The notes under the pieces: model-generated
What the model was told of the DNA's origin: nothing
What the model saw: the letters and a program-made list of their open reading frames with translations, nothing else
The model's database searches: none
Part shown: piece after piece, positions 1-43,959 of the stretch
Layout of the letters: each line of letters begins with the position of its first letter
Position numbering within the stretch: the stretch's first letter is position 1
Position numbers and translations under genes: made by a program
Source: Mycobacterium sp.
Lineage (GTDB): Bacteria; Actinomycetota; Actinomycetes; Mycobacteriales; Mycobacteriaceae
Length of the DNA: 43,959 nucleotides
Direction: 5' to 3'
NCBI GenBank assembly: GCA_025965975.1
Contig: JAOPVX010000083.1
Span: 1-43,959 of the forward strand

Positions 1-118
1 TGCTCGGCGAAGTAGTGGGATTCGACGTGCAAACGAAGACGGTCGAGCTCGCGTCTGGCGACCGGGTCAGTGGGCGGTTCGTGGTTGTCGCGCTCGGGTC
101 GGCGCTGGCGGCGCCGCA
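1..118 (+). pseudogene. Fragment of an NAD(P)/FAD-dependent oxidoreductase
   Basis: The frame starting at base 3 reads LGEVVGFDVQTKTVELASGD and continues to FVVVALGSALAAP. This is the pattern of the NAD-binding half of pyridine nucleotide-disulfide oxidoreductases such as type-2 NADH dehydrogenases, where a short beta hairpin precedes a hydrophobic strand ending in a Gly. The gene is cut on the left by the window edge and on the right near base 116-124, where sequence resembling the 3' end of a group II intron begins on the other strand. Reading continues past the junction to a stop at 239, but that part is intron sequence. I infer that the oxidoreductase was interrupted or truncated by the intron. 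The exact family is uncertain. Confidence 0.45.
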
Positions 119-124
119 TTGGCT

Positions 125-158
125 ACCTCCGTGCGTGCGGTTTTCCCGCACACGGCTT
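125..158 (-). ncRNA. Group II intron domain V-like hairpin (3' end remnant)
   Basis: On the minus strand the sequence reads AGCCGTGTGCGG, GAAA, ACCGCACGCACGG. This is a stem closed by a GAAA tetraloop and beginning with the AGC triad, the signature of group II intron domain V. It lies just downstream of the maturase stop codon at 181-183, the usual position. The outermost base pairs of the stem are not conserved, and I see no domain VI after it, so it is probably a dead remnant. Confidence 0.6.
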
Positions 159-180
159 ACCGATGATCTTGTTGACATCG

Positions 181-519
181 TTACGCTAGCCTCGGGTGGC
201 GGATGGTGCCGCGCAAACGGTGGAAACCGTGCCCGTTGAACCACTCTTCTGTGCACAGGTCAGCCTGACCTGGTCGCAGGCTGCGTCCGCGTTTCTTGAT
301 CAGAAGTCGGCGCAGCCCCCAGACCACGTAGCTATCGATCTGCTGGAACTTGTCGGCGGCGTTGCCGGTGCGAAAGTAATTGCCCCAGCCGCGCAGGATC
401 GGATCCAACGCCGTGATCACGTCGCGGATATCGATTCCGAGCCGATTGCGGCCGCGTCCGGTCGTGGCTGCGCTGCGCACCGGAATATCGCCAACTCGCG
501 ACGCCGCCCGGCCGATCAC
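181..519 (-). pseudogene. ltrA-like: Group II intron reverse transcriptase/maturase, C-terminal fragment
   Basis: The 112-residue open frame contains ILRGWGNYFRTGNAADKF, then QIDSYVVWGLRRLLIKKRGR, then WFNGHGFHRLRGTIRHPR. These are the maturase (domain X) and C-terminal motifs of bacterial group II intron-encoded proteins. A complete protein has about 400-600 residues with a reverse transcriptase domain containing YADD. That domain and the intron's 5' half are absent, because sequence beyond about 520 no longer resembles the family. The domain V-like hairpin follows directly. Group II introns are mobile retroelements; this one cannot be active. The first 30 residues (before DIRDVITALDP) do not look like the family and may be out of frame. 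Confidence 0.8.
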
Positions 520-672
520 GACAACGGCCCGCGTGGGCGCTCTGTGCAGTCGATCACCGCCGCGCGCGGCGGCTGATGAATACGGCAGGGACCGACGGCT
601 GGCGCGGCTGCTGAGAGACGCTTCTCATCACTCGTCGGCGCGTCCAACTGTGTCATGTGCCACACCATACAT

Positions 673-684
673 GTCAGCACTTAC
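673..684. promoter_or_regulatory. Upstream degenerate copy of the island operator (GTCAGCACTTAC)
   Basis: The site matches the consensus GTAAGTACTTAC at 10 of 12 positions. It lies 52 bp upstream of the perfect copy at 736-747, so the BVMO promoter may carry two regulator sites. Confidence 0.45.
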
Positions 685-723
685 TTTCACCATTGTTGCG
701 CACTGAGTCGCCGTCCGGCAGTA

Positions 724-753
724 TTGACGGTAGGTGTAAGTACTTACTATCGC
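724..753 (+). promoter_or_regulatory. BVMO promoter with perfect operator GTAAGTACTTAC (736-747)
   Basis: A -35-like TTGACG at 724-729 is followed by the perfect 12-bp palindrome GTAAGTACTTAC at 736-747. A weak -10 candidate, TATCGC, is at 748-753 (18-bp spacer). The motif is the best match to the consensus repeated throughout the island. Its place between the -35 and -10 elements predicts repression when bound. A ribosome-binding sequence, AGGTGAAG, follows at 757-764 just before the start codon. Confidence 0.65.
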
Positions 754-766
754 GATAGGTGAAGCT

Positions 767-2731
767 ATGACTGAGGACCGCGCTACCGATGTGAGGCCCG
801 AAGTCCATGTCGACGCCGCTCTCCGTTGGAAACTCGCGCGAGCACTGGAAGGTGCCAACGCTGCTGCGCTTGTCGCGACACTCGCCCACCTGACGGCAGA
901 CCGCCGCTGGCTTGAGGCACCGTACACGTTGGATCGCGAGAGCGTGCTGCGTGACGACCCCACCGGAGGGCTAGCTCCAGAGCGCGTGAGCGAAGTCCGC
1001 GCCGCCGCTGCGCAAATGCTCATCGAACGGCGAGAAAATGGCCAGGATTGGTTGGGACGCCATGAGCACCTGGATCCGGGCATGTTCACCGACATCATGA
1101 GCGCGTGCGTCGCCGAGCCTGTTCCGGCTGAGTATGAGCCAATGGTTCGCGAAGAGATCGGCCTGGCTGCGCGAGCGGTTAATTGGCGGTTGACATCGCA
1201 GCCGAGCACGCCAAGTCCCTTCCATGTCCTGATTGTCGGGGCAGGAATGTCAGGACTGTGCGCCGCGATACAGCTGAGCCGGCTTGGCGTGCCCTACACC
1301 ATCCTCGAGAAGAATCCTTGCGTCGGCGGAACCTGGTTCGAGAACTCCTACCCCGGCTGCCGCGTGGACGTCCCGAATCATTTCTATTCGTTTTCGTTTG
1401 CACCGAATCCTGACTGGTCGAACCACTTCTCCGAAAGGGACGAGCTCTTTTCCTACTTCACCGCCTGTGCGACCGAATACGACGTGTTACGGCACACATG
1501 TTTCGACCACGAGGTCGTCGCGGCACGGTTCGACGCCCATCGGCAACGGTGGATTGTCGACGCATCAACCCCTGACGGGGCAACATCGCGCTTCGAGTCG
1601 AACGTTCTGATCACCGCGGTCGGGCAGCTCAACCGGCCGCTCATGCCGGAACTACAGGGGTTGGCCGATTTTGACGGTCCGGTGTTTCACTCAGCGACGT
1701 GGCGGCACGACGTCGAACTGGCCGGAAAGTCCGTCGCCGTCGTCGGCACCGGTGCGAGCGCCATGCAGTTCGCCCCAGCCGTGGCGAGCCTGGCCGACAA
1801 GACCACCATCTTTCAACGATCACCGCAGTGGACCGTGCCGAACCCGCTTTATCACCGCAAAGTGTCCGACGAAACCAAGTGGCTGCTGGCGCATGTGCCC
1901 GCATATGCCGGCTGGTACCGATTCGCGCTTCTGTGGAAGTTGTGTGACGGCCTGTGGCCGGCGCTGCAGGTGGACCCCGAATGGTCTGGGAACGGTCAAT
2001 CAATCAACGCAGTAAATGAACGCGTCCGCGTGCGTCTGACCACGTACATCGAGCGGCAACTGTCCGGCCGACCGGATCTCATCGCAAAGGCACTTCCTCC
2101 ATACCCCCCGTACAGCAAGCGGCTACTCGTTGACAACGCCTGGTACGAGATGCTCAAACGGCCAAACGTCTCGTTGGTTACCGACTCGATTTCGCATGTA
2201 ACCACCGACGCGATCGTCACCGAAGATGGAACGCACCATCCGGTGGACGCGATCATCTGTGGCACAGGGTTCGCGGCCACCAAAGTCCTCTGGCCCATCG
2301 AGATTGTTGGCAAGTCCGGCGAGAAGCTGGACGATGTGTGGAATGGCGACGATGCTCGCGCATACCTCGGGATCGCCATGCCCGACTTTCCGAATCTGTT
2401 CTTTCTCTATGGTCCGAACACGAATCTCGGCCACGGCGGCAGCATCATTTTCCACGCCGAATGCCAAGCCAGGTACATCGCTCAATGCATTCGCGAGCTG
2501 CTCGAAGGTGGCCACGGCGCAATGGAATGCCGTAGCGATGTATTCGCCGACTATCAGAATCGCCTCGATACTGCGCTCAACGGCATGATCTGGTCTCAGG
2601 TCGAGGTCGGAAGCTGGTACCGCAACAGCGGACGCCGGGTGGTAGCCAACAGCCCGTGGCGCCTAGTGGACTACTGGAACATGACCCGGGAGCTCAGTGT
2701 CGCGGATTGGACATTCGAGGCACCACGATGA
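767..2731 (+). CDS. Type I Baeyer-Villiger monooxygenase (HAPMO-like, with N-terminal extension)
   Basis: A 654-residue flavoprotein that should insert oxygen next to a ketone, using FAD and NADPH, to give an ester or lactone. The first FAD-binding GxGxxG is at residues 158-163 (GAGMSG). The Baeyer-Villiger fingerprint FxGxxxHxxxW is at 302-312 (FDGPVFHSATW). The second dinucleotide motif, GTGASA, is at 327-332. The extra ~145 residues at the N-terminus and the overall length resemble 4-hydroxyacetophenone monooxygenase-type enzymes (about 640 residues) rather than cyclohexanone monooxygenase (about 540). The start has an AGGTGAAG sequence upstream. The stop overlaps the cupin start (ATGA), and an esterase follows, giving a ketone-to-ester-to-alcohol/acid module. 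The last 59 codons also occur as a partial copy at 6613-6789. Substrate unknown. Confidence 0.93.
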   Translation: MTEDRATDVRPEVHVDAALRWKLARALEGANAAALVATLAHLTADRRWLEAPYTLDRESVLRDDPTGGLAPERVSEVRAAAAQMLIERRENGQDWLGRHEHLDPGMFTDIMSACVAEPVPAEYEPMVREEIGLAARAVNWRLTSQPSTPSPFHVLIVGAGMSGLCAAIQLSRLGVPYTILEKNPCVGGTWFENSYPGCRVDVPNHFYSFSFAPNPDWSNHFSERDELFSYFTACATEYDVLRHTCFDHEVVAARFDAHRQRWIVDASTPDGATSRFESNVLITAVGQLNRPLMPELQGLADFDGPVFHSATWRHDVELAGKSVAVVGTGASAMQFAPAVASLADKTTIFQRSPQWTVPNPLYHRKVSDETKWLLAHVPAYAGWYRFALLWKLCDGLWPALQVDPEWSGNGQSINAVNERVRVRLTTYIERQLSGRPDLIAKALPPYPPYSKRLLVDNAWYEMLKRPNVSLVTDSISHVTTDAIVTEDGTHHPVDAIICGTGFAATKVLWPIEIVGKSGEKLDDVWNGDDARAYLGIAMPDFPNLFFLYGPNTNLGHGGSIIFHAECQARYIAQCIRELLEGGHGAMECRSDVFADYQNRLDTALNGMIWSQVEVGSWYRNSGRRVVANSPWRLVDYWNMTRELSVADWTFEAPR

Positions 2732-3288
2732 ATCCAGGTATCCGTCGGGTTGTAACCGGTCACGACGTCAACGGCGAAACCATCATTGCAAGCGACGAGG
2801 TGATTACAGGCGACACGTCCTGGGTCCGCCCGGGAGATGTGTTTCATCGCCTATGGGGCTGGGACGCCCCGCCAACGCTTCCCGACGGGGGCAGCCAACC
2901 CGCGATAGTCGACTTCTACCCTCCGGACGGTGGAGCCAGATTCGTCGTCATCACTCTTAGCCCCGACTCAACGGAAACCGACCCGCCCCGTGTTGCGTTC
3001 TCAGCGCTCGTCGCAGAGTTCGCCAGGCTCCTCCCGGGGGCTGCGCAGTACGTTGACCGCGCTGCTCCGCGATTTCACCGCACCCCCACGGTCGATCTCG
3101 TCGTGGTGCTATCCGGTCAGGTGACAGTCGAACTGGATAGCGGCGACCGAGCGACGTTGTCCGCAGGCGACACCCTTGTTCAGAACGGCACGTCGCACGC
3201 GTGGATCAACGTCGGTCCAGAGTCCGCGCAGATGGGCCTCTTCATCACAGGTGTCTCGCACGCCGACATTCCGTCCACACGTCGCTAG
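2728..3288 (+). CDS. Cupin-domain protein
   Basis: 186 residues. The start ATG at 2728 overlaps the BVMO stop as ATGA, so an in-frame ATG further upstream at 2656 is unlikely. The C-terminal half has the two cupin motifs in degenerate form. Motif 1 lies around FHRTPTVDLVVVLSGQVTVE, and motif 2 around GDTLVQNGTSHAWIN. A histidine in each motif could bind metal, but the usual HxH pair is not complete. Cupins of this type are small beta-barrel proteins acting as dioxygenases, isomerases or ligand sensors. Translational coupling to the BVMO and the esterase suggests a role in the same step, for example handling the oxygenated product. The function is inferred from position only. Confidence 0.8.
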   Translation: MNPGIRRVVTGHDVNGETIIASDEVITGDTSWVRPGDVFHRLWGWDAPPTLPDGGSQPAIVDFYPPDGGARFVVITLSPDSTETDPPRVAFSALVAEFARLLPGAAQYVDRAAPRFHRTPTVDLVVVLSGQVTVELDSGDRATLSAGDTLVQNGTSHAWINVGPESAQMGLFITGVSHADIPSTRR

Positions 3289-3307
3289 ACATCTTGGAGA
3301 TGGACAA

Positions 3308-4225
3308 ATGCCCTTGCACCCCGATGCCGCCAACCTTCTTAACCGCCTCTCCGCCGCGGGGATTCGCGGCGTCGAGGAACTCCCCCTCGATCGCGCACGC
3401 CGGGTTATTGAGGGACTCCGACAATTGGCCGGCGACGGACCCGGACCTGACGATGTGATAGTGCACGACGAGTTTGTGTCACACCCAGGGCCGATGGTTC
3501 GGACATATCGCCCCACCATGGGCGCCGAAGTCCCCATGCTGGTGTGGTTCCACGGTGGCGGCTGGGCGCTCGGCAGTGTTGACGTCGACGATGTCGCGTG
3601 TCGCTACCTTGCAGTCCAGGGTCAGGTTGCGGTCCTAAACGTGGACTACCGTCTCGCACCCGAGAATCCCTTCCCCGCAGCATTGAACGACGGTCGCCGC
3701 GTGCTGACCTGGGCACGCGACAACGCGACTCGCTGGGGCGCCGATGCGACCCGTGTCGCGATCGGAGGGCAAAGCGCGGGAGGAAACCTGGCGACCGCCG
3801 TCAGTTTGTCGTGCGCAATCGACGGAGCTCTTGCGCCGTGTTTTCAGCTGCTGGTCAGTCCGGCGCTCGACTCGCGGTGCTCGACTGATTCCTACAAGCG
3901 CTTCGGCGACGGCTATTACCTGACGAAGGCCACGATGGAGTGGGCCTGGTCAACCTACGCCCCTTCGGATCTGGGTAACCCACTCGTCTCACCCCTCTGC
4001 GCCGAGCAGGTAGCCGACCTGCCCCAAACAATGATCGTGAGTGCTGAGTTCGATCCCCTGCGTGACGAGGCTAGTGCGTTCGCTCATCGAATCGTGTCCG
4101 GCGGCGGCCAGGTGGAGGTTCGCATGTATCCCGGAATGATTCACGGCTTCTTCAGCATGCCAGGCACTTTCGCGGCGGCGCGGGAAGCCATCGCCGCTGC
4201 AGCTACCGCGTTGCGGCAGTTATGA
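3308..4225 (+). CDS. HSL-family alpha/beta-hydrolase (esterase/lactonase)
   Basis: 305 residues. The oxyanion-hole motif HGGG is at 82-85. The nucleophile Ser156 is in GGQSAGGN, where the family usually has GDSAGG. The other triad members are Asp249 (in SAEFDPLRDE) and His279 (in GMIHGFF). This is a hormone-sensitive-lipase-type cytoplasmic esterase, expected to hydrolyse the ester or lactone made by the BVMO two genes upstream. An in-frame start at 3176 exists, but ATG 3308 is preferred because it follows the cupin stop with GGAG at 3297-3300 and gives the family's normal N-terminus (MPLHPDAANLL). It aligns residue-for-residue with the second esterase of the island (16899-17822), with catalytic residues at identical positions. 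Its last 90 codons are repeated at 6798-7071. Confidence 0.93.
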   Translation: MPLHPDAANLLNRLSAAGIRGVEELPLDRARRVIEGLRQLAGDGPGPDDVIVHDEFVSHPGPMVRTYRPTMGAEVPMLVWFHGGGWALGSVDVDDVACRYLAVQGQVAVLNVDYRLAPENPFPAALNDGRRVLTWARDNATRWGADATRVAIGGQSAGGNLATAVSLSCAIDGALAPCFQLLVSPALDSRCSTDSYKRFGDGYYLTKATMEWAWSTYAPSDLGNPLVSPLCAEQVADLPQTMIVSAEFDPLRDEASAFAHRIVSGGGQVEVRMYPGMIHGFFSMPGTFAAAREAIAAAATALRQL

Positions 4226-4409
4226 GGCAAGCCGAGCGGGGCCGGCTCCTCCTTGGAAGAGTTGCGAACTCGGACATGAGTTGACTTGAGTCGTTAAGTC
4301 GTGCAGTAGGTTCGGAGCCACGTGCCGGGCGACGGCACGTCGGTCGCCATGGCGCGCGGCCCGCCGCGCGGGGCCCACGTGCTGCTGAAACCCTGGTCAT
4401 GCCGGGGTG

Positions 4410-4433
4410 GCCGTCCCCTCACGGGGACGGCCG
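4410..4433. terminator. GC-rich hairpin, probable terminator
   Basis: GGCCGTCCCC, a 4-nt loop (TCAC) and GGGGACGGCC form a perfect 10-bp stem. It lies 20 bp beyond the stop of the CAR remnant on the minus strand, so it is probably that gene's old terminator. It is also positioned to stop transcription from the BVMO operon. There is no U-tract, which is common in actinobacteria. Confidence 0.6.
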
Positions 4434-4452
4434 TCGGCGTGGCGCCGTGGTG

Positions 4453-4860
4453 TTACAGCAATTCGAGGTGTTGCAGATCGGCGAGGTACTTGACGATGAA
4501 TGGTGCACTCAGGTGCGGGATGTCGTGGTCAGGTCCGATGCCCGCGTCGCGTACCGCGGTGCGGAACCTGTCCGCGGGGACGACTGTGCTGGCCAACGCG
4601 GGGGCCGGATGGCGGTAGGCGTCCATCAGGGCCAGCAGCGAACGATCGCGCTGCACCTGTGGCAGGCCGCGCAGCGCGGTTTCCAGCCGCGACAGCCGGT
4701 CGTCGTAGTCGTCGATGCGCTGTAACGGGTAGCCGGCGTCGATGAGCCAGTCCACGAACGAGTCCAGCGACACTCCGTCGTCGTGGGTGCGCGGCCGGTG
4801 CCCGGGGGTGGCGTCCTGGTAGAAGGAGTGGGGCGCCAACCCGGTCGCGGGGGGCGACAC
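4453..4860 (-). pseudogene. Carboxylic acid reductase (FadD9/CAR) C-terminal remnant
   Basis: The minus-strand frame reads DDGVSLDSFVDWLIDAGYP, then QRIDDYDDRLSRLETALRGLP, and ends IVKYLADLQHLELL. This matches the C-terminal end of the NADPH-dependent reductase domain of mycobacterial carboxylic acid reductases (about 1170 residues: adenylation, carrier and reductase domains). Before this, GLAPHSFYQ corresponds to a segment that normally lies about 60-80 residues further upstream, so there is an internal deletion as well as loss of everything N-terminal. The stop at 4453 and the downstream hairpin appear to be original. Beyond about 4860 no further CAR sequence is recognisable in any frame. 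Confidence 0.75.
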
Positions 4861-5165
4861 CGAGCCGTCGATACTGGCCTCGCGCTACATGCTGGCGCTT
4901 CAGCGTGACCTGCCCGCCACCCGACGACCGGACGGCGCGGATGGCACTCAGTGTGTCGTCGAGGCGGGCCACCGGGCGGGTGAAGGACTCCCCCACGGGG
5001 TCGAGATTCATCGTTCATGTGGCTCACGCGGTGTGGGCGCGGGCATTGCGCCGTGTCAGCGCTCGCAGGGAAAGAAGACGGCACGCCCGAAGACAGTAAT
5101 CGCTTGCTATCTTTCGTCTGGGCTGCTACACAGATGAAGCACGCGAACACACCTGGGAGCAGACC
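4861..5165. other. Gap with no confident gene
   Basis: A minus-strand frame starting at 5011 (MNLDPVGESFTRPVARLDDT) looks compositionally like coding sequence but runs out of frame into the CAR remnant and is not recognised. It may be another decayed gene end. I see no promoter or repeat here. Confidence 0.3.
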
Positions 5166-5365
5166 GTGAGCTTAGTCATCGATCCACCGCTGGAGCTCTC
5201 ATCCGAGTGGTTCGCGGCCGCGCTGCACGACTCTGGGACCTGTCAACGGACGCCTCGGTGACGCGCTCGCGCAGCCAACTGATCGGCACCGGGGCCTGCG
5301 CAAAGGTCCTACGGGGTGCCGCAAAACTGGTCAGTGACCTCGACGCAGCGGACGTTGTCGAATGA
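5166..5365 (+). pseudogene. Frameshifted N-terminal fragment of a phosphotransferase-family protein
   Basis: From a GTG at 5166 the frame reads ELSSEWFAAALHDSG and then stops at 5259-5261. In another frame the sequence continues DASVTRSRSQLIGTGACAKV to a TGA at 5363-5365. The pattern 'tEWl..aL ... vt.l....IGTG' resembles the start of aminoglycoside-phosphotransferase-like/DUF227 kinases common in mycobacterial catabolic clusters. The kinase core is missing. The stop overlaps the next gene's ATG (ATGA), so the SDR downstream may have inherited its translation start from this fragment. Assignment tentative. Confidence 0.35.
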
Positions 5366-6165
5366 GGGCACGAATCCCGCACCCCAGTCGAGGATCGATC
5401 GCACTCGTGACGGGAGCATCGTCGGGCATTGGACTGGAGCTCGCGCGGCAACTGGCGGCACGCGGTCACGACCTCATGCTCGTGGCGCGGCGGCGGGAGC
5501 GGCTGGACCAGCTGTCCAAGGAGCTCCGCTCGGGTCACGGGACCCGTGTCGACGCGATCTCTTGTGATGTCTCTCTACCCGAGAGCCGCGAGGCGCTGGG
5601 TCGGGAGGTCGCATCACTTGGGCTGACTGTCGACGTGCTTGTGCTGTCGGCCGGGCTCGGAATGGGCGGGGAGTTCATCACCCAGGAGTCGGAGCAGTTG
5701 CAGCGAATGATGCGAACCAACGTCGAGGGAGTCGTGTCTGTGACCGGGCTGTTCGCCCCGGGCATGGCCAAGCGTAGGCGCGGCGCGATCCTGATCGTCT
5801 CGTCGGTTGCGGGCAACCAACCGATCGCGCGCTCAGGCGTGTACGCGGCCACGAAGGCCGCGGTCACCTCCTTCGGCGAGGCACTGCACGAAGAGCTGCG
5901 ACCGACCGGCGTCGCGGTGACCGTGCTGTGCCCCGGCGCCGTTGCCACCGAGTTCGCAGAGGTGGCCGCGATGGAGGACACGATGCGGCGGTTGCCGGCG
6001 GTAATGGTCGCCTCGGCGGAGGGAACGGCGCGCGCCGGGCTCGACGCCCTGGACCGCGGTCGGCGTCACGTCGTCCCGGGTCGAGGGTCGCAGCTACTGC
6101 ACTTTGCCGGGGGGCACGCGCCGCGCGGGCTGTGGCTTAGGGCCAGCAGCAGGTTGACGGTGTGA
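5362..6165 (+). CDS. Short-chain dehydrogenase/reductase
   Basis: 267 residues. The NAD(P)-binding motif TGASSGIG is at 17-24, and the catalytic Tyr161 and Lys165 are in YAATK, with SS upstream in LIVSSVAG. Arginines soon after the glycine motif (VARRRERL) suggest NADP(H) preference. This class oxidises alcohols or reduces ketones in the cytoplasm. It follows a decayed kinase fragment with stop/start overlap and is followed, after about 115 bp, by a ferredoxin. No island operator is seen upstream, so it may not belong to the common regulon. The C-terminus after GRGSQLLHF is short and basic; the usual length is 250-300, so it is probably intact. Confidence 0.88.
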   Translation: MRARIPHPSRGSIALVTGASSGIGLELARQLAARGHDLMLVARRRERLDQLSKELRSGHGTRVDAISCDVSLPESREALGREVASLGLTVDVLVLSAGLGMGGEFITQESEQLQRMMRTNVEGVVSVTGLFAPGMAKRRRGAILIVSSVAGNQPIARSGVYAATKAAVTSFGEALHEELRPTGVAVTVLCPGAVATEFAEVAAMEDTMRRLPAVMVASAEGTARAGLDALDRGRRHVVPGRGSQLLHFAGGHAPRGLWLRASSRLTV

Positions 6166-6281
6166 ACGTGTCGATGACAGCGGAGGAACGCATGGCGATG
6201 GCCGAAGGTCAGCAGCTCGCCCGATGCCCCGAAGTATGAATCGACGGATCATGATCGCGCGAAGGTCGTGAGGAGCTAATC

Positions 6282-6470
6282 GTGAACGTGTCTGTCGATA
6301 GGACGCGCTGTCAAGGAATCGGACTGTGCGAGGTGACGGCGCCGACAGTCTTTGCGGTAGGTGATGACGGCCAAGCAGATGTACTTCGCCAGCCCACCAC
6401 CGCGGACCAAAGTGCGGTAGAAGCGGCCATTGGGAACTGCCCCACTGCGGCATTGGCGATCAAGCGATGA
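6282..6470 (+). CDS. 3Fe-4S ferredoxin (P450 redox partner type)
   Basis: 62 residues from a GTG start preceded by GAGGAG at 6269-6274. The cluster ligands are Cys10, Cys16 and Cys53 in the arrangement C-x5-C ... CP. Gly sits where a 4Fe-4S ferredoxin would have another Cys, so a 3Fe-4S cluster is expected. Small ferredoxins of this type pass electrons from a reductase to cytochromes P450 in actinobacteria. The nearest P450 is at 12726-13895, and no ferredoxin reductase is present in the window, so a host reductase would be needed. It is separated from the neighbouring intact genes by remnants. Confidence 0.92.
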   Translation: MNVSVDRTRCQGIGLCEVTAPTVFAVGDDGQADVLRQPTTADQSAVEAAIGNCPTAALAIKR

Positions 6471-6612
6471 GCACCTCACGGTGGTTACCTTGGCCTTGCG
6501 AGGCCGTGTCAAGTCCGTTTGGCCCCAAGCGGGGCACGGTATGGGTCACCACTAGGACGGGCGCGTAACGGTGGCTCAGTGTCGGGGCGAGCGCTGGCGG
6601 CGGGCAATCGTG

Positions 6613-6789
6613 CAGAATCGACTCGATGCCGCGCTCAACGCGATGATCTGGTCTCAGGTCGAGGTTGGAAGCTGGTACCGCAACAGCGGACGTCGGGTGG
6701 TGACGAACAGTCCATGGCGCCTAGTGGATTACTGGAAGATGACGCGAGAGCTCAGTGTCGCGGATTGGACATTCGAGGCACCACGATGA
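6613..6789 (+). pseudogene. Partial duplicate of the BVMO 3' end
   Basis: This segment is nearly identical to 2555-2731 (constant offset 4058): QNRLDAALNAMIWSQVEVGS and on to the shared end WTFEAPR and stop. Only the last 59 codons of the monooxygenase are present, without any FAD or NADPH motif, so it cannot be functional. It is followed within 8 bp by a copy of the esterase 3' end. Confidence 0.9.
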
Positions 6790-6797
6790 GTCGGGGG

Positions 6798-7071
6798 AAC
6801 CTACGCCCCTTCGGATCTGGGCAACCCCCTCGTCTCAGCCATCTCCGCCGAGCGGGTAGCCGACCTGCCCCGAACAATGATCGTGAGTGCTGAGTTCGAT
6901 CCCCTGCGTGACGAGGCTGGTGCGTTCGCTCATCGAATCGTGTCCGGCGGCGGCCAGGTGGAGGTTCGCATGTTTCCCGGAATGATTCACGGGTTCTTCA
7001 GCATGCCAGGCACTTTCGCGGCGGCGCCCGAAGCCATCGCCGCTGCAGCTACCGCGTTGCGGCAGCTGTGA
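6798..7071 (+). pseudogene. Partial duplicate of the esterase 3' end
   Basis: This copies 3952-4225 of the esterase gene (constant offset 2846) with a few substitutions. It keeps Asp (SAEFDPLRDE) and His (GMIHGFF) of the triad but lacks the oxyanion hole and nucleophilic Ser. Compared with the parent locus, about 1.21 kb (the cupin gene and the 5' two thirds of the esterase) is missing between this copy and the BVMO copy. Weak similarity to the parent continues for about 40 bp beyond the stop. Confidence 0.9.
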
Positions 7072-7298
7072 GCAATCCGAGGGCGGGCCAGCGCCTCGTT
7101 GGAAGGTTGCCGTCTTGGAAGATACCCGCGGTCGCACTCTTGGGGGTTGGGTTTGGTCGGGGTGCTGCGCCGAGCTGTGGGGAGTCCGCGTCCAGCCCGG
7201 CAGGCCGAGCGGGAAGGAGACCGGTTGTGATCCGGCGCATCTCGGTTTTCGCCGCGTTCGGGTACGACTTCGTCCTAGCGTCGACGGCTGTTTGAGTC

Positions 7299-7351
7299 TT
7301 GACTTTATATTAGTTGTAAGTGCTTACTTTATTCAAGAATTCGGCTAGATT
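7299..7351 (+). promoter_or_regulatory. Promoter and operator GTAAGTGCTTAC (7316-7327) of the molybdopterin oxidoreductase gene
   Basis: The operator has one mismatch to the island consensus and is embedded in AT-rich DNA. A TTGACT at 7299-7304 may be a -35 element, although its spacing to a good -10 is poor. A TAGATT at 7346-7351 ends 7 nt before the ATG at 7359, as in leaderless actinobacterial promoters; the operator would then cover the -35 region. No convincing ribosome-binding site precedes the ATG. Confidence 0.6.
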
Positions 7352-7358
7352 AGAGACC

Positions 7359-9560
7359 ATGACAGACGTTCCCCGTTCTGGCGACACGCCGTCGTCGGAC
7401 GCTCGGCACGCCGACCCAGCGCAACGCCGGGAGGTGGCCTCGTACTGTCGCATCTGCGAGTCGCTGTGCGGGATCGTGGCGACAGTCGAGGACAACCGCA
7501 TCGTGGACATCCGTGGAGACGGCGACCATCCTGTCTCACGCGGATATCTCTGCAGCAAGGGTAAGTCGATGACCCGGGTGATCGAGGATCCCGATCGGGT
7601 GACCACGCCGTTAAAGCGGACCGGAGGCTCCGGAGAGTTCGCTCCGACAGACTGGAATCAGGCGTTGGGGGATGTCGCGGAGCGCTTAACCCGGATCCGC
7701 AACGAATACGGTCCGAACGCCATCGCGATGTACTTGGGCAATCCGGTTGCCTTCAGCCTCGGCGCGATGTTCTGGGCGAAAGGCATGATAGACGCCATCG
7801 GGTCACCACACGTCTACTCCGTCGGGCCGCAAGACACCTTCGGACGACAAGCGGCGTCGCACTTCCTCTACGATTCGCCGGCATTATTTCCCATTCCCGA
7901 CATCCCTCGCACCGATTTTTTCCTCTGCGTTGGCGCGAACCCACTTATATCGCATGGTTCAGTGTTGACCTTGCCGCGTATCAAAGACGAGATGCAGGGC
8001 GTTGTCACACGAGGTGGGCGAGTAGTGATCGTGGATCCAATCAAGACCATGACGGCCCGCGCTTTCGAGCACGTCGCGGTGAGGCCAGGAACTGACGCCT
8101 GGCTGTTAGCCGCGATGTTGCAGGTCATCTTCAGCGAGAATCTGCACGACGCCGAGCGACTAGAACAGACGGCGCGTGGTTCCGAAGAACTCGCCGCCGT
8201 CGTTGCGAACTGCACGCCAGCAGTCGCAGCCCTGGTAACGGGTGTGTCAGCGGAGACAATTGTCGACCTCGCAACAGGTTTCGCTACCGCGTCCAGCGCG
8301 TGCGCCTATGCACGCGTAGGCGTGAACCGAAACCCATGGGCCACGGTCACCTGTTTTCTGCTCGACGCGCTCAACATCGTCACCGGCAACTACGACCGGG
8401 CCGGGGGAATCGTCTTTGGCGACGCGCCCATCGACTTCGCGGAGCTGACGTCCAAGTTCGGAATGAGTTCATTCGGTAAGCACCGAACCCGCGTGGGCGG
8501 TCTGGGCGATCTGAACGGCCTGTTGCCCTGGGTCCTGTCCGAGGAGATGACTCAACCCGGCCGCGACCGTGTCCGCGCACTCGTGGTTGTCGCAGGGAAC
8601 CCAGTGCTGTCTGCGCCCGACGGGGCTGCGCTCGAACGCGCATTGACACAGTCAGATCTCGTCGTCTCACTCGACTTCTACGTGAATGAGACGAATCGAC
8701 ACGCCGACTACGTCCTGCCGGTCTCAGCATTCCTTGAACGAGAGGACTTTCCGGGAAGCTTCCTCGGTCACATGCCGAAGCCGTGGCTGCAACTGACACC
8801 GGCCATCATCGACCCTCCTCAAGGCGTCCGCGAAGATTGGGAAGTGCTGGACGAGATCGTTGCGCGCATGGGATTGGGCGGACCGTTCAGTCAGCGATCA
8901 GTGCGTCTCGTTGCGGCGGGCCTGCGCAAGCTCGGCGTCGTGATCACTCCCACGATGTTGCTCAGAGCGCTTCTCCGGATCGGTCGGTCAGGATGGACGA
9001 TCAAGAAGCTTCGCCGGTATCCGCATGGGGTTCAGGACCGGTTGCACGTCCGGGTTGGAGACGCTCGAAAGAAGGTTCAACACCCCAACGGGCTGGTCAA
9101 CCTTGCGGCCAGCCCCGTGTTGGCCGAAATCTCTCGGTTATCCCATGAGCGACTCGATGTCCCCGATGGTGTACTGCAACTAGTCGGCAGGCGTGACGCC
9201 CTCAGCATCAATTCGTGGTTCCACAATGTTCGACGCGTCCGCGTCGTCCGCGAGCCAACTCTGTGGCTAAACCCCGCTGATGCCGCGCGTTTCGACATAT
9301 CGTCAGAGGGTCGTGTAGCAGTGTCAGGTCCGGCGGGCCGGATCGAGGTGGTGGCCGAGATCAGTGACCTCGTTCCCCCCGGGGTGGTCAGCTACCCCCA
9401 TGGCTGGGGGCACCGCGGGGGATGGAAGACCGCCAATTCGTTCGGCGGCCAGAACATCAACCTTCTGGCCTCATCGCGGATTGAGGATAAAGACCCGCTC
9501 TCCGGCGCGTCCCACCTCGACGGGATCCTCGTGACTATCGCGCGCGCCGGCACCGACTGA
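7359..9560 (+). CDS. Molybdopterin-dependent oxidoreductase (formate dehydrogenase/DMSO reductase superfamily)
   Basis: 733 residues. The N-terminus has the 4Fe-4S motif Cys30-x2-Cys33-x3-Cys37-x27-Cys65. It is followed by the molybdopterin guanine dinucleotide-binding fold and a C-terminal dinucleotide-binding domain (LWLNPADAARFDI...GRVAVSG). The ATG at 7359 is chosen over an upstream in-frame GTG (7320) that lies inside the operator. No Tat signal is visible, so the enzyme is probably cytoplasmic. There is no companion electron-transfer subunit beside it. I cannot assign the molybdenum ligand: there is no obvious Cys near the segment around residue 153 (YSVGPQDTFG). In a catabolic island it could hydroxylate with water-derived oxygen or oxidise an aldehyde. 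The crotonase gene follows after 5 bp. Confidence 0.88.
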   Translation: MTDVPRSGDTPSSDARHADPAQRREVASYCRICESLCGIVATVEDNRIVDIRGDGDHPVSRGYLCSKGKSMTRVIEDPDRVTTPLKRTGGSGEFAPTDWNQALGDVAERLTRIRNEYGPNAIAMYLGNPVAFSLGAMFWAKGMIDAIGSPHVYSVGPQDTFGRQAASHFLYDSPALFPIPDIPRTDFFLCVGANPLISHGSVLTLPRIKDEMQGVVTRGGRVVIVDPIKTMTARAFEHVAVRPGTDAWLLAAMLQVIFSENLHDAERLEQTARGSEELAAVVANCTPAVAALVTGVSAETIVDLATGFATASSACAYARVGVNRNPWATVTCFLLDALNIVTGNYDRAGGIVFGDAPIDFAELTSKFGMSSFGKHRTRVGGLGDLNGLLPWVLSEEMTQPGRDRVRALVVVAGNPVLSAPDGAALERALTQSDLVVSLDFYVNETNRHADYVLPVSAFLEREDFPGSFLGHMPKPWLQLTPAIIDPPQGVREDWEVLDEIVARMGLGGPFSQRSVRLVAAGLRKLGVVITPTMLLRALLRIGRSGWTIKKLRRYPHGVQDRLHVRVGDARKKVQHPNGLVNLAASPVLAEISRLSHERLDVPDGVLQLVGRRDALSINSWFHNVRRVRVVREPTLWLNPADAARFDISSEGRVAVSGPAGRIEVVAEISDLVPPGVVSYPHGWGHRGGWKTANSFGGQNINLLASSRIEDKDPLSGASHLDGILVTIARAGTD

Positions 9561-9565
9561 ACTGG

Positions 9566-10411
9566 GTGAGAACTGTGTCGAACGGCAGCTCGAAACGCAG
9601 CACGCCCAACGGAGCTCATGCTGGCCGTCGCCGGGGGCGACAGACGCTGACCGTCGAAACGGCGAGTCCCGGCGTCGCCGTGTTGCGCCTCAATCGCCCC
9701 GCGAGGTTGAACGCAGTCAACGAGACCATGGTGTCGGAACTTGCGCAGACGTGCGCGGACCTGGGCGCCGACCAGCTGGTCAACGTCGTCGTCCTGACCG
9801 GCGTGGGCCGTGGCTTCTGCTCGGGGATCGACATGCGCGACTTCGGGGCCGGCACGCTCGACGCCACCGCCCCGGCCATCGACCGGCTGCACTATCAGGA
9901 GGTGATGTGCGCGTTGCCTGGGGCGATCCGGGCCATGCCTCAGCCGGTGATCGCGGCGGTCAACGGTGCCTGTGTCGGCGCCGGCCTCGCTCTGTGCCTG
10001 GCCGCTGACATCCGCATCTGCTCGACGGCGGCGTCATTCGGGAATGCGGCCATCCTGCTCGGGCTCTCGGGTGCCGAGATGGGGATGAGCTACCACCTGC
10101 CGCGCATCGTCGGCACCAGCGTTGCCGCCGACTGGATGCTCACGGGTCGCTCGGTGTCGGCGGACGAGGCGCAACGCCGCGGGTTGGTCAGCGCGATGGT
10201 CGAGCCAGACGGACTTCTCAACCGGGCGCTCGAATTGGGTTCGCTGATCGCCGGTCTGACACCACTGGGAGTGCAGCTGACCAAGCGGGCCCTGCAGGTG
10301 AACACCGATGCTCCCGGCCTGGCAGCGGCGATGGAACTCGAGAACCGCAACCAGGTACTGGCCCACGCGACCGACGAGGCGGCGGCACGCCGGCAGAAGT
10401 GGTCGAGTTGA
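9566..10411 (+). CDS. Enoyl-CoA hydratase/isomerase-family protein, atypical active site
   Basis: 281 residues from GTG 9566 (a second GTG at 9575 is possible), 5 bp after the molybdopterin gene and therefore in its operon. The crotonase fold is clear: the oxyanion loop GFCSGIDM is at 84-90, and NGACVGAGLALCLAADI is at 133-149. At the positions of the two catalytic glutamates of mammalian enoyl-CoA hydratase there are alanines (Ala142 and Ala162). A glutamate occurs instead in GAEMG (Glu171), a variant also found in other mycobacterial crotonases. It may therefore be an isomerase, hydrolase or C-C lyase rather than a hydratase. The first ~25 residues are basic and probably disordered. Confidence 0.85.
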   Translation: MRTVSNGSSKRSTPNGAHAGRRRGRQTLTVETASPGVAVLRLNRPARLNAVNETMVSELAQTCADLGADQLVNVVVLTGVGRGFCSGIDMRDFGAGTLDATAPAIDRLHYQEVMCALPGAIRAMPQPVIAAVNGACVGAGLALCLAADIRICSTAASFGNAAILLGLSGAEMGMSYHLPRIVGTSVAADWMLTGRSVSADEAQRRGLVSAMVEPDGLLNRALELGSLIAGLTPLGVQLTKRALQVNTDAPGLAAAMELENRNQVLAHATDEAAARRQKWSS

Positions 10412-10459
10412 AAGGCGTCGGCGTCGACAGCCGTTTCAGTCACGGCCTTGCATATATGG

Positions 10460-10471
10460 GTAAGTGCCTAC
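10460..10471. promoter_or_regulatory. Operator-like site GTAAGTGCCTAC
   Basis: Two mismatches to the island consensus. It lies 113 bp upstream of the better promoter-embedded copy at 10584 and about 50 bp downstream of the crotonase stop. It could be an auxiliary site for the membrane-protein promoter. Confidence 0.4.
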
Positions 10472-10576
10472 GTCGTTCAAGCAGCCGGGGCCACACTGCT
10501 TGAGGCACTTCACGATTGAGCGTGTCGGCACTGACTAACGTCACCACGAAGGCTCGACGGCAGGCCTGCTAGAACC

Positions 10577-10606
10577 TTGACAAGCAAGCACTTACTATCT
10601 TAAGAT
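10577..10606 (+). promoter_or_regulatory. Promoter TTGACA-18-TAAGAT with operator GCAAGCACTTAC in the spacer
   Basis: A consensus -35 (TTGACA, 10577-10582) and a -10 (TAAGAT, 10601-10606) are separated by 18 bp. The spacer contains the island operator (10584-10595, two mismatches). This is one of the clearest arrangements in the window and implies that the regulator blocks RNA polymerase. It drives the membrane-protein gene. Confidence 0.65.
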
Positions 10607-10683
10607 TTCGATTCTTGCACCACCGCCGGTGCCACTCCCCGTTGAGCGCGGCGCCCGTGGACCGCAGATTCGAGGAGACAGGC

Positions 10684-11439
10684 ATGGAACAACCGACTAA
10701 CCGCAAAATGCTGATGCTCGCTGCTTGGAGTGGACCGGCCATGGCGGTGTTATTCCTTCTTGGGTGGGTCGTTTCCGCACACTTCATTCCGCCCACGGCG
10801 CCGGCGGACTCCGCGGAGCAGATCAGAGCTTTCTACATGAACAACCTCACCGGCATCCGGATCGGGATGATCCTTTGCGCCATCGGGGCAGTGCTCCTGG
10901 TGCCGTTCGGCGCGGTGGTCGCTGTTCTGCTCCGGCGGACCGAGGGCGGACTTCCTGTGCTGACGTACACCCAGTTGGTGTGCAGCGCGATGAGCACAGT
11001 CTTCATCGTCCTCACGGCGACCGCGTACGGAGTTGCTGCGTTCCGGGCGGACGAAGCGCCCGCATTCGTCACGGTCGGTTTCAACGACCTGGGGTCGTTC
11101 TTCGCCGCAGTTTGGACGCCGTTCAGCCTCTGGTACATCGCCATTGCCCTCGCCATCTTCCGCGACAAAGGCCACGTGCCGGTGTACCCACGCTGGGTTG
11201 CCTACGCCAACATCTTGTTGGCCATCGGCTACGCTCCTGCAAGCCTCGTGATCTTGTTCAAGACGGGTCCATTTGCGATGAACGGCTTGATCTCTTACTA
11301 CGAGGTCATGGTCGCGTTCTTTGTCTGGATAGCCGTGATGTTCGCCTACACCATCAAGGCAATTAACCAGCTGGCGCAACCGCGGATCGATCTGCACGCG
11401 GATCAGGGGTCGCACGCTGATGGACTGACTTTGCCCTGA
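10684..11439 (+). CDS. Six-helix integral membrane protein of unknown function
   Basis: 251 residues from ATG 10684, with GAGGAGA at 10673-10679 as ribosome-binding site. Hydrophobic segments lie at about 10-32, 58-83, 93-120, 137-159, 171-192 and 202-224. The loops are short, and the C-terminal tail (residues 225-251) is hydrophilic and probably cytoplasmic. I do not recognise a transporter signature or catalytic motif. It has its own operator-controlled promoter in a catabolic island, so it could take part in substrate uptake or membrane sensing. That is inference only. The convergent SDR gene follows. Confidence 0.8.
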   Translation: MEQPTNRKMLMLAAWSGPAMAVLFLLGWVVSAHFIPPTAPADSAEQIRAFYMNNLTGIRIGMILCAIGAVLLVPFGAVVAVLLRRTEGGLPVLTYTQLVCSAMSTVFIVLTATAYGVAAFRADEAPAFVTVGFNDLGSFFAAVWTPFSLWYIAIALAIFRDKGHVPVYPRWVAYANILLAIGYAPASLVILFKTGPFAMNGLISYYEVMVAFFVWIAVMFAYTIKAINQLAQPRIDLHADQGSHADGLTLP

Positions 11440-11577
11440 CGGCTACCAACTCGACCTCCAACGGCGCGCGGCTGCCGCGGGAGCCGAGTTCCGCTGTCCC
11501 ACATGCACCGATATAGTTCAAGCACCGCGTGCCGCAATTGACCCGACGGCCACATACTTGACCACGCGGCATTGGCG

Positions 11578-12414
11578 TTAAGAGTGCAAGTGGTAAAGCC
11601 TACGGTAGAAACCGTCGACCGCCGGTGTCGGGAGCTGCTGAAGTGCTATTAGTAGCCGAGCATCGGCGCCAATGACGTAACGAGCGCGGGGGCGACGGAC
11701 TTCGAGAACGTTAGCGATCAACCTGGCTACGCGTGCTGGATCGCCCCTAGGCGACATCATCTTCTTGATTTGCAGGTAGGAATCCGCGTACTCCGTGGTT
11801 CGACTCGTTATGCTGTCGGGGCCTTCGGCGTGGACTCCTTCTTCGAAGATGCCCGTTCGGAAACCCCCCGGTTCGATGACAACGACCTGCACATTTCGTC
11901 TCGCCACCTCCATCCTGAGAGCATCGGACGCGGCTTCGAGCGCATGCTTGGCCGCCACATACCACCCGCTCAGCGGCATCGTTATGCAGCCACCTACGGA
12001 GGACACATTCACAATTCGTCCTCCTCCCGCAGCGACAATGCTAGGCAACGCCAATCGAGCCAACCGCATGGGAGCCACGGCCATCGTCTCCAAGGAACGC
12101 CTTGCTTCATCATCATCGACATCGGAGATGGCGCCGCTTGAGTTGTACCCCGCGCAGTTGATCAAGCCCCGAAGACGCAGCCCAGACATCACCTGCTCGC
12201 ATCGATCGCTGTCCGTGACGTCCATTACTACCGTCTCTACCTCGAGACCCGCTTCCGCAGCGGCTTTCGCCACGATCGCGGCCTTTTCGTCCGAGCGAAC
12301 CGAGCCAATCGACCGCCATCCGCGGTGGGCCAATTCGAGCGCGGTGACCAAACCAATTCCTGAGTTCGCGCCCGTAGTCAGGACCGCGTTCTCCCGACTA
12401 GGAGTCAATCGCAT
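11578..12414 (-). CDS. Short-chain dehydrogenase/reductase
   Basis: 278 residues. The motif TGANSGIG is at 14-21, Asn in NCAG at 87-90, serines in NVSSVGG, and the catalytic Tyr152 and Lys156 are in YVAAK. The start ATG at 12414 is preceded by GAGGAGGAG (12425-12433); an in-frame TTG further upstream lies inside that site and is rejected. This is the NADP-type 'classical' SDR pattern resembling retinol/hydroxysteroid dehydrogenases (EPGGFRTGIF after the active site). It is convergent with the membrane-protein gene and lies downstream of the P450 gene on the same strand. It could oxidise the alcohol made by that P450 to a ketone (inference). Confidence 0.9.
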   Translation of the reverse strand: MRLTPSRENAVLTTGANSGIGLVTALELAHRGWRSIGSVRSDEKAAIVAKAAAEAGLEVETVVMDVTDSDRCEQVMSGLRLRGLINCAGYNSSGAISDVDDDEARRSLETMAVAPMRLARLALPSIVAAGGGRIVNVSSVGGCITMPLSGWYVAAKHALEAASDALRMEVARRNVQVVVIEPGGFRTGIFEEGVHAEGPDSITSRTTEYADSYLQIKKMMSPRGDPARVARLIANVLEVRRPRARYVIGADARLLIALQQLPTPAVDGFYRRLYHLHS

Positions 12415-12725
12415 CTTGTTCAATCTCCTCCTCAATATCAGCGCTCAATATCAGCGCCGCGACGAAACTGGGCTTACGGGTGACCGGGAGTCATGAGTTG
12501 TCCGTCTGAGCCGAGTCGGGTCGGTTGATCGGAACACCGGGGCCAGGGCACGCATAGGTCGTGGTTGCACCACAGATGTGATTCGCCGGGCGCACGGTGC
12601 GTGACACGCTCTTCCGCGCTGATCGGCTCTGTGACCACCTTGAACCTTCCTCCACCGGTCGTCCACATCGGGGTCAACGAGCAGCACTTGTTCGTTGCCA
12701 CTGCCACGCCTTGAGCTTGGGTGCC
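12415..12725 (-). other. Gap between SDR and P450; possible small gene 12474-12707
   Basis: A 77-codon minus-strand frame (GTG 12707 to 12474) begins 19 bp after the P450 stop and reads MAVATNKCCSLTPMWTTGGG onward. It contains six cysteines and two tryptophan-rich turns, but I recognise no family and see no clear ribosome-binding site. It may be a small protein of the P450 operon, a decayed gene, or chance. Nothing else is seen in the gap. Confidence 0.25.
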
Positions 12726-13895
12726 TCAGTAGACGAGGTCGAGCCGCTCGACGGAGCGGATGAAGAACCCGGGTCGATAGACCAGCCGCTCATCGGGGTT
12801 CGCTCGTCGGAAGCCGGGGGCGCGTTCGAGAAGATGGCTAAGGGCGATGCGAACCTCGAGGCGGGCGAGGCTCGCTCCAAGGCAGTAATGCGGACCGAAA
12901 CTGAATGCGACGTGCGGGTTCGTATCTCGATCCAAGATCAGCTGATCCGCCCCGGGGAAGACCCCCTCGTCCCGGTCGGCACACCCGATCAACACGATGA
13001 CGTTGTCGGACCTCGAGATCGTGATGCCGGCAATCTCGACGTCCTCGGTCGCCGTCCGGAGCACCGCCTGGGGCGGGCTGCAGTACCGGAGGAATTCCTC
13101 GATCGCGGACGGCATCAGAGACGGCTCGGCCATGAGCCGGGCGTGCTGTTCGGGGAACTCCGTTAGGGCCAGGGCCGCGTTCGTGATCAGGTTGGTCGTC
13201 GTTTCCATGCCAGCGAACAGGAAGAAGACGCAGGCGGCGAGGAGCTCGTTGTGGGCCAGCGCGTCGTTCTCGTTTGCTTCGATAAGACCGCTGACCAGGT
13301 CGTCGCCGGGGTGGGCGCGACGTTCCGGGATGAGCTCCGAGAAGTAGCTCCGGAGTGCCCCGCCCGCAACGACCGCGGCCTCGGCCCGCTCGGGACTCGC
13401 CATGATCCCGTTGCCGACCACGAGGTCATTCGCCCAGCCTCGGAACGCATCCTCGTCCGCGCCAGCGACGCCCATCATGCGTGAGATGACGCGCAGCGGC
13501 AGCGTGTCGGCCATCGTCGAGAGCAGGTCGAATGGCTCTCCGGGCTCGATGTCCGCGAGCAGCTCCTTGCTGAGCATCTCGGTGTACTCGTGAAGGTTGT
13601 TCACCGCCCGCGGTGTGAATGCGCGCTGCACCACGTTGCGGAGGCGGTGATGCTCCGGCGGATCCGCAGCAGACATGCTTTCCTTCGCGAACGCCTCGCC
13701 GACCCGGCCGATGTTCCCCATCGCTGCGCTCGAGAAGCGTCCCGGGTCCCGCAGGACGGCGGTGGCGTGTTCATGGGTCCCCACCATCCAGAACCCGAAG
13801 AGGTCGTTTTTCACCGGCTGACCGACAGCGCGGAGCTCGCGGTACCAGGGGTACGGGTCCTCGGCGATTTCCGGACTGAACAGGTTGAGTTCCAC
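12726..13895 (-). CDS. Cytochrome P450
   Basis: 389 residues from a GTG at 13895 with GAGGAG about 6 nt upstream. The heme-binding loop FSFGPHYCLG carries the axial Cys338. The K-helix ExxR motif is in EEFLRY. The I-helix oxygen-activation motif is FAGMETTTN. Length and motifs fit soluble bacterial class I P450s, which need a ferredoxin and reductase; the 3Fe-4S ferredoxin at 6282 is the only candidate partner in the window. It would hydroxylate an unactivated C-H bond and so may start the pathway. The likely operator is 23 bp upstream of the start. The SDR gene downstream on the same strand may be co-transcribed. The substrate cannot be predicted from sequence. Confidence 0.95.
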   Translation of the reverse strand: MELNLFSPEIAEDPYPWYRELRAVGQPVKNDLFGFWMVGTHEHATAVLRDPGRFSSAAMGNIGRVGEAFAKESMSAADPPEHHRLRNVVQRAFTPRAVNNLHEYTEMLSKELLADIEPGEPFDLLSTMADTLPLRVISRMMGVAGADEDAFRGWANDLVVGNGIMASPERAEAAVVAGGALRSYFSELIPERRAHPGDDLVSGLIEANENDALAHNELLAACVFFLFAGMETTTNLITNAALALTEFPEQHARLMAEPSLMPSAIEEFLRYCSPPQAVLRTATEDVEIAGITISRSDNVIVLIGCADRDEGVFPGADQLILDRDTNPHVAFSFGPHYCLGASLARLEVRIALSHLLERAPGFRRANPDERLVYRPGFFIRSVERLDLVY

Positions 13896-13917
13896 TGTCG
13901 CTCCTCATCGTTAACAA

Positions 13918-13929
13918 GTAAGTACACAC
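13918..13929 (-). promoter_or_regulatory. Operator GTAAGTACACAC upstream of the P450 gene
   Basis: Two mismatches to the island consensus, confined to one half-site. It lies 23 bp upstream of the P450 start codon. No clear -10 or -35 was found at the spacing seen in the best promoters. Confidence 0.55.
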
Positions 13930-14180
13930 TATCTTCATATCGTGCCAGAAACAAGGCCGCACCTCCACGCCGCGTGGTGCCGGCGAGCGTCGACAGGCCG
14001 CTCGCGACCGGGTCGACGGTCTTGGGGACTGCGGCCATACCAGGGATCTAGGCCTGACGATGCCTCTGACGATGCCCTGGCCGAACCATGCCTTCGGCGC
14101 GGCGGTCAACCATTACGGGGTGACCTCTTCGGGAGGCGTCCGGCAATGGCAGGCAGCCCCGAGTCGAACCGTCGATGCCA
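13930..14180. other. Intergenic region without recognisable gene
   Basis: It contains a short direct repeat, TGACGATGCC, at 14055-14064 and 14067-14076, and no convincing coding frame. It separates the P450 promoter from the end of the nitroreductase remnant, whose transcription runs toward it. Confidence 0.4.
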
Positions 14181-14654
14181 TCACTCGCCCATCAATACCG
14201 GTGTGCGCTCAGTTCCAGGTCGCCGGGCCGCGGGGATCTCGGTCTGGGTGAAGGTGACCGACGGCGGCCGAAGTGGAGCGCCGTCGAGCCAGGCGATGGC
14301 ATCGACGGGCAGCCGGGGCGGCCGCCCGAACCGGCCCTTCGGGTAGCCGAGCGGGATGCACGCGACAAGTGTCACGTCATCGGCCACTCCTCCGACTCCA
14401 CGAAGTGCATCGTGGGCGGCGAGCGGCAGGGTGGTCAAGGTCGCGCCGAGCCCTCGGGCCCTGGCGGCCAGCATGAGGTTCTGCACCGCCGGCAGGATGC
14501 TGGCGTGGTTGCCGCACGGTCCCATGGTGGCTGCCTCCACGATCTGCGACAGCAGCTCTGGCGGTACCGGGTCGGGCCGGAGCCTGCGCATGGCTCTCGT
14601 GGTGTAGACGACCTCGTCGAACGAAGGCGCATCCTCAGCGCGCGGTGGCGGCAT
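14181..14654 (-). pseudogene. Nitroreductase-family protein with internal deletion
   Basis: 157 codons. The N-terminal part (FDEVVYTTRAMRRLRPDPVP ... AATMGPCGNHAS) is the FMN-binding start of mycobacterial nitroreductases, with the R-x-x-R phosphate-binding segment. It then jumps directly to ILPAVQNLMLAARARGLGAT, which normally lies 70-80 residues later. The central FMN/dimer region (the NTQPW-like segment and following helices) is absent, yet the frame is kept. A full-length protein would have about 200-230 residues. The ATG shares one base with the SDR stop (TGATG), so it is still translated as the last gene of the operon. Probably non-functional. Confidence 0.75.
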
Positions 14655-15469
14655 CAGTCGATGCCAATCAGCGCGCCGATGCCCTCGCCCGGTGTTCCGA
14701 AGGGTCCCATCGTCGAGGTCATCCCGCCGTCGATGCACACCGTGGCACCCGTCATGAACGACGCGGCGTCACTCACGAGGAACGCGATGGCCTCGGCAAT
14801 CTCACTTGGGGCTCCCACCCGCCCGCTCGGGCTGGTAGGGCCCATCACTTGCGCGAGCAGCTCTGGTGCGTCGTGCAGGGGGCCGAGTATCGGCGTGTCG
14901 ATCGTTCCGGGGCACACTGCGTTGACCCTGATGTCATGTACAGCGAGATCGACGGCGGCACTCTTCATCAGTCCCAGAACGCCATGCTTGCTCGCGCCAT
15001 ACGCGGCGCCGGTCGAGGTCCCGAGGATCCCCATCGCCGACGACGTGAGTGTAATCGCCCCGCCCCCTGATGCCGCTATCCTGCGGCCACAGGACTGCAA
15101 CCCCAGGAACGGACCGCTGAGGTTGATCGCGATCGTCCGCTCCCACTCGGCGAGCGGGATATCGAGCAGCGAGCGCGCCGCAGAGACGCCGGCGTTGAGC
15201 ACCGCGATGTGCAGGGCGCCGTAGTGCTCGACGGTGGACTCGGCCATCCGCTCGTTCTGCTCGGGGTCAGCGATGTCCACGGCGATCGAGAAGGCCTGAC
15301 CGCCGGCCTGTGTGATGTCATCGGCTACGGCCTTGGCGCCGGCATCGTCGAGATCCGCGCAGCAGACCTTGGCTCCCCGCTCGGCCAACAGTGATGCAGT
15401 GGCCGCCCCGATGCCCGACGCGGCGCCGGTCACGATCGCGACCCGATCCGCAAGTGTGCGTGTTGACAT
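14654..15469 (-). CDS. Short-chain dehydrogenase/reductase
   Basis: 271 residues from ATG 15469. TGAASGIG is at 14-21, an acidic residue after the second strand (CCADLDD) favours NAD(H), NAG is at 92-94, and Tyr157 and Lys161 are in YGASK. The C-terminal part has the usual NAVCPGTIDTP substrate loop and the CIDGG end. It resembles the SDR at 29793-30488 closely in the N-terminal half (KVCCADLD, GALHIAxLNAG), so the two are paralogs, but this one is complete. It sits between the NTF2-like gene (11 bp) and the nitroreductase remnant in the operon starting at 17822. Likely role: oxidising a secondary alcohol or a 3-hydroxyacyl intermediate. Confidence 0.9.
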   Translation of the reverse strand: MSTRTLADRVAIVTGAASGIGAATASLLAERGAKVCCADLDDAGAKAVADDITQAGGQAFSIAVDIADPEQNERMAESTVEHYGALHIAVLNAGVSAARSLLDIPLAEWERTIAINLSGPFLGLQSCGRRIAASGGGAITLTSSAMGILGTSTGAAYGASKHGVLGLMKSAAVDLAVHDIRVNAVCPGTIDTPILGPLHDAPELLAQVMGPTSPSGRVGAPSEIAEAIAFLVSDAASFMTGATVCIDGGMTSTMGPFGTPGEGIGALIGID

Positions 15470-15480
15470 GATGTGGCTCC

Positions 15481-15876
15481 TCAGCGTTCGAAGGCGCCGG
15501 CAAGCGCCAATGGGTTGAAGTACTCCCGATACAGCACGATCCGACCCTCTCGGGCACGGACGACGAGCGCATAGCGGTTCGCGTACTCGAGGCCGGTGGC
15601 CTCGAACGTGCCGGTCGACCGAAACTCGACAACGGCGAGCTCCGGGTCGGAGGTCGCATGGACCTCGACGTCGTGGAACTCCAGCTTCGAGAAGAGCTGG
15701 CTGCCGCTGAGAAATGCACGGATAGCTGCCTTTCCCTCGAAACGATTTGGAAGGCCCGGCGGTGCAAGCGGCATTTCCAATACCGCGCCGTCGGCCAACA
15801 ATTCGACTGCGGCGGGAATGTCGAGCGCATGCAGCGCACCGAGCCAACGCTCCGCCAGATCCTGTACTTCGGACAC
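15481..15876 (-). CDS. NTF2/SnoaL-like protein
   Basis: 131 residues from GTG 15876, preceded by a strong AAGGAGGA; an upstream in-frame extension to 15972 lacks a site and is rejected. The sequence (ALDIPAAVELLADGAVLEMP ... EGKAAIRAFL ... ALVVRAREGRIVLYREYFNP) has the alpha+beta cone pattern of the nuclear transport factor 2 superfamily. That superfamily includes ketosteroid isomerases, limonene epoxide hydrolases and polyketide cyclases. The active site cannot be assigned reliably. Acidic residues lie at the positions typical of these pockets. Between two SDR genes it might isomerise an enone or open an epoxide (inference). Confidence 0.82.
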   Translation of the reverse strand: MSEVQDLAERWLGALHALDIPAAVELLADGAVLEMPLAPPGLPNRFEGKAAIRAFLSGSQLFSKLEFHDVEVHATSDPELAVVEFRSTGTFEATGLEYANRYALVVRAREGRIVLYREYFNPLALAGAFER

Positions 15877-15886
15877 AAATTCCTCC

Positions 15887-16654
15887 TTAGTGAACGCCGG
15901 CGCCGAACAGGACGCTGGCGGTGATGCCACCATCGGCGACGAACTCCGAACCGGTGCAGTAGCTGCTCTCATCGGACGCCAGGAACAACGCGAGCAAGGC
16001 GATCTCTTCGGGTGCCGCCAGCCGCTTCATCGGGATCAGCGGTTCGACCCTGGCGGCGAGGTTCACGCCGCCGATCGGGTCGAGCATCGGTGTTCGCACC
16101 CCTCCGGGGTGGATGGAGTTCACCCGGATACCCAAGGGCGCGAGCTCAATGGCGGCCACCTTCGTCATCCCGCGAACGGCGAACTTGCTCGCCGAGTATG
16201 CGATCGTCGCCGGGGAGCCCGCGATGCCTTCGATGGAGGAGATGTTCACGATCGACGCTCGCGCGGCCGTGGTCATAGCCGGGATCGCGGTGCGTATCCC
16301 GAGGAAGACGCCGAGCTGGTTCACGCCGACGACCCGCAGGTACTCCCCGGTCGTGGTGTCAACGATAGGCGCCAGGGACGCGATACCGGCATTGTTCACG
16401 AGCACGTCGAGGGCGCCGAAGGATTGCACGACGTCGTCCACGCATGCTGCCCAGGACTGTTCGTCGGTCACGTCGAGGTGGATGTATCGCGCGCTGGGCC
16501 CCAGCTCCTTGGCGAGCACCTCTCCTTCGGCATCGAGCACGTCGGCGATCGCGACTTGGGCGCCGTGCTCCACGAATAGCCGGGCCTCGGCCGCCCCCAT
16601 GCCCCGCGACCCGCCCGTGATGAGCGCGACCTTGTCGGCCAACCGCGCCGTCAT
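15887..16654 (-). CDS. Short-chain dehydrogenase/reductase (FabG/3-alpha,20-beta-HSD-like)
   Basis: 255 residues. TGGSRGMG is at 13-20, Asp after the second strand (IADVLD) suggests NAD, NNAG is at 87-90, Ser139/Ser140 and the catalytic Tyr153 and Lys157 are in YSASK, and the protein ends with a GG-containing strand (FVADGG). The pattern is that of mycobacterial 3-alpha,20-beta-hydroxysteroid dehydrogenase/FabG3-type enzymes. The ATG at 16654 overlaps the stop of the 83-codon gene upstream (ATGA), and the NTF2-like gene follows after 10 bp, so it is in the middle of one operon. Confidence 0.92.
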   Translation of the reverse strand: MTARLADKVALITGGSRGMGAAEARLFVEHGAQVAIADVLDAEGEVLAKELGPSARYIHLDVTDEQSWAACVDDVVQSFGALDVLVNNAGIASLAPIVDTTTGEYLRVVGVNQLGVFLGIRTAIPAMTTAARASIVNISSIEGIAGSPATIAYSASKFAVRGMTKVAAIELAPLGIRVNSIHPGGVRTPMLDPIGGVNLAARVEPLIPMKRLAAPEEIALLALFLASDESSYCTGSEFVADGGITASVLFGAGVH

Positions 16655-16902
16655 AGGATCGCCAGCCCCGCGAGGCGGCCGTCTTCTCGCCACTGGTGCA
16701 GCAGCGCGAAGAAGGCGACGGAGCCCTCGCCGTACTGGCCCGCCAGCAGGCTGTGCCCGCCCCTGGGGTTGCCCTCCTGGTTGGAGTTGCCAGGGGTGAC
16801 GGAGTCGCCCGGCGCGACAAGGGGGGCTTCGGCAGGCAGCACGTCGAGCGGCTTACTCCGCGGACCCGAGACAACTGTCGGCGCCTGTGCCTCGACCCTC
16901 AC
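16651..16902 (-). CDS. Small protein of unknown function, coupled on both sides
   Basis: 83 residues. The GTG start at 16902 overlaps the esterase stop (GTGA) and the stop overlaps the SDR start (ATGA), so translation is likely coupled in both directions. The first half is rich in Pro, Ser and Gly (VLPAEAPLVAPGDS) and probably disordered. The second half (QYGEGSVAFFALLHQWREDG) could form one amphipathic helix. There is no signal peptide or membrane segment, and I recognise no family. It could be a real accessory protein or the C-terminal end of a larger decayed gene that has kept its reading frame. Confidence 0.5.
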   Translation of the reverse strand: MRVEAQAPTVVSGPRSKPLDVLPAEAPLVAPGDSVTPGNSNQEGNPRGGHSLLAGQYGEGSVAFFALLHQWREDGRLAGLAIL

Positions 16903-17822
16903 GCGAACGCCTTCGTCAGCGCCTGTACCACGGCCTCCGCGGCTTCGTGAGCCTGGGGAAACTGCGTGGCCATACCGAAGAACCCGTGGATCATCCCGTC
17001 GAAGTCGATCCACTCGGCGCCCACTCCGGCATCGAGGAGGCGACGGCGGTACTCGACACCCTCGTCGTGCAGTGGGTCGCATTCGGCGGTGATGATCAAT
17101 GCCGGCGCGGTGCCGCTGAGGTCCGTTGCGTGCATGGGCGACGCATAGGGCTCATGCAGGTGCCCCTTGGCGTAGTGGTCCCAGGACCACGCCAGCACGG
17201 ACCTGGTCAGGAATTTGCCGTCGCCGTGCTCCTGGAGGGACGCCGAGGTCATCGTGGAATCGAGGATCGCGCACACGAGAATCTGCAGGCAAAGGGGTGG
17301 CGCGCCGGAATCTCGCAGGCGCAGCGCAGTGGCGGCGGCCAGATTCCCGCCGGCGCTCTCGCCGCCGAGCGCGACCCGTCTCGGGTCGCCCCCGACCTCG
17401 GCGCTGTGGTTTTGGGCCCAGCTCACCACGGCTTCTGCCTCATCGAGCGCTGCGGGATAGGGGTGTTCGGGTGCCAGGCGGTACTCCACGCTGAGCACGA
17501 CGGCCTCGACCCCGTTGGCGACAATCCGGCAGAACGTGTCATCGAGGTCGACCGTGCCGAACACCCAACCACCGCCATGCAGCCACACAAATACGGGAAG
17601 GGGCGCGTCACTGGCGGGCCGGTAGAGCCGGACCGAGACGTCACCCGTCGTCCCAGGGACGCTGATCTCGCGGACTTCGGCGACGTCGGGCGGGTCCCCG
17701 CCCATGGCCGCGAAGCCGGCGGCGAGCTGGCGCCCTGTCTCGATGGGCAAGTGCTCGATCCCGTCGAAGCCGGCGGCGGCCAGCATGTCGATCAGGGCTT
17801 GCGCCTTCGGATCAAGGGGCAT
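16899..17822 (-). CDS. HSL-family alpha/beta-hydrolase (second esterase)
   Basis: 307 residues from ATG 17822 with AAGGAG upstream. The oxyanion motif HGGG is at 82-85, the nucleophile Ser156 is in GGESAGGN, and the triad is completed by Asp249 (TAECDPLHDE) and His279 (GMIHGFF). All catalytic positions coincide exactly with those of the esterase at 3308-4225, and the N-termini match (MPLDPKAQAL against MPLHPDAANL), so the two are clear paralogs that have diverged. It is the first gene of an operon (esterase, small protein, SDR, NTF2-like, SDR, nitroreductase remnant) controlled by the operator at 17939. It could hydrolyse a different ester or lactone intermediate of the same pathway. Confidence 0.93.
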   Translation of the reverse strand: MPLDPKAQALIDMLAAAGFDGIEHLPIETGRQLAAGFAAMGGDPPDVAEVREISVPGTTGDVSVRLYRPASDAPLPVFVWLHGGGWVFGTVDLDDTFCRIVANGVEAVVLSVEYRLAPEHPYPAALDEAEAVVSWAQNHSAEVGGDPRRVALGGESAGGNLAAATALRLRDSGAPPLCLQILVCAILDSTMTSASLQEHGDGKFLTRSVLAWSWDHYAKGHLHEPYASPMHATDLSGTAPALIITAECDPLHDEGVEYRRRLLDAGVGAEWIDFDGMIHGFFGMATQFPQAHEAAEAVVQALTKAFA

Positions 17823-18169
17823 CGCATTCTCCTTGGCGGTTCGCTCCGACAACGACGGGTGGCGCAGTGGTGCTGTCGACGATCCGGTGCGTCGTCGAAC
17901 AGCTAGGCGAGCTAGGCGGACATCGTGCCAGTTTACTAGTAAGTACTCACTTCGTGTCAATGGCCGTTACTCGGAGGCTATCCTGCACCTCCATTGACTA
18001 AGAGAGTCAGTGCTCACTGCCTCTAAGCTAATAGGGCGCTCACGTCAACCGCCGCAGCGGTTTCGAACCCTGGCGATGCACCGACCCGAACTGTCCCCAA
18101 GGTGGACCAGCCGGCCCTACTGATCTCGGTGCAGTGCCCATACCTCTGAATACCGAATCTGTTAGGTAT
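17823..18169. other. Intergenic region containing one operator and one degenerate site
   Basis: Besides the promoter described at 17930-17960, it contains GTCAGTGCTCAC at 18006-18017, a poor match to the operator consensus (four mismatches). No gene, terminator hairpin or tRNA is convincing here. Confidence 0.5.
17930..17960 (-). promoter_or_regulatory. Promoter TTGACA-19-TAAACT with operator (17939-17950) in the spacer
   Basis: On the minus strand, TTGACA (17960-17955) and TAAACT (17935-17930) are 19 bp apart and the operator GTGAGTACTTAC fills the spacer. Three bases separate the operator from the -10, the same spacing as at 33082 and 22746. It drives the esterase operon ending at 14181. 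Confidence 0.68.
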
Positions 18170-18517
18170 CTAGACTCCGGTGGCCGCGACGCGGGGCGTG
18201 ATCTCTTCCCAGAGCACCGCAGATGCCGTCGAGAGATCGAGGGAGTCACCCATGTCTAGGTTCCGTGCCGATCGCAGCAGCGCGTCGAGCGCGCCCTGAA
18301 GGTCGTCGGTGTCGACATCGTAGACGGAAACGTACCGGTGGTCGGGCGTGGCCACGCCCTTGGCTTGGGCATCGGAGAGCCGGTAGCGGGACGCGCCGAC
18401 GAAGCCGTCGGCGGCCAGCACCTCCGGGAGGTGGACTCCGTCGTACCAGTGGTTGAAGTCGTCGTCTCGCTCGGGGCTGACGGGATTCGTGTAGACAATG
18501 AGCACTGCCTTGGGCAT
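18170..18517 (-). CDS. EthD-like/DUF4286-type dimeric alpha+beta barrel protein
   Basis: 115 residues. The start MPKAVLIVYTNPVSPERDDD is followed by FNHWYDGVHLPEVLA, the characteristic N-W-Y-x-x-x-H-x-P motif of this ferredoxin-like family. The second half (RYVSVYDVDTDDLQGALDAL) gives the other half of the fold. Such small proteins occur in alkane, ether and steroid catabolic clusters and in polyketide cyclases. Some are needed for P450 activity (EthD), but the chemistry is generally unknown. It is the last gene after the ligase and crotonase on the minus strand, separated from the ligase by 135 bp that include a tandem repeat. Confidence 0.8.
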   Translation of the reverse strand: MPKAVLIVYTNPVSPERDDDFNHWYDGVHLPEVLAADGFVGASRYRLSDAQAKGVATPDHRYVSVYDVDTDDLQGALDALLRSARNLDMGDSLDLSTASAVLWEEITPRVAATGV

Positions 18518-18531
18518 ATCAGGCCTTCCTT

Positions 18532-18569
18532 ATCTCATTGGGTGTAACTGATCTCGTTGGGTGTAACTG
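18532..18569. repeat. Two tandem 19-bp repeats
   Basis: ATCTCATTGGGTGTAACTG at 18532-18550 is repeated at 18551-18569 with a single A-to-G change. It lies just upstream of the EthD-like gene (minus strand) and downstream of the ligase stop. It could be replication slippage or a pair of protein-binding sites. It does not resemble the island operator. Confidence 0.85.
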
Positions 18570-18652
18570 TCGGTGAGGGGGACGGGTTGCCGATCATCGT
18601 GGGGCAGAAGGCTCCTCGACGTAAACCACGCGGCGGGTCATGCCCACCGGGG

Positions 18653-20260
18653 TCAGCGTGGCGGACTCGTTGCGCCACAGCCGAACCAGCGCGATGCAGC
18701 CAACCCGCCCTTGACGACCTTGCCTGATGCGGTCCGCGGGAGGTCGTCGTTCGAGATCGACCAGCGGGTTGGCACTTCGAAGTAGGCCAAGCCTTCAGTG
18801 GCGAATGCAACGAGCTCCGCCTCGGCGACTACCGCATTGCGTCGAAGTGTCACGGCGGCAGCAACTTCCTCGCCAAGATCGGTGTGGGGCAGCCCTATCA
18901 CGGCGACGTCCAGTACGGCCGGATGTTCTTGCAGTCTCGCTTCGACACGACTGGCAGAGATGTTCTCCCCACCTCGGATCACGACATCCTTGCCTCTACC
19001 GGTCAGGTACAAGTAGCCATCATTGTCGATCCGTCCGAAATCACCGGTCCGCAGCCAACGGTCCGGTGTGATGACCGACGATCTCGGTTCGTGCCAGTAG
19101 CCGAGCATCACGCTGGGGCCACGGACAAGAATCTCGCCGGCGCCGTCCCTGTCCGGGTTCTCGATTGCTAGCTCGATCGTGGGCAGTGGCCTGCCTACCG
19201 AGCCGGAGCGGTCCGTCAGCTCTTGCCCGCTAGCCACCGCCACTGCTCCGGCGGCTTCAGTGAGGCCATACGACACCGCTGCTCCCCGTTTGACGTTCGG
19301 AAAGTACGCAGTGACTTGATCCCACAGCCCATTGGGTACCGGAGCCGCGCCCATCGCGAGCGATCGGAGGACTAGCCCGTCGCCGAAATCACCAGCGGCC
19401 TCCTCCATTACATCCAGCGTGCGAGACACCATGGTCGGCACCGCGGACCATCCCGAAACCTTCTCCTCCCTCAACAGTCGAATCACCTCGTGAGGGTCGA
19501 AACGTCCCTTCAGGAATGCCATGGTCCCGCCCGCAAAGATCGCCAATAGCAGCTGTTGAACCGCGCCGACGTGAAACAACGGGACGGACACTAGCGAGGT
19601 GCGCTCCAGTGATGAGTTCCCTCGGGCGGGAAGTTGACGGGAATTGGCCAGCGAGTTCTGAGTCGAAGCAATCAGACTGCGATGACTTAGCACGGCGCCC
19701 TTTGGACCTCCGGTCGTTCCTGACGTGAAGACGATGACGGCAGGATCGTCTTCGTCACCCTCGAAGACCTGTCCCCCATCCGAGTCGACGCCGCAGAGTG
19801 CCAGCTCGTCGAAGCGAATCGTCGTGACGTCGTGCGGTATGAGTGGCTGACGACGCTCATCCGCTACTACCAGCCGCGGAGTCATCGTGCCGACCACCTC
19901 CGCGACGACATCGCGAGTCCACCACGCGTTGCCGGTACACACCACCCATCCCTGGCTCACGCACGTCCAAAACATCACGATCCACTCGATCGAGTTCGCA
20001 CCAAGGAGCAGAACGCGATCCCCCGGAACTAGTGAGTAGCGTGATCGAAGCTGTGCAGCGAACGAGGCTGTCGCCCAAAGCAATTGATCGAACGTCAGGC
20101 TTCGCTCGCCTTGGATGACATGCCGCCGGTCTCCGAACCGATGCGCATCGACGAGGAGGTCGGCTAGCGAGCGTGGGCGTTGTTCGAACACCTTGCATGG
20201 GACGCCAAGGACCTGTTCGGTGACTATCTGCGTGCCCCATGCCGCAGCGAAGTCAGACAT
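18653..20260 (-). CDS. Acyl-CoA ligase (AMP-forming)
   Basis: 535 residues from ATG 20260. The adenylate-forming P-loop TSGTTGGPKG, the A5-type motif (SYGLTEAAG), the TGD motif (WLRTGDFG), the hinge GRGKDVVIRGGENI and the C-terminal catalytic lysine in RTASGKVVK are all present. It should activate a carboxylic acid intermediate as its CoA thioester. The ATG overlaps the crotonase stop by 8 nt (ATGTCTGA), so they are co-translated from the promoter near 21195. It is the paralog of the ligase at 25637-27250: both share the unusual GNAWW segment after the LLLGANS strand. The final residues (WFGCGATSPPR) look like a read-through tail. Confidence 0.93.
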   Translation of the reverse strand: MSDFAAAWGTQIVTEQVLGVPCKVFEQRPRSLADLLVDAHRFGDRRHVIQGERSLTFDQLLWATASFAAQLRSRYSLVPGDRVLLLGANSIEWIVMFWTCVSQGWVVCTGNAWWTRDVVAEVVGTMTPRLVVADERRQPLIPHDVTTIRFDELALCGVDSDGGQVFEGDEDDPAVIVFTSGTTGGPKGAVLSHRSLIASTQNSLANSRQLPARGNSSLERTSLVSVPLFHVGAVQQLLLAIFAGGTMAFLKGRFDPHEVIRLLREEKVSGWSAVPTMVSRTLDVMEEAAGDFGDGLVLRSLAMGAAPVPNGLWDQVTAYFPNVKRGAAVSYGLTEAAGAVAVASGQELTDRSGSVGRPLPTIELAIENPDRDGAGEILVRGPSVMLGYWHEPRSSVITPDRWLRTGDFGRIDNDGYLYLTGRGKDVVIRGGENISASRVEARLQEHPAVLDVAVIGLPHTDLGEEVAAAVTLRRNAVVAEAELVAFATEGLAYFEVPTRWSISNDDLPRTASGKVVKGGLAASRWFGCGATSPPR

Positions 20261-21107
20261 CGCGATCCGCAGCCGACGACATCTCACCCTGCTCCCGATA
20301 GTCGCTGAAGGTCCGGTCACGCTCGGACAAGCTCTCGCGGACACCGTTGGACTGCATGGATTTCATGAAGTCCCTGGAGGATCGCTGATGGAACCCGAGC
20401 GCGTTGAGATCCGCGCATGCCCGCATACCGGTCCGGATCCCCGCTGCCTCCATGGACCGATGACACGCACGCTTGTTGACGGCCAGAATGTCAGCTGGAA
20501 TCTTGCTCACCCGCTCGGCGATGCTCAGGACGGCGCCCTCAAGATCGGCTGCCGCGAAGCTGCGCGTGGCAAATCCCAACTCGGCGGCCTCTACGCCCGA
20601 GATCCAGTCCCCGGTAAGCAGCGCCTCCATCCCCCGTCGCATACCAAGCAACCACGGCTGCCACACCATGTCAGGCGTCGACATCGAACGGACAGGTGGA
20701 TAGCCGACTCTCGCGTCATCGGCGATATAGACGATGTCGCACGCGGCCGCTAGTTCCGAGCCGCCGGCGAGGCACCAACCGTGCACCTGAGCCACGATGG
20801 GTGTCGCGAGATCCCACATTTCAAACCAGCCGGCGACGACGTGTCGCGGCCACCAACCGTCGACTGTTGCGGCGTGGCGCTCAACGGGTCGGACCCACTT
20901 CTCCAAATCGTATCCCGCCGAAAAGCACTCGCCTGCACCTCGAATCACGATGACGGCGACGTCACGTGAAGCGTCAGCCGCCCGCATCGACTCGAACAGC
21001 GCCAGGCGAAGCTCATCGCTCAAAGCGTTCCGCTTCTCAGGGCGATTGAGCGTGAGACGTCGTACACCGGGCAGCGGATCATCTACGACGAGCACTTCCT
21101 GCGACAT
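20253..21107 (-). CDS. Enoyl-CoA hydratase/isomerase-family protein
   Basis: 284 residues from ATG 21107. The oxyanion loop ECFSAGYDLEK is at 60-70, and HGWCLAGGSELAAACD is at 109-124. Glu118 is at the position of the first catalytic glutamate of enoyl-CoA hydratase. The second glutamate position falls in VGYPPVRSMST and is not acidic. One-glutamate crotonases act as isomerases, hydrolases or hydratases, so the reaction is open. The C-terminal 50 residues are long and charged. It is the first gene of the leftward operon with the ligase and is divergent from the aldehyde dehydrogenase, sharing the 21195 operator region. Confidence 0.9.
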   Translation of the reverse strand: MSQEVLVVDDPLPGVRRLTLNRPEKRNALSDELRLALFESMRAADASRDVAVIVIRGAGECFSAGYDLEKWVRPVERHAATVDGWWPRHVVAGWFEMWDLATPIVAQVHGWCLAGGSELAAACDIVYIADDARVGYPPVRSMSTPDMVWQPWLLGMRRGMEALLTGDWISGVEAAELGFATRSFAAADLEGAVLSIAERVSKIPADILAVNKRACHRSMEAAGIRTGMRACADLNALGFHQRSSRDFMKSMQSNGVRESLSERDRTFSDYREQGEMSSAADRDV

Positions 21108-21194
21108 ATGGCTGACTCCTCGGCCGTGACATTTCTGACGGACCACGCCTTCATTACGGCTGTGCTGGCGGCACTTGGACCACCGATGAGAGGT

Positions 21195-21214
21195 GTGAGC
21201 GCTTACTATATAGT
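21195..21214. promoter_or_regulatory. Divergent promoter region with operator GTGAGCGCTTAC (21195-21206)
   Basis: This site has three mismatches to the consensus. It lies between the divergent crotonase and aldehyde dehydrogenase genes, 34 bp before the latter's start. An AT-rich -10 candidate for the rightward gene, TATAGT, is at 21209-21214. One site could control both directions. No good -35 is seen on either strand. Confidence 0.55.
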
Positions 21215-21240
21215 ATCCAATACTACCGCAGGAGGCGACC

Positions 21241-22719
21241 ATGAAGTACGACCGCAGCGAATTGCTCATTGGCGGGGACTGGCTTGGTAATGGATCCGAT
21301 TGGCTCCCGGTGGTTTCGCCATCGACCGAGGAAGTGGTTGCGGAAGTTCGCCGTGCGGTGACCTCGGACATCGACCTCGCGGTGACAGCAGCCCGAACCG
21401 CGTTTGACACTGGGCCGTGGCCGCGAATGGCGCCAGACGAACGTGCGACGGTGATCCTCACTGCGGTTGGATTACTTGCCCAATCGACGCAAGAGATCGG
21501 CACGGTGGTCACTCAGGAGATGGGGGCACCGTTCGCCGACTCGGTTGGCCAGCAGGTGCCAGGAGCCTTGGCAATGGCGAAGGCCTTTGTGCGCTACTCC
21601 GCCGAGGTATCGCGAGAGACCACACGGAAGGGACGTCAGGGGTGGGCCGTCATCGAACAGGAGCCCCTAGGAGTCGTCGCGGCGATCATTCCGTGGAACG
21701 GCCCTTTTTACTTCAGCATTCTCAAGGTGATCCCCGCCCTCCTCGCCGGCTGCGCGGTCGTCCTCAAGCCCGCGGAGGAGACACCAGTCAGTGCCTACTA
21801 TCTCGGCGACGCGCTCTACGCGGCCGGCCTTCCCGCTGGACTGTTGAGCGTCGTGCCAGGCGACAGGATCGTCGGAATGCACTTGGTGTCACACCCCGGC
21901 GTCGACAAGGTCTCATTCACCGGGAGTACCTCCGCGGGGCGGGAAGTGGGCGCGACGTGCGGGAGCCAGCTCAAACGCTCAAGCCTGGAGCTCGGCGGGA
22001 AGTCTGCCGCCATCGTTCTCGAGGATGCTGACCTAGACACCGTGATGCCGTCGATATCGGCGGGCGCGTTCTACAACGCAGGCCAGGTGTGCGCTGCGCT
22101 CACCCGAGTGCTCGCACCGCGCACGCGCTACGCCGACGTCGTGGACGGCCTCTCGGCGGCGGCGAACAAGTTACGTGTGGGGGATCCGTTCGAACCGGAC
22201 ACCGACGTCGGTCCGCTCGTCTCGTCGCGTCAACGCGATCGTGTCGAAGGCTACCTTCGCTTGGCCGAAACCGAGGGTGCGACGCTTGAGGCTGGCGGAG
22301 GTCGCCCTGACAACCTCGACCGCGGCTACTACGTCGAACCGACCGTGTACTCGGGTGTCAACAACGGCATGCGGATCGCACGCGAGGAGATCTTCGGGCC
22401 AGTCGTCGTCGTCATTCCCTACGACAACGTCGACGAGGCAATCGCCGTCGCCAACGATTCGCCCTACGGCTTGCACGGCGGGGTATTCACAAGTGATCCC
22501 GACGCGGGAGTGGAACTCGCCAGGCGCCTCATCACAGGCACCGTCTCCGTCAACTCGTTCACGCTCAACTCCGACGCCCCCTTTGGGGGACGAAAGAATT
22601 CGGGATACGGCAGGGAGTTCGGACCCGAGGGGATTGCCGCGTATCTCGAGCACAAGACGATCAACGTCCCGCGATCGGTGGTAGACGAAGCAAAGCCTGG
22701 CGGCCACATCGGCGCGTGA
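21241..22719 (+). CDS. NAD(P)-dependent aldehyde dehydrogenase
   Basis: 492 residues from ATG 21241, preceded by GGAGGCG. The catalytic Cys284 is in NAGQVCAALTRV and the general base Glu250 is in LELGGKS. The NAD-binding segments IPWNGPFYF, KPAEETP and FTGSTSAGREV are in the normal order, and length is standard. It oxidises an aldehyde to the acid, which the ligases can then activate. In this pathway the aldehyde could come from the alcohol released after Baeyer-Villiger oxidation and ester hydrolysis (inference). It is divergent from the crotonase/ligase operon and is followed after about 80 bp by the TetR gene, which has its own operator. Confidence 0.96.
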   Translation: MKYDRSELLIGGDWLGNGSDWLPVVSPSTEEVVAEVRRAVTSDIDLAVTAARTAFDTGPWPRMAPDERATVILTAVGLLAQSTQEIGTVVTQEMGAPFADSVGQQVPGALAMAKAFVRYSAEVSRETTRKGRQGWAVIEQEPLGVVAAIIPWNGPFYFSILKVIPALLAGCAVVLKPAEETPVSAYYLGDALYAAGLPAGLLSVVPGDRIVGMHLVSHPGVDKVSFTGSTSAGREVGATCGSQLKRSSLELGGKSAAIVLEDADLDTVMPSISAGAFYNAGQVCAALTRVLAPRTRYADVVDGLSAAANKLRVGDPFEPDTDVGPLVSSRQRDRVEGYLRLAETEGATLEAGGGRPDNLDRGYYVEPTVYSGVNNGMRIAREEIFGPVVVVIPYDNVDEAIAVANDSPYGLHGGVFTSDPDAGVELARRLITGTVSVNSFTLNSDAPFGGRKNSGYGREFGPEGIAAYLEHKTINVPRSVVDEAKPGGHIGA

Positions 22720-22742
22720 TCCTCAATGTGTACGTGCGGGCG

Positions 22743-22766
22743 ATTGTAAGCGCTTACAATTATCAT
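22743..22766 (+). promoter_or_regulatory. TetR promoter with perfect 18-bp palindrome (22743-22760)
   Basis: ATTGTAAGCGCTTACAAT is a perfect 18-bp inverted repeat containing the core GTAAGCGCTTAC (22746-22757). It is followed directly by TATCAT (22761-22766), a good -10 three bases after the core. It is the most symmetrical copy of the motif and lies just upstream of the regulator gene, as expected for autorepression. No clear -35 is present. Confidence 0.75.
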
Positions 22767-22802
22767 TCGGTCAGCTAAATCGATCTGTGGAGGTGGTGCT
22801 GA

Positions 22803-23501
22803 ATGGCTCAGAACGCCGCACCAGATGACGCGTCGCCGAGGGGTGGGCAAACGCGCCAACCTCGCCGTGCTCCAGGCGAGGGTCGGCGCTTGCTCCTGCA
22901 GGCAGCGAAAGAAATGTTCGAAGAGTCAGGTTACGCACGAACGACCACCCGGATGATTGCTGAACGGGCAGACGTGGCGGAAGCGCTGCTGTTTCGAAAC
23001 TTCGGTTCGAAAGCTACCCTCTTCTCCGAGGTCACGTTGGGGCCTTTTACGCAGTTCATTAGTGACTGGAAACGCAAGCGCGCCAACGACTGGCGGGTCG
23101 CCTCGCCTGAGCAACTCGCATCAGAGCTGATCGGAACTTTCTACGATCTTTTCCGCGACAACCGCGGATTGATGATCACCTACATTGCCACCAGTGTATT
23201 CGATCCCGAAATAGTCGGCATCGAGGAGGCGCCGCTGTTCATTGAAGCCATTGACACCCTGGCGCGGTGGAGCGAAAAGGACTTCATCGAAGCGCGCGCC
23301 CTCGCGCCGATCGACGTCTTCGTGGCCAACCGGGCCTTCGTGGGCATGATTATGTCGATGGCGCTCTTCGAGGACTGGTTGATGCCGACCGACCACGGCC
23401 AGCGCCCGAGCAGGGACGAGATCATCTCGGAGTTGTCACAGTTGATTCTCTACGGCGTCACACGCCCACGTCACCCCATTTCGGACGTTCCGCCGCACTA
23501 G
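22803..23501 (+). CDS. TetR-family regulator, proposed regulator of the island
   Basis: 232 residues from ATG 22803 (GGAGGTGG upstream at 22789-22796). The N-terminal helix-turn-helix is at about residues 28-75: LLLQAAKEMFEESGYARTTT, then MIAERADVAEALLFRNFGSK. The larger C-terminal ligand-binding/dimerisation domain is unlike the HTH part of other proteins, as usual. The gene lies inside the catabolic island and carries the most symmetrical copy of the operator in its own promoter. I therefore propose it binds GTAAGTACTTAC-type sites at all the island promoters and is released by a pathway intermediate, perhaps a CoA ester. The 35 residues before the HTH are disordered and basic. Confidence 0.9.
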   Translation: MAQNAAPDDASPRGGQTRQPRRAPGEGRRLLLQAAKEMFEESGYARTTTRMIAERADVAEALLFRNFGSKATLFSEVTLGPFTQFISDWKRKRANDWRVASPEQLASELIGTFYDLFRDNRGLMITYIATSVFDPEIVGIEEAPLFIEAIDTLARWSEKDFIEARALAPIDVFVANRAFVGMIMSMALFEDWLMPTDHGQRPSRDEIISELSQLILYGVTRPRHPISDVPPH

Positions 23502-23531
23502 CCGCCGATTCCGTTGTCGAGACCGAGACGG

Positions 23532-23841
23532 GTTCCGAAATACCCAAGGGACGCCGACCTGCGCGACTATTGCGAAGAGGACGAACGCGATCAGGGCGAC
23601 GACCAATCCGACGGCGCGCGCCCGGATGCCGATCGGCGCAAAGGCGAGTGCCAGAAATACGAAACCGAAACCCGCCTCCACCCAAGCGAGGATCTTTAGA
23701 GGCGCGTCGACCGCTTTCCCATGGTCGGTAACGTACCCGTCAGGAAAGCCGTCGATGGATACTTCCACGAGCGTCGGTAAAGGCTAGCCCCAGCGGGGCG
23801 ATGGCGCCGACTACGCACGCGATTATTGCAAGAGCCCTCAT
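23532..23841 (-). pseudogene. Frameshifted small membrane protein
   Basis: From ATG 23841 the frame reads MRALAIIACVVGAIAPLGLA up to FTDA and then runs into a stop. In the next frame the sequence continues VEVSIDGFPDGYVTDHGKAV and two hydrophobic stretches (ILAWVEAGFGFVFLALAF and VGLVVALIAFVLFAIVAQVG). Joining them with a one-base shift near 23767 gives a plausible three-helix membrane protein of about 105 residues. A sequencing error or a real frameshift could explain it. After VPWVFRN the open frame continues into sequence that is antisense to the TetR end and looks non-coding. Family not recognised. Confidence 0.45.
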
Positions 23842-24089
23842 CGGCGCCGCGTTTCCCCGCGCTTTCAAGGCCGCCACTAGTAGTCGCACCAGAGTATTGG
23901 CGAGCTCGCCCCTCTTGTCTTGGGACACCCGAGAGTACTCGGCGGGTTCGGGACCTTCAGCGTGTCGGACGTGACGGATGAGCGTCACCGGGGCACATTG
24001 CCACCGTGGCCGCACCGGTGAACGAGGACCGCTTGGCGATCGTCGTTTTCGAATACGCCCAGCGCACCGGCGAGCGCATCACCCTCGGG

Positions 24090-25640
24090 TTAGATCGTCC
24101 TCCCGCGTCCTTGCCAATATGCGTCGCGAAGTCGGCGCTTGAAGATCTTGCCCGAATCCTCCCGCGGGAGCTCTGCGCGAAACTCGATGACCTTGGGTAC
24201 TTTGAAATCGGCAATGTGTTGATGGAGAAAGGCTTTGACGTCATCTGGCCCGGCTGAACTTCCAGGCGTCAGCTGAATCACAGCCGCCAAAACCTCGCCC
24301 AGACGGTCATCGGGAATGCCGAACACCGCACAGTCGGCCACTTCCGGCATTCCGACCAGTGCAGATTCGATCTCCGCCGGATAGACATTTGTGCCCCCGA
24401 AAATGACGAGGTCGACCTTGCGATCGCAGACAAACAGGAAGCCGTCCTGGTCCACGTAGCCCACGTCCCCGGAGGGCACCAAGGAGTCCACTTGATCGGC
24501 AGTCACCGCGCCGCCTTGATAGGTGAACTCGGATATGGCGTGGAGTCTGGAATAGATGTCGCCGACGTCTCCAGCGGGGACCTCGTTCCCGTCAGGATCA
24601 AGAATCTTGACCGTGGCGCCGTCGACCGGGCGCCCGACCGTGCCCGGGTGCGCGAGCCATTCCTCGCTGGAGCAGAACGTCACGGCGCCGGTCTCGGTGG
24701 ATCCGTAGAATTCGTAGATCACCGGTCCCCACCACTGGATCATCCGACGCTTGACATCCGGAGGGCACGGTGCTGCCGTGTGTACTACGTGCACCAGCGT
24801 GCTCAGGTCGTATCGAAGACGTGTCTCCGCAGGCAAATTCAACAGTTGCACGAACATCGTCGGAACCAATTGGACCGCGGTTATCTCGTGACGATCGATT
24901 AGCCGAAGGAGGTCCTCGGCGTCGAAACGTGACTGCAGCACTGCGGTGGCCCCGGTCTGCAACGCGAACATTGCGGTGGCGTTGGGGGCGCTGTGATACA
25001 TCGGAGCCGTGATGATCGTCCTGCTGCCCTCGGTCAACCCCAGTGTCTGCCGAGCGACGCTGGCGAACGCGGCCCGCTGCTCGGGGGTAAGTGCTTGCCT
25101 TCGAACTCCCTTGGGACGTCCCGTGGTTCCAGACGTGTAGATCAGAGTGGTCGGCGCGTCCTTGGCCGGTCCGTCCCACGGTTCGTGCGCGCCAATCCAG
25201 TCGAGCCAACGAACGTCGCCCGTGGATGCACAACGGCGGTCGTCCACGACGCCGTAAGCCCGTCCAATGTGCTCGGGGGTGTCCACGACGATCACCTGGA
25301 CCGAGGCCGGTATCGCGTCGCGGATCGGGCCGACGAGGTCGGAATGAACGACCAACACGGACGCGCCACTGTCCTTCAGGATGTACTCGACCTCGGCGCC
25401 CTTGAAATGCCAATTGATGGGCACCGTGACCGCACCCAAAAGGCCGGCGCCAATCGTGAGTTCCAGGATCGGGACATCGTTGCGCATGAGGAATGCGACA
25501 GCGTCTCCACCGCCCACGCCCATCGACGCGAATCCGCTCGCTGCTCTTGCAGCCGTCGTGAGAATCTGGCTTCGTGGGTAGAACGCGTCTCCCGATACGA
25601 ACCCCGGCTGGGGCGCACTTGACGTCATCGCAGTGCTCAT
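24090..25640 (-). CDS. Acyl-CoA ligase (AMP-forming), long-chain FadD-like
   Basis: 516 residues from ATG 25640. The P-loop is YTSGTTGRPKG, the acyl/adenine segment EFYGSTETG, the motif GDVGYVDQDG, the hinge CDRKVDLVIFGGTNVYP, and the catalytic lysine is in EDSGKIFKR. It differs from the two GNAWW-type ligases in the island and resembles bile-acid/steroid-side-chain or fatty-acid CoA ligases of actinobacteria. The start overlaps the stop of the preceding ligase (ATGA). It is the last gene of the operon beginning at 30488. Two ligases in one operon suggest activation of two different acids, for example the initial substrate and a later ring-opened acid. Confidence 0.93.
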   Translation of the reverse strand: MSTAMTSSAPQPGFVSGDAFYPRSQILTTAARAASGFASMGVGGGDAVAFLMRNDVPILELTIGAGLLGAVTVPINWHFKGAEVEYILKDSGASVLVVHSDLVGPIRDAIPASVQVIVVDTPEHIGRAYGVVDDRRCASTGDVRWLDWIGAHEPWDGPAKDAPTTLIYTSGTTGRPKGVRRQALTPEQRAAFASVARQTLGLTEGSRTIITAPMYHSAPNATAMFALQTGATAVLQSRFDAEDLLRLIDRHEITAVQLVPTMFVQLLNLPAETRLRYDLSTLVHVVHTAAPCPPDVKRRMIQWWGPVIYEFYGSTETGAVTFCSSEEWLAHPGTVGRPVDGATVKILDPDGNEVPAGDVGDIYSRLHAISEFTYQGGAVTADQVDSLVPSGDVGYVDQDGFLFVCDRKVDLVIFGGTNVYPAEIESALVGMPEVADCAVFGIPDDRLGEVLAAVIQLTPGSSAGPDDVKAFLHQHIADFKVPKVIEFRAELPREDSGKIFKRRLRDAYWQGRGRTI

Positions 25641-27250
25641 TTGAATGTCACGTTCCGCTCATAGTCGATTGGCCACGATTCGCGCAGTGGTTGTTTGACG
25701 ACCTTGCCGGTCGCATTCGTCGGCAATTGCTCGTGCCTCAACCACCACCGGCGCGGAACCTCGAAGTAGGCCAACCTCTCCGAGGCAAATGCTTCAAGGT
25801 CGTCCGGTGTTACTTCAACGCCATCACGTGGCACCACGACAGCAGCGACCACCTCACCGAACTCCTCATCCGGCAAGCCGATCACGGCCACCTCGGCGAC
25901 CGCCGGGTGCTCAACGAGTGCCGCTTCCACATTTGGGCAGGCGATATTCTCACCGCCGCGAATGATTACGTCCTTGATTCGGCCCTCGATGAATAAAAAG
26001 CCCTCGGCGTCGATGCGGCCGATGTCACCGGTATGAAGCCAACCCTCGGCGTTGACGACACACGGCTCTGAGCTCCCGAGATATTCCGTCATGTTTGTCG
26101 GCGAGCGAGCGATGATCTCCCCCTCGCCTGAGCTGTCGGGGTCTTCGATCTTCAACTCGACGACGGGGAAGGGTCGTCCCACAGTGCCCGGCCGGGCAGC
26201 CAGATCTTTGCCCGTCGCAACGGTGAGGGTTCCGCCTGCTTCCGTCATTCCGTAAATGGTCCCTGCGTTACGCCGAGCAGTCGGAAATGCGTGGCGCACT
26301 TGCTCGAACATATGGGGGCTCACATGAGTTCCGGACACCGTGACGGACCGCAGGGTTGAGGTGTCGCGGATTGCGAGGTCCGGGTGGTCGATGACCCGAC
26401 CAATCATGGTCGGCACTCCCCCCCACGACTCAATCTTCTCGGCCTCGATGAGACGAAGGATGGTCGCGGCGTCGAAGCGCCCAACGTGCAGAACAAGCTT
26501 GCCGCCGGTCAGCAGTGTCGCGAGAATCGACTGGATCCCACCCATGTGAAACAGAGGCACAGTCACCAGGGCGATCGCACCCTCATGGTCGGACGCAAGT
26601 TCGGGTGGGAGCCGCCTCGTTGCGACAAGGAAGTTCTGTTGGTTTGCGACCACCGATCGATGTGACAGTGTGGCCGCCTTCGGTGCGCCGGTCGTGCCGG
26701 ACGTGAACAGGATGACGGCGGGCAACTCCTCGTCGAACAAGCGGTCGTCGACAACTCCCAACCGAATCGTTTGTGTCGACGGTAGATCGAGCGGCAACCG
26801 CAACACCGGTCGCCCGGCTGGAATCATCGCCGCTCTGCGGTCGTCGGCGATGACCAAAACCGGCGACGCCACCGAGAGTGCATGATCGAGCTCTTTCCCA
26901 CTCCACCAGGCGTTTCCACTGACAACCGTTGCGCCTGACGCCAGCACCGCAAAGAAGGCAACAATCCAGTCCACGCTGTTTGCACCGAGTAACAACACTC
27001 GCTCGCCGACCCGGACACCGTGTTCGTCAACGAGCTTGTCCTTGGCTGTCTCAACGCAATCGAGGAACTCATCAAAGGTGAGCCGTCGTTCGTTCTCCAC
27101 CAAGTACTCGCGGTCGCCCCATCGTCGGGCATCGCTGAGGAATCCGCAGACGGTGCGCCAACGATTCGCGTACACCAGGTACGGCGGATGTGCGCCACCG
27201 CGCACGACGTGGGTGCCCCAGTGATCTGAGAGCGGGTGCGTTGAATTCAC
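25637..27250 (-). CDS. Acyl-CoA ligase (AMP-forming), GNAWW type
   Basis: 537 residues from a GTG at 27250 that overlaps the thiolase-like stop (GTGA). The P-loop is FTSGTTGAPKA, the A5-type motif IYGMTEAGG, the TGD motif WLHTGDIG, the hinge EGRIKDVIIRGGENI, and the catalytic lysine is in NATGKVVKQ. It is the paralog of the ligase at 18653-20260: LLLGANSVDWI and GNAWW are shared, as is the whole C-terminal half. It lies between the thiolase-like protein and the other ligase in the 30488-24090 operon. The substrate is unknown. The shared GNAWW segment replaces the usual small residues after the first core strand. Confidence 0.93.
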   Translation of the reverse strand: MNSTHPLSDHWGTHVVRGGAHPPYLVYANRWRTVCGFLSDARRWGDREYLVENERRLTFDEFLDCVETAKDKLVDEHGVRVGERVLLLGANSVDWIVAFFAVLASGATVVSGNAWWSGKELDHALSVASPVLVIADDRRAAMIPAGRPVLRLPLDLPSTQTIRLGVVDDRLFDEELPAVILFTSGTTGAPKAATLSHRSVVANQQNFLVATRRLPPELASDHEGAIALVTVPLFHMGGIQSILATLLTGGKLVLHVGRFDAATILRLIEAEKIESWGGVPTMIGRVIDHPDLAIRDTSTLRSVTVSGTHVSPHMFEQVRHAFPTARRNAGTIYGMTEAGGTLTVATGKDLAARPGTVGRPFPVVELKIEDPDSSGEGEIIARSPTNMTEYLGSSEPCVVNAEGWLHTGDIGRIDAEGFLFIEGRIKDVIIRGGENIACPNVEAALVEHPAVAEVAVIGLPDEEFGEVVAAVVVPRDGVEVTPDDLEAFASERLAYFEVPRRWWLRHEQLPTNATGKVVKQPLRESWPIDYERNVTFK

Positions 27251-28767
27251 GAAGCCTCCACGGCCACTGGATGCTCGCCGACGTCGAACGTGCCATCGCC
27301 GGCGATGTGGACGAGCCGTCCGCAGAACTCCTCGGCTGTCATCGCTCGAACGACCGGTTTGCTTGCACTCCAGACGATCACGCGACGACCATCGGGCGGT
27401 TCAGCCACGGCGACTGCTCTTGATGGACGATCGCGTTGGCTCGCTAGCACGGTGTAGCCGACGATTGACGCGACTCCGGCGTAGTCCTGTACCAGCGGGC
27501 GGGGAGGGCACGCGGAGAGCGCAGCTTCCGATACGTCGATCGATTGGAACTTGTCTCGTGGGGGTGCTGCTGACCACACCGAGAATGCTTGCTTTGTGAG
27601 CACACCGGACACCGACGAGATCAACCCCGTCTTGCCCGTTTGACGTAGGGCTAGGGCGAGTTGAGCAGTTGCGTGAAGGACGTAATTGTTGAAAGGACCA
27701 CCAGCATAACGCATTCCACCTGTGATCGACGGAGCAGGAAGTGCAGACGGTAGGCCAAGGGCCTTTGCATGCAATTGGAGTGCGATGGGAAAGCAAGAAT
27801 AGAGCTCCAGCAGGCCGAGGGAGTCCGCAGACACTCGGGCGTGCCCAAGTGCAGCTGATGCGGCTTGTTCGGCACCTGGCGCTTCTCCGATGGCGGAGCG
27901 CTGTGACAGCGGAATCATCGCATTGGAGATACCGCTGGACACCGGGTAGATCCAGCGTGACGGCTCGATCTGGAGCTCCCGGGCCTTCTCGACTGAGGTG
28001 AAGATCAACGCAGATGCCTGATCGACGCTCCAACGGCTGACATGCTCGCTGCGGTAAGGGAACGCAAGCATCGGGTTGCTTGCTGAATCGGAGTTCACGG
28101 ATTCGGCAGTGATCGGGGAGCGCTTCCACGCGTGGGGGTTTCGGGCCCCGATCTCGCTGAGTTCGCTGTACAGCGCGGCCGTCGCAGCCACGTCGTCACT
28201 GATCGAACAGCCGCGGGCCGCGCGGGCCGCGGCCGCGATGATCGCGTAGTAGCCAACGGCGTCTTCGCCGAGGCCAGCCGCGATCTCAGCGGCCAACATG
28301 ATCGGCGAGTCCGCTCGCCAGGTCACGTCTGCCTCGGTGTCCTGCTGCTCGTCGTGTAGTTCGTGACCCCGCTTGGTCGCACAGAGAAGGCGAAAGCCGG
28401 CTTCGCCTCCTACGACGAGGCAGACATCCGCCGACCCGTCAATGATGTTGCGGCATCCGTCCGCTATGAGCGACTCCTGCAGGACACCGATGCGAGCGAG
28501 CACCGAAGTGACGTTGGGTGAACCGAATGACGCCGTAATCGCACGCCCTGGATCGCGATAGCGCCAACGCCCCTTCGGTACGTACACACGGTCGATTTGG
28601 CTCAGCACCGTCGGGGCCCCGGCATCGCGCGCCGCCGCAACACACGCTCGGCGCATGAGCGACAGTGGTTCGTCTGCGTCTAGAGGTTCGGGTTCGCGTT
28701 GGCTTTGCAGACCGACCCCGATCATGACCGGCGTCCGGGGATGTAACTTCTCTTGCTGTCCGGTCAT
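27247..28767 (-). CDS. Thiolase-like protein (SCP2-thiolase-like type 1, TLP1)
   Basis: 506 residues from ATG 28767, overlapping the MaoC stop (ATGA). The thiolase-fold pattern is clear: VVGGEAGF, ELYSCFPIALQLHAKALGLP and GGMRYAGGPFNNYVLHA. The C-terminal ~90 residues form the additional domain of mycobacterial type-1 thiolase-like proteins. The segment around residues 85-110 (ITASFGSPNVTSVLARIGVL) has no cysteine at the position of the acyl-accepting nucleophile, and the C-terminal CxG motif is replaced by SVSGVLTKQ. A normal thiolytic mechanism is therefore unlikely. It may bind CoA thioesters and do another step, such as hydrolysis or retro-Claisen cleavage with a different nucleophile. 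Its neighbours (MaoC pair, ligases) tie it to beta-oxidation-like reactions. Confidence 0.85.
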   Translation of the reverse strand: MTGQQEKLHPRTPVMIGVGLQSQREPEPLDADEPLSLMRRACVAAARDAGAPTVLSQIDRVYVPKGRWRYRDPGRAITASFGSPNVTSVLARIGVLQESLIADGCRNIIDGSADVCLVVGGEAGFRLLCATKRGHELHDEQQDTEADVTWRADSPIMLAAEIAAGLGEDAVGYYAIIAAAARAARGCSISDDVAATAALYSELSEIGARNPHAWKRSPITAESVNSDSASNPMLAFPYRSEHVSRWSVDQASALIFTSVEKARELQIEPSRWIYPVSSGISNAMIPLSQRSAIGEAPGAEQAASAALGHARVSADSLGLLELYSCFPIALQLHAKALGLPSALPAPSITGGMRYAGGPFNNYVLHATAQLALALRQTGKTGLISSVSGVLTKQAFSVWSAAPPRDKFQSIDVSEAALSACPPRPLVQDYAGVASIVGYTVLASQRDRPSRAVAVAEPPDGRRVIVWSASKPVVRAMTAEEFCGRLVHIAGDGTFDVGEHPVAVEAS

Positions 28768-29234
28768 TCAACATCTCCTACTCGCGTCGGAAACACGACC
28801 AACGCAGACGCGACTGTGGTCTTGCCGACGCGATCGTTCTCCAGCCACAAGTCGAGATCCACTATCCGACGGCCTCCTGAGTCGATTCGCTTTGCGCGAA
28901 CTTGTCCACCCGAACGCACGCTGTCGCCAAACGCGTTCATTTGGCGCATCCGGAAATCGAAGCGCTCGATCCATCCCGATGCCCCGATCCAATCCGACGC
29001 GACCTTGAACAGGATGGCGCTGGTCCAACCCGTGTTCAGGAATATCGAAGGGTGACCGCTTTCAAGCGCGAAGCCGGGGTCATGGTGAACCCGGTTCCAG
29101 TCCTGGGAACCGCTGACCTGCAGGACGACCGTGTTCCAATCGACGGTCACTTCGACGCCCGCAAGTCGTTGGCCCACCTCCACATCGGCCCAGTCTGGCC
29201 GCGCAAGCTTCTTCGCATCCACGCCGCTATGCAT
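28764..29234 (-). CDS. MaoC-like hydratase subunit (catalytic type)
   Basis: 156 residues from ATG 29234, which shares one base with the upstream gene's stop (TGATG). It is a single hotdog domain with the hydratase-2 motif SQDWNRVHHDPGFA. The Asp and His of the D-x-N-x-x-H motif are both present, followed by the helix containing HPSIFLNTG. This form adds water to trans-2-enoyl-CoA in the R sense or acts on branched/steroidal enoyl-CoAs. The adjacent gene encodes a second MaoC-fold protein with a changed motif. In actinobacteria such pairs (for example ChsH1 with ChsH2) form heteromers in which one subunit is catalytic, and this one fits that role. Confidence 0.88.
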   Translation of the reverse strand: MHSGVDAKKLARPDWADVEVGQRLAGVEVTVDWNTVVLQVSGSQDWNRVHHDPGFALESGHPSIFLNTGWTSAILFKVASDWIGASGWIERFDFRMRQMNAFGDSVRSGGQVRAKRIDSGGRRIVDLDLWLENDRVGKTTVASALVVFPTRVGDVE

Positions 29235-29776
29235 CAGAAACTCTCAGCGGCGGCGATCTGCCGCTTTGATCGGTGCACCAGCACGGAGTTGCGGCACGTT
29301 GCAACGACCTCGTCACGTTGATTGGACAGACGCAATTCAGTGACAATGCACACCGCTTGTGGGTCAATTTTGATCGGCTTGAAGAAGATGTCGGTGATCC
29401 GCGTCTCCGACGAGAGTCGGTCCCCTACTCGTACCGGTTGCCGATACTCCCATGACACTTCAAGATTGATCCCGCGATCACCGGGGGTGGGTACTCCGTA
29501 TGTCCAGCCCGGGCGACGAACACCCGTCTTCGACTTCCGGGGCCATGGCCCTCCGCCGGCGAAGTACGGCAGAAGCGGCCCGGGTGCGATTACCGCCGCG
29601 TACGGACCCCGGCGCGCAATTTCGGGATCCAGATACAGCGGGTTGTCGTCATGGATCATGTTGCAGTACCGGCGTATCGGATCGTACTCGACCGGGTATC
29701 TTCCGTCGCTACGGTCGACAACCGAGCCGATCCAAGCCGATTTCACTACCTCGATGTCGTAATCGTCTTGCGTCAT
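29234..29776 (-). CDS. MaoC N-terminal-type (FAS1-like) dehydratase partner
   Basis: 180 residues from ATG 29776. Hotdog fold with RRYCNMIHDDNPLYLDPEIA followed by GPYAAVIAPGPLLPYF. The active-site equivalent reads DDNPLY, with Tyr where the catalytic His of hydratase 2 would be, so this is probably the substrate-binding partner of the MaoC protein encoded next (28764-29234). Similar proteins make up half of two-domain hydratases and of the ChsH1/ChsH2-type heteromers, sometimes with a DUF35 domain, which is absent here. It follows the SDR at 29793 by 16 bp and belongs to the operon starting at 30488. Confidence 0.87.
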   Translation of the reverse strand: MTQDDYDIEVVKSAWIGSVVDRSDGRYPVEYDPIRRYCNMIHDDNPLYLDPEIARRGPYAAVIAPGPLLPYFAGGGPWPRKSKTGVRRPGWTYGVPTPGDRGINLEVSWEYRQPVRVGDRLSSETRITDIFFKPIKIDPQAVCIVTELRLSNQRDEVVATCRNSVLVHRSKRQIAAAESF

Positions 29777-29792
29777 TCGCCGCCTTCTTTCG

Positions 29793-30488
29793 TCAACTTG
29801 CGCCTGTGGCAAGCGTCGACCGAACCTCTTTGGTGAAGCTTCCAAAGACGCTGCTCACGCCACCATCTACGGGGATCGTGGACCCGGTGATGAAGGAAGC
29901 ATCTGCGCCAGCGAGGAATACGACGAGTTTCGCGACCTCGATGGCTGTGCCAATGCGTCCGAGCGGTGCCAGCTCGGCCGAAGCGCACTTCATCACGCCG
30001 AGGACGCCGTGCTTGCCTGCGGTGTAGGCCGAGCCTCGGGCGGCGCCAAGCAGTCCAGGGCCTGATGACGTGATGATGACGGAACCACCCCCAGATGCCA
30101 CAATCTGACGGCCCGCACACTGGAGCCCGAGAAACGTGCCACGAAGGTTTACGTCGAGCACTGAATCCCATTGTTCGGGTGTTGTTTCGAAAATGGAGCC
30201 GGTGATGTGGACACCGGCGTTGAGGTGCGCGATATGTAGCGCACCGAATCTCTCAACAACGACCGCTACCATCGCCTCGTTCTCAGCAACGTCGGCAACA
30301 ATGACTGCCAAGGTGGTTGCTTCGCCTCCTGACTGGATGATGGTTTCAGCAACCCGGGCAGCGGCTAACTCGTCGAGATCCGCACAGCACACCTTGGCGC
30401 CAGCTTGAGCGAGCTCGCTCGCCGTCGCTGCACCAATTCCTGATCCAGCCCCGGTCACAAGCGCTACCTGGCCGGTCAAATCCGTCAT
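29793..30488 (-). CDS. Short-chain dehydrogenase/reductase with internal deletion
   Basis: 231 residues from ATG 30488. TGAGSGIG is at 12-19, an acidic pair follows the second strand (CCADLDE), NAG is at 90-92, and the catalytic Tyr155 and Lys159 are in YTAGK. After residue 174 (SAELA) the sequence goes straight to PLGRIGTAIE. Compared with its paralog at 14654-15469, about 37 residues are missing in frame: the strand carrying the NAVCPGTIDTP motif and the substrate-binding loop and helices. The rest, to the IPVDGG end, is intact. The cofactor site remains, but the substrate pocket is incomplete, so activity is doubtful. It is the first gene of the ligase/thiolase-like/MaoC operon, with the operator 134 bp upstream. 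Confidence 0.85.
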   Translation of the reverse strand: MTDLTGQVALVTGAGSGIGAATASELAQAGAKVCCADLDELAAARVAETIIQSGGEATTLAVIVADVAENEAMVAVVVERFGALHIAHLNAGVHITGSIFETTPEQWDSVLDVNLRGTFLGLQCAGRQIVASGGGSVIITSSGPGLLGAARGSAYTAGKHGVLGVMKCASAELAPLGRIGTAIEVAKLVVFLAGADASFITGSTIPVDGGVSSVFGSFTKEVRSTLATGAS

Positions 30489-30621
30489 AACCAGCCTCTT
30501 CGATTGCCCCTGCAGCGGCGATCAGAGACCGGCTGCGCGACTGCTGAGGGTTTTGAAGGGGAATGAGACGGCGTGTCGCCAAACAGGCTCGAGTCCATCC
30601 CCCCGCCCTCTACATACAATA

Positions 30622-30633
30622 GTAAGTACTAAC
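30622..30633 (-). promoter_or_regulatory. Operator GTAAGTACTAAC upstream of the SDR/MaoC/ligase operon
   Basis: One mismatch to the consensus. It lies 134 bp upstream of the SDR start, leaving an untranslated leader of about 120 nt. On the minus strand the site is followed directly by TATTGT, a possible -10. No clear -35 is seen. It controls six genes down to 24090. Confidence 0.62.
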
Positions 30634-30758
30634 TTCTATACGCTAAAGGCACACGTGCCCGAAGTCAATCCTTCGCGACCGAACCGTCTGGCGGCGACCG
30701 AAGATCTAATGAGGTCAACAGCGATTTCGCGGATGTCTGGTAGCGAGACTCATTCGAC

Positions 30759-31868
30759 TCAGGCAACAGCATTGCTACGGTCGATCACGAGCGAAGCGAT
30801 CCGATCTAGATGCTCGTCGGCACCGCCGAGAAGCGCCGCGTCTGTGACTGCACGTTTGAGGTAGAGGTGGGCTGGATGCTCCCAGGTGAACCCGATGCCT
30901 CCATGAATCTGAATCGCGCTGTTCGCGACGGATAAAAAGGCTTGCGAGCATGTTGCCTTCGCGATACTCGCAACAAGCCGTGGATTGTCCGTGCCCGTCT
31001 GAAGTGAACCGACCGCGTGATACGCCGCCGATCGAGCATGTTCCACGAGCACGAGCATGTCGGCGCACCTGTGCTTGATGGCCTGGAACGATCCGATTCG
31101 CCGACCAAATTGCGAACGCGTCCCCGCGTATTCAACCGACATGTCGAGAAGTCTTTTGGCGCCGCCAACCTGCTCCGCCGCCAAGAGCGCTGTGGCTACG
31201 CAGAGTGCTCGTTCGACCGCCTGGTAGGCATCAGCTCCCGTCGCAAGTAAGCGAGTCTCAACACCGTCGAACGAGACCCTCGCCTGGCGGCGGGTTTGAT
31301 CGAGAGTTGGAAGCCATACTCGATCGCCGCCGTCGACGAGGAACAGGCCAAAGCCTTCGGAACGGTTCGCGGCGACGACTAGCCAATCGGCGTCACCATC
31401 AACGACTTGGGGCATTTCACCTGTCAGTTGTCCGCGGGCTTCCACAATGCGGATCGATTGCGCATCGAGTTCGGTGCCGCTGCACGGGAGGGCGACGGCG
31501 GCCGTGCTTTGACCGCGGATCAGCGATGGGAGCACTTCGTCGCCGCCAAGAGCCGAAAGCAGCGGAATAGCAAGGTCGACTGTCCCAAATACAGGTCCGG
31601 GCAGCAGGCTTCGTCCGAATTCTTCGCATGCGATCGCCTGTTCCACCAGCCCTGCGCCGGCTCCCCCCAGGTCTTCGGGGACGGCGAGTCCGAATACTCC
31701 AATCTCAGAACCAAGGCGTATCCAGGTAGCTCGGTCGAAACCGCTCGAAGTGTCCACGAGCTTTCGAACAATGCTTTCGGGCGTAGTGGTCGCGAGGAAT
31801 TTCCGGAGGGTTTCACGTAGCTCGTCCTGCTCAACGGTGGCCGCGTAGCCCGGTAGCGGCTCAGCCAC
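30759..31868 (-). CDS. Acyl-CoA dehydrogenase, probable non-catalytic subunit
   Basis: 369 residues from GTG 31868, which overlaps the stop of the preceding acyl-CoA dehydrogenase by 8 nt (GTGGCTGA). The N-terminal helical and central beta domains are recognisable (EDLGGAGAGLVEQ). The C-terminal domain has the FAD/dimer arginine segment TRSQFGRRIGSFQAIKHR and IHGGIGFTWEHPAHLYLKRA. Where catalytic subunits have TIEGGTSE, this protein reads ALLGGADE, so the catalytic Glu is replaced by Leu. This is the pattern of the actinobacterial alpha2-beta2 acyl-CoA dehydrogenases used for steroid side chains (FadE26/27, FadE28/29 type). It should pair with the product of 31861-33066. Confidence 0.9.
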   Translation of the reverse strand: MAEPLPGYAATVEQDELRETLRKFLATTTPESIVRKLVDTSSGFDRATWIRLGSEIGVFGLAVPEDLGGAGAGLVEQAIACEEFGRSLLPGPVFGTVDLAIPLLSALGGDEVLPSLIRGQSTAAVALPCSGTELDAQSIRIVEARGQLTGEMPQVVDGDADWLVVAANRSEGFGLFLVDGGDRVWLPTLDQTRRQARVSFDGVETRLLATGADAYQAVERALCVATALLAAEQVGGAKRLLDMSVEYAGTRSQFGRRIGSFQAIKHRCADMLVLVEHARSAAYHAVGSLQTGTDNPRLVASIAKATCSQAFLSVANSAIQIHGGIGFTWEHPAHLYLKRAVTDAALLGGADEHLDRIASLVIDRSNAVA

Positions 31869-33066
31869 GGGGTATCTCCTTCCACGGTTTTCCAGAGTCC
31901 GCACGCATATCTCCGGGTAACCCGAGGATGCGCTCACCGAGAATGTTTCGGAGCACCTCAGAGGTGCCTCCTTCGATGGTGTTGGCACGCGAGCGAAGGA
32001 ATGAGTGCTGGATGGCGACGCTGGCATCGCGCCTGAGCAACGAATCGATCGCGCCGTAGTCTTCGTGGAGAGTGGCCTCCGCTCCGAGCAGATCCATGCA
32101 GAATTCGTAGACGGCCTGATTTAGCTCGGCCGAGACCAGCTTCGAAATTGCACCCTCTGGGCCCGGCGAGCCGAGCTTTGAGGTCGCGCGCGCGCGTTGT
32201 CCGGTGATCCGCTGGACTTCAGCGCGAGTCCACAACCTAGCGAGCCGATCTCGTAGGACGGACGTGTGCTTGTCCGGTCTTTGTTGCCAGAGCAACATCG
32301 CATCAGCGATAGAGCCTGATCCGCGGACGGACGATCCGCCCCCGATCGCCGATCGCTCGTTCATGAGCGTCGTCATCGCAACTCGCCATCCGTCGCCGAT
32401 TGGCCCGAGTCGGTGGGTGTCCGGTATCCGTACGTCGGACAGAAAGACTTCGTTGAACTCGGAGTGACCGGTGATCTGTCGGAGCGGCCGAACATCGACG
32501 CCCGGAGCGTGCATGTCAAGGATGAAGTAGGTCAACCCTTGGTGCTTAGGCACATCAGGGTCGGTCCGGGCGAGCAACAGTGCGTAGCGAGCGACGTGAG
32601 CTCCGCTTGTCCACACCTTTTGGCCATTTACAACCCAGTCATCGGCAACGCGCACAGCCATGGTCGCGAGGCCCGCCAAGTCTGAGCCCGCCCCCGGCTC
32701 GCTGAAGAGCTGACACCAGATGTGTTCGGAACTGGCGAGGGGACGCAGCAATTCGCGTGCGAGCTCGGGGGGCGCGTGCTCCACGAGCGTGGGGGCCGCC
32801 ATTCCGTACCCGATGGGGTTCAGCGCAAATGGATGCTTGCCGCCGGCGTCGTTCAAGACCACATCGACAGATGCCTGAAGTCCGCGCGGAACGCCAAGAC
32901 CGCCAAGACCCTTAGGGAAATGAACCCACGTGAGCCCCGCGTCAAACCAGGCACCGAGAAAGTCCCGCCGGCCCATTGAGCGCGGATCGTGCCGGCCGAC
33001 CAATTCCAGTGCCTCACGTTCGACATACGCCGACGCCGTCTCGGCGTCGACGGTTGGTTGAACCAT
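31861..33066 (-). CDS. Acyl-CoA dehydrogenase, probable catalytic subunit
   Basis: 401 residues from ATG 33066. FAD-binding motifs are LFSEPGAGSDLAGL and VNGQKVWTSGAH. The C-terminus has ANTIEGGTSEVLRNILGERI, which keeps the Glu equivalent to Glu376 of medium-chain acyl-CoA dehydrogenase. With the adjoining subunit it should introduce a trans-2 double bond into an acyl-CoA. The start is 6 nt downstream of a TATCAT -10 element, so the transcript is probably leaderless, and no ribosome-binding site is visible. The operator lies in the promoter spacer. The ligases and MaoC proteins of the adjacent operon supply its substrate and use its product. Confidence 0.93.
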   Translation of the reverse strand: MVQPTVDAETASAYVEREALELVGRHDPRSMGRRDFLGAWFDAGLTWVHFPKGLGGLGVPRGLQASVDVVLNDAGGKHPFALNPIGYGMAAPTLVEHAPPELARELLRPLASSEHIWCQLFSEPGAGSDLAGLATMAVRVADDWVVNGQKVWTSGAHVARYALLLARTDPDVPKHQGLTYFILDMHAPGVDVRPLRQITGHSEFNEVFLSDVRIPDTHRLGPIGDGWRVAMTTLMNERSAIGGGSSVRGSGSIADAMLLWQQRPDKHTSVLRDRLARLWTRAEVQRITGQRARATSKLGSPGPEGAISKLVSAELNQAVYEFCMDLLGAEATLHEDYGAIDSLLRRDASVAIQHSFLRSRANTIEGGTSEVLRNILGERILGLPGDMRADSGKPWKEIPRG

Positions 33067-33072
33067 ACTGTG

Positions 33073-33102
33073 ATGATACGTGTAAGTACTCACTTCTTTC
33101 AA
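33073..33102 (-). promoter_or_regulatory. Leaderless promoter TTGAAA-18-TATCAT with operator (33082-33093) in the spacer
   Basis: On the minus strand TTGAAA (33102-33097) and TATCAT (33078-33073) are 18 bp apart. The spacer carries GTGAGTACTTAC, one mismatch from the consensus. TATCAT is followed by six bases and the ATG at 33066, so transcription should start at or next to the A of the start codon. It is the best-defined promoter in the window. Confidence 0.72.
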
Positions 33103-33188
33103 GGCTTGTACCCACGGCGGAGCTGAGGCACAATGGGGCAACACGGGCGTGGGCGCTCACTGGCAATGGCCCGAACAAGGAGATCGAT

Positions 33189-33491
33189 GTGCGCACCCCA
33201 AAATGGTTACTGGCGTGGTTGCTGGCCGTCGGCGTGTCCTTCGCCGGCGCACAGCCCGCGCAGGCCGAACCGCTGACTCCGTTGAGCCCCGCAGAACTTC
33301 AGTATCTCGAACAACTGCACCGCGTGTTGCCGCTCAGCCACGACCCCATCGCCTTCCGCAGCGACGGGGAACTCTTGAACCGTGGTCGGTATGTCTGTCG
33401 TCAGCGCGACCAGGGGGTCGTCGGCCAAGCGGCGACACTCGAGTCTCCCGCCATCACCCAATTGGCGTTCATCTACCTGTGCCCGCAGTGA
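33189..33491 (+). CDS. Small secreted protein, DUF732-like
   Basis: 100 residues from GTG 33189 with AAGGAGA at 33177-33183. A classical signal peptide (basic start, hydrophobic run LLAWLLAVGVSFAGA, cleavage after AQA near residue 27) is followed by a ~70-residue domain. Its two cysteines (RYVCRQR and IYLCPQ) probably form a disulfide. The layout and the final YxCP-type end match the mycobacterial DUF732 family of secreted proteins of unknown function. It is divergent from the acyl-CoA dehydrogenase operon and followed by a second member of the same family, so it marks the edge of the catabolic island. Confidence 0.8.
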   Translation: MRTPKWLLAWLLAVGVSFAGAQPAQAEPLTPLSPAELQYLEQLHRVLPLSHDPIAFRSDGELLNRGRYVCRQRDQGVVGQAATLESPAITQLAFIYLCPQ

Positions 33492-33610
33492 ACCGAACCC
33501 GACACGTTCACGGCCGGGTTGGCTTGAGCATGTGATCTTGCTGGTCGGGTCGACGAAACGCCACCAGCGAATTATCCACCGAACGTTGCCATCCGCCCGA
33601 GGGAGTCCGA

Positions 33611-33925
33611 ATGCGAAAACTTGCCGACACAATCGGCTGCGCCATGGCGAGCGTGGCACTGCTGCTGCTGGGAGCACCGGCGGCACACGCAGACGACGCT
33701 AGCTTCGTCCGCGACGCCAAGGCCCTCGGCTTCGCGATCGATGCCGACAACCTGATCAGCATGGGCCGTTCCGCCTGCTACTTCCTCAGCCTCAACAGGG
33801 ATCCCGGCCAAGTGGCGGAGCGCATCATGCGATACGCCAGCGTCGACCTGAACGCGGCGAACCGATTTCTCGCCACGTCCGTGACTGAATACTGTCCGCA
33901 ATTCGGTGATCGAGTGAATGCATGA
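33611..33925 (+). CDS. Small secreted DUF732 protein
   Basis: 104 residues from ATG 33611. The signal peptide (MRKLADTIGCAMASVALLLL, cleavage after AHA at about residue 27) is followed by the DUF732 pattern: FVRDAKALGF, GRSACYFL, then LNAANRFLATSVTEYCPQFG. The two cysteines are conserved in the family. The protein is exported, and its function is unknown. It is a more typical family member than the gene 120 bp upstream. Confidence 0.88.
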   Translation: MRKLADTIGCAMASVALLLLGAPAAHADDASFVRDAKALGFAIDADNLISMGRSACYFLSLNRDPGQVAERIMRYASVDLNAANRFLATSVTEYCPQFGDRVNA

Positions 33926-34466
33926 GCGGCCGGCCGCGGTGCACTTCGATTGCCGTTGGCACAGCGGATCGCCCGTCTTTGCACACGATTGGGCGCTAGT
34001 TCCAACAGTGCTTCATCAGCTGCCAACCCGTCCCCCTGACTCGACGCTCAGTCGCCGAGCTGCTGGACTCATTCCCACAATCAACGACGCCACGCACCGG
34101 TGACCCCACAGGTGGAGAAGTACACAGCACTGCTCACCGCACCGGCGACGACAATTCCCAGCCACATCGGCGGCCTGCTGGTGCCCAGCACCGCCGACAG
34201 TACGCAGGGACGCGGCGGTCGTGACCCCACGCTGAGCTGCGAAATCGACTGCCCACGGCGGGCCGCAGCGCAGGGCAATGACCCCAACCTCGGTGTTGCA
34301 ACGCTGAACCAGACCACGACGGCACCTTCCTCTCAGGCCCCGAACGGTGAGCCCACTTACGCCAGGAGCATCACGTACGACAAATTCTATTCTGGAATGA
34401 TTCCAGACCACTCCTGAGTTGTCTGTGTGAATTCGTGCGTTGTCCCTGTGACTTCGCAAGCCGGCC
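33926..34466. other. Gap without a convincing gene
   Basis: Plus-strand frame 34100-34417 (105 codons, GTG) and minus-strand frame 34081-34317 (one hydrophobic stretch near its end) overlap, and neither resembles a known family or has a ribosome-binding site. The region precedes clear pseudogenes and is probably decayed DNA. A short palindrome, TGGAATGATTCCA, occurs at 34393-34405. Confidence 0.3.
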
Positions 34467-34916
34467 AGCCGGTTTCGCGAGTTGCTGGCCGCGGAGCGGC
34501 GCCGTGCCGACGTGTATAACGGCCTCGCGGAAGCCGCGCAGGGCCAGCGACGGCAGATCCTGAACCAACTGGCAGCGGTCGAGCGGCGCCACGCCGAGCA
34601 CTGGGCGGGCAGGCTCGGTTGATCTGGGCGAGCCCGTGCCGGAGTCGTGGCTCGCGCACGCGGGTGATGTCGTGGCTGGCGCGGCGGTTCGCCATCGATG
34701 CGGTACTGCCGTATCTCGAGCGCACCGAGCGCTCTGATGCAGGTGTGTACCAGCACGACCCCGAGGCAACGTCGGACATGGCTGCTTCTTGAACGTCCGC
34801 ACGCCCGGGTGCTGACGCAATGCGCGGCGGCATCAGTGACCATCGAGGTGTTTTGCGCCGCAGCGAACCATGGCGCAGACCGCCGCGCAAGTCGCCGCCG
34901 AGTTGACGACCCATGA
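34467..34916 (+). pseudogene. VIT/CCC1-family metal transporter with ferritin-like domain, decayed
   Basis: Three frames are needed. 34467-34619 reads SRFRELLAAERRRADVYNGL and QILNQLAAVERRHAEHWAGR, the ferritin-like N-terminal domain. After a shift, 34655-34789 reads SWLARRFAIDAVLPYLERTE and DAGVYQHDPEATSDMAAS. After another, 34791 onward reads ERPHARVLTQ. From 34870 MAQTAAQVAAELTTH resembles a later part of the protein, so the membrane domain is largely deleted. The intact family transports Fe2+/Mn2+ across membranes. The 3' end meets the truncated TetR gene. Confidence 0.7.
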
Positions 34917-34924
34917 GTCATGGG

Positions 34925-35209
34925 GTCCTCGTCAGCGGGACGCGCGACGATAGCACTGGTGAGCGCAGCGTGATCTTCGCTGCTCCAGCAGATTATCGCC
35001 TCATCCCGCTCAGCGAAATAGTTGGAGAAGGTGCGACGAGAAGCGTTGGCCCACAGACAGATTGCATCGACCGTCAGCCCAACATAGCCGTCCCGAACGC
35101 AGAGTTCCAGAGCCGCCTCTGGTAGGGCCAAGGAGGTCGCCGCCTTCTTCCGTTCCCGTAGAGCAGGTGGAGTGTCACCCGTCGCGGTCCTAATTGAATC
35201 GACCCTCAC
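34925..35209 (-). pseudogene. TetR-family regulator, truncated after the DNA-binding domain
   Basis: From a GTG at 35209 overlapping the Kdc stop (GTGA), the frame gives RERKKAATSLALPEAALELC and then GLTVDAICLWANASRRTFSN, a TetR helix-turn-helix. It ends its recognisable part with AIVARPADEDP at about 34925. The frame stays open for another 300 codons, but that part is antisense to the VIT remnant and beyond and has no regulator character. The ligand-binding domain is therefore lost at the same point where the VIT remnant ends, a deletion or rearrangement junction. It may still give an HTH-containing chimeric protein. Confidence 0.75.
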
Positions 35210-36936
35210 GGCCTTCTCTCCGCGCTGTGGAGCCCACCAGCCGCATTCTCCTTAGAGGCTGTCGATTTGGTGGCCCTTTTCCCTTTGGCGAGTTCCACAA
35301 GCAGGCGCGGTACGTCCATTTGCGGCAGCATTACCTCGATGAGCCAGGCATGGTCGGGGTCCGAGGCGCCCTGGAGGGCGTCTCGCAGCTCGCGGACGGT
35401 GCGGACCTTCGCGGTGCGTACATCGGTACCACCGAGGGCCGCAGGCAGCTCTGTCCAGTTCCACTGGACGATGTCCTGATAGTCGGCGTTTGGACTTTGG
35501 AGCAAACGCTCGACCGTGTAACCGTTGTTGTTGAGCACGAACACGACCGGCCGGATACCGCGGGCATAGAATGTCCCGAGTTCCTGCACGGTCAGCTGTG
35601 CCGAACCGTCCCCGATGAAGAGGACAGCTCGCCGATCGGGCCGGGCCAACGCGGCGCCAAGCACGGCCGGCAGGGTGAATCCGATCGACGACCACACCGG
35701 CTGGCCGAGCAGGTCGGACTCGGGTGGCAGCCGCAGATCGAGTACGCCGTAGAGCGCCGTGCCGATTTCGGCGGCCACCGTCGTCGACGCCGGAAGCCAG
35801 TCCTGCACCCGTGCCCAGAATCGTTCGTGGTTCAGAGGCTCGTCGAGGTTCCCGCCGGGGACAGATGCGGGCGCCGCAGGCGCGATGGGGCTGGCGTCGG
35901 CGAACTGACTCTTGCCGACGAGCTGGTGCAGGACCTGCAGGGAGTCCTCCAGCCGCACACCGGGATACACCGCCCGCCCGATCCGCGCGTGATCGACCGT
36001 CAGCTCCACCGCGCGGCCAGAGTCATAGCGGTGGGTGAAGGATCCGGTAGTGAAGTCGCTCTCCACCGTTCCGGCCAGGACCATTAGAGAAGCGTTGTCG
36101 ATCGCTTGCCGGGCCTCCTCCGACCGGGTGGCGGCGCCGGAATACTTGCCCAGACTGGCCGGGTGGTTCTCGTCCAGTAGCGCCTTCGTTCCGGGCTGAC
36201 ACGCCACCCGGACCCCGGGCAGTCCGGCGAGTTCGGCCAGCATCGTCTCCAAACCCCGGCGATGAATGCGTGGCCCGGCCAGCACGGTGATCCCCTTCTC
36301 GCCGGCGAAACGACGTTCGAGGGCCTGGCGGAACGCCTCGACCGCGCCAGGTTCACTGCCCATGCACCCCAAGGGGATCCGCAACGGATGGGCGAGGACC
36401 GGCGCGTTCGCGACGTCCAGCGGCACGCCGAGGTAGACGGGCTTGCTCGTGTTCTGTGCGACCTGCAGGACCCGATCGATCTCGTGTGCCGCGGTGCGCG
36501 GATCCAGGATCGCCTGCGCCGCGGTGACTTCACGGGACATCCGCGCGAACCGCAGGAAATCACCGTCGAGCAAGGTGTGGTGCAGCGGGGCGCGGCGCTC
36601 GATCGCCGCACGCGAGGGCATGCCGACTATGTGCACGACGGGCACGTCTTCGGCGTAACTGCCGGCGATACCGTTAATCGCCGACAACTCGCCCACCCCA
36701 TGGGCAGTGACGAGCGCGCCGAGGCGGCGGCCCGCCCGGGCGTATCCGTCCGCGGTGTAGGCGGCATTGAGCTCGTTCGTCGATCCCGACCAGTCGATGC
36801 CCTCTACCGCGAGCAATTCGTCGAGCAGCGTCAGGTTGTAGTCACCGGGCAGCCCGAAAAGGTGGGAGACACCGAGCTGCACCAGCCGGGTCGCCAAGTA
36901 AGAGCCGACGGTTGTTGTGGTGGTAGCGGCAGTCAT
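35206..36936 (-). CDS. kdc: Thiamine-diphosphate-dependent alpha-keto-acid decarboxylase
   Basis: 576 residues from ATG 36936 (AAGGA upstream). It belongs to the pyruvate/indolepyruvate/branched-chain decarboxylase family. Glu55 in STNELNAAYTADGYA activates the cofactor, His119-His120 is the active-site HH pair, and the cofactor motif runs from GDG (442-444) to NNN (469-471). It corresponds to the mycobacterial Kdc type (Rv0853c in M. tuberculosis, from memory). It converts branched or aromatic 2-oxo acids to aldehydes plus CO2 in the cytoplasm. A FadD8-like ligase lies 63 bp upstream on the same strand. The extra tail after residue 555 is lysine-rich. There is no island operator, so it is probably not part of the regulon. 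Confidence 0.93.
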   Translation of the reverse strand: MTAATTTTTVGSYLATRLVQLGVSHLFGLPGDYNLTLLDELLAVEGIDWSGSTNELNAAYTADGYARAGRRLGALVTAHGVGELSAINGIAGSYAEDVPVVHIVGMPSRAAIERRAPLHHTLLDGDFLRFARMSREVTAAQAILDPRTAAHEIDRVLQVAQNTSKPVYLGVPLDVANAPVLAHPLRIPLGCMGSEPGAVEAFRQALERRFAGEKGITVLAGPRIHRRGLETMLAELAGLPGVRVACQPGTKALLDENHPASLGKYSGAATRSEEARQAIDNASLMVLAGTVESDFTTGSFTHRYDSGRAVELTVDHARIGRAVYPGVRLEDSLQVLHQLVGKSQFADASPIAPAAPASVPGGNLDEPLNHERFWARVQDWLPASTTVAAEIGTALYGVLDLRLPPESDLLGQPVWSSIGFTLPAVLGAALARPDRRAVLFIGDGSAQLTVQELGTFYARGIRPVVFVLNNNGYTVERLLQSPNADYQDIVQWNWTELPAALGGTDVRTAKVRTVRELRDALQGASDPDHAWLIEVMLPQMDVPRLLVELAKGKRATKSTASKENAAGGLHSAERRP

Positions 36937-36999
36937 CGTGATTCCTTGTGTCGATGTGAATTCCGGGCGCTTCCCCGCCGGTAGCGTGGGCAGCGAGAT

Positions 37000-38601
37000 T
37001 CAGCCGACCGCCCTGTCCGCGCCGTCCCAGAACTTGGCACGCACCGTCTTCTTGTCCGGCTTGCCCAGACCGGTCAGCGGCAGCGAGTCCAACACGACGA
37101 CCTGCTTGGGCGACTGCACGGAACCCTTGCGTTCCTTGACCGCGGCCTGGATCTCCGACGTCATGGTCGCGATCGCCGTATCGTCGCGCGAGGCGTCCGG
37201 CCGTAGCACGACGACCGCGGTGACCGCCTCGCCCCACGTCGCATCCGGTGTCCCGATCACGCACACCTGCGCGACCGCGGGGTGTTCGGCGACCACGTCC
37301 TCGACCTCGCGCGGGAACACGTTGAAGCCGCCGGTGACGATCATGTCCTTGGTCCGGTCGACGATGTGCCAGAAGCCGTCCTCGTCCTCGCGGGCCAGAT
37401 CGCCCGTGTGCATCCAGCCGTCATGAAAAGTTCGCGACGTCTCCTCAGGCAAATGCCAGTAGCCGCCCGACAGCAGAGGACCGCTGACGCAGATCTCGCC
37501 TACCTCGCCCTGGGGCACTGGGTTGCCGTCCTCGCCGAGCAGGGCGGTCCGGCAGAACAGCGTGGGCCGCCCACAGGAGGTCAGCCGCTTCTCGTCGTGG
37601 TCACCCTTGGCCAGGTAGGTGATCACCATAGGCGCCTCGGACTGGCCGTAGAACTGGGCGAAGATCGGTCCGAACCGGCGGATGGCCTCGGCCAGCCGCA
37701 CGGGGTTCATCGCCGAGGCGCCGTAGTAGACGGTCTCCAGCGAGGACAGGTCCCGAGTCCGGGAGTCGGGGTGGTCCAACAGCGCGTAGATCATCGACGG
37801 CACCAGCATGGTCGCTGTGATGCGCTGCTCCTCAATGGTTTTCAGCACCTCAGCCGGGTCGAACTTGCCCAGCACGATCATCTCGCCGCCCTTGACGACG
37901 ACGGGTGTGAAGAACGTTCCGCCGGCATGCGACAGCGGGGCACACATCAGGAACCGGGGGTTGGCCGGCCAGTCCCATTCGGCGAGCTGGATGGCGGTCA
38001 TGGTCACCATTTCCTGCGCCGTGCCGATCACACCCTTCGGCTTGCCCGTGGTTCCGCCGGTGTAGGACAGGCCGATGATGTGATCCGGTGGCAGGTCGGC
38101 GGCGACGAGCTGGTGCGGGCTGAAGCCGGCCGCTGTCGCGGCGAGGTCGGTGCCGGCGTCGGCGAGCTCAGCCGGCACTGGCCCGATGGTCAGGATCTGC
38201 TTGAGTGAGTCGACCTTGTCCAGGAGGCGCCGGGCGCGCTCGACGAACATCGGGTTGGGGTCGATGATCAACGACGTGACCCCGGCGTCGGAAAGCACGT
38301 AGGCGTGGTCATCGAGCGAACCCAACGGGTGCAGCGGTGTCCGCCGGTAACCCTGGGTCTGGCTGGCCCCGGCCATCATCAGCACCTCGGGGCGGTTGAG
38401 CGAGAGCATCGCGACGGCGGCGCCCGCACCCGCGCTGAGCGCCTCAAAAGCCTGGATGTACTGGCTGATTCGGTCGGCGAGCTGACCCCCCGTCAGGGTG
38501 GTGTCGCCGAGGAACAGCACTGGCTTGTCTTTGTGGCGCTTAAGCGCGCCAACCAGCAGGTGACCGGTGTGGCTGGGATTGCGCAGAAGATCGTCGCTCA
38601 T
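37000..38601 (-). CDS. fadD8: Fatty-acid-CoA ligase FadD8
   Basis: 533 residues. The start MSDDLLRNPSHTGHLLVGAL and much of the sequence (LFLGDTTLTGGQLADRISQY, VYYGASAMNPVRLAEAIRRF, RTKDMIVTGGFNVFPREVED) follow the M. tuberculosis FadD8 pattern very closely, as far as I remember it. The AMP-binding P-loop YTGGTTGKPKG and the C-terminal lysine in GLGKPDKK are present. ATG 38601 is preferred; ATG 38607 (MTMSDD) is possible, and neither has a clear ribosome-binding site. It activates fatty or related acids as CoA esters. The downstream Kdc gene is probably co-transcribed. It is the most conserved, mycobacterium-specific marker in the window. Confidence 0.92.
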   Translation of the reverse strand: MSDDLLRNPSHTGHLLVGALKRHKDKPVLFLGDTTLTGGQLADRISQYIQAFEALSAGAGAAVAMLSLNRPEVLMMAGASQTQGYRRTPLHPLGSLDDHAYVLSDAGVTSLIIDPNPMFVERARRLLDKVDSLKQILTIGPVPAELADAGTDLAATAAGFSPHQLVAADLPPDHIIGLSYTGGTTGKPKGVIGTAQEMVTMTAIQLAEWDWPANPRFLMCAPLSHAGGTFFTPVVVKGGEMIVLGKFDPAEVLKTIEEQRITATMLVPSMIYALLDHPDSRTRDLSSLETVYYGASAMNPVRLAEAIRRFGPIFAQFYGQSEAPMVITYLAKGDHDEKRLTSCGRPTLFCRTALLGEDGNPVPQGEVGEICVSGPLLSGGYWHLPEETSRTFHDGWMHTGDLAREDEDGFWHIVDRTKDMIVTGGFNVFPREVEDVVAEHPAVAQVCVIGTPDATWGEAVTAVVVLRPDASRDDTAIATMTSEIQAAVKERKGSVQSPKQVVVLDSLPLTGLGKPDKKTVRAKFWDGADRAVG

Positions 38602-38661
38602 AGTCATACCAGTAAATAGCATATACGAGTCTATCGCAAACACTCTCGCATCTGAGATTGC

Positions 38662-38925
38662 GACGCGTACAACCTCGGCTGGAAGCTTGGCGACGCATCG
38701 CCGGAGCTGCTGGATACCTACGAGGTCGAACGGCGGTCCGTCGCCGCACGGGTGTGGGCATAGCTCGGAGCTCCTTCGCCGCCGCGCCGATGGGGATTAA
38801 AGACGCACATCGACGCGCAGAGGAGACGAACCAGCAGGACATCAGCTACCGCGACCCCACATCGACCGGCCGACTCGCCGTCGGGGATCGTGCACCGGAT
38901 GCGCTGGTCCCCGACACTCACGACT
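38662..38925 (+). pseudogene. FAD-dependent aromatic monooxygenase (PheA/TfdB family), C-terminal remnant
   Basis: One frame reads DAYNLGWKLGDASPELLDTY and ERRSVAARVWA, then stops at 38761. This is the conserved segment of flavin monooxygenases that follows the GDAAH motif. In another frame, [20 protein letters not shown] followed by APDALVPD matches the region just before the thioredoxin-like C-terminal domain of the same family. The FAD-binding N-terminal half is missing and a frameshift separates the two parts. It is divergent from fadD8. Confidence 0.7.
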
Positions 38926-39042
38926 ATCGGTCGATGCGGTGTTCAACCCGACGTCCGCCGAGTCCTACAAGGTCGCGGCGCTCGACGTGATGAGCAAGAT
39001 GCGAACGCTCAGCCGGTTCCGCGCCTGATGCCGATGCTGACA

Positions 39043-39519
39043 TCAATCGTGGACCCGAGTCGATGACGTTGCGCCGCAAACGCAACCAGCTGACCGGATT
39101 GGCGTGGTCGGCACACGGTTTACCCGTACCGTTTCCGGAACGTGGCTCGAACATGGAACCAGATAGTCCTCGATGAGGCGACGAAAGTACCGCTCGTCCT
39201 TGTGCCCAACGTAGGCGTCCAACCACGTTACGCATTGTTGCGCCAGATCGGGTCGCAGCCGGATTCGCTTGGCGGCGACCGATGTGACCAGACCCCGAAT
39301 CGCTGCGAATGTTTCACCAGCCCCGATTGCCATAAAGACATCGCTGCGTTCAATCGCGCTCAGGTGCGGCTTGACGGCTTCAGCGAGCGTCCATGCCAAC
39401 GCGGTTTCTTGCACGAGTAACGCCATGGTCATCGCCCGCTCGAATTTCGCACTGGGCCAGGGATGGAGCCCGGTGCCGCCGCAATCCAGGAGTCGGGCAC
39501 GGACTTTCGTAATCCGCAA
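39043..39519 (-). CDS. Hypothetical protein
   Basis: Up to 158 residues from a TTG at 39519. ATG 39432 or 39426 (MTMALL) would give about 128 residues, and the start is uncertain. The central part (ALLVQETALAWTLAEAVKPH, then GETFAAIRGLVTSVAAKRIR, then YVGHKDERYFRRLIEDYL) looks like a helical soluble protein with natural codon use. I recognise no family. It lies just downstream of three tiny overlapping genes on the same strand and may belong to the same phage-like or mobile segment. The last 30 residues (SAGCVCGATSSTRVHD) are low-complexity and may be read-through. Confidence 0.45.
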   Translation of the reverse strand: MRITKVRARLLDCGGTGLHPWPSAKFERAMTMALLVQETALAWTLAEAVKPHLSAIERSDVFMAIGAGETFAAIRGLVTSVAAKRIRLRPDLAQQCVTWLDAYVGHKDERYFRRLIEDYLVPCSSHVPETVRVNRVPTTPIRSAGCVCGATSSTRVHD

Positions 39520-39561
39520 CTGCGCGCGACGATCATCCGATGTTCAATCGCGACTGCCATG

Positions 39562-39708
39562 TCAGCCCAGAATCTTTACGAGTTCCCACGGGCAGACAAC
39601 GCGCAATCTGCCCTCATCCGACTTGACCTGGATGAGTACGGTGCCGACGTCCGTGATCGTGCCGACGCGCACACCTACTTGCACCCTATCGCCTACATGA
39701 AATTTCAC
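39562..39708 (-). CDS. 48-residue small protein, SH3/KOW-like
   Basis: The GTG start at 39708 overlaps the stop of the upstream small gene (GTGA). The sequence VKFHVGDRVQVGVRVGTITD followed by VGTVLIQVKSDEGRLRVVCP looks like one small beta-barrel, with the GDRV...G.I.....V pattern of SH3/KOW folds. Its upstream neighbour has a similar pattern (GDTVLLRADNRRGAGTIVDT), so the two may be related. Probably a phage or mobile-element protein of unknown function. Confidence 0.5.
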   Translation of the reverse strand: MKFHVGDRVQVGVRVGTITDVGTVLIQVKSDEGRLRVVCPWELVKILG

Positions 39709-39950
39709 TTTCGACCTCCGAGGCTCCTACAACTATCAAGTGAACTCGTAGATACAGGTACGTAGTCGATTCGGGGGACGGTCAACTCGCCGCGGGGATG
39801 CCAAGACAATTGGCCTCTTCGGGTGCGCCAGTAGACCTTGTACCTGATCGCGTCTGTGTCGACTATTGTGCCGGCGCCGCGCCGATTGTCGGCCCGTAGC
39901 AGCACGGTATCGCCGATAACCGGGTTACGCGGGTTGCGCCCGACAATCAT
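39705..39950 (-). CDS. Small hypothetical protein, SH3-like
   Basis: 81 residues from ATG 39950, overlapping the stop of the upstream gene (ATGA). The first 60 residues (NPVIGDTVLLRADNRRGAGT, then YKVYWRTRRGQLSWHPRGEL) have the pattern of a small beta-barrel with alternating charged and hydrophobic residues. No membrane segment, no signal peptide, no recognised family. It is the middle member of a chain of three tiny genes with 4-nt overlaps, an organisation common in phages and integrative elements. Confidence 0.5.
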   Translation of the reverse strand: MIVGRNPRNPVIGDTVLLRADNRRGAGTIVDTDAIRYKVYWRTRRGQLSWHPRGELTVPRIDYVPVSTSSLDSCRSLGGRK

Positions 39951-40135
39951 TGCCCACCACCTCCCGATCGATGCTTGATTTCCGCGACGAACAATCGCCC
40001 TTGGTTGTCTACGACGTCCCAGGAGTAGGGACCGCGCGACTGTGTGATGCCCAGCGTGTGCACGATGCGGCGTGCATCCATCTCCGAACGGATATCGGCT
40101 ACTCGCCGCCCGTCACTAGTAGTGAGTGTCCACAC
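39947..40135 (-). CDS. Small hypothetical protein
   Basis: 62 residues from a GTG at 40135. MWTLTTSDGRRVADIRSEMD followed by PYSWDVVDNQGRLFVAEI resembles small actinophage proteins with a DGR.....I.....A pattern, but I cannot name a family. It ends GGGGQ with an ATGA overlap onto the next gene. The overlap chain (40135 to 39562) is the best reason to believe it is translated. Confidence 0.42.
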   Translation of the reverse strand: MWTLTTSDGRRVADIRSEMDARRIVHTLGITQSRGPYSWDVVDNQGRLFVAEIKHRSGGGGQ

Positions 40136-40435
40136 GGCTACACCTGCGGGTGGTCATGGCCGGAAATGGCTGGCGCGGCCAGAGCGACAGCGGGGCCGCG
40201 GGTTTCGGAGTGCGTCGTTGCCTTCATGGCGGGACCTTCCTGCACATGATTCGTCATCGAGCGAGCGACCCATCCTTGAGGGATCGGTCATCTGGCGGAT
40301 ATTGGGAGGAGCTCACCGTCACCTTCACCACTGCGACGTCTTGAGGACGTCGGCTGAAGCGGCGCAATCGTTTGCCTTGCAAGGCTTCCAACGCGGAAGC
40401 CAACGCAGGCGTGCTTGACAAGGCCTGAGCCCGGA
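40136..40435. other. Gap with a hairpin, no convincing gene
   Basis: CGACGTC, a 5-nt loop (TTGAG) and GACGTCG form a perfect 7-bp hairpin at 40334-40352. A minus-strand frame, 40254-40460, overlaps the next gene and is not recognised. Nothing else is seen. Confidence 0.35.
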
Positions 40436-40687
40436 TCAAGCGTATCGACGGTGCCAACACCGCGAGCTCCTTCTGATCACCATGAACCCCAGCGAGACGA
40501 CGTCATACCGTGCGGGTAGTGCGTTGCCTAGATGAAGCGCGAGAGCCGCGATCACCGCGCGCGTCAGAATCGGCCGAGACATCAGCCACTCGTCCACACA
40601 TTCACTGAGGAGCTGGCCGTCCCTGCAGACGACTTCATAGCCGAGAACACCGGCGGCCAGCAGGGCCCAGGCCTGTCTGGCGTTCAT
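40436..40687 (-). CDS. Small actinophage-type protein (DUF7427-like)
   Basis: 83 residues from ATG 40687 (an upstream in-frame GTG at 40741 would add 18). MNARQAWALLAAGVLGYEVV, then LLSECVDEWLMSRPILTRAV and IAALALHLGNALPARYD resemble small proteins found in mycobacteriophages and prophages, with two weak hydrophobic helices (about 5-18 and 46-61). The function is unknown. It supports a phage or mobile-element origin for the 39000-40700 segment. No integrase, capsid or terminase gene is present nearby. Confidence 0.6.
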   Translation of the reverse strand: MNARQAWALLAAGVLGYEVVCRDGQLLSECVDEWLMSRPILTRAVIAALALHLGNALPARYDVVSLGFMVIRRSSRCWHRRYA

Positions 40688-41379
40688 ACCAAGCACCCCA
40701 GGCAGCCACGAACCCAAATCCGAGGTGGCTCCCCCTTCCACGTATTCCCTTGAGCTTTCGTTTGAGCCTCAGAGCACTGTTCGCAACGGCGCTGAGCCCA
40801 CTCCACGATCCAAGCCGTAAGGTCAGCGCATATAAGCCAAGCCATCATCTGCCTGCGATTCACGAGCCTTTTGCGGTCAAATAATCGCGCTGCAGCTACC
40901 GCATGTCGCTACAGCTGACAACCATCAAAGCCTCCGCCAACTGGAATCCTTGGCGGGTGGCAGTCATCGTGCTTCCTTCTCCACCGGTCCGGTACCGGTT
41001 ACCTTACGGACGCAGTGACTTGAAAACAAGAGTTACTAGCAGATTCGTGTTAAGGTTGTGTACTAGTCACATGCTTATGCAAGATTGATCTCCCCTGCCC
41101 CGAGCGGCAGCCGGCGCAGCAGCACCCTTCCATCCCAAGGCTGAGAGCACCCGACGTCGGAATCTCAAGATCTACGACGCCAAGTCAAACGAGGGAAGGC
41201 GTCATCACGCGACCTCGCGGGGCCGTTGGGGGACAGCGAATTGGGTTTCAACTGGCCTCCGACCTGCCGGGGATGGCGTGGTGACGGCCCGACACGACCA
41301 GCTACGGATCGCATCAGCTTCCGGGAGGATCGATTTACCGACTGCTAGCATGCTGAAAGTTGGTCGAGGAGGTGCGAGG
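40688..41379. other. Long intergenic region before the first TetR gene
   Basis: No gene is recognisable. It contains ACCGGT at 40983-40988 and 40994-40999 around a KpnI-type GGTACC, the inverted repeat CTTG-AAAA-CAAG at 41019-41030, and TGTTAA (41048-41053) followed by TACTAGTCA (41061-41069). The last pair recurs upstream of the paralogous TetR gene at 42909-42923. An in-frame extension of the TetR gene back to 41278 is possible but lacks a ribosome-binding site. Confidence 0.5.
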
Positions 41380-42039
41380 GTGACCGCGGACAATCTCGCA
41401 GAAGAGCAGCCGGTCGGCAGGCGGGAGCGCAAATTACAGCAGACGCGATCCTCGCTCACTCGCTCGGCACTGGACCTTTTCTCAGAACGCGGGTTCGACG
41501 CGGTAACGGTAGTCGACATCGCCGATCGTTCGGATGTGGATCCTTCGACGTTCTTTCGGCACTTTCGCTCGAAAGAGTCCCTGCTCTTCACTGACATGGA
41601 CAACTACGTCGCGACGATTCGGCCGTTGCTTGATGAGAGGCCGGCCGACGAACCATTAATCGAGAGCCTGCGAGCGGTTTCCCTCCGCCTGGGCGACTCC
41701 TTCGACTATGAACTAGAGCACCTCCGAGCCGAGCTGACCGAATCATCAGCAGAATTGCGCGCACAGGTAGTCATTCATCGCGAGCGAGTGGCCGCCGAGC
41801 TTGCCCAGCTCATCGGCGAACGTCTGCGTATCGACTCACAAGCCGATCCGAGGCCCTATCTCGCGGCCACTGTTTGGATAGCGGCATTCGAATGGTTCCG
41901 CCACCGGACCGTATCGACACACAAGCGGGTAAAGAACGCGGCCACCGCAGTAAATGACATAGTGGACATTGTTCAAACTACGCCCGCGGTCTTACTCTTG
42001 TCCCCCAAGTCGGCGGCTGGGCGAAAGAAGAAATCCTAG
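41380..42039 (+). CDS. TetR-family regulator (paralog 1)
   Basis: 219 residues from GTG 41380, preceded by GAGGAGGTG; starts at 41278 or 41350 are possible. The helix-turn-helix is at about residues 19-65: RSSLTRSALDLFSERGFDAV, then DIADRSDVDPSTFFRHFRSK. The C-terminal domain has the LxAELTESSAEL and WIAAFEWFRHR segments typical of mycobacterial TetR proteins with the 'SKESLLF' helix. It is closely similar along almost its whole length to the regulator at 42997-43650, so the two arose by duplication. Lysine-rich end (GRKKKS). Target unknown. The YceI gene between them is the obvious candidate. Confidence 0.92.
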   Translation: MTADNLAEEQPVGRRERKLQQTRSSLTRSALDLFSERGFDAVTVVDIADRSDVDPSTFFRHFRSKESLLFTDMDNYVATIRPLLDERPADEPLIESLRAVSLRLGDSFDYELEHLRAELTESSAELRAQVVIHRERVAAELAQLIGERLRIDSQADPRPYLAATVWIAAFEWFRHRTVSTHKRVKNAATAVNDIVDIVQTTPAVLLLSPKSAAGRKKKS

Positions 42040-42175
42040 GTGTTGATGCCTTTGGTTGCACGGCGAAGACCAAGCGTATCAACAGCATGAGCCGTTGTCG
42101 CTCAACATGTTTCGGACCCACCCACCTCATCCGAACGACCCGGGAAATAGTCGGTATCCACAGCCGCCACAGCCT

Positions 42176-42212
42176 CTACCCCCCAGAGGCGCGACCAAAA
42201 CGTCTGGGGTAG
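42176..42212. terminator. Imperfect hairpin between convergent genes
   Basis: CTACCCCCCAGA (42176-42187) can pair with TCTGGGGTAG (42203-42212), with two bulged C residues and a 15-nt loop. It lies between the ends of the TetR gene and the convergent YceI gene. No U-tract follows, so the assignment is weak. Confidence 0.35.
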
Positions 42213-42241
42213 CACAAGATCCACGCCCACGCCAGGCCTGG

Positions 42242-42766
42242 CTATGCTCGATTGAAGTAGGCAGTGATGTCCACGTGAATTCTCCTGCTGGACCTTAGTT
42301 GAGCCGCGTATGACATCCCCCAATCTCGGCGGTCGATGTCGACCTCGGAGGAAAACTTCAGTGAATCCCCAGTGCTGCTGACATCCGCTCGCAGAGTCAG
42401 AGGCCGCGTCTGCCCATGGATTTCGAGGTCTCCGATGAGTTCGACCTGTCCAGCGCTGGTGAGATGCCCGTTTGTCGCCGTAAAGTTCATCGTCGGGTAC
42501 TTCTCAACTTCGAAGAAGTCGGGACCGCGAAGGTGGGTGTCGCGCTTGGCAATCTTGGTATCGATGGAGGCGGCATCAACGACCGCTGATCCGTTGAGTG
42601 CGCCGTCGGCAGCCACGCTTGCCTGGGACTCGAGCGCTCTGAACGTGCCGTTCACCCCGATCACCCGCATGATACTGGTCTGGAACCGGATCACCGTCCG
42701 ATTCGGATCCAGGATCCAGGAGCCGGTGAGGGTCGCGAGGTTGGTAACGGTGGTGGGATTGCTCAT
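42242..42766 (-). CDS. YceI-family lipid-binding protein
   Basis: 174 residues from ATG 42766 with GGAGG upstream. The YceI beta-barrel pattern is complete: GSWILDPNRTVIRFQTSIMR, DAASIDTKIAKRDTHLRGPD, FEVEKYPTMNF, and IHGQTRPLTL near the end. Family members bind isoprenoid or other lipids. No signal peptide is present, so this one is cytoplasmic, unlike E. coli YceI. It is divergent from the TetR gene at 42997 and convergent with the TetR paralog at 41380, and is a likely target of one or both. Confidence 0.93.
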   Translation of the reverse strand: MSNPTTVTNLATLTGSWILDPNRTVIRFQTSIMRVIGVNGTFRALESQASVAADGALNGSAVVDAASIDTKIAKRDTHLRGPDFFEVEKYPTMNFTATNGHLTSAGQVELIGDLEIHGQTRPLTLRADVSSTGDSLKFSSEVDIDRRDWGMSYAAQLRSSRRIHVDITAYFNRA

Positions 42767-42892
42767 CAGTGCCTCCAGTGCTTTCGGTTGACGGATGTGT
42801 GCCGGTAGTCAGGTATGACTGCGTGAACGTGCTTCAACTTCGTTGGAAGACCACTTCCTCCGAACCCGATCGACAGCCATGGTTCCACCGGA

Positions 42893-42923
42893 TGTTACGC
42901 CAGTAACATGTTAATACTAGTCA
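42893..42923. promoter_or_regulatory. Overlapping palindromes between YceI and TetR genes
   Basis: TGTTAC-GCCA-GTAACA (42893-42908) is a 6-bp inverted repeat. It overlaps the perfect 10-bp palindrome TAACATGTTA (42904-42913), followed by TACTAGTCA (42915-42923). The region is 74-104 bp upstream of the TetR start and about 127 bp upstream of the YceI start, a suitable place for a TetR operator acting on both genes. The motif differs from the island operator. Confidence 0.6.
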
Positions 42924-42996
42924 TTGGTATCTACCGCAGGGTCGTTCCCGCATATCAGTTGCTACGATCCGGATGGCCGGAGAGAGGGGGCGCGGA

Positions 42997-43650
42997 GTGA
43001 GTGTCGACGAGTCCGCCGCCAGGCGACCGACCGGCCGTCGCAGCCGAAAGGTCCAGCGGACACGTTCGGCGCTCACTCGTTCAGCACTGGACTTGTTCGC
43101 CGCGCGAGGTTTCGACAATGTGACAGTGACCGAGATTGCCAACAAGGCCGACGTCGATCCGTCCACGTTTTTCCGGCATTTCCGTTCGAAGGAGTCCGTG
43201 CTGTTCACAGACATGGACATGTATGTCACCCGGATTCGCGGTCTGGTCCATCAGCGGCCATTACACGAGCCAATTCTCGACACAATGCACGCTGTCAGCC
43301 TCGAGTTCGTCACCGCGGAGGGGTTCGACCACGAACTCGAGGGTCTTCGCGCCGAGTTGACACAGTCGTCGGCCGAGCTGCAAGCCCAAACCGTGGTCCG
43401 CCGCGAGCAGGTGGTCACGGATCTGGCCGAGCTCATTGGTGAACGACTGGGCATCGACCATCAGAACGACCCACGACCTTACCTTTCGGCAACAGTGTGG
43501 CTGGCAGCGTTCGAGTGGTATCGCCGACGGAGTGTTTCCGTCCACCGCCGCCCAGTCAACGCGCGCGAATCGGTGGATGAACTCGTGGCCATGATTCGCT
43601 CGGCAAGCCCGCAGCTGCTTCTGGGCACAGAAGCGACTTCGCCGCACTGA
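42997..43650 (+). CDS. TetR-family regulator (paralog 2)
   Basis: 217 residues from GTG 42997 (a purine-rich GAGAGAGGGGG lies upstream; an in-frame ATG at 42973 is possible). The helix-turn-helix is RSALTRSALDLFAARGFDNV, then EIANKADVDPSTFFRHFRSK. The ligand-binding domain has RAELTQSSAELQAQ and WLAAFEWYRRR. Nearly every motif has its counterpart in the regulator at 41380-42039. It is divergent from the YceI gene with a palindromic region between, so autoregulation and control of yceI are likely. The helix-turn-helix is unlike that of the island regulator at 22803, so a different operator is expected. Confidence 0.93.
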   Translation: MSVDESAARRPTGRRSRKVQRTRSALTRSALDLFAARGFDNVTVTEIANKADVDPSTFFRHFRSKESVLFTDMDMYVTRIRGLVHQRPLHEPILDTMHAVSLEFVTAEGFDHELEGLRAELTQSSAELQAQTVVRREQVVTDLAELIGERLGIDHQNDPRPYLSATVWLAAFEWYRRRSVSVHRRPVNARESVDELVAMIRSASPQLLLGTEATSPH

Positions 43651-43959
43651 GGCCGTTTCTCACTCGCGCGCTTCTCCGGGTGGGATTGCTGACCTCAATG
43701 TTCAGTGGCGACCGCAGCCTGCCGGGCAAGATGCCGGCCGGAAGATGCAGACAACTCCGTTGGCAATCACGCGGTCCTTGCCTGCGCTGACCGCCGTGGC
43801 CGGTAGGCGCACCAGTCCTCGAACCCTCGTCGCCGCTGGTGAGATGGACGAAGCGACCGAGGGGATCTCTTCGCATCACAATCTGAATGTGACACGGATA
43901 TGCCAGTGCATTGCATCATTGTCCATGACTCGATATCATTAGCGCACGAACAGAACTCG
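43651..43959. other. Terminal gap without a recognisable gene
   Basis: No frame in this stretch has a recognised family or a good start site. The last 60 bases are AT-richer than the rest and may be an upstream region of a gene beyond the window. Confidence 0.35.

Follow-up and report, generated by a model that had tools for sequence, protein, structure and literature searches.

Gene content of the window

The stretch of DNA analysed here (the window; 43,959 nucleotides) belongs to a Mycobacterium sp. genome of 7.44 Mb, referred to as G000, and corresponds to one (C284) of its two island-bearing contigs, the other being C447. On the forward strand, a gene for a Baeyer-Villiger-type flavin monooxygenase (BVMO; 767..2731), assigned by Pfam and with phenylacetone and steroid monooxygenases among its PDB relatives, has no Pfam domain match in its first ~150 residues. 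It is followed by genes for a cupin (2728..3288), an esterase-like alpha/beta hydrolase (3308..4225, scanned from 3302), a molybdopterin oxidoreductase (7359..9560), an enoyl-CoA hydratase family protein (9680..10411, scanned from 9566), and a hydrophobic protein (10684..11439, scanned from 10615) without a Pfam match, judged by eye to be membrane-like. The reverse strand then encodes a short-chain dehydrogenase (SDR; 11578..12414), a cytochrome P450 (12726..13895), two further SDRs (14654..15469 and 15887..16654), a SnoaL-like protein (15481..15933), another esterase-like alpha/beta hydrolase (16899..17822), an acyl-CoA ligase (18653..20260), and a crotonase/enoyl-CoA hydratase (20253..21107). 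Divergently from the latter, the forward strand carries an aldehyde dehydrogenase gene (21241..22719) and the gene of a 232 aa candidate repressor, TetR-A (22803..23501; Pfam TetR_N, 1.7e-15).

The remaining genes all lie on the reverse strand and encode two acyl-CoA ligases (24090..25640 and 25637..27250), a thiolase-like protein (27247..28767; weak match to the TLP1 C-terminal domain, below cut-off), a MaoC-like hydratase (28764..29234; below the Pfam cut-off), a MaoC/FAS1-type dehydratase (29234..29776), an SDR (29793..30488), and an acyl-CoA dehydrogenase (31861..33066) with its possible partner subunit (30759..31868), another acyl-CoA dehydrogenase. The best NCBIfam model for the ligase at 25637..27250 is steroid-24-oyl-CoA synthetase, at 465 of the 750 bits required by its cut-off. 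Adjacent acyl-CoA dehydrogenases are a feature of steroid side-chain catabolism, and the one compared with the PDB (31861-33066) has as its best relative 4x28, which we take to be ChsE4-ChsE5.

Palindromic sites at the promoters of the window

An earlier note on this DNA had proposed that a 12-bp palindrome, listed at 11 positions upstream of gene starts, marks nearly every promoter of a 32-kb catabolic island. All 11 palindromes are present, letter for letter, where it had placed them; every one is intergenic, and the distance to a called start codon is 15-212 bp. "Nearly every promoter" has to be softened to most: of 20 genes within positions 1-34 kb with a gene-free upstream stretch of at least 60 bp, 12 have a site scoring at least 14 on a position weight matrix trained solely on the window's 11 sites, while some of the other eight may be inside operons. 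At up to three mismatches, GTAAGTACTTAC has 16 matches in the window, whereas 100 dinucleotide shuffles averaged 2.79 and none of them reached 16. The palindrome has an extended form of ~16 bp, WW-GTRAG-YR-CTYAC-WW.

The BVMO promoter contains two matrix-scored operators, a distal one (GTCAGCACTTAC, 673..684; score 21.0, 82 bp from 767) and a proximal one (GTAAGTACTTAC, 736..747) with TTGACG 12 bp upstream. Sites recur at the orthologous BVMO promoters of two other Mycobacterium genomes used for comparison, G046 and G289, and the same holds for the esterase promoter, where GTAAGTACTCAC (17939..17950) has TTGACA 10 bp upstream and is accompanied by a weaker, secondary site (GTCAGTGCTCAC, 18006..18017; score 13.0). 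Further operators precede the molybdopterin enzyme (GTAAGTGCTTAC, 7316..7327; 31 bp from the start at 7359), the gene at 10684 (GCAAGCACTTAC, 10584..10595; TTGACA 7 bp upstream), the P450 (GTAAGTACACAC, 13918..13929; 22 bp from the start at 13895), and the SDR-MaoC-MaoC-thiolase-ligase-ligase run (GTAAGTACTAAC, 30622..30633; matrix-scored). The divergent crotonase/aldehyde dehydrogenase promoter has its operator (GTGAGCGCTTAC, 21195..21206) within a block conserved in the three-species alignment, and that of the acyl-CoA dehydrogenase pair (again GTAAGTACTCAC, 33082..33093), likewise conserved in three species, sits between TTGAAA and TATCAT. In leave-one-out scoring, ten of the 11 sites reach at least 18.2; the exception is a weak and doubtful site at 10460..10471 (GTAAGTGCCTAC; 8.1). 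Five matches at up to three mismatches were absent from the earlier list (372, 18006, 21787, 25087, and 28578), and all but 18006 are inside called genes and probably due to chance.

Concentration of the palindrome in the islands of three genomes

The palindromes form an operator family that is concentrated in the islands, lies in intergenic DNA, and recurs at orthologous promoters of three species. The proposal that they define a regulon is backed by a genome-wide word search as well as by their recurrence in two other species; the expectation of few sites elsewhere was checked with the word at one mismatch. Allowing at most one mismatch, GTAAGYRCTTAC occurs at 22 places in the 7.44 Mb of G000, 13 of which (11 in the window, counting the coding-sequence match at 25087, and two on C447) fall on the window and the first 22.1 kb of C447, where 0.20 would be expected. 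Comparable clustering is seen for G046 (9 of 14 places inside its 60-kb island; expected 0.15) and for G289 (8 of 14 on its three island contigs; expected 0.14), two of whose contigs, C37 and C439, were fetched owing to the operator, with gene content then confirming them. Given that the genome-wide totals are generally not above those of the reversed pattern (22 vs 29 in G000, 14 vs 13 in G046, and 14 vs 22 in G289), it is the clustering that constitutes the evidence.

Across the islands of the three genomes, whose borders were set after the data had been viewed, a matrix score of 9 yields 52 intergenic sites in 34 kb versus 7 coding sites in 151 kb. At a score of 14, a threshold also picked post hoc, all 43 sites are intergenic and 33 of them lie outside the training set. 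No strong site precedes 33 of the 78 island genes whose free upstream region spans at least 60 bp. Six complete genomes lacking TetR-A have 2-7 places each, at most two of them within 60 kb of each other; the tightest pairs are separated by 7 and 9 kb. A scan of 396 genomes of the genus with the extended word was noisy (15 matches in G289, 7 in G046, and up to 12 in genomes without TetR-A).

Ten places outside the islands (5 of 9 in G000, 4 of 5 in G046, and 1 of 6 in G289) were checked for conserved targets. Seven are within called genes and three are intergenic, namely G000 C285:45714 (GTGAGTACTTAC, with a short ORF 22 bp away), G000 C34:4781, and G046 1114237; none of the ten had orthologous neighbours between genomes at 45% identity.

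The island beyond the window

The island is larger than the earlier note indicated and continues past the window onto C447. There it includes a predicted MCE importer, another Baeyer-Villiger monooxygenase, and a further TetR gene encoding TetR-B, a paralogue of TetR-A. A complete MCE importer operon would have two MlaE permeases and six MlaD/Mce proteins in a single run. Three genes of the run were scanned in G046 and comprise one MlaE and two MlaD, the others being named by position and size; runs of orthologues are present in C447 and G289. The MCE operon is preceded by sites in G046 and G289, and no upstream site was found for that of G000 (C447 1-1000). The G046 island additionally contains genes for acyclic terpene utilisation (Atu), which are outside the shared core: AtuA, carboxylase, acyl-CoA dehydrogenase, and hydratase genes stand behind an operator at relative position 90415, and this AtuA has only 34-35% relatives in G000 and G289, on other contigs. 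The islands have a G+C content of 0.60-0.63 compared to 0.66-0.69 in the flanks measured, with the exception of the window's own right side (0.628). The island is rare and probably transferred; a plasmid search using TetR-A and the thiolase-like protein as queries returned only relatives below 60% identity.

TetR-A and TetR-B as candidate operator-binding proteins

The palindrome is repeated in promoters near a regulator gene, as in a TetR-type operator regulon, and the TetR protein encoded at 22803 is, judging from the genomes in which it occurs, a good candidate for the operator binder. TetR-A matches PF00440 with 56.9 bits (cut-off 24) in a single TetR_N stretch, in agreement with the TetR/AcrR family, and has orthologues of 71% and 78% in the other two genomes. 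Both TetR-A and TetR-B are found in the same three of 396 genomes of the genus, each of which has an operator cluster. G289 was chosen through the operator first and its TetR-A was found afterwards; in all, ten genomes with high counts or listed matches in the extended-word scan were tried and nine lack TetR-A, with matches such as 12 in G074, 11 in G355, and 10 in G190 versus 15 in G289.

Which of the two proteins reads the palindromes is a separate matter, and co-occurrence cannot tell them apart because TetR-B is there wherever TetR-A is. TetR-B might act alone, leaving TetR-A to control something else or to serve as a minor partner. The recognition helix VAEALLFRNF is shared by the three TetR-A proteins and the TetR-B of G000, the other three TetR-B differing from it slightly, and the neighbourhood of TetR-B has sites of its own (C447:12627 and G289 C37:6667). 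Against such an arrangement, which we regard as unlikely, a high-scoring operator (GTAAGCGCTTAC, 22746..22757) lies 45 bp ahead of the TetR-A gene in G000, and in all three species the aldehyde dehydrogenase gene with its operator immediately precedes that of TetR-A. The operator directly upstream of TetR-A is present only in G000, no counterpart having been found in G046 or G289.

A scan of genome contigs revealed six distant TetRs (30-34% identity). A comparison of related TetRs covered 21 loci. One related subfamily, with the helix V[ST]EYLLFRHF or a near form, has a different upstream palindrome, AATAGTGnnCACTATT, at 13 of 15 loci (the exceptions being L033 and L036). No AATAGTGnnCACTATT-like palindrome was found for a VGE-type group (L019, L020, L022, L027, and L045) or for L034. 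GTNAGNNCTNAC at one mismatch gave isolated matches in six of the 21 loci, and at L027 GAAAGTACTTAC, which resembles the operator, lies 379 bp upstream of the TetR gene; from sequence, the operator may be common to the VGE-type group.

Promoter architecture

An exact TTGAC is found 7-17 bp upstream of the operator, a range picked post hoc, at 11 of 42 sites (0.59 expected) and on the opposite side at 3 of 42. At the acyl-CoA dehydrogenase promoter, the alignment of all three species places the operator ahead of a TAT-rich box. A fixed TANNNT box at the operator edge is not supported (19 of 55 downstream vs 16 of 55 upstream). The operator is downstream of a -35-like box at some promoters, which is the position that steric repression would need. 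TetR-family proteins can also activate, and some sites lie 60-250 bp from the gene start, as an activator site might. However, we consider activation improbable, given the sites located downstream of TTGAC and given that, in all three species, a dimer bound ahead of the TAT-rich box of the acyl-CoA dehydrogenase promoter would exclude polymerase.

Comparison with known regulators

The closest precedent is the KstR2 regulon, in which a TetR repressor likewise controls clustered catabolic genes (PMC3068626, as excerpted). The excerpt describes a 14-bp palindrome with an AAGnnCTT core; for five of the six starts listed there, the motif is 22-82 bp away. The earlier note had seen no match to KstR or KstR2 motifs; the island word is indeed distinct, yet it shares the AAGnnCTT core of the KstR2 motif AnCAAGnnCTTGnT and differs at the next base outward, which is T in the island and C in KstR2 (GTAAG vs GCAAG; PMC3068626, same excerpt). 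Together with hybrid sites such as GCAAGCACTTAC (10584), the common core could suggest that the sites are bound by KstR2 or by some other chromosomal regulator of sterol breakdown, the island being an arm of a known sterol regulon. We consider this explanation very unlikely: none of the six exact KstR2-type sites (RNCAAGYRCTTGNY) of G000 is on C284 or C447, and while the excerpt calls KstR2 highly conserved and assigns it three promoter regions (PMC3068626), the window has 10 strong operators, TetR-A is confined to three of 396 genomes, and the three genomes that have both TetR-A and TetR-B show the cluster, which six complete ones without TetR-A do not. At an E-value of 0.001, TetR-A matched 34 PDB sequences, none named KstR2, many being unnamed TetRs. 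Chance or base composition is a negligible explanation, for although the islands are AT-richer than the measured flanks other than the window's right side, 29 of 30 palindromes permuted from the half-site, of identical composition, have at most 4 island matches compared to 30 for the real one, 52 of the 59 sites at score 9 are intergenic though intergenic DNA is less than one fifth of the sequence, and the shuffles and control genomes likewise rule it out.

Two other systems resemble the island in part. Mce3R, also of the TetR type, controls an MCE importer together with lipid-related genes; in the excerpted account it consists of two fused TetR units (406 aa) and has a non-palindromic operator, whereas TetR-A is a single TetR of 232 aa with palindromic sites (PMC11667970). 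KstR3 of Mycolicibacterium neoaurum, likewise a TetR, represses a sterol side-chain operon, which is small (atf1, chsH4, and chsE6); neither "palindrom" nor "inverted repeat" occurs in the main text of that report, and no operator is given in the excerpted passages (PMC10398937). The operator of Rv0078 is a 21-bp repeat, and the occurrences of GTAAG displayed in the excerpt are primers and a probe (PMC6016246). The excerpt of a report on MCE operons says nothing about this regulator (PMC1810536). GTAAGTACTTAC had no match in the papers searched, and the regulon is not described in the titles or abstract openings among the matches listed. The regulon appears to be new, though of a familiar type; a match may be included among the 11 new TetR motifs of mycobacteria (logos) in PMC4482099, as excerpted.

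Proposed mechanism and significance

Taken together, the palindrome is very probably the operator of TetR-A and/or TetR-B, which would repress the uptake and breakdown of a compound that is steroid-like or terpenoid; we infer the binder, the repression, the ligand, and the substrate. A TetR dimer (TetR-A and/or TetR-B) would bind each operator and, at promoters where this is flanked by a -35-like and a -10-like box, block RNA polymerase. The pathway substrate, or a CoA-bound intermediate, would release the repressor, such that the MCE importer, two Baeyer-Villiger monooxygenases, P450s, esterases, and dehydrogenases would be induced jointly with CoA ligases, the acyl-CoA dehydrogenase pair, hydratases, and the thiolase-like protein. 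The induced island would then allow the steroid-like or terpenoid compound to be imported and degraded.

More tentatively, and at somewhat less than even chances, two paralogous TetRs with one operator code might jointly run a rare, horizontally acquired island with its own MCE importer, coupled to a steroid-like or triterpenoid degradation distinct from cholesterol catabolism, and G046 might have placed an operon for terpene utilisation under the control of this operator as well.

To our knowledge, the cargo of most MCE operons in these organisms is unknown. An operator concentrated in an island provides a list of candidate pathway genes without experiment and ties an MCE importer to defined catabolic enzymes; what this MCE system imports thereby becomes directly testable by induction. 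The island also illustrates how, within a single genus, TetR subfamilies that are related to one another can differ in recognition helix and in operator.

Clustering of the operator

All 11 palindromes that an earlier note had reported in the window, which is the entire contig C284 of the Mycobacterium sp. assembly G000 (7.44 Mb, 449 contigs), were recovered at their positions. With at most one mismatch, the operator word GTAAGYRCTTAC occurs at 22 places across G000, 11 of them in the window (one within a coding sequence), with another 2 on C447, a second contig carrying more of the same catabolic island; when up to three mismatches are allowed, the window holds 16 matches versus 2.79 expected. 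The reversed pattern of GTAAGYRCTTAC has 29 places in G000 versus 22 for the true word, and since the genome total thus does not exceed this control, the evidence for an operator is its clustering rather than its total. Beyond the known island, a site with an operator score of 24.0 lies at C285:45714-45725 (L003:7715) of G000, 22 bp 5' of a short called ORF.

A 16-bp palindromic matrix, trained on these 11 sites only, was scanned against the window, C447, the island of G046 and three contigs of G289, the latter two being other Mycobacterium genomes with a matching island; genes were called by a simple custom script rather than an established gene finder. At score 9, we obtained 52 sites in 34 kb of intergenic DNA versus 7 in 151 kb of coding DNA, four of these 7 within the window. 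The G046 island by itself had 15 sites in its 9.4 kb of intergenic DNA versus one in its 50.8 kb of coding sequence; for the fetched G046 flanks, the numbers were 2 in 5.6 kb of intergenic DNA and none in 52.4 kb of coding sequence. At score 14, a cut-off picked after the scores were known, all 43 sites in ~175 kb are intergenic, including 33 outside the training set. The true palindrome gave 30 matches (28 intergenic) in a comparison of 30 half-site permutations, in which the runner-up gave 4.

Operators at the orthologous promoters of the Baeyer-Villiger monooxygenase (BVMO), crotonase/aldehyde dehydrogenase, acyl-CoA dehydrogenase pair, MaoC-thiolase-ligase operon and esterase are found in all three species, the MaoC-thiolase-ligase operator of G000 standing ahead of the SDR gene that precedes the operon; MCE operon operators are present in G046 and G289. 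When two of the recurring promoters were aligned, the operator fell within conserved blocks, and in the second of them TTGA, the operator and a TATCAT/TACTAT/TATTAT box keep their order and spacing in 3/3 species. An exact TTGAC lies 7-17 bp 5' of the operator, a range set after inspection, in 11/42 cases versus 0.59 expected, and on the opposite side in 3/42.

Distribution and structure of the island

TetR-A, the candidate repressor encoded at window positions 22803-23501 (+), was detected at E <= 1e-38 in 3/396 genus genomes, namely G000, G046 (71% identity) and G289 (78%), and in the family sample in 1/401 genomes, G000 itself. The genus sample is taken as Mycobacterium in the broad sense because a TetR match in its member G117 (C2:845019-845654) coincides with a Mycobacterium branderi plasmid match (845022-845654). 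G289 was first noticed through its frequent operator, bunched on one contig, and TetR-A was detected there afterwards; nine other genomes tried alongside it gave no TetR-A match. Its contigs C37 and C439 were fetched on account of the operator, and 8/14 places lie on island contigs. The two-contig genome G046 was found via its TetR and has 9/14 places inside a 60-kb island delimited by synteny plus sites (0.15 expected), and 10/14 when all of the fetched 120 kb is counted. In six complete genomes that lack TetR-A, the count is 2-7 places per genome.

C447 shares synteny with the G046 island over its first 20 kb, after which comes a COX1 gene; the syntenic part comprises an MCE-type operon, a second BVMO, an SDR-nitroreductase, a P450, TetR-B (43% identical to TetR-A) and four strong operators. 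SDR and nitroreductase form one fused ORF in G046 (L040:13171-14709) and, by homology, also on C447 (L002:9024-10583), and two overlapping ORFs in G289 (C408 6704-8193); a short nitroreductase piece is present in the window (14181-14654). Also in the window, near-copies of the BVMO 3' end (6613-6789, 91% to 2555-2731) and of the esterase end (6798-7110, 93% to 3952-4265) adjoin each other and seem to be what is left of a second BVMO-esterase copy.

G+C is 0.60-0.63 in the islands versus 0.67-0.69 in the G046 flanks, outer C447 and outer G289 C439, and the G289 contig ends suggest an insertion between genes whose G046 orthologues adjoin; together, these features are consistent with horizontal acquisition. 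Window positions 33.5-44 kb have the G+C of the island (0.628), and its right border is therefore not marked by composition. Two similar TetR genes (41380-42039 and 42997-43650, the latter with an MftR-type C-terminal domain) lie outside the regulon and enclose a 174-aa ORF on the opposite strand.

Candidate regulators and known systems

TetR-A and TetR-B, both in the same 3/396 genomes, are the regulators we recognised as candidates, and their recognition helices are nearly identical. In the tree they form two groups, each with good support; the node that unites them has moderate support (94/93) and spans long branches, and the tree tool flagged this union as possibly false. A related mycobacterial TetR subfamily with the helix V[ST]EYLLFRHF or near has a different palindrome, AATAGTGnnCACTATT, upstream in 13/15 cases examined, 33-82 bp 5' of the TetRs in L021, L023-L026, L028-L032, L035, L046 and L047. 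That helix and palindrome differ together would fit, though not prove, helix-operator co-evolution.

According to PMC3068626, KstR2 binds AnCAAGnnCTTGnT, which has the core in common with the island operator and differs in the adjacent base; that the operator is unlike KstR2, as previously claimed, thus holds for the full motif but overlooks the shared core. In G000, sites of the exact KstR2 type lie on contigs other than those of the island. Mce3R differs in that it consists of two fused TetR units and its operator is non-palindromic (PMC11667970), and the target of Rv0078 is a 21-bp repeat (PMC6016246). Among the matches listed and the portions of text available, we found no description of the operator network in print, the motif logos of PMC4482099 lying outside this comparison.

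Candidate substrates

The nearest PDB relative of the product of 31861-33066 is 4x28, which we take to be the steroid side-chain enzyme ChsE4-ChsE5. The top NCBIfam model for the ligase (25637-27250) is steroid-24-oyl-CoA synthetase, below cut-off, and the nearest BVMO entries are a putative flavin-binding monooxygenase, phenylacetone monooxygenase and steroid monooxygenase. In G046, an operator at L041:10415 precedes a series of acyclic-terpene-utilisation-like genes (L041:403-10312: AtuA, biotin carboxylase, carboxyltransferase, acyl-CoA dehydrogenase, hydratase, luciferase-like monooxygenase and sulfotransferase-like); the relatives of this AtuA in G000 and G289 are all distant. Our best guess is a steroid-like or terpenoid substrate, with no single compound supported. 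Judged from sequence, the operator network is real and of a known kind, for which the binder and the substrate proposed here are candidates.
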